Assembly: GCA_963082975.1 (NCBI GenBank)
Contig: OY720345.1
Span: forward strand, 1,563,001-1,627,000
DNA from: Labia minor
Lineage: Eukaryota; Arthropoda; Insecta; Dermaptera; Spongiphoridae
Direction of reading: 5' to 3'
DNA: 64,000 nt
Shown here: in pieces, positions 1-64,000 of the stretch
How the letters are laid out: the number at the start of each line of letters is the position of its first letter
How positions within the stretch are numbered: position 1 is the first letter of the stretch
The notes under the pieces: generated by a model
What the model was told of the DNA's origin: nothing
Seen by the model: the letters and a program-made list of their open reading frames with translations, nothing else
Database searches by the model: none
Program-made: the position numbers and the translations under genes

Positions 1-451
1 AACGAAGTTGCTCTCTTCCTAAATATGAACATCTCAACCTTTCAATATTTATATATAAATATATTGATGAAAATTAATTAATTTTTTTTCTTTTTTTCTT
101 TTAAGTAGATAACTATTTATATTTCAAAATAATAAAAAATTTAAATGAGTTTAAAGTTTTTAATTTTTCATAGGACACAAATAATAAAAGAAATTGAAAC
201 AAAGTTTAAAAAAATGTGCAACTTTGACAAATACCACAAGTTTTGTCTATCTTTAGCTTGACCGATTGGGGGGCATTCATTCCCTAGTGACCAATGTTGG
301 ATCCAAAGTTTACGGTTCAAACTTTCAAGACTCTCTCATCTATTTGATCTAAGAATTCCGACACATAAGCAAGGGTCATATATTTTATTTGGGCTTAAAC
401 CCATATAGGACAGATTAACTCGACTGGCTAAAAAGTTTCTTTTATTCTGTT
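1..451. other. AT-rich unique DNA with a modest GC-richer patch
   Basis: No gene or known repeat is seen. About 240-450 is less AT-rich and has no long open frame. The tract from 452 to 493 is almost pure T, interrupted by single Gs. Confidence 0.5.
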
Positions 452-493
452 TTTTTTTTTTTTTTTTGTTTTTTGTTTTTTGTTTTTTTTTTA

Positions 494-974
494 TCAAATA
501 TTTGATTCTAGTGAAGAATTTATGAACTCAACTGTTAGGGATTAAATTCTAGACAATAAATAATAACGTTATTATATAATAAATAAAATAAGATTATATA
601 TAATAATAATATATATATATATATATAATGGATTAAATTGAAAGAGATAATATTTTAAATAAATCTATAGTCACCCTATCAAATATACTAATAGTTTATT
701 TTACTATAAATAAATAATAATAATAAAAAAAAACAATAAAACTTAGATATTCTTATATTTTTAATTTTAAAGAATAATATATTAATTCTAAAAATACATC
801 TATAATAATAATAATAATATTAATGAAAATATCAATAATAATACAATAAATTTGTATACATATATAAAAGATAAATAACAAAAACAAATTTTTAAAAACC
901 TCCGTTTCATATAAAATCCATTTCCAATAATAGTATATGTTTTTATGTGATGGCTGAAATCAAATAATGAATAT
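494..974. other. AT-rich filler with TAA/TA simple repeats
   Basis: Mostly A, T and short TAA repeats, with a (TA)n run near 605-628. Nothing gene-like is seen. Confidence 0.5.
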
Positions 975-1157
975 TTATGGGCTATGAAAATCAAAAGAAT
1001 CATCAATCAAATCGAAATGTTGAACATCCTCATTCGCGATGGTTTCTGTCAATGTTATTAGGGACACCCTCTCCCATTCCTCCTCCACTTTATCGTCAAC
1101 CACCCTGCCAAACAGGGTTTTGATGTTCGATTCAACCTTTACCCTTGGTAAGGCCAC
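975..1157 (-). CDS. Possible short exon or gene relic, unidentified, 60 codons
   Basis: A minus-strand frame opens MALPRVKVESNIKTLFGRVV and continues as an acidic stretch rich in Glu, Asp and Val with single Trp and Phe residues. It lies in an island (about 1000-1240) clearly less AT-rich than its surroundings, which argues mildly against a chance frame. There is no family match that I can defend; the Trp-Glu-Arg-Val-Ser part recalls the C-terminal region of some pogo/Tigger transposases, but the resemblance is too short to use. No convincing splice acceptor was found upstream. It could be a transposase relic, a small exon or chance. Confidence 0.15.
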   Translation of the reverse strand: MALPRVKVESNIKTLFGRVVDDKVEEEWERVSLITLTETIANEDVQHFDLIDDSFDFHSP

Positions 1158-1853
1158 TTGACAGTATCATTTCATGTTATACTCATGATCCCATCGCTAT
1201 TTCAATGAAATCAAATTGCCAATAACCTATCGAGAAGGGGTATAGCAAAAATTAAAAAAAAAAATTGATTCAAACCTTTTGATTAATATATACGAGGAAA
1301 AAGTTCATTTATACATTGAAAAATTTATAAATTTGTAAAAACAAAAAAACAAAAAAAAAAAAAGAGCGCTAAAATACTATTTATATAACAATAAGATCAT
1401 CTAATAAGAAATGGATTATTGAATGATCGTTGGAGAAAATAGAGAAATTACAAATAAAGAAAAACTATTATTTTGATATTAACATTTCAAAAATACTAAC
1501 TTTATATATATATATTCAGTTCAGAATAAATAAAATCTGTCTAATTTTGTATGAACCCAGATACGGGAATGTAGAAGAAGAAACTGCTCTCATATTTGTA
1601 GGAGGATACAAAGTATATCAAACCTGAGACATATAAACTTTTGGAAATTAAAAATCATGCATAGATCTGCAAACCTTACACGCAAGTTAAAAATAACTAT
1701 GTAATAAAGTTAAACAACAAGCTAAATAACTGAGGAGTTGGTATAATAATAAAATTGTAGTTAATTTTTAGTTTCCGTTTGAAAATAAAATGTTTAATTA
1801 CTTTATTTTTAAGATTCACTCTCTTAACTATTAAATAATTATATATATATGGC

Positions 1854-1884
<31 letters not shown>

Positions 1885-1928
1885 ATATTGTCATTTATTG
1901 GAGGCTAAGTATGGGTTGAGTTATTAAA
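1158..1928. other. AT-rich DNA with (TA)n
   Basis: Simple-sequence DNA, with a (TA)n run at about 1838-1880 interrupted by GGC. The segment 1898-1920 (around GGAGGCTAAGTATGGGTTG) recurs inverted with one change near 23320-23340, so it may belong to an unclassified repeat cut by the HINE-A insertion that starts at 1929. Confidence 0.4.
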
Positions 1929-3285
1929 AATAAGTTGACCTGTGGCCAGGTCCGAACCGACCGACGGTTTGAAATAAATTAATTTCCAGCTACAGAAACA
2001 ATTTCAAATAATTTTAATATATCTATTAATGTAATAAAAAACAGATATAGATAGAACATAAATATTTTTAATTTTATTTTATTTATAATATATATTGTAA
2101 TGATTTTTTGGGGCAGTAAGGTAAAATAGTAAATAAGAAAATTTTTATAAAATCAAAATTTTGAACATTTTATTTAAATTTATGTGTGTTGTAAGAATAT
2201 ATAAAAAAAAAAGGTTTGACGGATGAAATTTAGGTGTATTATTGGTCGCAACAAGGGTGTAATGGCAGCACTTTGGAAGAGGGAATCCAACTTCAGGGTG
2301 TTTCTCTTTCTGGAAGGGTGGAGAGTTCTAAGAAAGTGATGTGATGAGAACAGATGAACTGGTGGTGAAGGCGCTTGGACAGGTGGTCCCGGAGTGACAC
2401 AGCGCTGGACCGGGTGATATTGGGCTTCGGTCCCTTTTTCCTCTAATCGAGTTCCTCCGGTCGGGACACTAGCTACTGCCCGACTGCTCTCATCCAGTCC
2501 ATCCGGACGGGACGATTGCCACTCCACGACTCCTCTTTTTGGACTGCCTCTGGTCTGCTCTGCAAACACTCGCTTCAGGCTAGCTTTTCCCCTCCTTCTT
2601 CACTTCTCCTTGCGGACAACCAATTGGGTGTTCTAATTCGGCTCCGAGTCGGGGAGGATTTGATATTTGACCTGGCTTAATAGGGCTTCGTTGGAATTTG
2701 GATTTATATTTTGGTTTCATATTAATATGACCAATTCCAGAGAATATCCTAATTTTTATTTCATTTCATAGGAAATTTTCTAGAAATAAAATTCTCGAGA
2801 ATCGCTATCACTAAAATTTCACTTCAATATATAAGACCAGGCTGTGACGTCATGAATGGCTGGATGACGTCATATAATTTTAAATTAAGAAAAAAACTAA
2901 TAAAGATGATTTTTCTCGAGTATAAAACCAATACAAAGTGCATGATTCGTGGTGATATGTAAAAAATCTCCTCATGTGAAATTTGGTATGAAAATAACCC
3001 TTCCCTTCCTACCGTCGATCGCTAATACTAGCACTTCCGGTTTCCGGATTTGCACCAAAAGTTGATCAATTCATCCTACTGATGCATTAAGTAAATATAC
3101 CAAATTTCATCAAAATCGGTTGAGCCGTTCAGGCTGTACACATCTATACGGACGGACGGACAGACATCATGCTAAAAATACTTTTTTCTGTTAAGAAAAA
3201 ATGCATGATTCGTGGAGATATGTAAAAATCTCCACATGTGAAATTTGGTGTGAAAACAATACCTCCCTTACTATCGTCGGTCGGT
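1929..3285 (-). mobile_element. HINE-A copy 1, Helentron-like non-autonomous element, split by an insertion
   Basis: Read on the minus strand, the 5' end (ACCGACCGACGAT) is at 3285 and the 3' end at 1929. The 3' end holds the inverted motif ACCGTCGGTCGGT, then the hairpin GACCTGGCCACAGGTC, then AACTTATT. In between are the leader, a (GTCC)n-like tract, the core with GATGAAATTTGGTA and CCGGAAG, two TGACGTCA sites and the AT-rich 3' part. Without the insertion at 2095-2825 the element is about 620 bp, matching other full copies. There is no coding capacity. Such elements are thought to move with proteins from an autonomous Helentron, which is not present here. Confidence 0.75.
2095..2825. mobile_element. 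731-bp insertion inside HINE-A copy 1, 8-bp target duplication
   Basis: HINE-A sequence stops at 2094 and resumes at 2826 at the point expected from intact copies. Both sides carry AATATATA (2087-2094 and 2826-2833), an 8-bp direct repeat of the length made by hAT and some other DNA transposases. No clear terminal inverted repeat is visible. The insert is unusually GC-rich from about 2220 to 2690 and has a 129-codon minus-strand open frame (2180-2569) of low complexity with no recognised domain. It could be a non-autonomous element carrying host cargo. The target is AT-rich, so the exact duplication length is uncertain. Confidence 0.55.
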
Positions 3286-3819
3286 AAAAATGGATTTAAA
3301 ATAAATAAAAAAAAAATTGATTATTAATTTAATTGGTAGCACTCTGTTTATTATTGTTAATAGAAAACAGAATTGTACCTTGGATACTCTTCCAATAACT
3401 CAATTAATTAATTAATTTATGATCTTTGAAAAAGAAAAGGTCGAATTATGACAATAGGTCCCATTCATCAAACGATCCCATTTCAATTACATTGCCCCCT
3501 TTTTAGGTAAAATGTATGTATGTATGTATGTATGTATGTGAGGGTTATTAAATATTTGTCTTAAATTTTTATTTATGGTGTCTTAATGACATTCCTCTAT
3601 TAAAAGGCATTTTTATGAGTCTATGTATATTACAATATATGTTGTATATGTCAGATTTCATCTAATTTAAGTGTTACTATTGGATAAGTATCTTTATTAT
3701 TCTGATTAATTGTTCCAAAATAAATATTATTACAAAATAATAATTAGAAAATGTAATTAAATTGATATATTAGGATATAAAGTAATCCTAAAAAAATAAA
3801 TATTTCTCATAGGGCATCC
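3286..3819. other. AT-rich DNA with a (GTAT)n microsatellite
   Basis: The microsatellite lies at about 3511-3540. No gene or element is seen. Confidence 0.5.
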
Positions 3820-4110
3820 ATTTCGACACGTGTGCAAGCAGCGTTTTGTAATCATAATTTTGCTGATATGTTCGTCAACTGAAAAACCCCTCGGCCTACA
3901 TTTAAATTTATTTCCAAGTCATTTATTTTAGGCCACAATGAATTTATGGATTTACATTAGTGGCCCCCTGGGTTGGCTTTAACTGACGGGAGAGAGTTAG
4001 AGTAGTGGGCGTGAGTTGCGGGTGGTCATAATTTCATTTCCCTTTCGGAAAATCTTTCACTCGGCATCTGTATTTGCAATTAGGTTTCATTTGATGATTT
4101 CAAGTATTAT
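3820..4110. promoter_or_regulatory. GC-richer unique island, possible host regulatory DNA
   Basis: Non-repetitive sequence with balanced composition amid AT-rich filler. It holds TTTATGG and TTTACAT words typical of homeodomain sites near 3940-3960, and no convincing ORF. Regulatory function is inferred only from composition and motif words. Confidence 0.25.
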
Positions 4111-4652
4111 ATTACTCCCAAGAAAACCAGTTACTCTGCAAAATAGAATAAGTTTATCTGACAAACCTTTCTTGACTTTTTAATAACATTTTTTTTTTTT
4201 TTTTACAATCCTGTTCAATCCTGTTTTTAATACAGCCATCATGACAAGCTCTGGGACAATATTAAAAAGTTTTTAAATTTACGCAAACTCATAAAAAGCA
4301 CCTACGTTTTAAATATAAAACAAGATCTTACAATACAATTTATTTTACTATTTATTTTGTAACGCTCACTTTTTGTCCGAACGTAGATGGTTGCATTCCA
4401 ACCGCCTTAAAGCTAACTAGAATGACGTTTTACTACTGCCTGAGGGGGTTGATGAACAGAACAAAAAAAAAAAAAAAAAAAGCCAAGATACTTTTCTAGT
4501 TTCAAATTTAACTTAATAATATATATTATTAAAATGTGTTGCTTTCTAAAAATCCCATCTCTTGAGATTTTAAACTTTTGTTTTATATTTTATTTTATTT
4601 TTTATTAAATTTTATTCAGTGAATAAAATAAAAATCTTCAATCTAATGTTTA
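4111..4652. other. AT-rich DNA with poly-T and poly-A tracts
   Basis: Homopolymer runs near 4190-4204 and 4463-4481. A short GC-richer patch at 4370-4450 has no recognisable feature. Confidence 0.45.
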
Positions 4653-4702
4653 TACTTCTCTCTCTCTCTCTCCCTCTCTCTCTCTCTATATATATATATA
4701 TA
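4653..4702. repeat. (TC)n(TA)n compound microsatellite
   Basis: A TC run passes directly into a TA run. The same compound form (TA next to GA/TC) recurs at 7515-7600, 19133-19176 and 44770-44832. Confidence 0.9.
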
Positions 4703-5080
4703 ATCTTTATAGGTAAGTATGTACATAAATATATACCTATTTATTCTTCTAAATAAAAACTCAAGTTATTATCGATAGATATTAAACATACCAATAGATT
4801 AAAAGACAATTACAACATTTCTATTTGTACTTATTGCTGTTTATTGCTGTTGAAAAAATAATGAAGGGAAGTAATGTTAAATTAAATTTAAAAGAATTAA
4901 CATAAATGGTGCTCTTCAATTTAATATGACAATTTTGTAAATGAAAAAAATCATAGAATTATTATATTAATTGATGCTATATTATTACAATAAATTCAAC
5001 ATGGCTTCCTTAACAAAACTTCTGCCATTTCAATATTCTGAATGAAATGTTTTAATTTAATGGGTTGTATCCATTTGTAA
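4703..5080. other. AT-rich DNA beginning with an AG|GTAAGT word
   Basis: A plus-strand TATAG|GTAAGTAT lies at 4709-4720, just after the TC/TA tract; it is discussed as a splice-like motif in the findings. The remainder is AT-rich without features. Confidence 0.4.
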
Positions 5081-5600
5081 AACTATATATATATACGCAA
5101 GTCCTAGAAGGATATGGCCACCTATTGGAGGGGATATAAGAGGAGTATATATCCGCGAACTGCCGCGACAAGGAATTTAATTAAAAGTTTTGCACCACTT
5201 GCCTTTAAATTCCTATTTTCCATGCCTCTCTAACTCAATTTAAAAGAGCCGCGCAGTAAGGTAATGGGCTACTATTAGCCCTCGCTGCTGAATACTCTGT
5301 AACCTGCACCCTTCAACCCTTTCAAGGCTGCCCTTGGATAGGAGTTGGGAGAGTGGGAGGAGAGTGGGAGGAGAGTGAGAGGAGGGTGGGGGGGTGTACG
5401 GGAGATCGCGCTTTAAACATCGGAGGCGTCGACTCAGGCGGCGTGAATATTAAGCAGGTTGGCAGACATGCTTTGCGCCTGAACTCACAAATATGGTGTC
5501 TTCTCCTTGCATCGGCTAATGGGCCGTCAAGACACGTAACAGGAAAAAAGCTACAGAAAAATAATATAGAAAAAAAGTACAGGAGTAGTTCAATTTAGGT
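5081..5600. promoter_or_regulatory. GC-richer unique island
   Basis: Non-repetitive sequence with a G-rich tandem-like part at 5340-5395 (repeats of GGGAGGAGAGTG type). An 81-codon plus-strand frame (5353-5598) is Gly/Ser-rich where the DNA is G-rich and looks like a by-product of composition. Possible host enhancer or unrecognised exon; neither can be shown. Confidence 0.25.
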
Positions 5601-5639
5601 TTATAGAACAAAACCAGAACAACTTAGAACAATTACAGA

Positions 5640-6065
5640 ACCTACCTATATATTTAAATTTTTCTACATATTCAATATTTGTATGTTCATACTATACCTC
5701 TCTGATACTAAATATTTTGTCTTAGCCCCATCCCTTTTCTACCGCATCTTTAATTGAATTTGTCGAATTTTCTATTATATTTAATTCTATTATATTTAAA
5801 TCGTCCACGTAACCTAATACTTGAATGTTTTGCCTTGGATTTCTCCCCAAATTTGTCCAATCGCATATTCTAATGCTAAATTAAATCAAATTGATGATAG
5901 AGAGTATTCTAGTTTTAACCCAATTTGAATTTCAAAAGTTTTTGATAATTAATTTACGCATCTTACTCTTCTTTTAACATCTTCAAGATAAATCCGAATC
6001 ATACGTATTAATTTTTTCTGAATTCCCATTAAAATTAAAATTTTTAACAGTTTTCCCAACGAATC
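5640..6065 (-). pseudogene. LINE reverse-transcriptase fragment
   Basis: On the minus strand, broken frames give recognisable RT blocks in order: an LLKIL-type helix followed by a segment like IRMIRIYLEDVKRRVRC, then FNLALEYAIGQI (the block before the catalytic box), then LGYVDDLNII, which contains the YVDD catalytic box. Next come TKYLVSERYSMNIQILN and a KNLNI segment equivalent to the EKFKYLG block after the palm. Several stops and at least two frameshifts break it. The post-palm block matches the start of the LINE relic at 37335-37710, so both may come from one family. The clade is not assigned. It ends close to the hairpin at 6074. Confidence 0.75.
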
Positions 6066-6073
6066 ATATATGT

Positions 6074-6157
6074 TGCTTATTCTGCGGTCGTTATCAAGTA
6101 CCGTCTACTTGAGTCGGAGCAAGCGTATGGTACTTGATAACGACTGCAGAATAAGCA
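6074..6157. repeat. 29-bp-arm hairpin
   Basis: Arms 6074-6102 and 6129-6157 are reverse complements with one mismatch; the loop is 26 nt. The total of 84 nt is about the size of a microRNA precursor. The hairpin is followed by AGTTGAAACGTTATAC and a TTTATTTAA-rich tail, a layout like the 3' region of some LINE or Penelope-type retroelements. Since a LINE RT relic abuts it, a retroelement origin is the simpler reading. Confidence 0.7.
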
Positions 6158-7389
6158 GTTGAAACGTTATACATTTATTTAACTAAATAAATAAATTACA
6201 AAAATATGTGGTTCATTAATAAAAAAAAAAATTCCTTTAATAAATCATATTTATACTACCACATCCAATACTACTACTACTACTACTTTATTTAACCTTT
6301 TAAATATATAGATTATATTATTTATTTTATAATTGTATAATAATATTTAAATTATTTCTCTCCTATAATTTTCTATAAGTGACATGAATAGATAAATCAT
6401 TAAATGTTCAAAGAAAATAGACGTGATTTTAATCAATACAAAAAAACAGAAAAAAGAATATCCAATCCATGAATTATAATAATATCATTACTATGTTCAC
6501 AAAGTTTGCAACAGTAGTAAGCTTTTATTATAATAATAGAATATAAAATGGTTTGCCCAATTAACCTTTGCCCAATTTAATTCAGGACACTCTCAAGGGA
6601 GCAGTGATTTGAATGAGGCTCTTGAAATAATTTAAACTTCATTTCTGTTTTAATTTTCATTATTCTTATGGAAGAATAGACTATTTATAACAAATGGATA
6701 CTACTAATAATATATTATACATATATGTATAATATATGTTTGCATAAATTTTTTTTTCAAATTATTCTATTTTTCAAATAGTCAATAAATAATCCATCAA
6801 TTTTAAATTAAACAAAAAAGTGTATATAAATAAGTTTTATAATTTTTTTCAACATTGAACTGTAAATAATTTTTGGTGACTGGTGACAATGTCAATGATA
6901 ATGATAAGTTGAATGAAAAAAAATAAAAAGCAAGCATCGAAATGTGACATAACTTAATATTTTCCTCTCTTTATTTCTCTGGATAATAAATGGATTTTTA
7001 AACCCTATATAAATATGTTCTTTTTATATTTCCTTAAATTAAAATCTCCTTGTATTATGAAATATTATTTTCCTGTATTAAAATTCTATGAGCAAAAATG
7101 AAATTTATCTGCGAATAAAGTTTTCTTTATTGCTCTTGGTAAATTATGAAATTTTCTTCATTCATTTTTCGTTGTTATTCTTTTTTTTTTTTTTTGTTCT
7201 TGTCGTATTTATTTTTGTTTATTCTTTAAAAAAATTTCTTTAAATATATATATATATATATATATAGGTGGGAATAGAAGAAAAGGTTTGCAAATTATCA
7301 AAGATATTTTTTGAAAGTATCACATAACATCATATATTATCAAGATTTTTTTTTTTTTTTTTTTACTTTTTCTTTATTTTTCGTCTTGT
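6158..7389. other. AT-rich filler
   Basis: Contains an (ACT)n tract near 6270-6286, a (TA)n run at about 7240-7266 and poly-T runs near 7180 and 7345. No gene is seen. Confidence 0.5.
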
Positions 7390-7509
7390 AAAAGTCTTGG
7401 ACGGGACGCGCTCCGTCGTATTATACTTCCGGGCAGAGTGCAAAGGAGCAAGGCATGTGTTTGTCAAAACCCTTGGGGGTGGGTTTTTCAGGTTGTATTT
7501 ATATCTATC

Positions 7510-7514
<5 letters not shown>

Positions 7515-7587
<73 letters not shown>

Positions 7588-7600
7588 TATCTATAGATAG
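7515..7600. repeat. (TA)n(GA)n compound microsatellite
   Basis: About 38 bp of TA followed by about 35 bp of GA and a short GATA part, directly upstream of the candidate promoter at 7650. Confidence 0.9.
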
Positions 7601-7649
7601 ATATATATAAGAAAGTTTTCCGCTGATGCGTGTTTGTGTAGGTGGGTAG

Positions 7650-7657
7650 TATAAAAG
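7650..7657 (+). promoter_or_regulatory. Candidate TATA box
   Basis: TATAAAAG lies 91 bp upstream of an ATG with favourable context (GAAGATGGCG), inside a CpG-containing island that starts near 7390. No initiator TCAGT is seen at the expected distance, so the start site is not fixed. This is an inference from motif and context. Confidence 0.3.
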
Positions 7658-7740
7658 AGAACGAGTGTGTGTACAGGGAGCGATAAAGGCGGCATCGGAA
7701 ACGAGCGAAACGTGTAGTAGACGAGAAGCAAGCGGAGAAG

Positions 7741-7833
7741 ATGGCGGATATTTCCCTCGTGGCAAATGAACGAGCAGAAAGGCTCGTCTGTTGTTTCGGG
7801 AGAGTCGAGATGCGAATATTCAAGACTTTATAG
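7741..7833 (+). CDS. Candidate first coding exon or small ORF, 30 codons
   Basis: The frame reads MADISLVANERAERLVCCF and ends after 30 codons. The start has a good Kozak-like context and lies in the GC-richer island downstream of TATAAAAG. No family is recognised. A canonical donor (AG|GTAAGT type) inside the frame was not found; TTAG|GTAGGA at about 7908 lies beyond the stop. It could be an upstream ORF in a 5' leader, a micropeptide or chance. Confidence 0.2.
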   Translation: MADISLVANERAERLVCCFGRVEMRIFKTL

Positions 7834-8139
7834 GTAGTCTCCATGAGCAGAGTACACTTTCCAGATCCACCCTCCCCTCCTTCTGTCATTTGATTTCACT
7901 ATCTCTATTAGGTAGGATATGGAGAGGAGATTTTCACCAGCTCGATATAAAGACACGATTACCCTTGGAAATGGGGGGACACAACGTGTCCTTAATTGAA
8001 AAACATATTATCGTTTATCCGGTCAAAAATATTCTATTTTCGAGGGAAATGAAACGATCGGCTAGTAGAATTTTATAACTTTTTATTATTATTATTACTA
8101 TTATTATTATTATTTAAAGAATTGGTTTTAAAAAAAAAT
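7834..8139. other. Remainder of GC-richer island, then ATT repeats
   Basis: The unique island continues to about 8070 (a 95-codon plus-strand frame from 7791 is unrecognised), followed by an (ATT)n tract at about 8083-8112 next to HINE-C. Confidence 0.4.
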
Positions 8140-8723
8140 CTGGAGTGACTCCACTCGACTATCTCGCAAATTTCAATTGGTTTAATTAACACATATATTA
8201 ATTATATTTAAATTAAATTTAATTATTAATTATAAATTATAAATTAAAATTATAATAAATTATATTTATTAAACCAGCGCGTGCGTGTTTGGCTCTTTGT
8301 TGATGGCACCACGTCACGTGTTGGCGCGTGATTTGCAGTGTTAAAAAATTAATTCCGGTACTTTCAGGGATTTAATCAAGATAAAATTCTATACCAATAG
8401 CAGTTTTATACAATTTTTAATCATGGAAAAAAATATCAAACATACATTTTTATTTTTACGGTCACTTTAGAGGAAAAAATTGAATAGAAAACGTGGTAGA
8501 TAATGACCCTCTTCTGGTTGAGCTACATTTTTCAAAAGTTGATAGAAAACTGCGAATTTTGAATAATGCCTGTGTACCAAATTTCATTATTTTAGCTCAA
8601 ACCGTTTTTACGTAATCTTGTCTACATACATATACACACACACAGGGAGATTTTTCTCAGCCTTAGTGAAAATGACTCAGAAACTTTCAAAACGTATAAA
8701 AACCGTCAAGCTGGCGAGATAGT
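8140..8723 (-). mobile_element. HINE-C copy 1
   Basis: Minus-strand 5' end ACTATCTCGCC at 8723. The 3' end at 8140 carries inverted GCGAGATAGT, then the hairpin CGAGTGGAGTCACTCCAG and a T-rich flank. The interior has the leader, a short (TG)n tract, the core with ATGAAATTTGGTA, CAACC-GAAGAGG and an AT-rich segment near 8170-8270. It is non-coding. The 5' terminal region lacks the CGATCACGAAAATTTTCG part present in copies 2 and 4. Confidence 0.7.
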
Positions 8724-8910
8724 AAAAGAGAGGAGCTGGAAAATAAACAAATAAATAAATATAAACAATGTATAAATAAATATGAAAATAATTTTTTACC
8801 TTTTGGGTAAAATTTTCTAAATTTATATACTAATATTTATTTGTTTATCATTTATAAAAATGACAAAAGTTAAATTTATTTTATGATTTTTGTTTTCAAC
8901 GCAAGTTTTT

Positions 8911-9835
8911 ACCGACCTACGCGATAGGAAGGGTACAGGTATTGTTTTCACACCAAATTTCACATCAGGAGATTTTTTACATATCTCCACGAATGCACTT
9001 TATATTGGTTTTATCATCGGGAAAAATCATCTTCATTAGTTTTTTCTTAATTTAAAATTTTATGACGTCACCCGGCTCTTCATGACGTCACAGTCAGCGT
9101 CAGTCCTTATATATTATAAATAAAATAAAATTAAAAGTATTTTTATGTTATATCCATATCCATATTTTTTATTGCAATAATTAAATTATTGGGTTGGCAA
9201 CTAAGTCATTGCCGATTTCATTCATAGATGACTTCAGTTGAATTTTTAGGTTTACCGACGCAGTCCAAATGTAAAACACATTTTGGTATTTGATAGTTGG
9301 CAATTCAGCTGTCAATCAGTAAAAAAAGTTTTTTGATCGGTTCCGTAGTTTTCGTTTGACGTTCGTTGAAAAATGGAAGATCAAAAGGAACATTTTCGTC
9401 ATATTTTGCTTTTTTATTTCCGCAAAGGGAAAAACGCATCGCAAGCTCATAAAAAGTTGTTTGTGGCGACGAAACCTTAAAGGAACGGACGGCAGTTTCA
9501 AAATTGGTTTGCCAAATTTCGTTCTGGGGATTTTTCACTCAAAGTTGAAAAACACTCTGGTCGTCCAGTTGAAGTTGATGACGACCTAATCAAAGCAATA
9601 ATCGAAATGCTGCCTGAAAGATGGCAAAAGGTCATTGGTCAAAATGGGCAATACATTACAGAATAAAGTTATTTAGTTCCATGAAAAAAATGTCTTTGAT
9701 TTTCTTAAAAAAACGGCAATGACTTAGTTGCCAACCTAATATATTAAAATTATTTGAAATTGTTTCTGTAGCTGGAAATGCTAATTTATTTCAAACCTTG
9801 GGTCGGTTCTGTGCCTGGCCACAGGTCAACTTATT
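8911..9835 (+). mobile_element. HINE-A copy 2, short form, carrying a mariner
   Basis: 5' ACCGACC at 8911; 3' hairpin CCTGGCCACAGG followed by TCAACTTATT to 9835. The microsatellite and core are missing: the leader runs straight into the second leader-like module, as if the two internal direct repeats had recombined. Both TGACGTCA sites remain (about 9062-9090). A mariner at 9189-9739 interrupts the 3' part at a TA. Without it the element is about 370 bp. Confidence 0.75.
9189..9739 (+). mobile_element. Internally deleted mellifera-subfamily mariner
   Basis: Terminal inverted repeats begin TTGGGTTGGCAACTAAGTC and, at the other end, TTAGGTTGGCAACTAAGTC, flanked by TA duplications at 9187-9188 and 9740-9741. 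The transposase start is at 9373 (MEDQKEHFRHILLFYFRKGK), the helix-turn-helix region typical of the mellifera group (cf. Apis mariner). After a frameshift near 9470 it continues QFQNWFAKFRSGDFSLKVEK to DDDLIKAIIEM. It then jumps in frame to the family's last residues, LPERWQKVIGQNGQYITE and a stop. The whole catalytic D,D(34)D domain is missing, so it cannot move by itself. Confidence 0.85.
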
Positions 9836-10130
9836 TTCTTTTTCTTTTTTTTTTTTTTTCAAAAGAAAGAAAGAGAATTATTATCATCTATTAAATATTA
9901 AAAAAAAAATATTAATATTATATTTTTAAATATATAAATAAATAGATATATTTTTTTATTACTTTTAATATAATATAAAATTTCTATAAACTTTCTAAAA
10001 AGCGATGAAATTAAATTCAAAAATAATTTAATTAAATTTATAAGAATAATTTTTCAATGTTTGCTGATGGCAATGAATGCTTGATAAAAAGAAGTGGATT
10101 TAGGTCTATAAATTTTGCTTAAACGAAATT
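9836..10130. other. AT-rich filler
   Basis: Poly-T/A and ATT-rich sequence. Nothing gene-like is seen. Confidence 0.5.
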
Positions 10131-10640
10131 TACGACTCCCTTAACTGACCTGCCGTGAGTTGGCCGGGTTGCTAGCGCCTCTCCATGGAATCCATGCCCC
10201 TTACCATTTCCTACTTAATTTCGTCGTAATTGAACTCTTTTCACGAATGGAATTTCTTTTAAAGTTTTCAATTTCATGTTGAAGAAATAAATTGCTTAAG
10301 CCCAGCCTCGTCGACGCATCAAGATAAAGTCGAGACTACCTTCGACAGGCCATCTCTTCTGCTGTTCAATAGCCTTTTTGGGAAAAGCCAAATTAAATTG
10401 TCTTAAAACAAGGTTGATTAGTTCATTTCATCATGGAAGACGAGAAGGAAATTCAAATAGGGGCCGTGTATAGAATATTCGTGCGAAAGCAATTAAAAAG
10501 TACTAGAGAAAACTTTTTTAGCAACTCTCTGAAATGAATTTCAAATAAAATGCCTGGGGCAAATATTCCATTCGACCTTTTAACAATGACATTGTTATAC
10601 TCTTTCATTTGTTAACTTGGACTAAGATAAGAAATACAGG
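10131..10640. promoter_or_regulatory. GC-richer unique island
   Basis: Balanced, non-repetitive DNA with no long frame. It contains TAATT and CAATT words and a GTCGACGC segment near 10310. Possible conserved non-coding element; the basis is composition only. Confidence 0.25.
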
Positions 10641-11080
10641 AGAAATATAGTAGTACCTACTCAAGACAATATTACTCCATTTTCTCCTATACACATTTTA
10701 TTTATTATATATTATATAAAAAAATGAATCGTTCTCTTCCAAGGTTTTTTTTTAAAGAAATCATTATAAAAGCAAATGTAGATAGATACGTAAAATCATT
10801 GTCAATTACCTTTTCAATTCTTTAAAAATAAAAAAATAATAATTTTTCTTAAAACTATATTTAATAAAAACAAATAAATACTTATCTGTGAATATATATA
10901 TATATATATATATGATAATTGTCAATGTGTTGTTTTTCTTTATTGATAAGAGATAGAGAGAAAGATTGTATACTTTCTAAGCTAAGACATAATAATGGCA
11001 AACTATTATCTAGCAAATTAAAATCATCAGAGATAACATCGAGGCATCTGTTGTTTTGGTTCACACAACTTGTCTCTTGT
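10641..11080. other. AT-rich DNA with (TA)n
   Basis: A (TA)n run at about 10892-10912. No feature is recognised. Confidence 0.45.
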
Positions 11081-11370
11081 ATGAATATTAATTCTTCTGG
11101 GTGTGGGTGGATCAACGAGGTTATAGAGAAGGAAGGGGATTGGATGCAAAAAGCTCGAGAAGGAAGCTTCTGATCGAGCCATAGAATAGAGAAAAGCAAA
11201 AAAGAACGCGATAATCCAGCATCGTTGACGACGAAAAACACCACGCTAATCCCATCCCCCCGAACTCGAGGCATCGTGTGCTATAAAACATATGATTAAG
11301 GAAATATAAGCCCTTCTGTTTCCGCCCAAAGATACTCCGCTTTAATCCAGCTAAGTGCCGGCTAGTATCC
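11081..11370. promoter_or_regulatory. GC-richer unique island
   Basis: Contains GATAATCC (Otx/bicoid-like word) near 11210 and TATAAAACA near 11282. The 130-codon minus-strand frame covering it (10882-11274) ends in microsatellite-coded residues and is probably chance. Confidence 0.25.
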
Positions 11371-11873
11371 TGAAAAAAAAAATCATAATGGTTCGTTTAT
11401 TTAGCTAATAGCTTGGGAATAAACGCCACGAAATATTGCGTCAAATTATTAGGATTTACTCGGTTGTTGGGGAGGGAGGGAGGGGGGGGGGAAGCCAACC
11501 AATCCTGATCCAACTGCACTTCAATATACATATATACTTACTGTTTTTGCCATGGGGTCAATGAAAACCGACCTTTATAACCATTCAATCATTATAAATG
11601 AATAGAGAGAGAGAGAGGTTTTATTTAACATTTACCTTAAAATCAACTAACTTTTGAATATTTTTTATTATGTTAGAAAAAAAAATTAACAATTAATTTA
11701 AAGCACTAAAAAAAATATATTTTTTTTTATAATGTTTTTCATGGTTTAAAAAATATTATCAATCCATTAAAATTATCTGAATAATTGGGTGGATATTTCT
11801 TTAAATTATCTGAATAATTGGGTGGATATTTCTTTAAAAAAATAAATAAATAAACTTTGACTTTTTTTTAGTA
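11371..11873. other. AT-rich DNA with a G-run and a 33-bp tandem duplication
   Basis: A G-rich run lies at about 11471-11491 and (GA)n near 11606. A perfect 33-bp direct duplication (unit TTATCTGAATAATTGGGTGG and following bases) lies at about 11769-11836, next to the mariner. Confidence 0.6.
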
Positions 11874-13579
11874 TTGTAGGTTATTACGAAAGTTTTGTCC
11901 ATTTTAATGTCCTGTGTTTTTGTCGCTTCATATCTAAATAAACATATATTCTACAGTGTTGTATAAGTATACTGATCGATAGAGAATTTTGTACTCTATA
12001 CGTTGGTGCTTGTTCATTTTTTTTCTAACTTTTAATTTAATGCCTCTTTTCAGCTTATAACTAACTATATGATGTCGTTAAGCTATTTTCGACTAATTTT
12101 TACCGACCGACGATAGTAAGGGAGGTATTGTTTTCACACCAAATTTCACATGTGGAGATTTTTACATATCTCCAAGAATCATGCATTTTCTAAACAGAAA
12201 AAAGTATTTTTAGCATGATGTCTGTCCGTCCGTCTGTCCGTCTGTCCGTCCGTATAAATGTGTACAGCCTGAACGGCTCAACCGATTTTGATGAAATTTG
12301 GTATATTTACTTAATGCATCAGTGGGATGAATTGATCAACTTTTGGTGCAAATCCGGAAACCGGAAGTGGTAGTATTAGCGATCGACGATAGGAAGGGAA
12401 GGGTTATTTTCACACCAAATTTCACATGAGGAGATTTTTTTATATATTACCACGAATCATACACTTTGTATTGGTTTTATCCTCGGGAAAATCATATTTA
12501 TTAGTTTTTCTTGATTTAAAATTATATGACGTCATCCAGCCATTCATGACGTCACAGCCTGGTCTTACATATATATTATAAATAAAATAAAATTAAAAAT
12601 GTTTATATTTATTATTTATGTATTCATATCTGTTTTTTATTACATTAATAGATATATTAAAATTATTTGAAATTGTTTCTGTAGCTAGAAATTAATTTAC
12701 TTCAAACCGTTGGTCGGTTCGGACCTGGCCACAGGTCAACTTATTCTCTACGAATTCAACCTGAAAAACAGTCCGAAAAATTAATCAGGCATTTGGAAAT
12801 GATAGAACGCACTGTTCGAAGTTGATTAGCGAAATTTCGTTCATGAGATTTTAGCCTCGAAGATAAGCCCCGAAGTGCTCGACCTACAGTAATCCAGGAA
12901 AAAGATTGGATGACCCTGATGGAGACTGACCCATTGGATGGCGGAAGAACTGGGCGTTAGCTCTCATGTGGTTTTTGATGGTTTAAAACATATTGGAAAG
13001 GTCAAAAAGCTCGAAAAGTAGGCGCCACACGATTTGAACGATCTACAGAAATTGTCACGTTTCCAGGTTTGTTCGTCTTTGCTTTTGTGCAACAAAAACG
13101 ATCCTTTTTTGGATTGGATCGTCACGTGTGATGATAAGTGGATCCTATTCGACAACAGGAAACGTTCACGACAGTGGTTGGACATCGATCAGCAGCCGGC
13201 ACTGGTTAACAGGAGACACTGACCACGTTTCACAAATCACAGTCCAAATATTAAACGAATTGAGCATCAAAGTTCTGTCTCATCCACCATACTCCCCAGA
13301 CCTCTCGCCAACCGACTACCACGTTTTCAAGCACTTCGACAACTTTCTCACTGGTAGAACCTTCACCAATCAGGACCAGGTAAAAACGGTCTTCGTCGAC
13401 TTTATCGAAACACGAGCACCCAATTTTTATGCTGACGGAATTAATCGACTTGTGTTACGTTGGCAAAAGTGCGCTGATTCAAATGGCGTTTATTTCGATT
13501 AAATTGAATAAGTATTCACTGAGATATTAAAGTTTAAAGTAGACTCATAAAAACGGACAAAACTTTCGTAACAACCTAA
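11874..13579 (+). mobile_element. Cecropia-type mariner, interrupted by HINE-A
   Basis: Inverted ends read AGGTTATTACGAAAGTTTTG (left) and AGGTTGTTACGAAAGTTTTG (right, inverted), with TA duplications at 11872-11873 and 13580-13581. The transposase begins MSLSYFRLIF at 12072, is interrupted by HINE-A (12102-12745) and resumes LYEF. Later blocks are VTCDDKWILFDNRKRSRQWL (first catalytic Asp), SHPPYSPDLSPTDYHVFKHF (third catalytic Asp region) and a C-terminus WQKCADSNGVYFD, as in Hsmar1/SETMAR-type enzymes. The central part with the second Asp (LLHDN) is deleted at about 13195. Several stops and frameshifts; it is dead. Without HINE-A it is about 1.06 kb. Confidence 0.85.
12102..12745 (+). mobile_element. 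HINE-A copy 3, full length, inside the mariner
   Basis: 5' ACCGACCGACGATAG to 3' hairpin GACCTGGCCACAGGTC plus AACTTATT, about 644 bp. It has all parts: leader, (GTCC/GTCT)n, core with GATGAAATTTGGTA, CCGGAAGTGG, the second leader-like module, two TGACGTCA sites and the AT-rich 3' part. The host mariner frame on both sides shows that it landed in a run of Ts without deleting codons, in line with T^T targeting. Confidence 0.8.
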
Positions 13580-13581
13580 TA

Positions 13582-14014
13582 CTAAAATCAAAATTAAATT
13601 TAATAACTTTCTTTATAAAACATTTAATATTATAACTAATAAAATAAATAAATTATATCATTTTAAATATATATACAATCTTACGAGAACTTGTAAAGTA
13701 CCTATAATAATTGATTATTTAGTATTATAATAAATAAATAAATATCATAAAATGTTGTTTGTTGCACATTAAATTGAAAATTTTATAAAATTCTTTTTAT
13801 TTTATTATTTTTTTAGTAAGTATACAATAATACATTTTTCAATTATTTTATTTATATATAAATACTTTGTGGATTAACGTTAAAAGATGAATTCCCAATA
13901 CTACTATCACTACTACTGTTCACTCCATATAATCCCGGGATTTAAATTATGACAATAAAATGTAAATTTATACAAAAAATAGATAATCCGATGAATTAGT
14001 TGTTGTTGTTGTTG

Positions 14015-14047
<33 letters not shown>

Positions 14048-14087
14048 TATTTTGGTCTGAAGCATTATAGCGTATTTAGCCGTATTT
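13582..14087. other. AT-rich filler
   Basis: Includes TTG and TTA simple repeats at about 14001-14046. Nothing gene-like is seen. Confidence 0.5.
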
Positions 14088-14501
14088 ATGAATAAATTTC
14101 TCGAGGCCTATGGGGCAAGTGATTTATCTGTTCGCTGCCTTGGTTCATCCATCTTCATTACATCACCGGGTTTGCCATCAACAAAAGAGTGGGACTCCTC
14201 CCTTGCGTCCGCCCTTCAACCTTCTCCTGACTCATCTTTTACAGCACTCGAGCGTTTGAATCTGGGTTTTTGTGTATCTGTTCACTTAAAAAACAAGTTG
14301 ATCATCTTGAGCGAAGAAGTAGACGAGGGAAGATGGCCGGATTCCAGTAAGCAAGCCTTTATCTATCGAAAATGTGAGCGAGTGTTTAACACACCAATCA
14401 GACTTGGAAACAAAACGAACAAAACATGGCGTATCGAAGGATTCTTCAAGAAAAATCAATGCCAATCAACCGAGAACAATAGTCACTTAACATTCGAATA
14501 A
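14088..14501 (+). CDS. Unidentified open frame, 137 codons
   Basis: This is the longest open frame in the window and lies in an island with near-balanced composition. It starts MNKFLEAYGASDLSVRCLGS, is Ser/Pro-rich in the middle (about residues 25-50) and basic towards the C-terminus. No signal peptide, membrane segment or known domain is visible, and the Met context (TTTATGA) is poor. No TATA box or donor site decides the start. It may be a fast-evolving or orphan gene, an exon, or a chance frame in a conserved non-coding island. Confidence 0.25.
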   Translation: MNKFLEAYGASDLSVRCLGSSIFITSPGLPSTKEWDSSLASALQPSPDSSFTALERLNLGFCVSVHLKNKLIILSEEVDEGRWPDSSKQAFIYRKCERVFNTPIRLGNKTNKTWRIEGFFKKNQCQSTENNSHLTFE

Positions 14502-15390
14502 AATCACTAAAAACAAATACTATATATGCACTATAAATACACGATATTTGAAAAAACAGAAAAACAAACAAGCAATTTACCACTCTATACAATAAAATAA
14601 TATAATTATGATAATTATAAATTTTTTTTTTTTTTTTTAAAAGTTCATTTATTTGAAATAATGTCTATGTTATTAGTGTATTCGCTGGAAAGCTTCTTTT
14701 ATTAAAGAATAAGATCAGAAATATCATTCTGCATTTGATAAATTTAATAAATTACAGTGAAGGGTAGATTCGAAAATATAATTAAACTTTTATGATTAAA
14801 AAAGTGGAATTTGTCATTTGGCTTATTTGTTCTGATGCGTTTTCAAATCATATTGAGTATTCACTAATTTTTCCTGACCAGTCTATTTATATGATTTAGA
14901 GACATTTTTTTTTTATCTAATACTTTTTATTTTAAAATGCATACAATTTTAATAATATGTATAATTAAATAAATCAAAATTTTGACAAGTTTTTATTATT
15001 GTTATTTAATTCGTTGTATTTTTCATCTAAAATATTTAGAGAAAAATAATTTTATTGATATTCGAGTTTAACATTTCATTAGAAAAGATTTAATTCTTTA
15101 TATTTTTTTCTTTTTATATAAATAATGAAAGATTTATTAAAAAAATAAATAAATTTCATACTTTCAAACTTTCAGTTGTTATCCCCTGAGAGTTAGGCAA
15201 TCAGAGATATGAATTGACGAAGTGTGGATACCACACAAATTCATTCACTTTCTACTCTCCTTTTCATTCAAATTAATAGAATTCATTATGTTTAATTCTA
15301 ACAAATTGACATTAAATTAAATCTACAAGCATAATATATTTTACATAAATTTATAAATTTTGTTTTTTGAAAGAGATCAAAAAAAATTAG
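14502..15390. other. AT-rich filler with a small GC-richer patch
   Basis: Poly-T at about 14623-14638. A slightly GC-richer unique patch lies at 15175-15260. No element is seen. Confidence 0.45.
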
Positions 15391-15995
15391 CTGGAGTGTC
15401 TCCACTCGACTATCTCGCAATTTGAATTGGATTAAATAACATAATATATTATATTTAAATTAAATTTAATTAATTATAAATTATAAATAATAAATATTAA
15501 ACCAGCGCATGTTTGGCTTTTTATTGATGGCACCATGGCACGTGTTGGCGCGTGAGATTTGCAGTTTTAAAAAATTAATTCTGGTACTTTCAGCGATTCA
15601 ATCAAGCTGAAATTCTATATATAGCAGTTTTATACAATTATTAATCATGTGAAAAATTATCAAACATATATCTTTATTTTTACGGTCACTTTAGAGGAAA
15701 AAAAATCAAAACGTTGTAGGTAATGATCCTCTTCCGGTTGAGCTACATTTCTCAAAAGTTGATAGAAAACTATGAATTTTGAATAATGTCCATGTACCAA
15801 ATTTCATCATTCTAGCTCAAACCGTTTTTGCGTAATCTTGCCTGCATACAAACACACATACACACATACACACACACACAGACATTTTTCTCAACCTTAG
15901 TGAAAATGATTCAGGAACCTTCAAAACGTATAAAAACATCAAAATCTCAACATCGAAAATTTTCGTGATCGCAATACTATCTCTGGCGAGATAGT
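15391..15995 (-). mobile_element. HINE-C copy 2, most complete
   Basis: Minus-strand 5' end ACTATCTCGCCAGAGATAGT at 15995, itself a small hairpin. It continues through the leader to CCTGAATC, a (TG)n tract at about 15852-15880, the core with GATGAAATTTGGTACATG, CAACCGGAAGAGG, a GGCGCGCC-poor middle and an AT-rich part. It ends at inverted GCGAGATAGTCGAGTGGAGA and CACTCCAG at 15391. It is about 605 bp and has no ORF. Best reference copy of the family in this window. Confidence 0.75.
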
Positions 15996-16642
15996 AAAAA
16001 TAAAAAATAAAAAATAAAAATTATAAATATGAATTTTATTAAAAAAAAAAATAAAAATAAAACTTTCTTACTTTATTATTAAGATATTAATTCATATTTA
16101 TTGACATAAAATTAAAAATTATTTTTTTTTATAATATAAATAAAATTTTTCTCTCATCCTGACAACTATTTAATATTATTATTATTATTATTTAACAATA
16201 ATAAATTATATTATGACTTTATCAAAATATATAAAATATTTATTCCTAATTCTAAGAAAGAAAAATAATTCCATATTTAAGTAGCTATTCTTCAAACTAA
16301 GAGTAAAATATAATAGCTAAATTAATCATAGAAATGAAATTGAATCCTTTTTAAAGGAAAGCAAAAACTTTTCCACCTACACAAATAGTCCTGTTCTTGA
16401 ATTGTGCACCAAATGCGATAAAACATGAGTTATACAATTTAAAAATAATCCCCCAGCAAAGAGAGATTTATCTATTATGAAAATTTATTTAATACGATGG
16501 AAGCTCAGTTGCATATATGTATATTCTCTACTGCTTCCATTATATACCCCATCCGTATTCTCTCTACCCTTTCAAGTACACATATCTTTATAATTTTCAG
16601 TTAATCCGCTTAAACAAACTTGCGATAAAAAATTTGATATCG

Positions 16643-16678
<36 letters not shown>

Positions 16679-16785
16679 GAAAGTAAAATACGAATTTTGT
16701 ATTCACTTAATTTCGTTTTTTAATCATTAAATTTAATAAATGATAACGTATATCTCCGCTTATAATAAACTTTATTAATCAAAGT
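15996..16785. other. AT-rich filler, long poly-T
   Basis: AAATAA-type repeats at 15996-16025, a (TTA)n tract near 16175 and a T run of about 28 at 16647-16674. A unique, slightly GC-richer patch spans 16350-16620. Confidence 0.45.
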
Positions 16786-17600
16786 AAAAACCATTCGAAT
16801 CAATACACTTTTATCAACGAGAAACAAGTTTATTTATGCCGATAGCGTAAAATTCTGGAGTCCTGGAGGCGATAAAGTCTTTAAAGGCATTTTTGCCGTC
16901 GTCTTGGTTTTTGAAGCAAGTTGTCGAATTGCTTGATAAAGTGGTAGTCAGTGAGCGATAGGTCCGGTGAGTATGGCGGATGAGGTAGAGTCTCGTAGCT
17001 TAATTCATTCAACTTTTGCAGTGTCATTTGAGCGACGTGTGGCCAAGTGTTGTCGTGGAGCAGAATTGGTCTGTTTTCGTTCTGTTGTCTAATGCCGGGC
17101 ACATACGCTGCATCTTCTGGTGCATTTCGACAATTTGTTGACAATACTTGTCTGCCATAATTGTTTCGACTGGATCAGGAAGCTGTGATGGATAAGACAG
17201 ACACTATAATCGTTCGATCACGGTCCAACATCGACGGTTGTCGAAAAAAATCCACTTTTCTTTGCAGGTTATAATCCGGTCGAGAAGAAGCGGGTCTTTT
17301 TTGTTGCGCTGAGAAAGAGACAATGATCAAAACTGTCGGATGAGTGACGCTTACGTCTTCCGCAAGCTCTTTAATCGTTGAACGCGGTTCTTCTTCAACA
17401 AATGCCTTCAACTGATGGACGCACACGACCTTCTTAATCTTTGAGGCTCTCATCTCCACTTCTTAAACTTCCTAAACTAAAGTTACGCCACACGTTCTTG
17501 AACAATGTCAGGACCAAAGGCATTATTAATTTTCGACTTTCGCAATACCCTGTTTAAACTCGTACAGGAAAATATCCCGGATTTGTTACTTCTCCGTTTG
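16786..17600 (-). mobile_element. Cecropia-type mariner, eroded
   Basis: On the minus strand: an N-terminal relic near 17600, then LKAFVEEEPRSTIKELAEDV (second helix-turn-helix linker region, about 17340-17400) and DYNLQRKVDFF. Next come RPILLHDNTWPHVAQMTLQK (second catalytic Asp) and LPHPPYSPDLSLTDYHFIKQ (third Asp, 34 residues on). The C-terminus is IASRTPEFYAIGINKLVSR and KCIDSNGFYFD. A central gap removes the first-Asp region, and there are several stops and frameshifts. Terminal inverted repeats were not found, so both ends are eroded. It is related to, but not a copy of, the mariner at 11874. Confidence 0.8.
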
Positions 17601-17857
17601 CAATTGACCAGCCTAAACAAAACGTAAATCAACAAAATCATAAAAGTTTTTATAATCAAAATACAGAGCGAAAATGATATATAATACATGATATATAGTA
17701 CATTTATTACATAATTTATTTCAATATCAAATTGCAAACATCAAGAATACAAAAATAAAAAAATAAAAAAAAAAGAACGAAATTATTTTTCTACCAACGT
17801 AATATAAAGATAAATAATTTAATAATTTAATTTTTGCTGCTATAAATTATACCAATC
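17601..17857. other. AT-rich filler
   Basis: No gene or element is seen. Confidence 0.5.
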
Positions 17858-18270
17858 TATCTATCTATCTATCTTTGTGGCTTTACGCAATTCGAAAGTT
17901 CTTGGCAGCAGCAAGCCCACCCCTCCAAGTATATTCCTATTCTGAGCCACAACCTTCCAGTCCCTATCCTCTCCCATCTCCCATCTCTTTCACGTCCTTT
18001 CCCACATTATCCACCCACCGTGTCCTTGGTCTTCTCTCCTGGACGTTTCAATATATTTTTTGCCATTCTATCTTTTCCCATTCTAACCACTTATAGCCTT
18101 CTCGATTTTATAATTCTAACTATATAATTGGAGATGCATAGAAGTCATGCAATTCCTTGTTATGCAATTTTCGCCATTCCCCGGTAACCTCATCTTTTTT
18201 TGGCCCATAAATGAATGCTTCGCAGAATCCTATTCTCAAATACTCTAAATCTACTCTCGTCACCTAACGT
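17858..18270 (-). pseudogene. LINE 3'-end fragment with (GATA)n tail
   Basis: Minus-strand blocks in order: RVDLEYLRIGF, IYGPKKDEVTGEWRKLHNKE, a linker, then RRPRTRWVDNVGKDVKEMG and VVAQNRN, ending AAAKNFRIA and a stop. These are the usual C-terminal blocks of arthropod non-LTR retrotransposon polyproteins. The element ends in a (GATA)n tail (plus-strand CTAT repeats at 17858-17874), expected at a LINE 3' end. It is 5' truncated with several frameshifts. The same 3' end occurs at 37335. Confidence 0.8.
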
Positions 18271-18599
18271 CATAGACCATGCAATGCAATACAATACAAT
18301 ATATAAACAAATTTTAATTTAAAATTTTATTCAAGAGATTATCTGACAATCCAGAGAGAAAATTTAGAATAAATATTACTAATCTAAACTGAAAATTTAT
18401 TTTAATAATTGCAAATTTCCTTTAATAACAATGTTTTTTGAGAAATATATAATAGAAATCTTAAGGAATAAACTTTTATATTTGACCATAGAAATACAAG
18501 TGAACAAAAAAAAAAAAATTTTAAGTATTATTTTTTTTTTTTTTGAACAAGCAATATATTTCACAATCCTTACATATTTAATTGTATTCAACTTTTTTA
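18271..18599. other. AT-rich filler
   Basis: (CAATA)n-like run near 18280-18302 and A/T homopolymers. Nothing else is seen. Confidence 0.5.
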
Positions 18600-18990
18600 T
18601 CATCAAATAGAACCAGCCCCAATAAAAAACGCATCGTTTAAAGCTGATAATATTTCAATTATATCAACAAAAAAAAATGTCCCAAAAGGAAGAAAGGAGC
18701 AAAAATGAAAGAGAAAAGGAAAGAAGTGGTAGGGTGGAAGATGGCAGGGAGATAAAAGTTTTGAGGAATTTTTATTAGGCCATCCATTAGCATGTGAGGT
18801 CGGGTCGCTTTGGAGTGTTTTGGAGAGAGAGAGAGAGAGAGAGAGGCATGGTTTAAATGTTAAGATTACGTTCGTTAAAGCAAAGGACCGGCCCCTTGAT
18901 GATTTATTCTGAGAGAAGGGAGTCTTCTGGTACACAAAAGCATCCTCTCTCGTCCGTTTGGAGTTTTTTTTTAAGAAAACCAAACTAGAT
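18600..18990. promoter_or_regulatory. GC-richer unique island with (GA)n
   Basis: Balanced unique sequence on both sides of a (GA)n run at about 18825-18844. It holds GATAAAAG and TTTATTAGG words. The 126-codon minus-strand frame (18603-18983) spans the GA run and shows Ser-Leu repeats from it, so coding is unlikely. Confidence 0.25.
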
Positions 18991-19132
18991 TAAAATAGGC
19001 AACTGAAATTTTTGCAAAAATTAGAAAAACACTTTAGAGAACCTAATGAGTTAAGCCATTAGAATTAAAATAAAAATAAAGTAAATAAAAGCATGTCCGC
19101 TACTGTTGGGATAAGCAAATGACTGTATTTAC

Positions 19133-19176
<44 letters not shown>

Positions 19177-19769
19177 CTTTCTTAACGAAACATATGTTAA
19201 AAAAAAAAAAGCTAGTGCTACGCCCGTTGAACAAGTGGATTTATACAATTTGGTTTGGTTTGTATTCTATTCAAAGAATGGAAACAATGTTAGTAACAGG
19301 TCGCTTATGATTGGAGTCTTTCCAACAGATAAATTTTCTCCCTTTCTTGGGCCAAAATGAGTTGTCCTCCTCACCCATTTTCACTCTTTATATTCATTTA
19401 AATGTATAAATAGATTTTTAATTTCAATTTGCACCCTCACAATAGAGACTTTTAATAGAAAGCTCATATTTTTTAATAATATACTTATATAGTATATAGA
19501 AAAAATTATTTTCTTTCATTTTCAAACTTATTTTTAAAATAAATTAATAAAAAAAAACCTTAATATAAATGCTTTTTAATAAAAAATGCCCTCAAAAATA
19601 AAAAAATAAAATATTAATTAAACCTTGAATATTATCCTTTACATATGTCCAACAAAATAGCGTGGGGCGCATATAATAATATTAAATTCTTTACCTACTA
19701 CTAATGTTCATACCACCCACGCGTTTTTGTTAATATTAAAATGAATTTGATATGAATGTTGTGGATAAT
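18991..19769. other. AT-rich DNA with (TA)n(GA)n
   Basis: Compound microsatellite at about 19133-19176. A unique patch spans 19200-19400. No gene is seen. Confidence 0.45.
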
Positions 19770-20040
19770 TAATACACTTTACTTAACTCATACTGTCCGG
19801 TTGTCCGGTTGTTTGTTGGTTTGTCCGCGGCATTTTATAATCGATATTTCAACAACTTCCCGTCATTCAATCAACTTGAAATTTTGCATACGCGCTTGCC
19901 CCTGCTAATAATACACGAATCAATTGAAAAAATCCACTGAATTATTTATCTGTTAGTGGTAATTAATTAACTAAACTTTCATATGCGGAATATGGAATAG
20001 TTCACTATTTCAATCATAGATGGCGATAGCAGTTATATTA
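19770..20040. repeat. Transposon-like segment, unclassified
   Basis: Carries words typical of arthropod non-autonomous elements, such as a duplicated TGTCCGGT, then TCAACTTGAAATTTTGCATAC. This resembles the 'target-question' core seen in the HINE families but does not align with them end to end. It also begins with ACACTTTACTTAA, a word repeated in the arms of the adjacent foldback. Termini are not defined. Confidence 0.35.
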
Positions 20041-20048
20041 AAAAGTAT

Positions 20049-20266
20049 AAAATAAATTTAAGTAAAAAGAAATCTTTTTAAAAAACACACTTTACTTAAA
20101 ATTGCACTAAAAAGTAAAAAATAAAATCACTGTAAAGTGTGTGCGCTCAAATTATAATAACACCGTAAAAGCACACACTTTACAGTGATTTTATTTTTTA
20201 CTTTTTAGTGCAATTTTAAGTAAAGTGTGTTTTTTAAAAAGATTTCTTTTTACTTAAATTTATTTT
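20049..20266. repeat. Perfect 96-bp inverted repeat (foldback)
   Basis: Arms 20049-20144 and 20171-20266 are exact reverse complements over all 96 positions; the spacer is 26 nt. No protein is encoded. Transcription from either side would give a long perfect hairpin RNA. It could be a foldback MITE, a source of endogenous siRNA, or an artefact of library or assembly foldback. Confidence 0.9.
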
Positions 20267-21380
20267 AAAAATTAGAAAGGCATATGATATATGCTATATG
20301 GTATATATAATGTTTCTACGATTTTTGATAGTAAAATAATTTTAGATAATATGTTAACGAATTAAAATAATTCAAATCAAATCATTCAATTACTACTAAA
20401 ACATTTAAAAATAATTACAGGGAAAATTAATTTCATATTTAAAAATTTAATTTTTCTTAAAATCATTGATCTTCTGTATCTGTATAGTTATTTTTTTTTT
20501 TGTATCTATTTTTTTATTTTTTAATATAAAATAAAAAAATAATAAAATATCTACAATAACAAATGTGGCTGAGTGATTCAATGAAACAGAGAAAACTTGT
20601 TTATACATGCATTAAAGTCTCATTCACAAACGTTAAAATACATTAAGCAAAATCCTTTAAACAATTTATATATGTTGCTAAATTTTACTGAATTTCCTTA
20701 CATCTTAGTCAGGGTGATAGGGGATATATTCGCCTTGTCCTGATATTTGTTTGTTCCACATTATTGTGACTAAAAAGATAAAAATTAAAATTGTCCTTTT
20801 ATAATCTATTTTTAATATTCAAAAATAATTTAATCAAAAACTTTTCTAACATAACATAATGGAAAGTATATATATTTATCTTCAATAGATTTTGAGTAAA
20901 GTAATCATTAGCAAATGACAGTTATTATTCTATTCAAAATTGAAATATAATTATTTTTTATCTATTAGGATATATTATTTGAATTTGGACATTGATGTAC
21001 ATATGTGTGTCTAGATAAAAAAAATAGAATGTATTTGTCTCTTGATGATGCAAACTGAAATTATTTAAAGGCAATATTCAATTCCCTTTGATGATATTTT
21101 AACATTTTAACTAATCCAATGTTATAGTTAAATATATTATTATATTTTTTTAAATAAATTGAAATTACATTCAAATTTACATACCTTTCTATATATATTT
21201 GTATATGTATGTATGTATATGTTATTAGATTTCATATTCATATTAAATGGATTTTATAAAAATTTATTAACAGCATAGACATTATTATTATTATTATTAT
21301 TCATTGTATATTCATCTGAACTTCTCTATTATTTAATCAAAAAGTATTCCATGATCTCTTTTTAAAGAGAGGGAAAAAAA
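20267..21380. other. AT-rich filler
   Basis: Slightly GC-richer unique stretches at 20570-20760; otherwise AT simple sequence, with (GTAT)n near 21206. No gene is seen. Confidence 0.45.
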
Positions 21381-21559
21381 GTCAAGCTGCAGTTGGCATT
21401 TTGTGTTGTCGCTATTTCGTACTAATTAAAAAGTTTCAATTCCCAACAAAACAGCATTCAGCTGCAAGAGATTTTGAAGGGCCAGGGCGTTTCGCTTACT
21501 ACTACGTTATCCTATTATATATACTTGCGGATGTGGCACTAATTGGTCCATACAATAGA
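21381..21559. other. GC-richer patch next to an inverted-repeat arm
   Basis: Unique sequence with a 60-codon plus-strand frame (21401-21583) that runs into the repeat arm. Not recognised. Confidence 0.3.
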
Positions 21560-21818
21560 AAGTTTTCATTTTCGCTTAATTAACCAATGTGAGGACAACT
21601 TGTTATTGTCACAAACACCTTTCTAACTTAGCGCAAATGAATCTTATCTTATAAAAAATTAATTTCTATATCTTCATAAAAATACACATACATATATATA
21701 ATAAAAGATTTTAAGGAATACAGTGTTTTTATCAATTTTTTTTTTATTCTTTATCATCATAATAGTAATCTACAAGTTTAAAAGAAAATAATCAATAATA
21801 GAGTATAAAGAAAAAAAT
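21560..21818 (+). repeat. Long inverted repeat, left arm
   Basis: About 259 bp, starting AAGTTTTCATTTTCGCTTAA and including GAGGACAACTTGTTATTGTC. It matches the reverse complement of 23683-23938 over its whole length with scattered differences and variation in the central TA tract. The outer ends of both arms carry the same terminus. Confidence 0.85.
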
Positions 21819-23682
21819 CTATTCGTAGATCACAGTATCATATGCTACCGGCGGCATAAAACTCTTCTTAGAGGTACAGGCAGGCGGCGCTTCTAGTAAA
21901 TACTTATAAAATAATACAATGAATGTTTAAATATAAAATTATTAACTTTATTCAATTTGTGGTAATAATTTTTTTTTTTTTTTTATTTGACACTTATTTA
22001 ATTTAACAAAACAAAATTTTAAAAAATGAAGTTAGTTATAAATTAATTGACAATTTGTAACTAACTTCATAATGTTACAGACATCATATATATATATATA
22101 TATATATATAGGAAAATTATACTCGTACCTATATATTAGATGAACAGGAGTTGTTAATTTGAAATTTACTTTAATTGAAATTTCAATAAGTGAAATTAGT
22201 TTTCATCTCAAATGTAACTAATATATTTTTTTTTAATAATTAAAAGCAAAATATTACTATATATAAAAATAATTTTATTTTTTCCATGAATTGAATGAAT
22301 CTGACTGTGTAACTCTCGGTCCAATGGATAGACTGAAGATTAATCTTGCTACCTACCATCTCCATGTCGTCATCACACCGGAATCGACTCTTTTAATTAA
22401 TTTAATAAAATATTTAGATCTTATTTATCTTAAATTATATATATTTTTTTTTTATATCTTTAATTATTATTATAAATAATATTTTATTTGAATATTTAAT
22501 CTTTTCTATTTAAACGGAAACTATAAATATTAGCAATATTTAAACAAACAGAATTTATTTTTTAAGAGTTTTATTAAGTTAAAAATATTTTTAAAACGTC
22601 AATTAAAATAACTTAATTCTATTATCTTTGTTTTTGTTTTTTATTTAAATACACAATTATTAATTTTACTATTATATTTTAGTAGTAAAAATAAAACTCA
22701 TAAATTATTTGACATATGATTAATATTTAATCAATATTTAAGTACAAGAAATGACCAAGGAACGTATGTCTATAAAATTGGGTGAGTTAGTTGAAAGTTG
22801 GCAGAGACGACTTGGTGGACATAAATAGTTTCCCCTATGCAGGGAAGGACAATTTTTAATCAGAGAGAGAGAGAGGGAGAGAGAGACGAAATCATCCCTA
22901 AGTGGATTTCAGGAGAGACACCCCCGCAGCAGCCAGCCCATAGAAGATGTCTCAAGGAACATGAATAATATTAACTGAAGACTCATGTCTCTATTATTCT
23001 CCAACTATTCATATATCAACTAAAAGTGGTCGAAAATTATCAATTTAATTTAATTTCTAATATTAAATCCTTAATTTTACTTGATAATCCGCGTTATCTC
23101 TTAATAATTTTTATGATAGCAATTATTATTATGTTAAATTCTTTTATTATTATTATTATTTAAATCTTTAATTTTCTCTTGATTTAATATCTGACTTTTC
23201 TTCTGTCTCTGAATTCACCAAACTATTTTCTAATTCAAAATTAACAAGAGGGCTACCAAATTAAAATCAACATTAAAATTATTAATTTTCAAACCCATTT
23301 TTATTTTTATAAACCAACCCATACTAAGCCTCCAATATATATTACGACAGTATAATATCTTGCAAGTGATTAATAAATTAAAATAGGGAATTTATTATTT
23401 ACTTATCAATGAGACAAGAATAATTTACTCTTTTATATTTATTATAATTATTATCTTCCCTTAATTCAATAAGAATATGTTTATTTATTATAATTACAAA
23501 AGACAGTTAGTTTACCAAATTATCAAACCTAATATATGGCGCATTGTTCGACTGGAGCCGACTGAGGCGTCAGCGCTTGTCGTTTCTATTATTATTTCTA
23601 TTTTTTCTCAATAAATATCAGTTTTTCTATTAAACATTTATTTTTAATTTTCACTGTGTTCTACTCTACTAGATTAAGTTCT
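21819..23682. other. 1.86-kb interval between inverted-repeat arms
   Basis: AT-rich. It contains a hairpin at 22026-22070, (TA)n at 22088-22111, a unique patch at 22280-22390 and a GC-richer patch with (GA)n at 22780-22970. No transposase or other recognisable protein is present. If the arms are the ends of one element, the interior is non-coding or worn out. Confidence 0.5.
22026..22070. repeat. 19-bp-arm hairpin
   Basis: Arms 22026-22044 and 22052-22070 pair with one G:T-type mismatch around a 7-nt loop. It is short and AT-rich. It could be a terminator-like or structural relic of a mobile element. Confidence 0.6.
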
Positions 23683-23938
23683 GCTTTTTTTTCTTTATAC
23701 TCTATTATTGATTATTTTCTTTTAAACTTGTAGATTACTATTATGATGATAGATAATAAAAAAATTGATAAAAACACTGTATTCCTTAAAATCTATTATT
23801 ATATATATATATATATATATGCATTTTTATGAATTAATTTTTTATTTTATTTTTTATTCATTTGCCCTAAGTTAGAAAGGTGTTTGTGACAATAACAAGT
23901 TGTCCTCTTTTTGGTTAATTAAGTGAAAATGAAAACTT
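23683..23938 (-). repeat. Long inverted repeat, right arm
   Basis: Reverse-complement partner of 21560-21818. No flanking target duplication could be identified next to either arm. Confidence 0.85.
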
Positions 23939-25150
23939 GATTTAAATAATATGTAATATGGCACATACAAATTAAATTGAAAATTAAATTGAAATTTGAA
24001 AAGATATCAATCCATTCTTTGATAAAAAAAAAAATTAAGAGAGATAATATTGAAGGATATTGAACAAAACATAATTTCCCTATTCAATCTTGTTTATAAA
24101 TATTTATATTTTTTCCTCCACAACGAACTATCAATTTTGTCTTTTTCTTATGATCTATTCTTTTAATATGTAATATACTTATAGGTATATATTTTTTTTT
24201 AAAATTATATTTCTTTTCTCTCTTATTATATATTTTATTTATTTATATAAACAATAATCTAGTTTTTATCTTTAATATAAAATATTCATGATTTGGGTAA
24301 AAAAATAAATATGAAAGAAAAATATTTATATTCTATATTCAAAATTCTAAATGTAGTCATCCTGATTTTTTATTTATTAATATTAAATTCAATTCTTTTT
24401 TTATGATCATGATTTTTTGAATTATTTCTGTTGTTAAATATTTTGAATGTATATCATCTCTAATACAAAAATAGGTAGATTAATTATGCTTTAAAATAGA
24501 ATAAAATGTAATGTTTCTTTTTGAAATAACCCTTAGAAAATGATATGATGCCACAAAAGTAAAATTAATTTCATTTGATATAATTTAATTAATTATAAAA
24601 AAAAAAAAAAAATTGTTTCCCTTTGATGTGTTGGATTCATTCGTACATGAATTTCGAGTTAACCGAATAAATCTGATTTAATTTAATTCTTTGAATGGAA
24701 TTTCTAAACATATATATTTTATACAGAGTTGATATGTTAGCTGGGATATTTCTTGAATATTCATCAAATTCTATATATAATAATATTTACATTTATATAT
24801 ATATATATAATAAATATAAAAATGAAAATATTTTTAAAAATAAAAGTTTATGCAATAAATTTAATTTTAAAAAATAAAAAAAAAGGATAGGCTTGAAATT
24901 TCATACTCTAATTAAGATGAAATTGAATAAATACTTTTAAAAATTTGTCCATAATGGAAAACATGAAATGACTTATTTAAGATTCGTAATATTTATTTTT
25001 ATCATATAAGTACTTATGTATATGTGAATAGAAACAATTTTTTCCTTTCTTTTCTGGTTTGAATAAAATTTAAAGCAAGTATTTAATATGAAACCATTTT
25101 AATTAATTTATTATTCAAATTTTTAAATCAATTTTGATTAATTAGGGGTA
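23939..25150. other. AT-rich filler
   Basis: Simple AT sequence with a poly-A run near 24598-24613. A short unique patch lies at 24615-24700. No gene is seen. Confidence 0.5.
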
Positions 25151-25400
25151 TTGATTAAAAACCATGGTTCATATAATATAAAATATAATCCCGCTAAATC
25201 CGTGAATGTTATTTAATTTTATTTTGAAAATTGATAATCGTTCGATATGTCTGATTGGGCACATTGAATGTAAATATTTATCATGTGGGTGAAATAATGC
25301 CATGTCTCGATGGATAATCAAATCCCTAGACTCTAGAGGTGGGGAATGGATTATTATCATTCGAGAGAGATTCTGTACATCCACTCGTTATTTCATAATA
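25151..25400. promoter_or_regulatory. Unique island with homeodomain-like words
   Basis: Contains several GATAAT/GGATAATC and ATTTAAT words and ATGTAAATATTTATC (forkhead-like ATAAATA). No ORF is credible. Candidate non-coding regulatory DNA. Confidence 0.25.
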
Positions 25401-25690
25401 ATTAAAAAAAATATTTCAATTTCATTCATTAAATTAATATTTCTCTATTAATAAAAATATTTCAACAGAAAAAGTTTTATATTTAGAAATAAAAAAAAAA
25501 AAAAAAAATAATAAAATTTTAATCAAGTATTATGTATTAAATCAATATATATAATTCTATATTATAGATTTTAAGTAAATTTAATTAACAATATTTTTAT
25601 AATTGTAAATTATAAATATACTTCAATAGTTATATATTCATTTTTAGTTTAAAAAGATATCAGATTAATTTATCATTTCCAAAAGAGTAT
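25401..25690. other. AT-rich filler
   Basis: Poly-A near 25492-25508. Nothing else is seen. Confidence 0.5.
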
Positions 25691-26220
25691 AAACACAAAA
25701 TATTTTTTTCATTCTCTACAATCGCATTCATCTGTGAAAATCTCTATTTTCCCCATAAAGTGCCAATTGTGAGTAAACACATGTGTAAAATTGTTAGCAA
25801 AAAAAAAAAAAAAAAAAAAAAAGTTTCTGTAAACAGTCGTTTGGAAAGAGAGAGAGAGAGAGAGCTTTTGATATTTTCGCGGATTTAGAATGTTTGTGCT
25901 GCAACGGCGATGAGTCAATATATAACCATGATTGACAATTGCGTTTAAACAATGATTTGCACTCTGTACAATGAAAGTGCCTCTCTCTTTCCAAAGAGAC
26001 CCAACCCTTCGGGGTCGTATGACAGGTGGCCCCAAAGGAATCTGCCAAACAAAATGAATGAATCACGTTTAGAAATTAATTAATTGAAATATTCTTTTTT
26101 TTTTTTTTTACTAACTAATAAAATAAATATCCGCTCGAACAATAAAATAAAAGTTCCATGGCGCGTTCATCTTGAAGAGGTTACTCTGATCTTTGATTTC
26201 CCTTTAATTTAATACATTTT
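25691..26220. promoter_or_regulatory. GC-richer unique island
   Basis: Unique sequence with poly-A at 25799-25823 and (GA)n at about 25849-25864. A later TCTGATCTTTGATT (TCF/LEF-like ATCTTTGAT) lies at about 26186-26199. Two overlapping minus-strand frames run across the homopolymer and are not credible as protein. Confidence 0.25.
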
Positions 26221-26397
26221 TAAGAAATTATGCGTTTTATTTGTATGTTTATGTGATTTCTCTTTCTGTAATTTAAGTTACTGAAATTCTAGGGGTGTAA
26301 TTTGTTTTATTTATTTTATAAATTTATTAAAAAATGTGTACATTACATTAAATTTTAGTTTTAATTTAATGCAAATATTATAAATTATTATTTAATC
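26221..26397. other. AT-rich filler
   Basis: Ends in ATTTAATC, the left target duplication of the MITE that follows. Confidence 0.5.
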
Positions 26398-26730
26398 CAG
26401 AGATGAGCAACCTCGGTCCGTCAAACAAATTTATGCGCCCCGCCAAGCATAATTAATACTACAATATCAATAATTTTATTGGTATTCTAAACTTTTTTTG
26501 GGCCACTTGATTACTGTTAAGTTAAATAAGAGTATATATTATAATAAACAATATTATACACGATTATTTGAAACTTTGAAAGTCACATGTATTATGTGAA
26601 TTATTCATTAAATATTTAAGATTTAATAATTTATTAAGTTGTGTATTTTTTGTCTGCGGCTCACCAAGAAATATACCAATACAATACAACTTTCGCTTGG
26701 TCTTTTAATAAAAATGATTGTTCACCTTTG
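26398..26730. mobile_element. hAT-type MITE with intact 8-bp target duplication
   Basis: The 333-bp element has ends CAGAGATGAGCAACC and (inverted) CAAAGGTGAACAATC. They are flanked by ATTTAATC on both sides (26390-26397 and 26731-26738), the 8-bp duplication expected of hAT transposases. The CAGAGGTGNNCAA terminus is typical of Charlie-like hATs. There is no ORF. The transposase source is not in the window. Confidence 0.85.
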
Positions 26731-26738
26731 ATTTAATC

Positions 26739-26939
26739 ATTATAATAAATATTTTGGATAGGGTCAATAAAAGCAAAAGATACGCCGAAGAACAGCAATA
26801 GACAGCAATCAACTTTTTTATCTTATTCAATATAATAAACAACTAAATATTGTACTAAATATATGGTTTGGCAGCAGGAGGGATTGATTTTTGAAAAATC
26901 GATCATTTGTTTGTGTTTTATTTGTCTCTTTCTACTTTT
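26739..26939. other. AT-rich unique DNA
   Basis: No clear features. It may belong to the LINE 3' region that ends at 27090. Confidence 0.35.
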
Positions 26940-27092
26940 GATTAATTTATTCTAATCAGGCTGTAAATAGCAACACAAAATGAATGTTTGCATTGAAGTT
27001 GAATTGATTAGGTTTGTTTTGATTAACGTCTGACACCTCAGGCATTTGAATTTCAATAAAGAAATCTAATCTAATCTAATCTAATCTAATTA
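26940..27092 (+). mobile_element. LINE or SINE 3' end with (TCTAA)n tail
   Basis: The sequence GACACCTCAGGCATTTGAAT, then TTCAATAAAGAAA, then five TCTAA units (27064-27090), looks like a non-LTR element 3' end with polyadenylation-like AATAAA and a short-unit tail. The 5' limit is not defined and no coding part is seen. Confidence 0.4.
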
Positions 27093-27140
27093 TTTTAAGA
27101 ATTTTATAACATGAACATTTTAAAAACATGAATACAATAT

Positions 27141-27666
27141 ACAAGGGCAAGATCAATAAGTCCGTGACTTTTTGAATATCCCATCTCTTTAATGAAATGA
27201 CAACACTACTACTCCTGTCAGCAGGCAACTATCAGCTGACTCCTGTCGAAATTGGAACCAGATGGGTCTTTTAGTTTTTGTTTGACATCCATTAATAACA
27301 GACTACCTCGTGATTGGAGAATAAAATGGAAAAAGTGAATTTCCATCAAAATTCATTAATTGGGATACGAATTGCTCCTTCATCCGGCCTATTCTCTGGA
27401 TTTAGCACCGAGGGACTATTTCTTGTTTCAAAACCTAAAGAAATGGCTCGGCGGAAAGTGATTGGACGATGAAATCATCTCACAAACAAATATCTATTTT
27501 GATGTTCTCGACAAATCTTATTTTTTGGAAGGAATAAAAAAATTGTATAAATGTTGAATGAAGTGTATAGAGTGTATATCAAAGGAGACTACTTTAAAAA
27601 ATAAAATAATTTTTTATCCAAAAATTCGTGTTTTATTCAAAAAGTCATGGACTTATTGACCTGTCA
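27141..27666 (+). mobile_element. Internally deleted mariner-like element
   Basis: Inverted ends share ATCAATAAGTCCGTGACTTT (left) and GTCAATAAGTCCATGACTTT (right, inverted) and extend through TTGAATA. The 5' part encodes a short relic near ATGGAAAAAGTGAATTTCCA. The 3' part gives a broken HPPYSPDLAPSDY-type region near 27370-27420 and a C-terminal relic (GRWNHLTNKY-like). The second subdomain and most of the catalytic region are lost. About 525 bp, non-autonomous. This family differs from both other mariners here. Confidence 0.7.
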
Positions 27667-27911
27667 TCGTAATTTGGATATCATTATTCTTCTGACATGT
27701 CGAGACATATTTTTTAGGCTATTTTTCCAAATATGTCAACTAATGAAATTAATTTTAGATTCGCCAATGTCATCGCACGTGATTAATGGTAATATATTTA
27801 CTTTTAATGTAATGCAAATAACAATACATATATTTATGTATATTATTATTATATATAAATATAATATTAAGTATCTGGTTTACCGAGCAGCCGCTCGGTA
27901 ATTTAAAAAAT
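27667..27911. other. AT-rich DNA
   Basis: No gene. CCGAGCAGCCGCTCGG near 27884-27899 is a perfect 16-bp palindrome. Confidence 0.5.
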
Positions 27912-28370
27912 CTGGAGTGTCTCCACTCGACTATCTCGCAAATTTGAATTGGATTAATTAACATATAATATATTTAAATTAAATTATAAATTAAAATTAA
28001 TAAATAAATTTATTAAATCAGTGCGTGTTTGGCTCTTTGTTGATGGCACCACGTCACGTGCTGGCGCGTGATTTGCAGTGTTAAAAAATAAATTGCGGTA
28101 CTTTCAACGATTCAATCAAGCTGAAATTCTATACCAATAGCAGTTTTATACAATTTTTAATCATGTGAAAAACTATCAAACAAATATATGTTTATTTTTA
28201 CGGTCAGTTTAGTGGAAAAATAATGAAAACGTGGTAGGTAATGACTCTCTTCCGAAAGAGCTACATTTCTCAAAAGTTGATAGAAAACTACGAATATTGA
28301 ATAATGTCCGTGTACCAAATTGCATTATTCTAGTTGAAACCGTTTTAGCGTAATCTTGACTCGAGATAGT
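27912..28370 (-). mobile_element. HINE-C copy 3, 5' region deleted
   Basis: The 3' end with hairpin CGAGTGGAGACACTCCAG is at 27912. The core with CAATTTGGTACACGG is near 28310. The element then jumps from the core directly to an ACTATCTCGAG terminus at 28370, so the microsatellite and leader are missing. Confidence 0.65.
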
Positions 28371-28567
28371 GAAAATAGGTAAATTTAAGGTCTTTGTTTC
28401 CTCTCTTATACCACAAATAATAAAATAAAAAAATATACAAAAATAAAAATCTAAAAAAAAAAGAAAAATGATCAAAAATATTAAAAAAGAGGTGAGAATT
28501 TCTATATCCATTTACAGTATCTGATGCATTAACCAGCATACTTTAAACATTATTATCTATATAAATA

Positions 28568-28609
<42 letters not shown>

Positions 28610-28910
28610 CTTTTTTCTAGGCAGTTTATATTTCATTTATAACACTGTTTTTCTAAGCAAAGACTTTTAAGATATTAATACAATATTACAACTTTATTTT
28701 CATTTAATAAGTACATATAAGTAATATATAATATTTTATATTTGAATAATTACTGATTTTAATGTGCCGTCCTTTAATAAATATACTTAGTGTGGAAATT
28801 AATTATTAAATCTTATTATAAATATATTTTCATTTATTGATATTTAATATAAATACTATTTTTTTTTTGAATAGTGATATTAAAAAATGAAATTAAGTAT
28901 TTAGAGAAAA
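28371..28910. other. AT-rich filler with (AAT)n
   Basis: (AAT)n at about 28566-28608. The rest is featureless. Confidence 0.5.
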
Positions 28911-29130
28911 TAAATGAGCTTTTCTAGTACAATTCGGGCAATTCTTTTTTTTTTTTTCATTGGGCGATTGGACGATAAGCCTTTCGGCCAATTCATTGGA
29001 AATAGATAACAAAAATATAAAACGTTTTATTTCTATTATATTTAGTTTCCATTGCACAGTGAATAAGACAACACGCTTGGGTTAGCCTTACCAGGTAATT
29101 AATAACTATTTGCTCTTACACACACTCATT
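28911..29130. promoter_or_regulatory. Small unique island
   Basis: Balanced sequence with CCTTACCAGGTAATTAATAA near 29088-29107 (homeodomain-like TAATTA). No ORF. Weak candidate for regulatory DNA. Confidence 0.2.
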
Positions 29131-30447
29131 TCATTCTTAATTATAAGATTATAACAATTTTAATATTTGAATGCTCTCATTATGAATATTACAAATTAAT
29201 TATTACAAATATATATATTATTTTAATCTTTTCAAAAATGTTCCATACAAGTTCTATTATATTTTAATATAATATCTTTCTTCTTATAAAGTTATTTATC
29301 ACTTTTATTCTATAAATTGAATTTATTTCTTATTTCTGTTGAGAAATAATAGATTGGATTACTCCAGCTACATACATATATGATGCTTGTTTTATTTTAC
29401 TCACATTATAAATATTCGATAATATTCATTTTTTTTAAAACATTTAAAAATAATAAATAAATGTCAATTAATATTAGATAATTAAAAAATTAATAAATAT
29501 CATCATTTTCCTAAGGAAAAAAATCTTTAATATTCTAAGGAGATCAAACATTTAAATTTAAGTTTAAAATTAATAAATGTAATAATAAAAACGAAAATAA
29601 TATCAATTGATATATATTTTATTTATTTAAAATTTTATTTATTTATACAAATTAAATATTTATTTTATTTATTAAAAAAATATCGATAAAAGTTGAAAGT
29701 CTATATTAGAGCGGTCCGCTATTTCTAAGAAGCATGCCTATAAATTGAAAAGGAATTTAAGGACCGATTACGAAAGGGGTTTCTAACTTGTCATTCTTAC
29801 CCTCTTAACAAAATATTAAGAATAGATAATGAAATTTCATTATATCTATTATATATATATAATAAAACTAATATTAATAAAATATATATTTTAGTAGAGA
29901 CAAGATATTTATTCTTACAAAAAATTATTATCTCTCATTAATTAAATACGCAATTAATCAATTTAGAAAATCTACAAATCTACATCACATAAAAAAATAA
30001 AAAAAAGTATTATATATATTTATCATACACAATCTAAATAAAGCTCTTTTGACTGACTCCTTCACCCAACCTATATATTATATGTAATACAATAGATAAT
30101 TTTCTGTCAAAAATTATAGATAAATTAAACTCTTTCATCCAAAATACCAAATTAATCTTTCAAATAAAAGTATAATCAGGTAAATAACATAACTTATTTA
30201 TAAAATTAAAACATATATTTATAATTAACTGAATGATTTTTCATTGAGCGTAAAACAAGGAAAATGAGAGAATGACTACTACTAATGCTCTCTACTCTAA
30301 TAATTTTTTTTTTTTTTTTTGAAAACATATTTTACATTAAATTTATAAATATTTGTAACTTATCCAATAACAAACAATTTAACTTTATTTTTATTTAATT
30401 AATAATTTCGCTATAAAAATAATGCAAACCTAATGACATTAAATTGG
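29131..30447. other. AT-rich filler
   Basis: A short GC-richer unique patch at 29695-29830 (GAGCGGTCCGC). Otherwise homopolymer-rich. No gene. Confidence 0.5.
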
Positions 30448-30885
30448 CTGGAGTGTCTCCACTCGACTATCTCGCAATTTAAATTAAATTAAATTAAATA
30501 ATATAATATAATATATTATATTTAAATTAAATTTAATTAATTATAAATTATAAATTAAAATTAATAAACCAGCGCGTGTTTGGCTCTTAGTTGATGGCAA
30601 AGTTACGGTCACTTTAGAGGAAAAAAAATCAAAACCCTCTTCCGGATGAGCTACATTTCTCAAAAGTTGATAGAAAACTACGAATTTTGAATAATGCCCG
30701 TAAAACCATATTTCATGATTCTAGCTCAAACCGTTTTTGCGTAATCTTGTCTACATACACACACAGAGAGAGACATTTTTCTCAATCTTAGTGAAAATGA
30801 TTCAGGAACCATCAAAACGTATAAAACCATCAAAATCTCAACATCGAAAATTTTCGTGATCGCAATACTATCTGTTACGAGATAG
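30448..30885 (-). mobile_element. HINE-C copy 4, middle deleted
   Basis: 5' end ACTATCTCGTAACAGATAGT at 30885, leader with GATCACGAAAATTTTCGATG, short microsatellite, core, and 3' hairpin CGAGTGGAGACACTCCAG at 30448. About 170 bp between the GGCACCACGTCACGTG part and the TTTACGGTCACTTT part are missing relative to copy 2. Confidence 0.7.
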
Positions 30886-31612
30886 TAACAAATTATTTCT
30901 TATAGACTGTGCATATTGTTTTAAGATTATTTACGGGTTTGGCCGGGAATATAAATAAATTTGTTGCAGCGTTTAAGCGTAAAGATCCACCTTTCTATTA
31001 TTCTTATCTTATAATAATCTCACTTCTGTCACTATTTATACATAGAAAATATCAATCAATTTTTGTAATTTTGGTTTCAAATACATTTTATAAGGATTTA
31101 TTAAAAATTCCCTGCTGTTGATTCATTATTAGTGTATATATAATATAATATCTTTATACTCATTCTAGTATCAATAAAATTAAAATAGAAATACAATCCT
31201 TTTTTGGATTAAATTATTCAGAATAAAGGAAATATTTCAAATATTGTTTATCAGGAGGAATATGGAACCAAATCGGTAAACCGCAGCTGAACCAGTTTAC
31301 TTACAAGTTTTGCAAATACTTTTCAATATCTTTGAAATAAATAAATTCAAGTTTCAAACTTTCTTAACTAAATAATTTTTTTTTTTATTTCGAATTTCTT
31401 CATATATTTATTTGATTTATTTTTTTTATTAGATTCCATATTGTTTTGATATTTATTTAATACTACCTGCTACTCTTTTATTTTCAAATATAAAAGAGTA
31501 TTGAGACTCTTATAATAAAAAGTCGTTTATGAATATCATTTTATTTATTTACTAATTGAATTCTTTATTTTTATTTTGGGAATTAAAGAATTAGATACAA
31601 ATAAATATAATC

Positions 31613-31649
<37 letters not shown>

Positions 31650-32090
31650 ATTTTGTTTCGAATTTAAATTATGACAAATACACAAATTTGTTTATATTAG
31701 AGAAAAAAAACAAAAGAATTGATTTCAATTAATTTTTGCAATTTTATTGAATTTAAGGAATGAGAGAAGCTATGAAAATAAAGAACGATTTTTAAAGCGA
31801 AACTATTCGAGTAGACGATAACAATTCGATTTCATGTTGATTATTTCATTTTATGATATGCATAAAAAAAAAAAAAAAACTTTTCGAACAATTAGGATTG
31901 AATTCTTGCCAAAAATTGTCAAAAGATGAATAAACACCCCATGGAAGGATAGATAGATAGATATACAATATATATATATATATATAATTTCAAAAGTTTT
32001 TTTATTTAATATATTAAAAAAAAAAAAATAAAAAAATGACCCGTTTATTTTGTAAAATTATAATATCGGTTTTCTAACTTTGCATGTTGA
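30886..32090. other. AT-rich filler
   Basis: (TA)n at about 31620-31646, (TAGA)n/(TA)n at about 31952-31985 and poly-A near 31866. A 70-codon plus-strand frame (30909-31121) is AT-driven and unrecognised. Confidence 0.45.
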
Positions 32091-32580
32091 CTATTTCTGT
32101 TTGTGGAAAGTTTGTTCTTTTGTTTTGGAGGATGCTTTGTTCTAAGTGGTTGGCTTTTTCCTCGACGAAGGATGCTTCAACACAATTAGTTCTTAAATGC
32201 ATTTCCGTGGAAATCCGTCAAGTGTGACTCAAAGCCCTCCTAGTTATGACAACAGATCCACGTACAGCCACAGGCTAATCAAGTTATATCGCTGACGAGA
32301 GCGACGCGGCCGGCTTCTAATTGAGTCCCTTGTGATGCTGCCTCAATGCGACTAATGAATGGCAAACACAATAAAAGTGGACGGCGTCCACCCGAGGACC
32401 GACACTCCCATCCCACTCCGATAGCTCCTCCCTTGGTTTTGTTTTCTAACATTTTAATTAAAATATTCACCATGGAGAGGAAATAGCAAAGCTCCATGGA
32501 AAAACAAACCAACCAAATGGAATTTGTTTTGTCCAACACATCACATCAAATTGGTCAAACAAAGCCTGATAACGTTATCA
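32091..32580. promoter_or_regulatory. GC-richer unique island, strong regulatory candidate
   Basis: About 450 bp of balanced unique sequence with CTAATTGAG, CTAATGAATGG, TGTGGAAAG and GTGACTCA words (homeodomain, RUNX-like and AP-1-like). A perfect TGGACGGCGTCCA palindrome-like word lies near 32380. The 86-codon minus-strand frame (32279-32539) has no recognised domain. Function inferred only. Confidence 0.3.
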
Positions 32581-32702
32581 TCTTTTTTTTATTTACTAGA
32601 CTAGATATTATTAACAAATAGAAAAAATTTAAAATATATAATTCAGACAATAAATTCAATTATTCATAGAGCCTTAAAAAATGGAAGCGCATTTTCTTTT
32701 AC

Positions 32703-32890
32703 ACAGAAAAAAGTATTTTTAGCATGAGGTCTGTTCGTCTGTCCATTGTGTCTGCGTATAAACGGGTATAGATAGCTTAAACGTCACAACGGATTTTGAT
32801 AAAATTGAATATATTTACTTAATGCATCAGTAGCATGAATTCATCAACTTTTGGTGTATATCCGGAAACCTGATGTGATAGTTTACAAAG
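32703..32890 (+). mobile_element. HINE-A fragment, strongly decayed
   Basis: Aligns with the middle of HINE-A: CAGAAAAAAGTATTTTTAGC, a decayed GTCTGTCC tract, then TTGATAAAATTGAATATATT and ACTTAATGCATCAGTAGC, to CCGGAAACC. Both ends are missing and divergence is high. Among the oldest HINE-A pieces here. Confidence 0.7.
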
Positions 32891-33011
32891 TATTAATTTT
32901 ATATTCATTGTCTCAAAATATTTCATAGTAGTAATTAATAATTGAATAATTAAACTATTTTATTATTTTAATTCAAGTTTTAAAGATATTTTTTTTTTAT
33001 ACTTTGAAAAT

Positions 33012-33225
33012 GCCGGAATTAATTTTTCTAACACTGCAAATCACGCGCCAGCATGTGACGTGGTGCCATCAACAAAGAGCCAAACACGCGCTGGTTTAAT
33101 AAATATTATTTATTAATTTTAATTTATAATTTATAATTAATTAAATTTAATTTAAATATAATATATTATATTATTTTATTTTATTTAATTTAAATTTGCG
33201 AGATAATCGAGTGAAGACACTCCAG
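33012..33225 (+). mobile_element. HINE-C copy 5, 3' part only
   Basis: Starts in GCCGGAATTAATTTTTCTAA and runs through the GTGCCATCAACAAAGAGCC segment and the AT-rich part to GCGAGATAATCGAGTGAAGA and CACTCCAG at 33225. This is the only HINE-C on the plus strand. Confidence 0.7.
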
Positions 33226-34855
33226 ATTTTTACTTAATGAGACATTTGCAGATTTTGTTTTCTTTTGTTCATTTATTTCTTCATTTTATTTACTAGATTG
33301 AAATAATATATTTCTATTTCTATAAATAAAAAATATTTAATCATGTTTATATATTTATATATATTCAAAAAAATTACTTATAAATCCACTTTCCATACTT
33401 TCAAGATATTACTAAGAATCATTTTTGAAATTAGAAGTGTTTTTTTCTTTTTAAAGTATCATCGACAAATGACATCCATTTCTAAAGTGAGTTATATTTT
33501 TATTTTTTTTTTCATTTACTTATTATTCAATGTGATTTTTCTTCAAATATTTTACTTTCAAATTATTTATCTGTATACAACGAATGTTTCAATTTAGTTT
33601 GTCAAGAATGAAATGTTTCTATAAAAAATAAATTATTTAAATTTTAATATCTTATTTAATTATCTATTAATCAATGTTTGTTTGTTTTTTAATACTTATT
33701 ATTATTACATTTGACTTAATAGTTAATTTTTCGTAATTAATTATTATTTTACATTGGAAAAATAAATATAAATTACAAATTTAATTATACATTTTTTTTT
33801 TACTAACATTCCAAAATTATCGAATATTATCAATTTCATCGAATATATTATTGTATATTAACAAATTAAGTTTTGTTTTTTAAAATATAATAAAAATTTG
33901 ATTTATTTGTTAATGAATTTGACAAAATAAAACAAAAAAGAATATCTAAAAAAATTATTAAAAATTAATTAATTTAGCTTAGTAATTAATTAATTTATAT
34001 TTAAAATAATTTCTAAATTAAGGTTTAAATAATTAAATATTGTTTTAACGTTTTTTGAGCGTTATAAAGAGCGAGAGAGAAAGAGAGAGAGAGAGTTGGT
34101 ATTTTTAATATTACATAAATTCGTAAAATATAAACGATTTTAATGATTTTAGTTGATTATATTATTTCGTAATATTAAAAGTTGCCTCGGGGAAAATTGG
34201 GTTATGTTCTACCAAAGTCAAACCCACCCTCCACTCATTCATTCTGTTTTCTTTTTGTTTTTATTTATTTATTTATTTTTTTTTCCCCAACAAAGGACTG
34301 AAATATTCCCTATTCAATTTCATCAGAATAAAAGGAATGTTTATACTTTTTTTTTTATACATATCCTATATAAAAGAATGTATGAATATGTCTAAATTTA
34401 GTTTTTAACGAAAATATAATTATAGTAGAGTTGAAGCTAAAAATAAGTATACATATGAGTTATAGAGGAGCCTGGATAGATAATGTATAAATTTTTTTAT
34501 TATAATATTATATTAAAATTTTATTTTTATTATTATTATTTAATATGAATCGACAGATTTTATTATTTTATTAATTAGAAGACATGTTTTTTTGTCAATA
34601 GAGAGGCGTGTGTTATAAAATGGGGGATGACAAAAAGAATATAGGTACACTATTTAACTGAATTATTTTTCTGAAAATATATAATATAGGCAAATTGCTA
34701 TTAAGTAGTGTTTCTATGAATATACACGTACACAAGTATGTTATTTTTTTTTTCTAATTGTCATTGTTTCTGAAAAGAAAAGCAAGAAAGTTTTCCAATT
34801 AATTTTAAATAAAAGCTTAGACTACTTAAAGAATTTTTAATGGCAATTTTTCTTT
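33226..34855. other. AT-rich filler
   Basis: (GA)n at about 34070-34096 and T-rich tracts. An 84-codon Phe/Ile-rich frame (33343-33597) is what T-rich DNA gives by chance. No gene is seen. Confidence 0.5.
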
Positions 34856-35830
34856 AAATGATGTGATTATACTGGAGCCCAGGGAAGATTTTCCATCTCG
34901 AACTCCCAGTTAAAGGTGAATGAAATTTTATAGCAAAATCCACTCAGCAAGCAATGCCTCCACCCTCACCCTCTCTTTGGCCCCTTTATGCCCATCTCTA
35001 TCCAACAGAGAGAGAGAATATTCGCTGATCAATGTTAATTGGCGTTTGCTTAGCCCCAGAAAGAAATGGTCGACCAGCCAGCCTACTACGCTTTGAACAG
35101 CGAATAAAAACGTGTAAAAAACACATGCGGATAAAGCAAATAGCACAAAGGATAATGCGTTAATTAAAAATGGAAAGAGATAAGCTGAAACGCAAACAAA
35201 CAGAAAAGCAGCCGTGGAAAAAATTGAAAATAAAATAATCCCAGGCAGCCTCGTGTAGTAACGTTATCAACGTTTTGCCAATTTTGAATAGCCTATATCT
35301 GCGTAGCTTTAGCTCTTAGAGTCTTTGAGCCGTGAAGCCGGCATTAAAGGATTATTTGTTTGGTCAGGTCACGACCTGTTCAATTTGATAATGCCAAAAG
35401 GAATTCTCTTTTTTAAGGCTAGAATGGGATCGATTCGAAATTTTATACGATAAGCCCATGAAAAGGTATTTATAAAAATTGCCTTTGTTTGAATTCCCCC
35501 GAGTACATCACTCGTCAAATTATCATCATTGAAGTTTGTTTTTTGTTTTTTTTGTTTTTTTTATTTCTCTTCTATTCGATTTGAAAGGGTAATAATTCTC
35601 CAAATAACTTATAAACATAACCGAGATGACAAATTGGACGTAATACCATTCGGAGTGAAGCCAATGCAATTCAATATCTATTTAATGGCATGGCATCTAT
35701 CGAGAATACGAAAGAGGAATGATGATATGTGACCAGAGTCACATGCATTATCACTTAAAGTCAATTGATTACAAGGAGACAATCGTGCAAATAGAGGAAT
35801 TCCAACTCATATTCTACAGAGAAGGGGAAT
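34856..35830. promoter_or_regulatory. Large GC-richer unique island
   Basis: Nearly 1 kb of balanced, non-repetitive sequence, the largest in the left half. It includes CAGGTCACGACCTG (35365-35378), a perfect palindrome of two GGTC/GACC half-sites 2 bp apart. Other words are GGATTATTTGTTTGG (Otx plus forkhead-like, about 35349), CTTTGAAC near 35090 and ATAATCCC near 35236. Short frames (34928-35146 minus, 35529-35732 plus) are not recognised. Best read as host non-coding regulatory DNA or an undetected exon region. Confidence 0.3.
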
Positions 35831-35918
35831 TTATTATTTTATTTTTCTAGATTGGTATAATAACACAACATAATGATAATGATAATATTGGATGATAACA
35901 TTTCCTATTATATAGATA

Positions 35919-36908
35919 CTAGCTGATCAGAGCGCCTTCGGCGCTCTTCACACCTAGACGGGGGCTCCGCCCCCTGTACCCCCCCCCCCCGAGTGTCCCT
36001 ATTCTGAGCTAAAACCATCTAACTCCTACCCTATCCTATCTCTCTCACGTTCCTTCCTACATTGTCCACCCTGTTCACAATTGGTCTTCCAAACGGACGC
36101 TTTCCAATCGAACTCCCACCAATATATTTTCCTCTCCCATGCTAGCCATGTGCCCTGTCGGCCCCAGCCTTCTCTATTTTATGACCTATAATTTAATAAT
36201 TTTGATCCCCTTTGATAATAATTTCCCGATTGCAACCTCGATTTAAATTCTTTGCAAATATTATTCTCTCTGATACTAATTAATTTCAAACCCCATCAAT
36301 TTTCCTGCCTCGATTAATTTTTTTATGCTACTTTAAATGTTATTAATTTATTTAAAAAAAAATCAGAGTAAACAAAATAAAAATAAAATATAAAATTAGC
36401 ATAACACTAAACTACTATAAAAATAATATTAAAAAATATATTATATATTAAAATCTTACGTGAAAATCCAATTATGAGATCAAATTTTCTTAATTAAAAT
36501 AATTTACTCACATAATCTTAAAAATTAATAGTATTAAATTATAGCCGTAATGTGAATGTTTTCAAAGTTTAAAAGGCCAATAAGATCAATTGAGATATTG
36601 TAAATATCAATAGATATATAAAAAGATTTTTATCTGCACATTGCTCAGAATTTAAATTACCGCCAAATTATCGCCACCAGCGCCTCTATGATCTAGTATG
36701 GTAACTAAACTATTTTTAATTAATATTCTTTATAATTTTTTTAAAATTTTTCTAATTAAAAAATTGAAAATCGGGCTTCGAGTTCTGGTGGCCAGCCCCT
36801 TTGTGCTTCCGTGTAAAAAATTCCAGGTCCCTGCGTGCGATAGTTTTTGCTGGAGAGCTCGGTCAAACAAACAAACAGACACATTACACTTGCTTTTATT
36901 ATTATAGA
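35919..36908 (-). mobile_element. Canonical Helitron, non-autonomous, with LINE cargo
   Basis: On the minus strand it starts TCTATAATAATAAAAGC at 36908 and ends with the hairpin AGAGCGCCGAAGGCGCTCT, GATCAG and the terminal CTAG at 35919. It is flanked by A on the 5' side and T on the 3' side. These are the diagnostic Helitron marks: 5' TC, 3' CTRR, a 3' hairpin about 6-10 bp before the end, and A^T insertion without duplication. A second hairpin (GGGGGCGGAGCCCCC) lies about 20 bp further in. No Rep/helicase is encoded. The interior carries a LINE fragment (35985-36330). Length is 990 bp. Confidence 0.85.
35985..36330 (-). pseudogene. LINE C-terminal fragment captured in the Helitron
   Basis: Minus-strand blocks NICKEFKSRLQSGN, GHMASMGEENILVG, FGRPIVNRVDNVGRNVREIG and MVLAQNRDT match, in order, the C-terminal blocks of the LINE relics at 17858 and 37335. 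Stops and frameshifts are present. It lies in the same orientation as the Helitron and ends about 60 bp before the Helitron 3' terminus. Confidence 0.7.
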
Positions 36909-36979
36909 TTCGGTTCACCAAACACAACACAACACTTTAATTTTTTTGTTAATTTTATTTATAATAATTCTTTTTTTTT

Positions 36980-37245
36980 ACTTTCCCGCATACTTCGTAT
37001 AAGGGAAGTATTGGAATCGTCAAAAATTTCGACTTCGAGATTTCGATAGATCTTGACGTTTTAGACCTTTATTTATTTATATATATAAATGTTACCAAAT
37101 ATCAAATTTGACACCAATAAACTAATACGAACTGGCTCTTTATCAATACCAAGTTTACATTCAGTACACATTCTAAATATTCATTCACAACTCTTTATAC
37201 CTATTTATATGAGGGAAAGTCTAGGGGAGGACACTCCCGCTTATT
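36980..37245 (+). mobile_element. HINE-B copy 1, minimal form
   Basis: 5' ACTTTCCCGCATACTTCG, a leader with GAGATTTCGATAGATCTTGA, then a jump past the microsatellite and core to the AT-rich 3' part. It ends in the inverted motif GAGGGAAAGT, the hairpin GGGGAGGACACTCCC and GCTTATT. It is 266 bp, versus about 840-960 bp for the chimeric copies. Confidence 0.75.
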
Positions 37246-37334
37246 TTTCTTATGGTTGTGATTACGCTCGGTGAAAGTTTAAAAATCTAATATTTAACAT
37301 TTAATTGTGATTTAGTTTTTTTAAAATATTTTTA

Positions 37335-37710
37335 ATAAATAATTTATCTATCTGTGTGGCTCTACGGAACTCGAAAGTTGAAGTTGTGGGCCGCAGCAAC
37401 TCCTCTCCGCCATTCCCTGGTGTCCTCATCTTTCTTTGGCCCTTAAATGCTGGGAAGAATCCTATTCTATAAATACTCTAAATCTACTCTCATCTCACAC
37501 GCTTATAATACAACAGGCAAAATAATTGTTTTATATATTTTAAGTTTTATTCCCTTTGATAATCATTTTGACGCGATAAACCCCTTTACTGCATGATAAC
37601 AGACGATTTCCGATTGCAACCTCGCTTTAAATTCTTCTCGGATATTATTATCCTTAGTGATTATGATTATAGAATCTAAGTATTTAAATTTTTCTACATT
37701 TTCGAATTCT
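37335..37710 (-). pseudogene. LINE 3'-end fragment
   Basis: Minus-strand blocks: EFENVEKFKYLDSIIIITKD, NNIREEFKARLQS, YHAVKGFIASK, a KIYKTIILPVVL strand, a LEYLNRILP-like block, GPKKDEDTREWRRG and a SHTD end followed by GATAGATA. The order is the usual post-palm to C-terminus order of LINE RT proteins. It is 5' truncated with several frameshifts. It has the same 3' end as the copy at 17858. Confidence 0.8.
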
Positions 37711-38560
37711 TTTAATAAATAATATTTGAGATAAAATTATTATGTAATATTTTAAATTAAATTAAAATTAATAATTATTACAAATAAATGAATAAGTTAA
37801 AATTATTTAACTACTTGGCTCATTATATAATACTCGTATAGTATTAATTCTTAATACACAAGTAGACTATGTTAATGAAATTTCTATTTTGATGATTAAT
37901 AGTATATAGTAATTGATAGATTTTGTGTTTTATTATAAATTTTCTTTTCAAATGAAATTTCACCAATTACGATTTGGTTGTCTTCATAAAATTTTATTAT
38001 TATTCACTTAAAAATACTTATATTATATTATACTTATATTATATATATTATATTACTTATATTTGTATCTTATTGTTAGAACTTAGGTAACAAATTTTAA
38101 AATAATTATGATTTTCTTAAATTTACATATTATCAATCAAATAAATTTAGTTGATTATATTATAAAAAAAAGAGAGTGTTTATATATAGGTATGGTATAT
38201 ATAAATTCCATTTTTCCAAGATGGCTGAAACAAATAAATAACAAAAAAAAAAAAAAATTGGCAGTCGTGAGACTGGCCGACAGAAGTTGAAAACTTCTGC
38301 GTAAGAAATTTGAAAGCAGACGGAATGCGCACCAGCTTCACGAGAAACATGAATTATATATATATATATAAAAAATTCATAATTATTTTTTTCAGCAAAC
38401 TGATTATTATTACAAAAATATTAAAAATACAAAGTGTATGAATAGAAAATAACATCATTTATATATTAAAATATAATATTCTTTTATTTCTTTTGTGAAG
38501 TTCATTTCGTATAATTTTGATTATATATGGTATATATAAAATGAACTTTACATAATAAAT
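37711..38560. other. AT-rich filler with a small unique patch
   Basis: A GC-richer patch at 38205-38350 (AAGATGGCTG, GAGACTGGCCGAC). (TA)n at about 38354-38371. No gene. Confidence 0.45.
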
Positions 38561-38850
38561 ATATATTTATATGTTAGAGATAACAATTTATAAAACAGTT
38601 CTAATGACAGTGCTTTTTCCCCCACCATACGTATTCACGCTATACATGTATATCTCGCGGTGTCGGGTCGGTCACGCTCACGCGAGTTCTATACTTTTTT
38701 TCCCCATCCCACAAAAGTGCTCAACGCCGCTAAAGAAGTTTTCACTTCAAAAACAAAAATGAAAATGTATTCTAAAATCAATATTTATGCTTCAGATGTC
38801 ATTGTAACAAAAATGAAAGTGGAGTTATCTTTCATTCGTTAATTACTGAT
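38561..38850. other. GC-richer unique patch
   Basis: Contains CGCGGTGTCGGGTCGGTCAC (38656-38675) and GCCGCTAAAGAAGTTTTCAC near 38727. Two short overlapping frames are unrecognised. It may be an old repeat or regulatory DNA. Confidence 0.25.
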
Positions 38851-39290
38851 TTAAAAAATTAATTTTAATTCAATTATATACTTTTTCCATATCTTCTAGG
38901 GAGTCATTTAAATATAATATCTACAAAAATATTCAGAAGCTTAAGCTCAATTTAAAGTTGATGAAAAATCAATTGAGCGAACATACACGAAGACAAAAAA
39001 ACATAAAGTGTGAGGATGTAATAAAAATGAAATATTATAAAATTTTAAAAAATAAATTACATATTTCTCTATTATCTTATAATATAAGAGAATAATTTTA
39101 AAATGAAAACACAGATATAAAAAAAAAAATGGTTAGTCGTGTATAATTTGATTCTATAAGAATATGTATGACACGAATAACTCAAGTATAATAAATAAAT
39201 ATATATCATCAGATACTTCAATATTCTAGTCTTGATGTTGATTTGATATCGGATTGAATTAAGCATTTAATTACTAAATTTTCAGAGGAA
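38851..39290. other. AT-rich filler
   Basis: Nothing gene-like is seen. Confidence 0.5.
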
Positions 39291-39540
39291 ATGGAATAAC
39301 TTAACAGGGCCAAATGCTGGGAATGTGTATATACTTTAGTGTAGTGTAGGATGCCCTTCATGCATTTATACGTGCAAGCATTGTAAATCAATTACCCATG
39401 CTAGTGGCATGTCAAGGTGTACGCTGGAGGTGTAATTAACGGGGATGTAATTCGCCCTGGAGCATTAACCCTACCGGAGGGGAAGGTAATTGCCAATTGG
39501 TGGATGGTGGCGGCGGCTTCTGTAATCGCATTACTCTCTC
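39291..39540. promoter_or_regulatory. Candidate enhancer with clustered homeodomain and T-box words
   Basis: A sharp-edged unique island. It holds TAATTAA (39433), GTAATTCG, GGTAATTGCC, CAATTACC and two AGGTGT words, plus TTTATACG. No ORF. Density of homeodomain cores in a GC-richer block is typical of developmental enhancers, but AT-rich flanks make such words common, so this is suggestive only. Confidence 0.35.
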
Positions 39541-39597
39541 TTCACTAATCTAGGAGTAGAGAGCTTCAGACTAACTTTACATCTCATAGCTTCATAG

Positions 39598-39633
<36 letters not shown>

Positions 39634-41302
39634 TTTTTTTTTTTCAATTTTATATGAAATACTTTGAAATTATACAAATTATACCTTATAATTTCTGAAA
39701 TTTCTAATTCCTTATACATATTAAAAAAAATCTATTTAAGAACCTTTTATAGTTTATATTTTATGAAGAAAGAAAATTTTAAGAAAAATATCAAAATATT
39801 CGTGTACGTATGTATATAAAAATATTGCATCCACCCAAAAATTAGTTACCAGAAAGTCAAGTAAATTAGACAACAGCCGGTACACATAAACAAAAGAAAC
39901 GCACGTGGATTCCATTTAGAATAGTGCAAATGGAGTTTAAAAAAGGGAGACTATTTATATCTATTTAGAAGATAGATATCTAATTTACATATTGCATATA
40001 ATCTTATCTTATCTAAAAATATAATAAAACATGGAGCTTTATAAACACTGTGATTTATTTTCTTTTCTAATTAATTAATATCTAAAAAAATATATTAAAA
40101 TTTTAATGTTTTAATTATCTACAGGATGACGAGTAAATAAAATAAGATATAATTTTTCTAGTATGTAAATTAAAATAAATATATAATACCAAGTCAATAC
40201 CAATATACAATTAATATAAGTAATTAAATAAAGTATTCTAATAAAGAATCGATTGAGAAAGGAGGAGGGGGTCTTTACTCTAAAATAACCACAATTTTCC
40301 ATTTGAATATTCTAAACCAATAATAAATAATAATTAATTAATTTCTTATACTAAGAGTTAATGAATATTTTAATTCTAATGCAATTCTCTTATGACTTGA
40401 ATTATTAATAGAAAACAAAAAAAAAAAAAAAAAAACTATAACTATAAAATACATGAAAATATAAATTAAATATTTTTATTTCAAACATCAACCTATTTTG
40501 TGCTGATTAAATTGTGAATAATATGTGACAATTGCTAGTTTTTACTATAATTTAATTATTTACATAATAAATGATGTCTTTACTTTATGATATCATAATT
40601 ACAAAATTAATTTATGAAAATAACAAAAAAAAAAAAAAAAAAAATTATAATTCAATTTTTAATATCTTAAGATTAAAGTTGATTATACATAAATACTTAT
40701 AATGAGAAATAAACTTGGAATGATAGAACTACATTAAAATATAATTCATTTGAAGTTCTATTTATGTTATTTCTTTTCAAAGATTTATCTTACTTTTCAT
40801 TAGTAAAATTAAAATTTGCAAGATAGAAATATAATTATTATTACATTAATCGATTAGTTAAAATCATATCCAAGATTAAAGTGGAATAAACTTACTGTAA
40901 TATTCAAAGGAAATTTGAGAATCGAATTTAATTAGTTCAATTAGATTTAGCGTTAAAGGAAAATTCAAACGTGAATTAAGATAGATCTCTTGATTATAAT
41001 AAAACTCAAAAGCCTTCAACTCTAATTCAATTATAATTCCCCTTAAAGAAATATTTGCTCAAAATATCTCTCTTCTTCAAATGTACATTTACAATTTATG
41101 ATACATATACGTACATAGATGTTATGTATGTCTAGTTATTATATTGTGAAATCTTGTCTATTTTCTATTCTTCAAGACATTGTCTAAATTTTTAATCATA
41201 ACATAAGGAAATGTTGTCAAAAAAAAAAAATAAAAAAAATAAAAAAAATCAACTTAATTCGTGAAATTATTAAATTCTATATAAAATGCTAAAAGTTTTT
41301 TT
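39541..41302. other. AT-rich filler
   Basis: (TTA)n at 39603-39632, poly-A runs near 40417 and 40625. A unique patch spans 39840-39945. No gene or element was found. Confidence 0.5.
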
Positions 41303-41936
41303 ACCGACCGACGATCGAGTAAGGGAGGTATTGTTTTCACACCAAATTTCACATGTGGAGATTTTTACATATCTCCACGAATCATGCATTTTCTTAACAG
41401 AAAAAAGTATTTTTAGCATGATGTCTGTCCGTCCGTCTGTCCGTCCGTATAGATGTGTACAGCCTGAACGGCTTAACGGATTTTGATGAAATTTGGTATA
41501 TTTACTTAATGCATCAGTGGGATGAATTGATCAACTTTTGGTGCAAATCCGGAAACCGGAAGTGGTAGTATTAGCGATCGACGATAAGAATGGAAGGGTT
41601 ATTTTCGCATCAAATTTCACATAAGGAGATTTTTTTACATATCACCACGAATGTATTGGTTTTATCCTCGGGAAAAATCATCTTCATTATGTTTTTCTTA
41701 ATTTAAAATTATATGACGTCACCCAGCCCTTCATGACGTCACAGCCTCGGGTAACGCCGGCTACTTCAGCTATATATTATAAATAAAATAAAATTAAAAA
41801 TATTTATGTTATATTCATATCTGTTTTTTATTACATTAATAGATATAATAAAATTATTTGAAATTGTTTCTGTAGCTGGAAATTAATTTATTTCAAACCG
41901 TCGGTCGGTTCGGACCTGGCCACAGGTCAACTTATT
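41303..41936 (+). mobile_element. HINE-A copy 4, young subfamily
   Basis: Complete: ACCGACCGACGATCGAG to hairpin GACCTGGCCACAGGTC and AACTTATT. It shares with the copy at 60938 the markers CGATCGAGTAAG, GGTAACGCCGGCTAC and CACCACGAATGTATTGG, which older copies lack. The two are almost identical outside the microsatellite, implying recent spread. Confidence 0.85.
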
Positions 41937-43239
41937 TTATAATAGGGTCTAAAGAAGAATATGATGTTTATGATATATAGGTACTCGTAAAATAGTACTC
42001 TCACATTAATAAAGATTTTTTTATGATTAGTACACTTTCATTCATTTACACTTAAAAAAAACCAAAGCGATTGTCTCTGTAAATTTGAACTTCTGATTGT
42101 GAGACTTATTAGTAGTATGTACATGTTTTGCTAATATTCTACAAATATTTACTAACAAATATAATATAAATTATTATTAAAGTATGATAATGAAAATTGG
42201 GGATGAGACAAACCATCCAATGATGAAGATCCCCTGAACTGTAGTATGCTTGTTGTAGACATTTTTAGACAGTGAGTTAGTTGTATTAATTCAGTTTGAT
42301 TCATATTTATCCTGGCGCATGGTACTTACCTAAAAACAAAAAAGAAACAAATAAAAATTTGTATATATAAATATCAATAGTAATTAATTAAGCTTGAAAG
42401 TTATTAATGTTAAATAAATCAACTAATTACTAGGATTAGGCAAAGTTCACTCAGTTCTTTTGTTCTATATGTTTGTTGATATAAACTTCCTGCTATCTTT
42501 CATGAAGCTTTTTAAGCTGTGCAAACTTTAGTTTTCATCCAATAAATTTTAAAATATGATAATAGCACACAAGTTATGAAAACAAAGAACAAATTTCTGA
42601 ATTCGTATAACTAACTTACATATTATTATAGGAGCAAATGATTTTTCAATTTATTAAAATCAGTCTAATTCAAACATCAAAAATAGATTATAATTTTTAT
42701 TGAAAATGTTAAATGATAGTGATGATTGTATATTTTAAAATAACCTTACCTAAATGGGGTGTTTTTATTTTGATGGAACTTTTTTCTTTTTAAAAGTTTA
42801 AAACAGTAATTGGATTGATCCAGCTATATTATCTTTAACATGCATAATTAATGCATAATTAAAAAATATCCAATTTTTTTACCTTTTAAATACTAAAGTT
42901 CAAGATCTCACTGAATTATTGTACAAACGAAAATAAAATAAAATATTGTGTAGAATGCAGAAACAGGTCACCAGTAATTGGAACAACCGGTTTATTGGAT
43001 TATTTTCCTTGCAATAGAGAATTCAAATTCAAACATGAATTACTTTAATACATAATAAATAATATAAACCTACTATTATATGAAAACATTGATTACAATC
43101 GATATTCAATTAAATAATAAATAATATTAATATAAACTTAAATTGAATAATAATTGACGATTAAAATATTAATAATAATTATAAATAGTTAAATAGAGTA
43201 CTACTGTAAGAGCGTGGCTTTATTATTTAGGAAAATAAA
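41937..43239. other. AT-rich DNA with unique patches
   Basis: A moderately GC-richer patch at 42180-42340 ends at the candidate recursive splice site. The rest is AT-rich. No coding exon is recognised. Confidence 0.45.
42321..42362 (-). promoter_or_regulatory. Candidate recursive splice site (ratchet point)
   Basis: Minus strand: a T-rich tract of about 28 nt interrupted only by single A, G or C, then TTTTTAG directly joined to GTAAGTACC, junction at 42330/42329. A strong 3' splice site abutting a perfect donor is the signature of zero-length recursive splicing exons in long insect introns. It could also be an ordinary acceptor or donor, or chance. Confidence 0.35.
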
Positions 43240-43511
43240 CAAAAAAAAACCTCTGACTTTATGTACGTCCTACGCAAGGACAAAGCCTATCAAGTCGGTT
43301 ATATTAATGATGAGATGTCCTATGATCAATAGAACGGGTCCTATCAACCTTTACCTTGATTTTCTTGATCGGAGGCGCTACTTTTTATCAAGTAGCTATT
43401 CCCCAATGTTGATCCCGGAGGCTGGATTGACTCCGTGCCATAGACCCCAGCTAGAGAAATGGGACTTGAACCCGGGACCACGAGAATGTGCTTCCACCCT
43501 GTGGCGCCTTT
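43240..43511 (-). mobile_element. tRNA-derived SINE, copy 1
   Basis: Minus strand starts GGCGCCACAGGGTGG (A-box-like) at about 43508. An exact B box GGTTCAAGTCC lies about 35 bp further on, within CCCGGGTTCAAGTCCC (43461-43476). The tRNA-unrelated body runs through GCCTCCGGGATCAAC and CTTGATAGG to a T-rich tail at about 43240. This is the pol III promoter layout of tRNA SINEs. Confidence 0.7.
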
Positions 43512-43899
43512 ATTTAAGAAAATATTGAGATTATTAATTTTTGCATTAATTAAGTATACTAAAATAATGTAATTTATATAAAATGTGAATATGACACTAG
43601 AGTTTTATTTTACGACATTGGAAAAAATCAAAAAAAAAATCTCTATAATTATTATGTATATATAAAATTAATTTTCATATTACTTTTCTTTAATTCTTTC
43701 ATTATTTCATAATAATAAAAAAAAAAGTTACTATTTTCATGGAATATAGAAATGAAACTAAGAAATTTGGTGTTTTTTCATTAAAAAAAAATTTTTTTTT
43801 AAAAAAAAAGATAGAAATAATAATTATTTTAAAGTTTAGAGTACTCGAGGTACAACTATATTATAAAATGAGTGTGTATTTTAATAAGGCATTAATTAA
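43512..43899. other. AT-rich spacer between two SINEs
   Basis: Poly-A/T runs at 43786-43810. The spacer would be the loop if the two inverted SINEs paired. Confidence 0.5.
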
Positions 43900-44180
43900 C
43901 CGTGTGAGCCTACATTCTCGTGATCCCGGGTCTGGCAAGGAATATTCTCTATCTGGGGGGGGGGGGGGGCTCTATGGGGCAGAGTCCACCCAGTCTCCGG
44001 GATCAAAATTGAGAAGCTACTTGATAAAAGAATAGTGCATCTGATCAAGAAAATAAAGGTTAAGAAGTGTTGATAGGACCCTTTCTACTGATCATAGGAT
44101 AAATTTATAGAACCGATTTGATAGGCGCTGTCCTTGCGAATGATTTACAAAAGTCAGATGATTTTTTATTTTTATTTTGA
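43900..44180 (+). mobile_element. tRNA-derived SINE, copy 2, inverted to copy 1
   Basis: Plus strand from GTGTGAGCCTACATTCTCGT through CCCGGGTCTGG (decayed B box), a run of about 13 G at 43957-43969, TCTCCGGGATCAA and GCTACTTGATAAAA to the tail AAGTCAGATGATTTTTT. It aligns with the reverse complement of copy 1 throughout but is clearly diverged. Confidence 0.7.
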
Positions 44181-44776
44181 TAATAATTAATAATTATGCA
44201 TTAATGTATTTAGTACTAATTCAATTAAGTAAAATATTTGTAAATATTTATTATAGTTTGTTTTTGTTTTTTTTATTACAATCAAATTCTAATATCAATT
44301 CAGAGTAGATGTTTTTTTTTTCTTAATAAATCTATTTCCAATACAGAGCAAAAGAGAAAAATGGGGAGAGGAAAAAGAAAGAAAAAAATATTAAAGACTT
44401 GAGTAATATTTATATAGAAGTCGATCGACTTTCCCTTCTATCGAGCCACTCCAATCTCCTCTTAATGTTCATCTCTTTGATTTATGATGTATCGGATATT
44501 AAATTATTGCTCAATTGTTTCAATTTATCAAAAGGGGCTGTTTAAGCAAAGCAGCTCCTTCGTTTTTCACAATTTTATCATTTATCGACGGGGTAGGAAA
44601 AACTCGATTTTCATAATCGCATACTACCAGGAACGCAATTTCAATATACTACTTTAAAACAGAATAGAGAATATTTTTTCTGGCCAAAAAAATATACAAT
44701 ATATAAACTGTGTATTCTTTACCCTTATAAATTTCCAGAAGTTTGCGTTCCTATACAAAGTATGTATCTATCTCTT

Positions 44777-44838
<62 letters not shown>

Positions 44839-45306
44839 TATATCTATCGATATAAACTGGCATGGATGCCAATGTTTAAAGAAAGTTATGAGAAAAAAGT
44901 TTGTCTGAGGGATTTTGTAAAGTAGAACTCACTTTTTCTAGGCTTTGATATAACTTACATTTTAAAAAGGGAACACAACTCCCCCATAATAATTCAATTC
45001 AAAATAAAAGGAGATCATACGATCAAAAAGAATCATTGCACAAACAAGACAATTTCATATTACTTATAATTATTAATTAATGTTTTTTCGAATATTTTTG
45101 CAATCATGACTTGATTCAAAAAATTTTCAATTTAAACTCTTACAAAAACAAAAATTAATTTACAATATATTATTTTCAATTATTTTTAAAAATTGTTTAA
45201 ATATATATATATATATACTTGTATATATAATTTAAAAGAAAATTAAAAAAAAAAAAAATTATTTTTAATATAAACAAATAGTATTTTTTACTTTTGTCTT
45301 TTTTTT
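44181..45306. other. AT-rich filler with compound microsatellite
   Basis: (TC)n(TA)n at about 44770-44832. A unique GC-richer patch at 44420-44640. (TA)n near 45203. No gene. Confidence 0.5.
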
Positions 45307-45477
45307 ACTTTCCCGCATACTTCGTATAAGGGAAGTATTGGAATCGTCAAAAATTTCGACTTCGAGATTTCGATAGATCTTGACGTTTTAGACCTCCCTG
45401 AGTCGGAAAATACCATTTTTCGAATTATGTCTGTGTGTGTGTATGTATGTATGTATGTATGTATGTATGTATGTATG

Positions 45478-45508
<31 letters not shown>

Positions 45509-46143
45509 TGTCTGTAAGCAAATTTACTCAAAAACTAATCAAGCTAGGACTTCGAAATTTGGTACACCGATATTATTCACAGTTTGTAGATTTCTATCAA
45601 AATTTCGTCAAAATCGGTTAACCGGAAGTGGTACTTTACCTACACTGGTTGCGTTTACCTTTCAAGTAAAGTACCAGTTTGCTTCGAGATATTTGCTTCA
45701 TATTTTGTATATAGATTTAAAAATATGAAAAAAATTGAGATACCAAATTTCATCATCATCTGACTACCGGAAGTGACATTTTAGTAGCGTTTCTTTTTTA
45801 CCGACCGACGATAGTAAGGGAGGTATTGTTTTCACACCAAATTTCACCTATGGATATTTTTAGGTACATATCTCCACGAATCATGCATTTTCTTAACATT
45901 AGTTTTTTCTTAATTTAAAATTATATGACGTCACCCAGCACTTCATGACGTCACAGCCAGCCCTTATATATTATAAATAAAATAAAATTAAAAATATTTA
46001 TATTATATCCATATCTGTTTTTTTTACATTTAAAATATCAGTTAACCGGAAGTAGCACTTTATTACATTCTAAATATTCATTCACAACTCTTTATACCTA
46101 TTTATATGCGGGAAAGTCTAGGGGAGGACACTCCCGCTTATTT
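45307..46143 (+). mobile_element. HINE-B copy 2, chimera containing a HINE-A segment
   Basis: 5' ACTTTCCCGCATACTTCG, leader with GAGATTTCGATAGATCTTGA and CCTGAGTC, (GTAT)n at about 45440-45508, core with CGAAATTTGGTACACCG, AACCGGAAGTGG. Then at 45800 the 5' end of HINE-A (ACCGACCGACGAT) runs to about 46028, including both TGACGTCA sites but lacking the HINE-A 3' terminus. It returns to HINE-B sequence and ends with ATGCGGGAAAGT, hairpin GGGGAGGACACTCCC and GCTTATTT. Confidence 0.8.
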
Positions 46144-47099
46144 AGAAACGTAATCAAAGTAGCTTTGCAGATTCTATGGCGGAGTACCATTGAATAGGAA
46201 AAGAACAAAGAATTTTGTTATGTATCTGTTTATATTTGAGAGAATCAAAAAAGAAATCCACCCTGAAGTTATTGAAGTCCGTTCTATTCTATTACTTTTT
46301 TTAAAAAGTGGGATAATAATTGCCTCCTGCCATTCTAATGAGATCTTTTTCTTATGTGCCAAATCGAAAGAACTAACTTTGTATACATTTGAATATTTTT
46401 AATTCTTAAATTTAAATCTCCGCTTTTCTTGTTGTTGCCACTTACTTCTATCTCTAATTTTAAGATGTCCCTTTTCTTGATTTTAATAATTTTTGTTACT
46501 AATTTTCTAACATGAATATATTCTAATATATCCACTTCTCATTTACGACGAATCCATTGTAATTTAGCTTTTTTTTTCTTTCTAATTTTCTATTAATTCT
46601 AAACACTTTTCATCGAATCATGTGTATGGTTTCTTCTTTTTATACGCTTTTTATTAACTTGACTTTTCTGTCTGTCTGTAATGTTTGTTGATCAATTGTA
46701 ATTGGATTTTAGCCCACTTCTAGTTGAGCCATTTCGTTCAAATTTGAAACATATTATTTATATTGAAAGTCGATGACCCTGCACCCTGCATTAATCAAAA
46801 AGAAATAATTTGAATTTTTCAAAAATACGGATTTTTAAAATTTGTGAATTTAAAAAATTGATGTTAATACAATGTTATATTTATATTTATATTTACAATT
46901 TTTGTAAAGATAAGTATATTCAAATATTTTAATAGAATAAAAAAATATTTTAGAAAATATATCACATTCAATAAATAAAAAAAAAAAAAAAAAGAAATAT
47001 AATTAATAAATAACAACCTACTCACACCTCTCATTAATGTTTTTTTTTTTTTTTATTTTAGTTAAAAGATTTAGTTAATAAGAATAATTTTTCCTAGAA
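46144..47099. other. AT-rich DNA between two HINE-B chimeras
   Basis: Contains a possible further decayed element at 46650-46800 (TCTGTCTGTCTGTAATG, then GAGCCATTTCGTTCAAATTT), in the style of the HINE core but not alignable to ends. Poly-A near 46977-46994. No gene. Confidence 0.4.
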
Positions 47100-47650
47100 C
47101 TTTAACTGAAAGGATTTCTATTATATTTAAGATTTGACGGTATAGAGCACACTCGTAGACGCGCCTCCCTCATAAATGAAAAAAATTGCTCTGATTCGAT
47201 CGGGAAAAGATAAAAATATCCCACCCACCGATATTTAACCCCGTGCAACCCTGATGAAAAATGAAATCCGCCGTACTGAGTGCCAACATTTCTAGCCAAG
47301 TTCTTACCCCGCAAATTCTTTCTTTGATTATATAATTTGATTTGTTAAAGAAAATAAAAAAAGAAAAAACTTTTTAAAACTATAATCTAAATGTTGGCTA
47401 TCTTTTTTACTGTTTGTTTGCTGGACGTGTGTTTTTATAAAGCTTATATTGAATTCCCTAATACAAAGACCAGAACAAGGCTTGTGAGACTATTCAGATG
47501 GCCACAGCTGGTGAGCGGGGCCCTCGTGAAACAAACAAATTGGCGACGATGCGTTTTTACTTATTCAATAAATTTGTTCCTTTAGAAAGAGAGGATTCCA
47601 AACGGAATAGAGGGAGTAGTGGAAGGGAGAGAAAAACTTATAAAAATTCA
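47100..47650. promoter_or_regulatory. GC-richer unique island
   Basis: Balanced unique sequence on both sides of a short AT stretch (47330-47390). CTCATAAATG (caudal-like TTTATG inverted) lies near 47170. The 64-70-codon frames here are unrecognised. Candidate regulatory DNA. Confidence 0.25.
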
Positions 47651-47930
47651 TAGAATAGATATTTGTTTCCGAAGCACAGTCATAGGAAACACTTAAACTC
47701 TAACTATATAATATATTAAATGGAGATACTACAACCAAAGGTGTTATTTTGTTGCTTTAATGGGAAAGCAATCGAATAAATTCTAATAAAGAGCTTTCTA
47801 TTTGCACGTCAAACCTCTATTTTTTCCTTCACACCCTCTGTTTTCTCTTTCTCTCTCTCTCTCTCTCACTCTTTTCATTTTTTTATTCTTTTTCTTTTCT
47901 ATTCACTTTTACGTAAATAAATAAAAAAAT
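47651..47930. other. AT-rich DNA with (TC)n
   Basis: (TC)n at about 47848-47868. Nothing else is seen. Confidence 0.5.
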
Positions 47931-48651
47931 AAGCGGGAGTGTCCTCCCCTAGACTTTCCCGCATATAAATAGGTATAAAGAGTTGTGAATTAATATTTAG
48001 AATGTGTAAACTTGGTATTGATAAAGAGCCAGTTCGTATTAGTTTATTGGTGTCAAATTTGATATTTGGTAACATTTATATATATATATATATAGAATAA
48101 AGTGCTACTTCCGGTTAACTGATATTTTAAATGTAAAAAAAACAGATATGGATATAATATAAATATTTTTAATTTTATTTTATTTATAATATATAAGGGC
48201 TGGCTGTGACGTCATGAAGTGCTGGGTGACGTCATATAATTTTAAATTAAGAAAAAACTAATGTTAAGAAAATGCATGATTCGTGGAGATATGTACCTAA
48301 AAATATCCATAGGTGAAATTTGGTGTGAAAACAATACCTCCCTTACTATCGTCGGTCGGTAAAAAAGAAACGCTACTAAAATGTCACTTCCGGTAGTCAG
48401 ATGATGATGAAATTTGGTATCTCAATTTTTTTCATATTTTTAAATCTATATACAAAATATGAAGCAAATATCTCGAAGCAAACTGGTACTTTACTTGAAA
48501 GGTAAACGCAACCAGTGTAGGTAAAGTACCACTTCCGGTTAACCGATTTTGACGAAATTTTGATAGAAATCTACAAACTGTGAATAATATCGGTGTACCA
48601 AATTTCGAAGTCCTAGCTTGATTAGTTTTTGAGTAAATTTGCTTACAGACA

Positions 48652-48682
<31 letters not shown>

Positions 48683-48717
48683 CACACACACAGACATACA
48701 TACATACATACATACAT

Positions 48718-48766
<49 letters not shown>

Positions 48767-48887
48767 TAATTCCAAAAATGGTATTTTCCGACTCAGGGAG
48801 GTCTAAAACGTCAAGATCTATCAAAATCTCGAAGTCGGAATTTTTGACGATTCCAATACTTCCCTTATACGAAGTATGCGGGAAAGT
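47931..48887 (-). mobile_element. HINE-B copy 3, same chimera, opposite orientation
   Basis: 5' ACTTTCCCGCATACTTCG at 48887; 3' hairpin and AAGCGGGAGTG at 47931. The embedded HINE-A segment (about 48130-48361) has the same two junctions as copy 2, so the chimera formed once and then spread. It keeps about 120 bp of 3' part (including GGTAACATTTATATA) that copy 2 lacks. Microsatellites: (TG)n, (GTAT)n. Flanks differ from copy 2, so this is not a segmental duplication. Confidence 0.8.
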
Positions 48888-49800
48888 AAAAAACTAAAAT
48901 AAATCTACATAAGTTTTATTTTTTAATGTAAAAATTTACTACCGTATGTTTATAAAAAAATTTTCTTTATCTATATCTTTATATAATTTTGAATTCGATA
49001 AATAAGAATTGCCTTTGGTGTATAAAAATATTTTATAAAGATTACAAATAAAATTTGTAAATTGTAATGACTCATATTATAAGTCTCACTGGTGTTTATT
49101 CATTCGTCACTCAAAGATCTAGGTTCTTTTTGCTCTTTTCAAATGATTCCAATCTGTCATGTGGTTGATGTTTAGTGTTTTTAATATATTTTGATATGTT
49201 GTGTGCGATCTTGTTTCACCAGTTTAAAATTTGCAGCATTCTTCCCATATATTTTTTAAAGTAATAAAAAAAGCATCATGTACATGACACATTATTTTAA
49301 AAATAATATTATTTTATTAACTAGTGTAAGAGAACACCTTAAAATAATATTAATTATTTCCAGTTCTAGTAATTTATGTAATATATCTATTTTTGATACA
49401 TTTGTAATATATGTATTATAATTTAATATTAAGATTAGATTTGATGATATTGGAAAAGAATGGAAATTGGGAGGATATAAAAAGAGCCCATGGGGAGATA
49501 AAAACATTGAGATAATTAGAAATGGTACAATGCTTATCAATCCACAAGGTATATTTAAAAAGAGTAAAAATGACTACCACATTTTAATGTTCCCTATAAA
49601 CTACCTTTAATTACGAACTCAACTGGGCCGTTGTTCAGGGATTTAGAGAAGGAAAAAGAGAGAGAGAGAGAGAGAGAGACTAGCCAGCAGGGGGAAAAAG
49701 TTTGAAAAAAGCCACAAGTCTAATTAGATTCTGAAACGTGATCTGGGAAATATATATATTTCCCATATATATAAAAAAAAAAAAAAAAAAACGAACATAA
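48888..49800. other. AT-rich filler
   Basis: A unique patch at 49075-49250, (GA)n at about 49658-49679 and poly-A at about 49773-49790. An 82-codon minus-strand frame (49292-49540) is unrecognised. Confidence 0.45.
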
Positions 49801-50185
49801 GAGAAAAGTAGAGAAATTGACAGAGCGATCAAAAATTGATTCTATTGGAGTTGTTCTTTGAAAATGATGTCAGCCGAAAGGAGGCAACTCAAAGACAGAA
49901 AGACAGTCAGTCCGTATTGTTTATATGTTATCAGGAACTTCAACTGCCAAGAGATTCATGCCACAATTCATGCCTTTATATAGTATATATAGTATATATA
50001 GGCAAAGGGTGCAAATCATTTCCATACAAAGTATTCTTTGTTTTGGAGTAGTGGATGAAACGTCAGACGGTTGGCTGCTTTCTCTGTATTATCGACTTAA
50101 TGGCAAAGGGATTCCCGACCAATGCCCTGTCGAAATAGCATAGGAGGTAGTCGAGACGTAATCTCTCAAAAATGGTGAGTTATTT
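49801..50185. promoter_or_regulatory. GC-richer unique island ending in a donor-like word
   Basis: Unique balanced sequence with three overlapping frames of about 70 codons, none recognised. It ends at AAAAATG|GTGAGTTA (about 50165-50178), a fair 5' splice site, so part could be an exon of a plus-strand transcript. TATATAGTATATATAG lies at about 49978-49995. Confidence 0.25.
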
Positions 50186-51656
50186 TTACAAATACGAGTG
50201 CAGCAAAGCGAAATGAAAAAACAAAACAATATAGAATATATGTGTTTAGAATTTATGAAAAAAACAAGTTTTTTTTTTCTCTCTAAAAATATTTTTAAAC
50301 AATAGAATTCATTCATATTTTCAAATTATAGAAATTATATTTTGCTTAATTATTTTAAAGTAAATTTTAAAAATTTAAAAATATATATATTTTATATTCT
50401 TATATAATTAAACAAGAATATATTTAAGAATTTTTTTTTTTTTTTGGTAAAATTCAACTAGTATTTTTAAATAATTGAAAATTAATTTATTTAAAACTAA
50501 ATATGGGCCATTTTTATTGACAATGCCATCGGTAAAGAATTTCTACGGTTTGGTTGAAAAACTGAATCAAATGTTTTCATAGGATTCTTTTGTGAATCCA
50601 GTTTAAAAATCTAAAAATTGCATATAGACTTTTTTAATGACCACGTGACCAGAGCACGATTCAACTTTCACAACAAAATTTCCATAACAAAAGCGAGTGA
50701 ACCATTGCAGTAGTTTTTAAACCGTAAACAGCAAGATTTTTTGCAAAAGTCTGTGTGAACCGTTCTTTCCTTTCTCATAATAATATTGAAAAGTATAACG
50801 TATTTTTTCATTATTTTTATATCTATGGATAATCCAAATAATCTAACTTTCGAACTATTAAAAAAATTTCCAACTAACAATCTAACGCTCCAAGTGACAC
50901 GTTTCTAATGACCATTTAGTTGGTGGTGTTACAATCTGTATTTTCAGAGCACAATATAATAAGCTTTATATTATTATTATTATTATTTATTGTGTATATT
51001 GACCCTTTTGAGATCATGGAAACCTTTCATCATCAGCGAGCATCTTAATCTTCTGCCGTTCTGGACGCGCTAGGAGCGAAGTATTAACCTTTGAGAGCAA
51101 TACGATTCCCCATTCTATTATATACTCGTATACTCGTCTATAAAATTATTATTATATGGTTTCATATCCTTATTGAGTCATTTCATTTGTTTTATTTAAT
51201 ACTTGAATAAATAATACTTAACGTGTTCTTGTCAATGTTCTTTTTTTTGCCTTGTCCTCAATAATAAATTGCTTTTAATGAAAAAAAATTGAGTTCGTAT
51301 TATCTATCTTGCAAAGGGCGAAGATGCATCGTTTTCTTTTGACATTTTGACATCCTATGAAATATATAGAATTATTGCTACTTTAGCTATGTCTGTCTAT
51401 CCATGCATGTATGTATAAACAATGGTCGTAAAATACTTTTTACACACAGAACAAGATACGGAAAGAGAACGGAACTTATTTTTTTTGAAAAACCAACAAT
51501 TATTATTCAATTTTATATATTAAGTACATAAATATGTCTATTAAAAAAATATTTATATCTTATCATATAATATAATACTTAGATATCTACGTTCATTAAA
51601 ATCTTTTATATTTTAAATTAATTTTTTGTGAGAAGAAGCTGCTATACTCTTAAAAT
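50186..51656. other. AT-rich DNA with patches of unique sequence
   Basis: Patches at 50520-50780, 51010-51110 and 51300-51470 are less AT-rich; the last has TE-like words but no alignable ends. No gene. Confidence 0.4.
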
Positions 51657-51880
51657 AAAATGAGCTGTGACCAGGCACAGAACGGACCGACGATTTGAAA
51701 TAAATTAATTTCCAAATAACATTTTATATATATATGACTACCACTTCCGGTTTCAAAAGTTGATGAATTCATGCAACTGATACATTAAGTAAATTATTAT
51801 ATCAATTTTTTTCAAAATCCGTTAACGGACGGACGGACATCATGCTAAAAATACTTTTTTTCTGTTAACATGAGAGATAT
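51657..51880 (-). mobile_element. HINE-A fragment, decayed
   Basis: Minus strand: AACAGAAAAAAAGTATTTTT, GATGTCCGTCCGTCC, GTTAACGGATTTTGAAAAAA, GCATGAATTCATCAACTTTT, CCGGAAGTGG, then a jump to the 3' end with degraded hairpin CTGTGCCTGGTCACAG. Leader and 5' terminus are missing. Confidence 0.65.
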
Positions 51881-53029
51881 GTAATTATTTTATAGGTATA
51901 TTCTTAGGTACTCGTATTTGTAAAAATATTATCATATTAGATTATACAATTTTTTAATGCTAATGGTCCTAATTTTATTTTTTTACATTGTATCATTGTA
52001 TGTCTAATATGTACTTTGTTTGGTTTTGTTTTGTTTTTTAATTAAAAATCATTATAAAAATATTTGCTAATTTTGTCTATAAAATCTTTAGCTCTCTTTT
52101 CAAAAATATTAAATGATCATGCCTCTGACATAGCTTTGCATATTTATTTATTTATTTATTTATTTACATATTTATACAATTTGATACAATTAAAATTTAC
52201 TTGAGGTGGTGGTTAGTCATTAGGGAAGAGGTGGGTGGGACATAACAAGGAGCACGAATGAATAGCAATATTAACTGAAAATTTTCAACTTTTGGCGGTC
52301 AATGGCTTTCTCAAATGTTTAATTATCCGACAACGCCCTCATGGCGATAACATTTTTCCGTTACTATAAATATGTATATTATAAATATGAAATATCCATC
52401 TATTCTCTCTGCTCAAAATCCCCGTTCACAATTTTATACGATCGTTTTAATCAAAAGCTGTTTTTGAAAGATTTATCAAAGGAATTATAGCTTTTAATGG
52501 TATTTTCACTCCCTCCATCTCTTTCTGATGATGATGATTATTATTTTTTATACTAATGTGAATTTCCTAGGAAATCATATTTCGAAGAATAACAGAGAAA
52601 AGCACTCAACTCAACTCTTCCAACTCTCCTTTGACATTTGCTTATCAGATTTCTTTCCCGTATAATTCTTAACGATTTTTTTTTTTTTTTTTTTTACTTC
52701 TCTAATGGTATCCATCTTTTACACTCAATCTATTCAAATTCGTTTTGCATTTTAATTTCCGTAAAAAAAAATAGACATTTTTCTATTCATTCGTTGTTGT
52801 TGTTGTTACTTTTTATTGATATTGAAAGCGAATTATTTTAATGGGTTTGTATTAATATGCTGGCCGTGTTGTGTATTTGGAGTTGGGATTTGTTTGTTTT
52901 GTTCGGTTTCTCTGTTTCAATTTGGCTCGGTCACTTTATGGAGAAATTAACTAATCAGAGAAATGGGTCGCTTAAAACATTCGCCAATTATATTTAACTA
53001 AGAGATCTTCACTCTACTTTTGTTTAAGA
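51881..53029. other. AT-rich DNA with unique patches
   Basis: (TTTA)n near 52142-52164. A balanced unique patch at 52195-52375 and another at 52850-53000 hold no credible ORF. Poly-T near 52676-52697. Confidence 0.4.
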
Positions 53030-53530
53030 AATGGAAAATAAATCATTTCAATTAAGAAGAAAGAAGAAAGGGACAGCGTAGAGGGTGGTTATATTAAGAA
53101 AAACCAAGATAGATTAATTAGCCGAATAAAAAAAAAAAAAAATGAAAAAAAAAAAAAAAAATGAAATTAAATGAATTGCAATTCGTTGGAAAATTGGTGA
53201 TTTTTTTTCTGTTCCCGATGGTGGAAATGGATCATAGTCTGAAGGGTGAGGAAGGGCGTGTCGGTTTCGGAGGAAGGGGTTGGAACTTGCAATGTTGCCA
53301 ACTCGTAAAATAAAACGGGGGTCGGCGCGTGTGTGCCTTGAGCTAATTCTGTAAGCGGTTCCAATTGGCACGGGGGCCCTCGCAGTTCCCCGTCCTTCAA
53401 CTCCTTTAAATCAAAAGGGCGATCTGCCATCCCATCCTCGTATCCGCGCCAGCACACAACCCCGGGACCCTTATCTTATTGTTTTCGAAATCCACCTGTC
53501 GCCAAAATAAAGAGATGTTACGAGTATCAA
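53030..53530. promoter_or_regulatory. GC-rich unique island
   Basis: One of the most GC-rich unique blocks (53200-53500). It contains CCACCTGTCG (E-box), CTTATCTTA (GATA-like) and GGGGGCCC. Two overlapping minus-strand frames (53114-53371, 53167-53457) read through GC-rich DNA without recognisable domains. Candidate regulatory element or cryptic exon. Confidence 0.3.
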
Positions 53531-53580
53531 TTTGATAAAAAACAATTTCTCGATATCCTGTTTAAAAACGTATTTCAAAA

Positions 53581-53613
<33 letters not shown>

Positions 53614-54120
53614 AAAAATTAATACTTACTTACTTTTATTATTATTATTATTAAGCAGTTGCAAAAGAGTCACCGTAAATAGAGAAAAAAATTCAAGATA
53701 GATCTTCATTTTTGTTGAATAAGTTCCTTTTTTTTCCTCAAAAAAATAAACAATTTATTTAATTTATTATTACTTTTTTTTATTATTTATTTCATTTGGA
53801 ATAAAATATTTTTATTAAAAAATTTCCTTATATAAATTTGATTTATTAATTGAACAGATAATCTGTAAATTAATTCATTGCTCTTAAAATGAATGAATTT
53901 CTTTTAGTTTTATTTTTTATTTAAGACTTGTATGAAAATAAAATAATTTATTATTAAACATGATTGACTTTTGGTCTGGTTAATGTTCCAAATCTTTATA
54001 AAATAAATAATTACATTTTTATTTTTATATTCTTAATAAAAATTTGGAAAAATTCGATTATTATTATTATACCTATAGAAGTCAATTTGAAATAAATTAT
54101 TTTTCTTATTGTCATTTCCT
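53531..54120. other. AT-rich filler with (TTA)n
   Basis: (TTA)n at about 53581-53611 and 53637-53653. Nothing else is seen. Confidence 0.5.
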
Positions 54121-54620
54121 GCTGCTACTTTTGTTTTTCTCTGAATAATCCTTGCTCCAAGAATTGTTTTCAATTGGCAATTGGCTTAAATTGGATATTT
54201 GCATTCACTGATTGGCTATTCTCGCCTCGGATGAGTTCCCATGATAAGTAGTAATTAAATATTCAATTCCCTATAAATAGGTGTTTAATTATTCTTCGAC
54301 TGTTAGCCTGAATGCATTCAATTAGCCGGATTAAAAATAGACTGTAAATTGGACAGTAACTTGCGAAGGCCAACAGAATGCAGTGGAATGGGCTGATTGG
54401 GGGATGGGGATGGGGGGGGGGTAGGGTGTTAGGGCTTGTCATGTAGTGGTGGTTGCCAAGGCGCAGTGTCACACCCCCCGGCAGGTGCCATGTCGTTTTG
54501 CGACGTTTCACCCCCGAAAGAGGACGCCAAGGTGTTCCGGTTCCTGGCAACCATCCAACGAGAGACGGACAACCCCACTAGAATGACAACCGGAATTTCG
54601 ACACCCCAATGATAAGGTCA
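54121..54620. promoter_or_regulatory. Candidate enhancer with POU, MEF2, TEAD and Otx words
   Basis: Contains exact ATTTGCAT (POU octamer, 54197-54204), exact CTATAAATAG (MEF2, 54271-54280), GTAATTAA, the palindrome TGAATGCATTCA (54309-54320), GGATTA (54327) and GTGGAATG (TEAD-like, about 54382). Repeated CCAAT/ATTGG words lie near 54165-54195. The right part (54400-54600) is GC-rich with a G run. The 95-codon minus-strand frame there is unrecognised. Function inferred from exact consensus words clustered in a unique island. Confidence 0.35.
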
Positions 54621-56244
54621 CAAGGTTTCCATTTTATAAAAAATAAATAATAATCAATGACTGGAAAAAAATTGTTTTAATTATCAATAATTTGTGATTA
54701 ATAACCCTAATATTAATTGTATTTTGTTTTGGAACCACAGGTTGTTATCATAAGCTACATACAAGTATTATATGTTTATTAAAAAAAAAAAACAAATTAA
54801 TAAATTGTTTATTGTATTCAAATAAAATTCATTAATTTTGAATTTTTTTTTTTTAATACATACGTAGATATTTTAAAAATTATAAATTTTTAAAGCTTTA
54901 TAAAAATATAAAAAAAAAATAATCAGTTGGACTACATATATTGCTTTAAAATTTGTTTTTCGTATTGTAGCACAATAATTAAAAAAAAAAAAATAATAAC
55001 TTAATCAGATAACCTTAGTATAACCATTCGAAAGCCCACTTGAGTGCCTCTCATAAAAATCATAAAAATGAATTTAAATAGTTGGTATTCTTAACCTTAC
55101 AACGCCTTTTTTTCCTCTTAACTCCATCGAGTGGGATTGATATTCTTACTATCATCTCAAATAAAAAAGATAATAAACATCATCTTTATTGTTATCTGGA
55201 TTTTTTATTATACGTATTTTTAACTTATTTACTCCCCAGTTACATTTTTTAACGTTATCTCTATTTTTTTTTTTTTTTTTTTAAAAAAAACGTTGATTAA
55301 TGTAGTCTATTTAATTCATCTAAACTTAATTGACAAAAATAAATTCAGTATCTTTTTTATTTTAATTAAATATAAATGAACTAATTTATTTTAGTTTATT
55401 TTTTTATTGTCTAATTTTTGTTTAACATTTTCAATTGAGTTTTCAAGATCATTTAAAGATCTTAATCAAATAAGATTAATGAGAATCGGAGGAGGTGTCA
55501 ATGTAAAATGAAAAAATAGCAATTAAGGATTGAACCAAAAAACAATAATATATTTTTTTTTTTTTACAAAAGTTTTATTTTATTTATTATAGATAATTTA
55601 TAAATTGTTTGTTTTTTTGTAACTCCAAAGGTTTAGGAAAGCTGGACGATTGAAAAATATCCAATTAAATATAACAACTTTTAATTTGATATTAAAGATA
55701 GATGAATAAATAAAAAAAAAATTCAATCACAAATTCAATCAATTGAATCTTTTAGTTTTTTATATTCACAATACGAATATAAAAATTTATATATATTTTT
55801 CATATATAATTGCTATTCATCACTTTATATTTAATTGAATCTTTTCAAAAAAGTTTTTAACGTAAAAAACAAAACAAAACAAATTACCATACTTACATGT
55901 ATCATTTAATATAAAAAAAATATGTTATAATATATTTACTCGTATAATATTTATTCACTTATCTAAATAATTTATATTCAATGTAAATTTAATTTAGTTT
56001 GAGTATTTTTTGATAAATCAATGGATATTTCATTTATTTTTTTGCTCTTTTATATGCAACATTTTTTTTTATCTCTGAACAATTTTAATTAGAATCAATA
56101 AATGATTTTTATTAATACGTGTAGGTATACAATAAATGACAAAAAGTGTTTGGATTATATTTTAGTGTTATGGAAGAATAAGAAATCAATATAATTTTTT
56201 TTTTTTGTTTTTTGGTTTGCTTGAAACACACATTTAAGATTTTC

Positions 56245-56250
<6 letters not shown>
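54621..56250. other. AT-rich filler
   Basis: Long poly-T and poly-A tracts. Small unique patches at 55020-55150 and 55475-55540. No gene or element was found. Confidence 0.5.

Positions 56251-56282
<32 letters not shown>
56251..56282. repeat. (TG)n dinucleotide microsatellite
   Basis: About 16 perfect TG units. The only long pure TG run in the window outside the HINE elements. Confidence 0.95.
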
Positions 56283-56287
<5 letters not shown>

Positions 56288-57200
56288 TAGAAGAATATAG
56301 TCGGTTGTGTATAGTAGGGATGGAGGATGGAAACGCAACACTTTACTGGTTAAGGATGTAAAAGGACATATAATAATGAAAATGAAGGGGATTCACATGC
56401 TTTTCTTTCATTTATGGAAATGCGTATTTTTAGAAGAGCTATGGCCCCTGAGGAGTGGTAAGTAATTTTACCTATTGGTTACTGATTTAAATTCCAAAAA
56501 CGCGTGAGGGTATTATAGGGACCTCGCTGTCCTCTCATCCCTGAACTAATCTTATAAATGATCTAATATAAAATCAAATTGGAAAGGTCGACTCTTAAGG
56601 GTGGTCATTTGCACGTGACTTTCAACAAAAATAGGCCTATCAAGATTCTCGAGTGCCAATCGATTATTATTAGTCAAAAAAATATCTATTTTTTGGATAA
56701 AATTCTTTAACGTAGGTGTATAGGTATATTGATAAAAAAGACTTGAATACTTTTATAGTTAACGACATATATATGTATGTATGTATTAATCAAATTTCTA
56801 ATCATTTTAACAACTTATAGTATATGTATATATGTGTATAGTTTAGAAATCTAATTATAATATAAGAACAAACGCGATGAGAAATTTTATAATACAGCTG
56901 TGTTTAAAATAATTTCTTTATGACGTCATTCTGTCAGAGACGGAATTTAATTTGCCCGGTTTTATGTCCACTTTGGAGCTTGACGTTGGAATTACAGTCG
57001 AGTTTGGTGGTACACGTGAATCGGGGGAGATTGACGGGGGTTGGAACGAGGAGTGCCAACCAAATCACTCTCGAGGGTTATAAAATTCTCGCCCAGTCGA
57101 TCCGAGATTGTTCCTCAGTTGAAATATATTTTTCATATGCCTACATTAGAGAGAGAGACATGTCAGATGTTGAAATAAAGTAAAAATTTAATTACCCTCC
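56283..57200. promoter_or_regulatory. GC-richer unique island in two blocks
   Basis: Blocks at 56290-56660 and 56905-57185. The second has ATGACGTCAT (CRE, about 56920), TTTATGTCC and TATAAAA (57079) followed 38 bp later by TCAGTT (initiator-like). An 87-codon plus-strand frame (56920-57183) ends just after it and is unrecognised. Could be a promoter or an enhancer. Confidence 0.3.
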
Positions 57201-57624
57201 ATTTTATTTCAGTCTAATTTCTCTAAATTAATTTTCGATAATCGATATTCGAAAATTGACAATTCATTTACTTTCTTTTTCTGTCTAAAACTGCTGCTGT
57301 GGTTTCGATTGCCTCTTGCCTCACAACAATTTATCTCATCTAAACCGGGTATTATTATGATATGATTTCCAAATTAACCAATTAATATAGAAAAGTATCA
57401 TCAACTACCAAGCGTATTCACCAAAAAAAACAAACAAACAAACAAACAAACAAACAACTTCTTAATTTTGATTCCTATTTTTTAATAAAAAAAAAAAAAA
57501 ACTAACAAAGATGATTTTTCATGAGGCTGAAACCAATACCGATCGATTTTTCTTTATAAAAATTATCCTAGCTGGATAAAATAGCTCATATCTCATATCT
57601 CATATACTCTATACATATATTAGT
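57201..57624. other. AT-rich DNA containing a HINE-A remnant
   Basis: (CAAA)n at about 57430-57455. The stretch 57501-57540 (ACAAAGATGATTTTTCATGA and following bases) matches the minus-strand HINE-A region around TAATAAAGATGATTTTTCTC in copy 1, so it is a short relic. Confidence 0.5.
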
Positions 57625-57960
57625 ATTGTCAGATTTATCCGGGTTTTTATCACGTATTTTTGTGAGATTGTTTTCTCGACGTTACGGCACTCATTTTGGA
57701 GCCATTTTCACGAGGTTATTTAGGAGGGAATATTTTTGGGATTCTGAGTGTTGGTCTGTGTGACCGAGAGTCAATATCGGGATTCCGGGTTGATAGGTTA
57801 AGTGGTTTTGTGTTCACTGCGTTGCTGTGAAGCTCCGAAGAGTCCTGGGCCCTTATCACTGAAAATGGGTGCCGAAACGTCGTGAAAACAACCTCAAAAA
57901 AAAAAAAAAAAAAAAAAAAACAAAACAAAATGTGATAAAAATCCGGTAATATCTGACAAT
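57625..57960. mobile_element. Foldback element with about 75-bp inverted ends
   Basis: The left end ATTGTCAGATTTATCCGGG recurs inverted at the right end as ATTGTCAGATATTACCGGA. Pairing extends past TTTTTATCAC, GAGRTTGTTTTC and CGACGTT-CGGCAC. The right arm carries a poly-A insertion (about 57896-57920). The right arm contains GCCGAAACGTCGTG, a phrase common in arthropod retroelement or foldback 3' regions. No ORF. Family not assigned. Confidence 0.7.
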
Positions 57961-58190
57961 AATAATAGTAATAAAATTCACGGAAATCTAAACCAACATA
58001 TACATATATTAGAAACTTGACTCATTTTAATATTCTATAAATTTATTATTCTATTATTATTATTATTATTAATTATTATTTTTTGAACCAGCTGAAATTT
58101 TATATTTTCAAATAATATTAAATTTATAATGTGATACATGAAAAAAAAAAACGATAAATTACATATATTTTTTTTTTTTGTGTATCTTGA
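57961..58190. other. AT-rich filler
   Basis: (ATT)n near 58052-58070. Nothing else is seen. Confidence 0.5.
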
Positions 58191-58600
58191 TTTTTATTTG
58201 AATATCGAGTGTCCAGCCATGAGCCGTGAGATGTCAATACCTTTTCTATTGAAACCAATCCTCTCGAGCATGGCGAAAGAGCAGAGCGAGTGGTTTGATG
58301 CTGAAGAGGGCATCAGGAACAGGAAGGAGTTGATGTTTGTGATGCATCACTTGGTATACTCTATAAGTAGGTCCGGAACGCGCGTTCCGTTCCGTTCCGG
58401 CTCCACGGTGACAAGATTGGATTAGAGGGAGGTTCAAAGACGGGAGGCTGGGGCTCGTCGAAATTCGAGTCACAGCCTAACCCAGAAGCCCATCATCCAT
58501 GCATACAGAGGGAGCACGACACATCCAAACCCACTTAGTCTCCACGCTCTCTCATCATGGACATCAATCGATTCCAAATCTAAATTAGGATATCTTCACA
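58191..58600. promoter_or_regulatory. GC-richer unique island with an unidentified frame
   Basis: In a plus-strand frame a Met at 58219 starts MSREMSIPFLLKPILSSMAK and continues to residue 69 with a mixed, protein-like composition (EWFDAEEGIRNRKELMFVMH) before a stop at 58425. No family is recognised. TCCGGAACGCGCGTTCCG at about 58372-58389 is nearly a perfect palindrome. Could be an exon or non-coding conserved DNA. Confidence 0.25.
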
Positions 58601-58840
58601 CTAATTATTCAATCGACTCAAGCAAAACCAACTACAACAATAAATATAAATAATACATAGCATTAATTAAAAGAAAATACAAATAGAATATATACACCTC
58701 CTTCCTTCCCCCCCCCCCCCAATGTTCTACTCAACTTTTTAACAATCCATTTTTTTTTTTAAAAAAAAGATTATATGAAAATGAGAAATTTCAATTATAG
58801 AGAAAAGAAAAGGTAAAAAAAAAAAAACTTATTAAGATTA
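58601..58840. other. AT-rich filler with a C-run
   Basis: A run of about 10 C at 58710-58720. Nothing else is seen. Confidence 0.5.
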
Positions 58841-59420
58841 CAAATTTGGTGAGGCCTTTAGGGCAAAAGGGGTTTAGGTTGCTCTTTGCTGATAAACGTT
58901 TCTTTCTTATAAGGCAAATGGAGCACATTGTTAAAGATTTGCGTTTTTTGCTTAGGCCAAAACTTTATTACCCTAAAATGCTGCGAATGAATAATGAAAA
59001 AGGCTGAACGTTCGTATGTCTTAATTTCGGGGTGTTCTGTGCATCCTCAAGAGAGAGAGAGAGAGAGAGAGGAGAGGGAGGCGTCCAAGAAGAAATAAGA
59101 AAGAGGATGGTCGGGGAGAGAGATTTGTGGAAAATGAGTGCTCGCTCGGTTGAAAAGAAATGAGAAGCATTTCTGGTACGATGCTCTGTTTTCACTCAGA
59201 CTCGATGCTGCTGTATGCTTTGTTCGAGTTTCTGTTGAAGAGAAAAAGGAGGTGGGCAGACGATACAAGGACCGCAGCGGCGGATATTGGTCCAGGCCCA
59301 AAGGCAAACACTAACACACAAACAAACACGAACGCATCAACATTGACAAGCCTCTTATATAATAATATAGAAGACATTCAAGAGTTCAACTCGTCACAAA
59401 GAAATCTCTAGTCTCAATAC
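58841..59420. promoter_or_regulatory. GC-richer unique island
   Basis: Unique sequence with (GA)n at about 59050-59071. A plus-strand frame (59160-59411) includes RKRRWADDTRTAA, faintly like a LINE C-terminal phrase, but the resemblance does not extend. Candidate regulatory DNA. Confidence 0.25.
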
Positions 59421-59680
59421 GTATATGTACAGAATTGTCAAAATTCATTTTTAAAAAAAAAAAAAAAACAATCCATATAATCACATGATGACATCACATC
59501 ACGTTAGATGAAAATATTTATTTAATTAAACTATCTTTGTGATTATGAAATTATCTGTTTATTACTTCGAGATCGTCCAACATATTTCATTATTTTCTAT
59601 TCAACGAAAATTAATTATCCAACTGGAAGTATTTTAATAATACTGAACTGCAATTGAAATTCAAGAATAAAATATTAATC
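59421..59680. other. AT-rich filler
   Basis: No gene or element is seen. Confidence 0.5.
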
Positions 59681-60330
59681 TGAGTTTCAATAGTCCCCGT
59701 TGGAGTGAGTTTTAGTATCATCACGTCATATAACGAGATGCTGAGTCGAGAGTACGTACACCTAGCAGCATGGATTTAATTAAAACATCCCGGTGTAAGC
59801 TTTGATTTGCTAAAACAGCGAATGGCAAATCCCTAGCAATCAAGTTTATTAGAAAACTTTGTTAACTTTATCTCTATCTAAATTATATATATATCATATA
59901 TTGTAAGTATATTATAGGATTTTAATTATTTATTATATTTTTTTTTTTTTTTTTGATAGTTAAGTTGCCAAAGTGACTCCCTCATTTGGTCCTGAACAAA
60001 TGTCAAGAGCCTCGCGGTTGGATCGTTGCTCTCTGCCGCCTTCATTACCATATTATTGACTGACACAGCTAACACGGGGGGTGGGGTGGGGGTGGAGAGG
60101 GATGGAATTTAGACAACACAAGCGATCGAGGTCATGATGCGGAGGACGTAGAATCAGGAATGGGCAGGGGTTGAAAGGCAAATATCCGCAACGAGTTCAG
60201 CATGTGAAAATACGGACAGGGGAGACCCACGTTATTTGTATATAAATAAGTTTGGAAATTCTTGAGTTGAAAGTAGATCGTGAAGAGATGAGGGCTGACG
60301 AAAGAGATATATACTTTACGAAACACCATT
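59681..60330. promoter_or_regulatory. GC-richer unique island in two blocks
   Basis: Blocks at 59690-59860 (ATTTAATTAAAAC, TCACGTCATATAA) and 59955-60330 (G-rich run at about 60076-60102) flank an AT stretch. No credible ORF. Confidence 0.25.
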
Positions 60331-60937
60331 TGAGAATAAATTTTCTCCTTTCTTGACTTAATCAAGTCAATATTAAAATATGTATGTACAATATATAAGA
60401 ATGAAAATAAAAACAAACAAAAAAACAAAAAAAAAACAAAAAAAAAAATTTAAATTTAATATTATTATTTAAAATAAAAAAAAAAAACAAATCGACCAAT
60501 TACTTAATTATTTTGAAGTTTTTCTTTATAGAATAATAATTACATTAAATACAAGATAGTTTTACAAATTCAATATATATCTATGTATATAATTTTTTAT
60601 TTATTTTTTTTTTTGGATTTTATTAATTATTTCGATTAATCTTGGAAATTTGTAATGAGTTATTTAATTAAACAAGAATTAAATAATCCAATAGGCAAAT
60701 TAGAAAATAGAGAGTTGGTTATTCCCAAGAGATTAATTGAATTCAAGCTCACTCTTTTGGTTATTATAATAATACTAAGCTTTAATGGAATATAGTACGT
60801 ATATAAGTACTCCCAATATAAACATTAATAATAATACAATACATAATGATTTATAATAATTTGTCATTTTCATCATTTCACACATTTCACAATAAATACA
60901 TTTTGTAATTATTGTGATAAGAATTTGTATTATTTTT
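60331..60937. other. AT-rich filler
   Basis: A-rich tracts at 60410-60490. Nothing gene-like is seen. Confidence 0.5.
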
Positions 60938-61866
60938 ACCGACCGACGATCGAGTAAGGGAGGTATTGTTTTTACACCAAATTTCACATGTGGAGATTTT
61001 TACATATCTCCACGAATCATGCATTTTCTTAACAGAAAAAAGTATTTTTAGCATGATGTCTGTCCGTCCGTCCGTCCGTCCGTCCGTCCGTCCGTATAGA
61101 TGTGTACAGCCTGAACGGCTCAACCGATTTTGATGAAATTTGGTATATTTACTTAATGCATCAGTGGGATGAATTGATCAACTTTTGGTACAAATCCGGA
61201 AACCGGAAGTAGTCCGTCCGTCCGTCCGTCCGTCCGTATAGATGTGTACAGCCTGAACGGCTCAACCGATTTTGATGAAATTTGGTATATTTACTTAATG
61301 CATCAGTGGGATGAATTGATCAACTTTTGGTGCAAATCCGGAAACCGGAAGTGGTCCGTCCGTCCGTCCGTCCGTCCGTATAGATGTGTACAGCCTGAAC
61401 GGCTCAACCGATTTTGATGAAATTTGGTATATTTACTTAATGCATCAGTGGGATGAATTGATCAACTTTTGGTACAAATCCGGAAACCGGAAGTGGTAGT
61501 ATTAGCGATAGACGATAAGAAGGGAAGGGTTATTTTCGCACCAAATTTCACATAAGGAGATTTTTTTACATATCACCACGAATGTATTGGTTTTATCCTC
61601 GGGAAAAATCATCTTCATTATGTTTTTCTTAATTTAAAATTATATGACGTCACCCAGCCCTTCATGACGTCACAGCCTCGGGTAACGCCGGCTACTACAG
61701 CTATATATTATAAATAAAATAAAATTAAAAATATTTATGTTTTATCCATATCTGTTTTTTATTACATTAATAGATATATTAAAATTATTTGAAATTGTTT
61801 CTGTAGCTGGAAATTAATTTACTTCAAACCGTCGGTCGGTTCGGACCTGGCCACAGGTCAACTTAT
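60938..61866 (+). mobile_element. HINE-A copy 5, young, with internal triplication
   Basis: 5' ACCGACCGACGATCGAG at 60938; 3' hairpin GACCTGGCCACAGGTC plus AACTTATT to 61866. It belongs to the same young subfamily as copy 4. Its extra length (929 versus about 634 bp) comes from three tandem copies of the microsatellite-plus-core module. All other parts, including two TGACGTCA sites at about 61645-61673, are in place. Confidence 0.85.
61094..61497 (+). repeat. 142-bp tandem triplication of the HINE-A core
   Basis: Units start at 61094, 61236 and 61378. Each reads from GTATAGATGTGTACAGCC through GATGAAATTTGGTA and CCGGAAACCGGAAGT, and the first two end in a (TCCG)n tract. Units differ at one or two positions, so the expansion is recent. 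Confidence 0.9.
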
Positions 61867-64000
61867 TTATTTTATAATATATATATATATATATTTGAAT
61901 ATTTTTAGATTATTTAATTTATTTAATTAACTGCTCGAAGGATTTTTTTGAAATTCTCACCATAGATAATTAATTATCTCTAATCTCGCCTTTTAAAATG
62001 ATAATTAAAGTACATATATCTTATTCAAAATTAAATATTTGAAATTTTTTCATTTATTTTTTTAATTATTGGTTAATATTTATTTTATTATTTAGTTAAT
62101 ATACACACTTTTTAATTATTTTTTTCTCTCTAAAATATTTGAAATTTTTTTAATCTGTTTTGTCGTTTATTTTTATAACGTTTTTCTTATTATTATAACA
62201 TTTTTCTCAACTTCTCTCTGTATGTCTGTTCGCTCTTTTGACAAATTGAAATCGATTTTTAATCATCTAAATATTGAGATAAACTTTTATTGCATGATAA
62301 AAAAATTTGTCAGTTTATGTGTTTAATAAAATTTTTATTATTATAAAAATTTGACATGATTTTTCATATAAATAAATAAATAAAACCAAATGCGCCCAAC
62401 GTTTTTCGTTGAACATCAAGCAATTCATCCATCAACTTTGTCAGATTTATAGAAAAATTATTTTATTCTTTTTAGTCCTTTGGAAAATCGTTATTTTATA
62501 AATTTTTTTTTATATTTATATTATTTGTTAATTCTTATAAATTTTTATAGTTAATTTTATTATTTATTATTATTATGTATGTGTGTGTACATATTATTGA
62601 GGACCCCAAGTTCCATTCATTTTATTCAGATTGATGCAATGATGTAACATTTAATAATTTTAATAAATAATTAAAGAATTGTAAATCAATATTTTTTAAA
62701 GGGTCGAGCGATCCAGGTACTATAATATATAAACCTAATATCTAATTTATTCATTTTTATTAACCATCTTCTTTGTTGATATTATTTGAATGTTCATTAG
62801 TTTCTTAATTTCTATTTAAATAAAAATCCCTTTAATAATTATAACACAAACCACATAAGTTTTAATAAATATATCAGTGATCTGAGTTATACTCAGATAT
62901 TTTATGCCCTGATTATTAAACTTAAAAGAACGAATAACCCAATTATTATCTTTCATTAATTAAGATCTTAAGTTTATCTTATATGATTTTAAATACATTA
63001 TATTATTCAATTTTTTATAAAAATTGGACTAGAATTTTGTTTAAATAATTGTCGTAGTAAAATAAAATCCTTTTGGGCGTTCTTAACTATATTCTATAGT
63101 AATTCATCGACAGATAACTATGTAGGTAATAAATTTACATTTCAAATATAATACAAATTCAACACCGAGTTACAATTAAAATTTAAACTCTTTAAAAAAC
63201 CAGATGAATATATAGGTATGTGATTTAAAGATATTTGTATCCATTGGCTGTGCTCTTTTCAATTATACACCTATATATTACTAATATTTAATAGAAATTA
63301 ATTATATTTGTTATTATTTATTATATTTATGATTCATTCATAATTTATAAATCAACTATATAAAATAAAGATAATTTATAATAATTTATTTATTAACTAC
63401 TTATCATTATTATTATCGTTCAGCAATTGCAATTGTGTGCAAGTGAATCGACCACTTAGCTGCATTGTTCAATAGTAGAGATTGCAAAGAAACTTTATAA
63501 ACATAGATGAGATTTATTTATTTATTTATTTATTTGTTTATATAAATGTGTATAATTCACAATTGTGAATATTCTTCATTCAAGTTTAATAAATGTTAAT
63601 TTTATAATAATTTAAACTTTTTTAGCATTCTGAACGAGTTCAACCTTTATTTGTGCTTAATTAACCGTCACTAGATTCTCTTTATTATTTTCTACTTAAA
63701 ATAATATACCAGAGTGCTATTCATTCAAATTAAATCTCAATTTTTATAATTTTAATCCACTTTTTATACACATCAAATCGAATCAAATTCATACTTGGCT
63801 TCCAAAACACAACCATAAATATAGTAAATATAAATTAGTAAATAATAATTATAATTAGATTATCTTTCAAATGAATAAAAGTTATTTTCTCTGTATGGCA
63901 TGTATTGAATTTTGAGGGAATGAAAACTTAAATTTAATCTTAACCAGCTTTAGGGCAATTTTCTAAATAACCAAAGAACTCCTTCTACTCGAACGTTCTG
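61867..64000. other. AT-rich filler to the end of the window
   Basis: (TA)n at about 61877-61894 and (TTTA)n near 63512. A possible decayed element at 62150-62330 (TGTATGTCTGTTCGCTC then AAATTGAAATCGATTT). Slightly less AT-rich patches at 63410-63490. No gene is seen. Confidence 0.5.

Follow-up and report, generated by a model that had tools for sequence, protein, structure and literature searches.

The closest described systems are the DINE-1 elements of Drosophila and the HINEs of mite, Culex, Drosophila and Pacific oyster. In the portions of Yang and Barbash (2008; PMC2374699) drawn on here, a DINE-1 core of ~90 bp is common to 12 Drosophila species, five subTIRs are distributed among 11 of the 12, and D. 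willistoni carries three DINE-1 subtypes with different subTIRs. In the passages used from Thomas et al. (2014; PMC4067079), elements are assigned to one HINE family when their subTIRs agree at 11 or more bases. Within a 64-kb window, the whole stretch of DNA analysed here, a first-pass annotation had reported three families, HINE-A, -B and -C, as an "end-switched radiation" of elements with different ends and one interior. Compared by description, these families resemble DINE-1/INE-1 in their subTIRs, the partial inverted repeat by the 5´ tip, the GTCY microsatellite, the core, variable central repeats, the 3´ stem-loop and TT insertion, as well as in combining one core with different subTIRs and three subtypes per genome. 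The outline of the radiation, offered as an inference, is already present in Drosophila DINE-1 in those portions of the 2008 paper (PMC2374699). As for the mite, Culex and Drosophila HINEs in the passages from Thomas et al. (2014), the picture is one of Helentron deletion derivatives with common ends, inserted in a T-rich target without target modification, though mite HINEs are reported there as lacking a core, unlike the families here. In the part of the oyster Cg_HINE description considered (PMC7492417), the elements likewise have a subTIR, IR, microsatellite (GTCY, GTCC or GTCK in several), central tandem repeats and 3´ palindrome, and form related groups with element-specific subTIR changes.

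A word search of the window bore out the repeats and exact tips that had been claimed, with 6 sites for ACCGACCGACGAT, 5 for ACTTTCCCGCAT and 2 for ACTATCTCGCC, and the copies have the common architecture ascribed to them, an inverted tip copy in the 3´ end plus a hairpin. HINE-A is represented as follows:

1929..3285, minus strand: HINE-A copy A1, complete and carrying an additional ~745 bp (2095-2840)
8911..9837, plus strand: A-like element without core, broken by a mariner-like insert (about 9188-9738)
12102..12745, plus strand: HINE-A copy A2, complete
12378..12467, plus strand: second, internal leader of A2, with TT directly before it
32689..32882, plus strand: old A core fragment
41303..41938, plus strand: HINE-A copy A3, complete
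51652..51868, minus strand: remnant of a diverged A, retaining the end of the leader, the core and the 3´ end
60938..61868, plus strand: HINE-A copy A4, complete

The internal second leader of A2 is also found in A1, A3 and A4. In A4, a 142-bp monomer of microsatellite plus core is present in three tandem copies (61070-61497), and A elements have 1-4 core copies each (38 rows examined). Unlike the repeats of Cg_HINE, as far as the description used goes (PMC7492417), the repeat of A is its own 142-bp microsatellite and core monomer. The HINE-B and HINE-C copies are:

8130..8723, minus strand: HINE-C copy C1, 5´ hairpin partly deleted
15381..15995, minus strand: HINE-C copy C2, complete, the reference copy
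27902..28370, minus strand: HINE-C copy C3, from which leader and microsatellite have been deleted
30438..30886, minus strand: HINE-C copy C4
33005..33231, plus strand: HINE-C, 3´ half only
36980..37248, plus strand: HINE-B copy B3, short, without core or nested A
45307..46143, plus strand: HINE-B copy B1, containing a nested A remnant
45800..46030, plus strand: 3´-truncated A inside B1, core lost
47927..48887, minus strand: HINE-B copy B2, containing a nested A remnant
48130..48360, minus strand: 3´-truncated A inside B2, core lost

B2 is probably an insertion separate from B1, since its flanks differ. At 32689-33231, an A-core/C-3´ chimera is indistinguishable from two old fragments lying side by side.

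All three families carry a subTIR at the 5´ tip and an inverted copy of it before the 3´ hairpin. When one 3´ end per family was folded, z was -3.78 for A, -3.80 for B and -2.53 for C, with 0/200, 1/200 and 5/200 shuffles, respectively, folding as well. In the minimum-energy fold of the B 3´ end, the subTIR pairs with the 3´ arm of the hairpin. A conserved stem-loop in the core was considered and set aside (ssDNA z only -1.16 for A, -0.02 for B and -2.09 for C). The same was done for co-variation of the tip with the neighbouring inverted repeat in A and B, where pairing was no better than shuffles (2795/5000 and 2497/5000); such co-variation was seen in C only, with a score reached by 21/5000 shuffles. 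Rfam yielded no match at gathering thresholds, collections of viral and prokaryote sequence contained no exact match to the core words, and A3 had no match in phage records.

TT precedes all 37 distinct complete A copies examined (38 rows, one a duplicate), and TTTTT precedes 15/15 complete B copies examined. For empty sites, 54 joined flanks were searched, 19 of which matched across the joint, mostly through low-complexity sequence or A itself. The flanks of the B at L071 are identical to L061:785-904 over 120/120 bases. The B of L078 sits inside a HINE-C (empty-site identity 94% over 119) and the A of L020 inside another A (97.5% over 121); the A of L026 differs from its empty paralogue at several T-run bases. 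The empty sites, one perfect for B and one near-perfect for A, indicate insertion between Ts without target-site duplication; no clean empty site for C was found among the joined flanks. For B and A, the boundaries fit the Helentron type, and each part of the Helentron/HINE layout that had been claimed, the subTIR, the 3´ hairpin and T-run insertion, was found. Canonical Helitrons, with 5´ TC and 3´ CTRR ends inserted between A and T, were rejected given tips beginning AC, 3´ ends in CTTATT or AATT and T-run targets. MITEs, with terminal inverted repeats and a TSD, were rejected given that the 3´ copy is internal to the hairpin and the B and A empty sites lack a duplication. We consider it likely that all three families are non-autonomous derivatives of Helentrons and that their shared interior was inherited from a Helentron 5´ non-coding region.

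A search for autonomous Helentrons with each pair of ends, proposed as a check in the first-pass annotation, turned up an autonomous-type element for C and none for A or B. Outside the window, a Helentron of 12,173 bp (C1:47862605-47874777, minus strand) carries C ends at both tips. Positions 1-497 of HINE-C match its first 515 bp with 93.4% identity, a second stretch of 237 bp matches at 94%, and its last 45 bp are identical to HINE-C (45/45). Since the first 515 bp and last 45 bp of the Helentron match HINE-C, the "shared interior" corresponds to the Helentron 5´ non-coding region. At the sequence level, HINE-C is shown to be a deletion derivative of the C Helentron, and the best 40 of 2408 candidates are near-full HINE-C copies at 95-100%. 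The Helentron has one unbroken open frame of 2,181 aa, encoding Rep, PIF1 and a probable endonuclease, with DUF6570, Helitron_like_N (1.3e-23) and PIF1 (1.9e-31) domains; Exo_endo_phos_2 scores 0.0013, under Pfam's cut-off. Rep motif 2 is VEFQMRGSPHEH, with the Helentron-type RGSPH, the S of which is Helentron-diagnostic in the passages used from Thomas et al. (2014; PMC4067079). Unlike the Helentrons described in those passages, the C Helentron has a possible, sub-threshold Ulp1/C48-like stretch after the endonuclease in the same frame. An A element is nested in this Helentron, outside its leader and core. No autonomous A or B element was found in genome searches that scored the best candidates. 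Three further Helentron-like genes showed no A, B or C tips in their end pieces, which need not reach the true ends; L061, L062 (RGLPH, canonical type) and L063 (RGSPH) have no such tip at ≤1 mismatch. A HINE-C start lies at the edge of L062.

Nesting also marks HINE-B. The two long B copies of the window hold a nested, 3´-truncated A, which accounts for the strongest A-B match (post-core, 229). The A 5´ end is contained in 13/15 complete B copies examined, and among 12 B copies chosen from the match list, 12/12 have both B ends and 11/12 carry the A 5´ end at a common position. Judged from the flanks of these chosen copies, the B-with-A composite is itself shown to have been amplified at many sites. 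Unlike DINE-1/INE-1 as presented in the portions used (PMC2374699), B here is a composite with A, and the parent Helentron of C reveals the source of the core. Across the 604-Mb genome, there are 22,557 A and 3,562 B 3´ ends at ≤3 mismatches, with none for a reversed-pattern control.

Kinship among the families was assayed by comparing core, leader and 3´-end alignment scores with 1000 dinucleotide shuffles per pair. Core scores were 34 for A-B, 31 for A-C and 66 for B-C, against null maxima of 26, 30 and 30 (0/1000 each), so the cores align above shuffled controls in all three pairs. Leader scores were reached by 7/1000 shuffles for A-B, 15/1000 for A-C and 1/1000 for B-C. For B-C, the leader scored 35 and the 3´ end 26 beside the 66 of the core; a single shuffle in 1000 attained the leader score and none attained the other two. 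The B and C 3´ hairpins, AGGGGAGGACACTCCC and AGTGGAGACACTCCA, are alike (0/1000). The families had been said to have different 3´ hairpins; this holds for A (scores reached by 150/1000 shuffles with B and 258/1000 with C) but not for B and C, which share one. B and C clearly read as sisters by leader, core and 3´ hairpin, and A appears tied to them more modestly, through a weaker, above-shuffle core and leader. Descent from one ancestor is thus supported at least for B and C, with a weaker link for A.

Some of the words cited for this kinship do not carry it. GAAATTTGGTAC, listed as common to all three families, is exact in B and C only (4 sites), the A counterpart being GAAATTTGGTAT. Of the B and C copies, only the two long B ones contain an exact CCTGAGTC, which had been listed for B and C; a third match (5431) lies within no C element, and C2 has CCTGAATC and C1 TCTGAGTC at this position. 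The short words cited for order are present but frequent across the window (GAGATTT 29, ATGTCTGT 13, CCGGAAG 16, TGAATAAT 25, CTAGCT 11), and each carries little weight singly.

The likeness of A to B and C might be secondary, acquired when Helentron lineages of separate origin underwent gene conversion or nested in one another. A is nested in 13/15 complete B copies examined and in the C Helentron, the largest A-B match is the nested piece, and the A core also fits the reverse complement of B (35 for this control against 34 forward), so that A-B homology from the core alone is not strand-specific. However, the A-C core (0/1000) and leader (15/1000) lie beyond shuffles in the same order, and the A inside the C Helentron sits outside its leader and core, leaving secondary likeness unlikely. 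We put similarly little weight on a core that acts as a rolling-circle cis-signal, one that predates both Helentrons and canonical Helitrons or has moved between them, with tips changing around it. The A core AACGGCTCAACCGATTTTGATGAAATTT has near forms, AACGGCTGGACCAATTCTTATGAAATTT and AACGACTGGACCGATTCTTATGAAATTT, ~50 bp inside an element starting TCTTATATATAAAATTCTCGTG, a Helitron-like TC end, at L060:2465 and L008:1162.

An end swap, in which a core-bearing element gained new tips by recombination or capture and came under different Helentron Reps, strikes us as quite improbable. The tip of A is unlike those of B and C, yet the following TAAGGGARGTATTG (9 exact sites in the window, in A and B) matches B; the internal second leader of A, after TT, looks like stacked 5´ ends, as does the A 5´ end inside most complete B copies, and a swap would need starting material of this sort. 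Against this, no element with the 5´ end of one family and the 3´ end of another, as the swap would produce, was seen in the sequences examined. There, 15/16 B, 40/56 A and 3/7 C tips (counting tips preceded by TT) are accompanied within 1.7 kb by a 3´ end of their own family. Mixed pairings are limited to 13 A tips for which a B 3´ end is all that lies in that range; these 13 are nested in B copies that have both B ends, and the remaining 8 tips have no 3´ end in range. Moreover, B and C have hairpin and leader in common, as divergence predicts. Given that 5´ leader, core and 3´ hairpin are all common, meaning that whole 5´ and 3´ regions diverged, the ends of B and C look diverged rather than swapped. 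The searches yielded no autonomous A or B, which leaves both swap and divergence unestablished for A. Chance short words in AT-rich DNA are a highly implausible source of the likeness, for although several listed words are common in the window and the pairing of tip and repeat does not rise above shuffles in A and B, the core alignments beat 1000/1000 dinucleotide shuffles in all pairs, B-C by far.

For inheritance from Helentron 5´ non-coding regions, the reading we prefer, the published Helitron/Helentron model suggests a route. The Helentron Rep, combining RC endonuclease, PIF1 helicase and AP endonuclease, would nick the 5´ tip, one strand would be peeled off during its resynthesis, and peeling would halt at the 3´ hairpin, the strand being joined into a T-run. 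A HINE would retain a few hundred bases from the 5´ side of its Helentron, together with the 3´ end, and lose the genes. The interior (leader, microsatellite, core, CCGGAAG) would be the non-coding 5´ region of the parent Helentron, passed to related lineages in which tips and subTIRs changed in concert, presumably along with Rep. A and B would then have, or have had, Helentrons of their own.

These observations tie a very abundant repeat, as counted by its A 3´ ends, to a known Helentron kind. A single genome shows most of the chain, from a Helentron with an intact frame through a deletion derivative and a nested composite to short core-monomer arrays, and the function of the conserved DINE/HINE core becomes testable in a Helentron assay by exchanging ends and cores.

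The first-pass annotation had suggested one ancestor, with swapped or diverged ends, for HINE-A, HINE-B and HINE-C, three short non-autonomous Helentron-derived families, and its tips and most of its listed sequence words, some excepted, were found in the window as claimed. The window (contig C2:1563001-1627000 in the 604-Mb assembly of 71 contigs; 72% A+T) holds four complete copies and several remnants of HINE-A, two long copies and one short copy of HINE-B, and four copies of HINE-C, of which one is complete and the others show 5´ deletions or divergence, plus one C 3´ half. One copy per family (A3, B1 and C2) was split into tip, leader, core, post-core and 3´ end, and each segment pair was scored against 1000 dinucleotide shuffles. 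The proposed common interior was borne out insofar as the core score was reached by 0/1000 shuffles in each of the pairs A-B, A-C and B-C, but the A-B core scored no better forward (34) than reversed (35), which counts against a shared interior. Leader scores were reached by 7/1000 (A-B), 15/1000 (A-C) and 1/1000 (B-C) shuffles, and 3´ end scores by 0/1000 (B-C), 150/1000 (A-B) and 258/1000 (A-C), while no pair of tips was above chance (959, 713 and 142 of 1000 shuffles). The high A-B post-core score (229, null maximum 37) arises because A is nested in B; for A-C and B-C, 14/1000 shuffles each reached the post-core score, with the reverse-complement control as high (35 vs 34 forward and 37 vs 35 forward, respectively).

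The Pfam Helitron_like_N profile matched the genome 104 times, and four 9.9-kb regions were fetched. One of these (L064) carries a C 3´ end ~1.2 kb past a 2,181-aa open frame, and the matching C 5´ tip was found in the adjoining locus L065:

C1:47874777 to 47862605, C Helentron, whole element, 12,173 bp, with C 5´ tip and C 3´ end

HINE-C 1-497 aligned to the first 515 bp of this element at 93.4%, and 45/45 terminal bases were the same. The interior, from leader and microsatellite through core to CCGGAAG, is thus a Helentron's 5´ non-coding region. The 2,181-aa frame carries the Helentron-type RGSPH and DUF6570, Helitron_like_N and PIF1 domains, together with a sub-threshold Exo_endo_phos_2 match; its C-terminal end, past the endonuclease-like part (L064:1395-2060, minus strand), resembles Ulp1/C48 (SENP8-like) proteases at a sub-threshold level (PF02902, 19.6 bits, cut-off 20.7; SENP8, E=0.0044). 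A 3´-truncated A also lies within the C Helentron, outside its leader and core. Among the best 22 of 1837 candidates scored in a protein search with the frame, relatives were 31-98% identical, and A, B or C tips were absent from the end pieces of three such relatives. Elsewhere in the assembly, fragments of Helitron Rep recur in C5:46739897-46792979, several of them at intervals of ~9.8 or 5.7 kb, a spacing like that of tandemly arrayed Helitron remnants. Published Helentron papers and this coding content would together imply a rolling-circle mechanism for the three families.

How the ends came to differ was considered for each family. B and C have unlike tips and a common leader, core and 3´ hairpin, the last contrary to the annotation's three different hairpins, and these features argue for divergence of their ends. 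Both the tip and the hairpin of A are unlike those of B and C, and no autonomous A turned up among the candidates scored, so the ends of A may have been swapped or may have diverged. In the DNA examined, 79 tips follow TT (56 A, 16 B, 7 C): 58 are paired with the 3´ end of their own family inside 1.7 kb, and 8 have no 3´ end in range; the other 13, A tips with just a B 3´ end in range, are all A nested in B. Co-variation of the tip with its adjoining inverted repeat was detected for C (21/5000 shuffles), and was no better than shuffles for A (2795/5000) and B (2497/5000).

TT precedes all 37 distinct complete A copies examined (38 rows; L001 is A4 of the window), and TTTTT precedes 15/15 complete B copies. 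For empty sites, 54 flank pairs were joined and compared with other DNA from the window and fetched loci; 19 matched across the joint, mostly low-complexity sequence or A itself. The clean cases are the B in L071, with an empty site at L061:785-904 (120/120 bases equal), the B in L078, within a HINE-C (94% over 119), and the A in L020, within another A (97.5% over 121, one T off); the B in L068 gave a weaker match, two Ts off and at 88% over 50. None of these four empty sites shows a target duplication. Several T-run bases differ between the A in L026 and its paralogue.

Nesting recurs in both A and B. A genome search with B2 (best 40 of 788 candidates scored) provided 12 places, selected so as to represent the observed patterns. 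Each of the 12 has both B ends, tip and 3´ end, and in 11 an A element begins at one and the same position within the B. Ten of these A elements continue through the GTCC microsatellite and core of A into its second leader and stop before the A 3´ end; L076 has just the first 63 bases of A. L077 has just a later A piece. Window copies B1 and B2 are the same composite, but have lost the A core from between their A leaders, and B3 is without nested A. The simplest reading is that a single B containing an A amplified as one unit. B1 and B2 are in inverted orientation and are probably separate insertions, since their flanks are unlike.

In 4/4 complete window A copies, a second leader preceded by TT lies 3´ of the core and resembles the 5´ end of an A´ element at L021:2197. 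Core number ranged from 1 to 4 per element across the 38 rows, a sample skewed toward 3-copy elements because the query carried three cores. The genome search with A scored the best 40 of 2763 candidates. In L007:865-2421 and L023, A elements are inserted directly at the 3´ end of another A. A1 contains ~745 bp of extra sequence (window 2095-2840; G+C 41% vs 28% for the window) with a 139-aa stop-to-stop frame on the minus strand, which may have been captured from the host or may be a nested element. A short mariner-like insert, apparently TA-flanked, lies within an A remnant (9188-9738), and transposase-like mariner pieces at 13038-13502 and 16881-17462 have weak, sub-threshold DDE_3 matches. 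The window also contains a perfect (100%) 97-bp inverted repeat with a 26-bp spacer (20048-20267) and two long inverted-repeat pairs (112 nt, 78%, and 83 nt, 94%), at 21560-21764 and 23736-23938, bounding ~2 kb that is perhaps another transposon.

Thomas et al. (2014, PMC4067079) define Helentrons and HINEs with such anatomy, HINEs being deletion derivatives, and require 11 or more identical subTIR bases within a family, a rule that places A, B and C in separate families. Other reports describe a conserved core with differing subTIRs across Drosophila species and three types within D. willistoni (Yang and Barbash 2008, PMC2374699), as well as related oyster Cg_HINE groups with altered subTIRs (PMC7492417). 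Given these reports, HINE-A, -B and -C are a good new example of a principle already known.

A profile built from the three cores and searched (nhmmer) over the window and fetched loci gave 132 matches, of which seven are far from every one of the three cores. A pair among the seven (L060:2465-2665 and L008:1162-1362) lies within a different element, starting TCTTATATATAAAATTCTCGTG, with an A-core-like motif ~50 bp inside (AACGGCTGGACCAATTCTTATGAAATTT in L060, AACGACTGGACCGATTCTTATGAAATTT in L008). Both motifs score 31 against the A core, above 2000/2000 shuffles and all 592 real 200-bp pieces (maximum 29), and are not above chance against the B and C cores. Since their nhmmer E-values are weak (0.0074 and 0.0092) and the pair was selected from a search, we regard this likeness as a lead. 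Other animal Helitrons carry similar motifs close to their 5´ ends. If the element, with its TC start, is a canonical Helitron, the motif would bridge Helentrons and canonical Helitrons.
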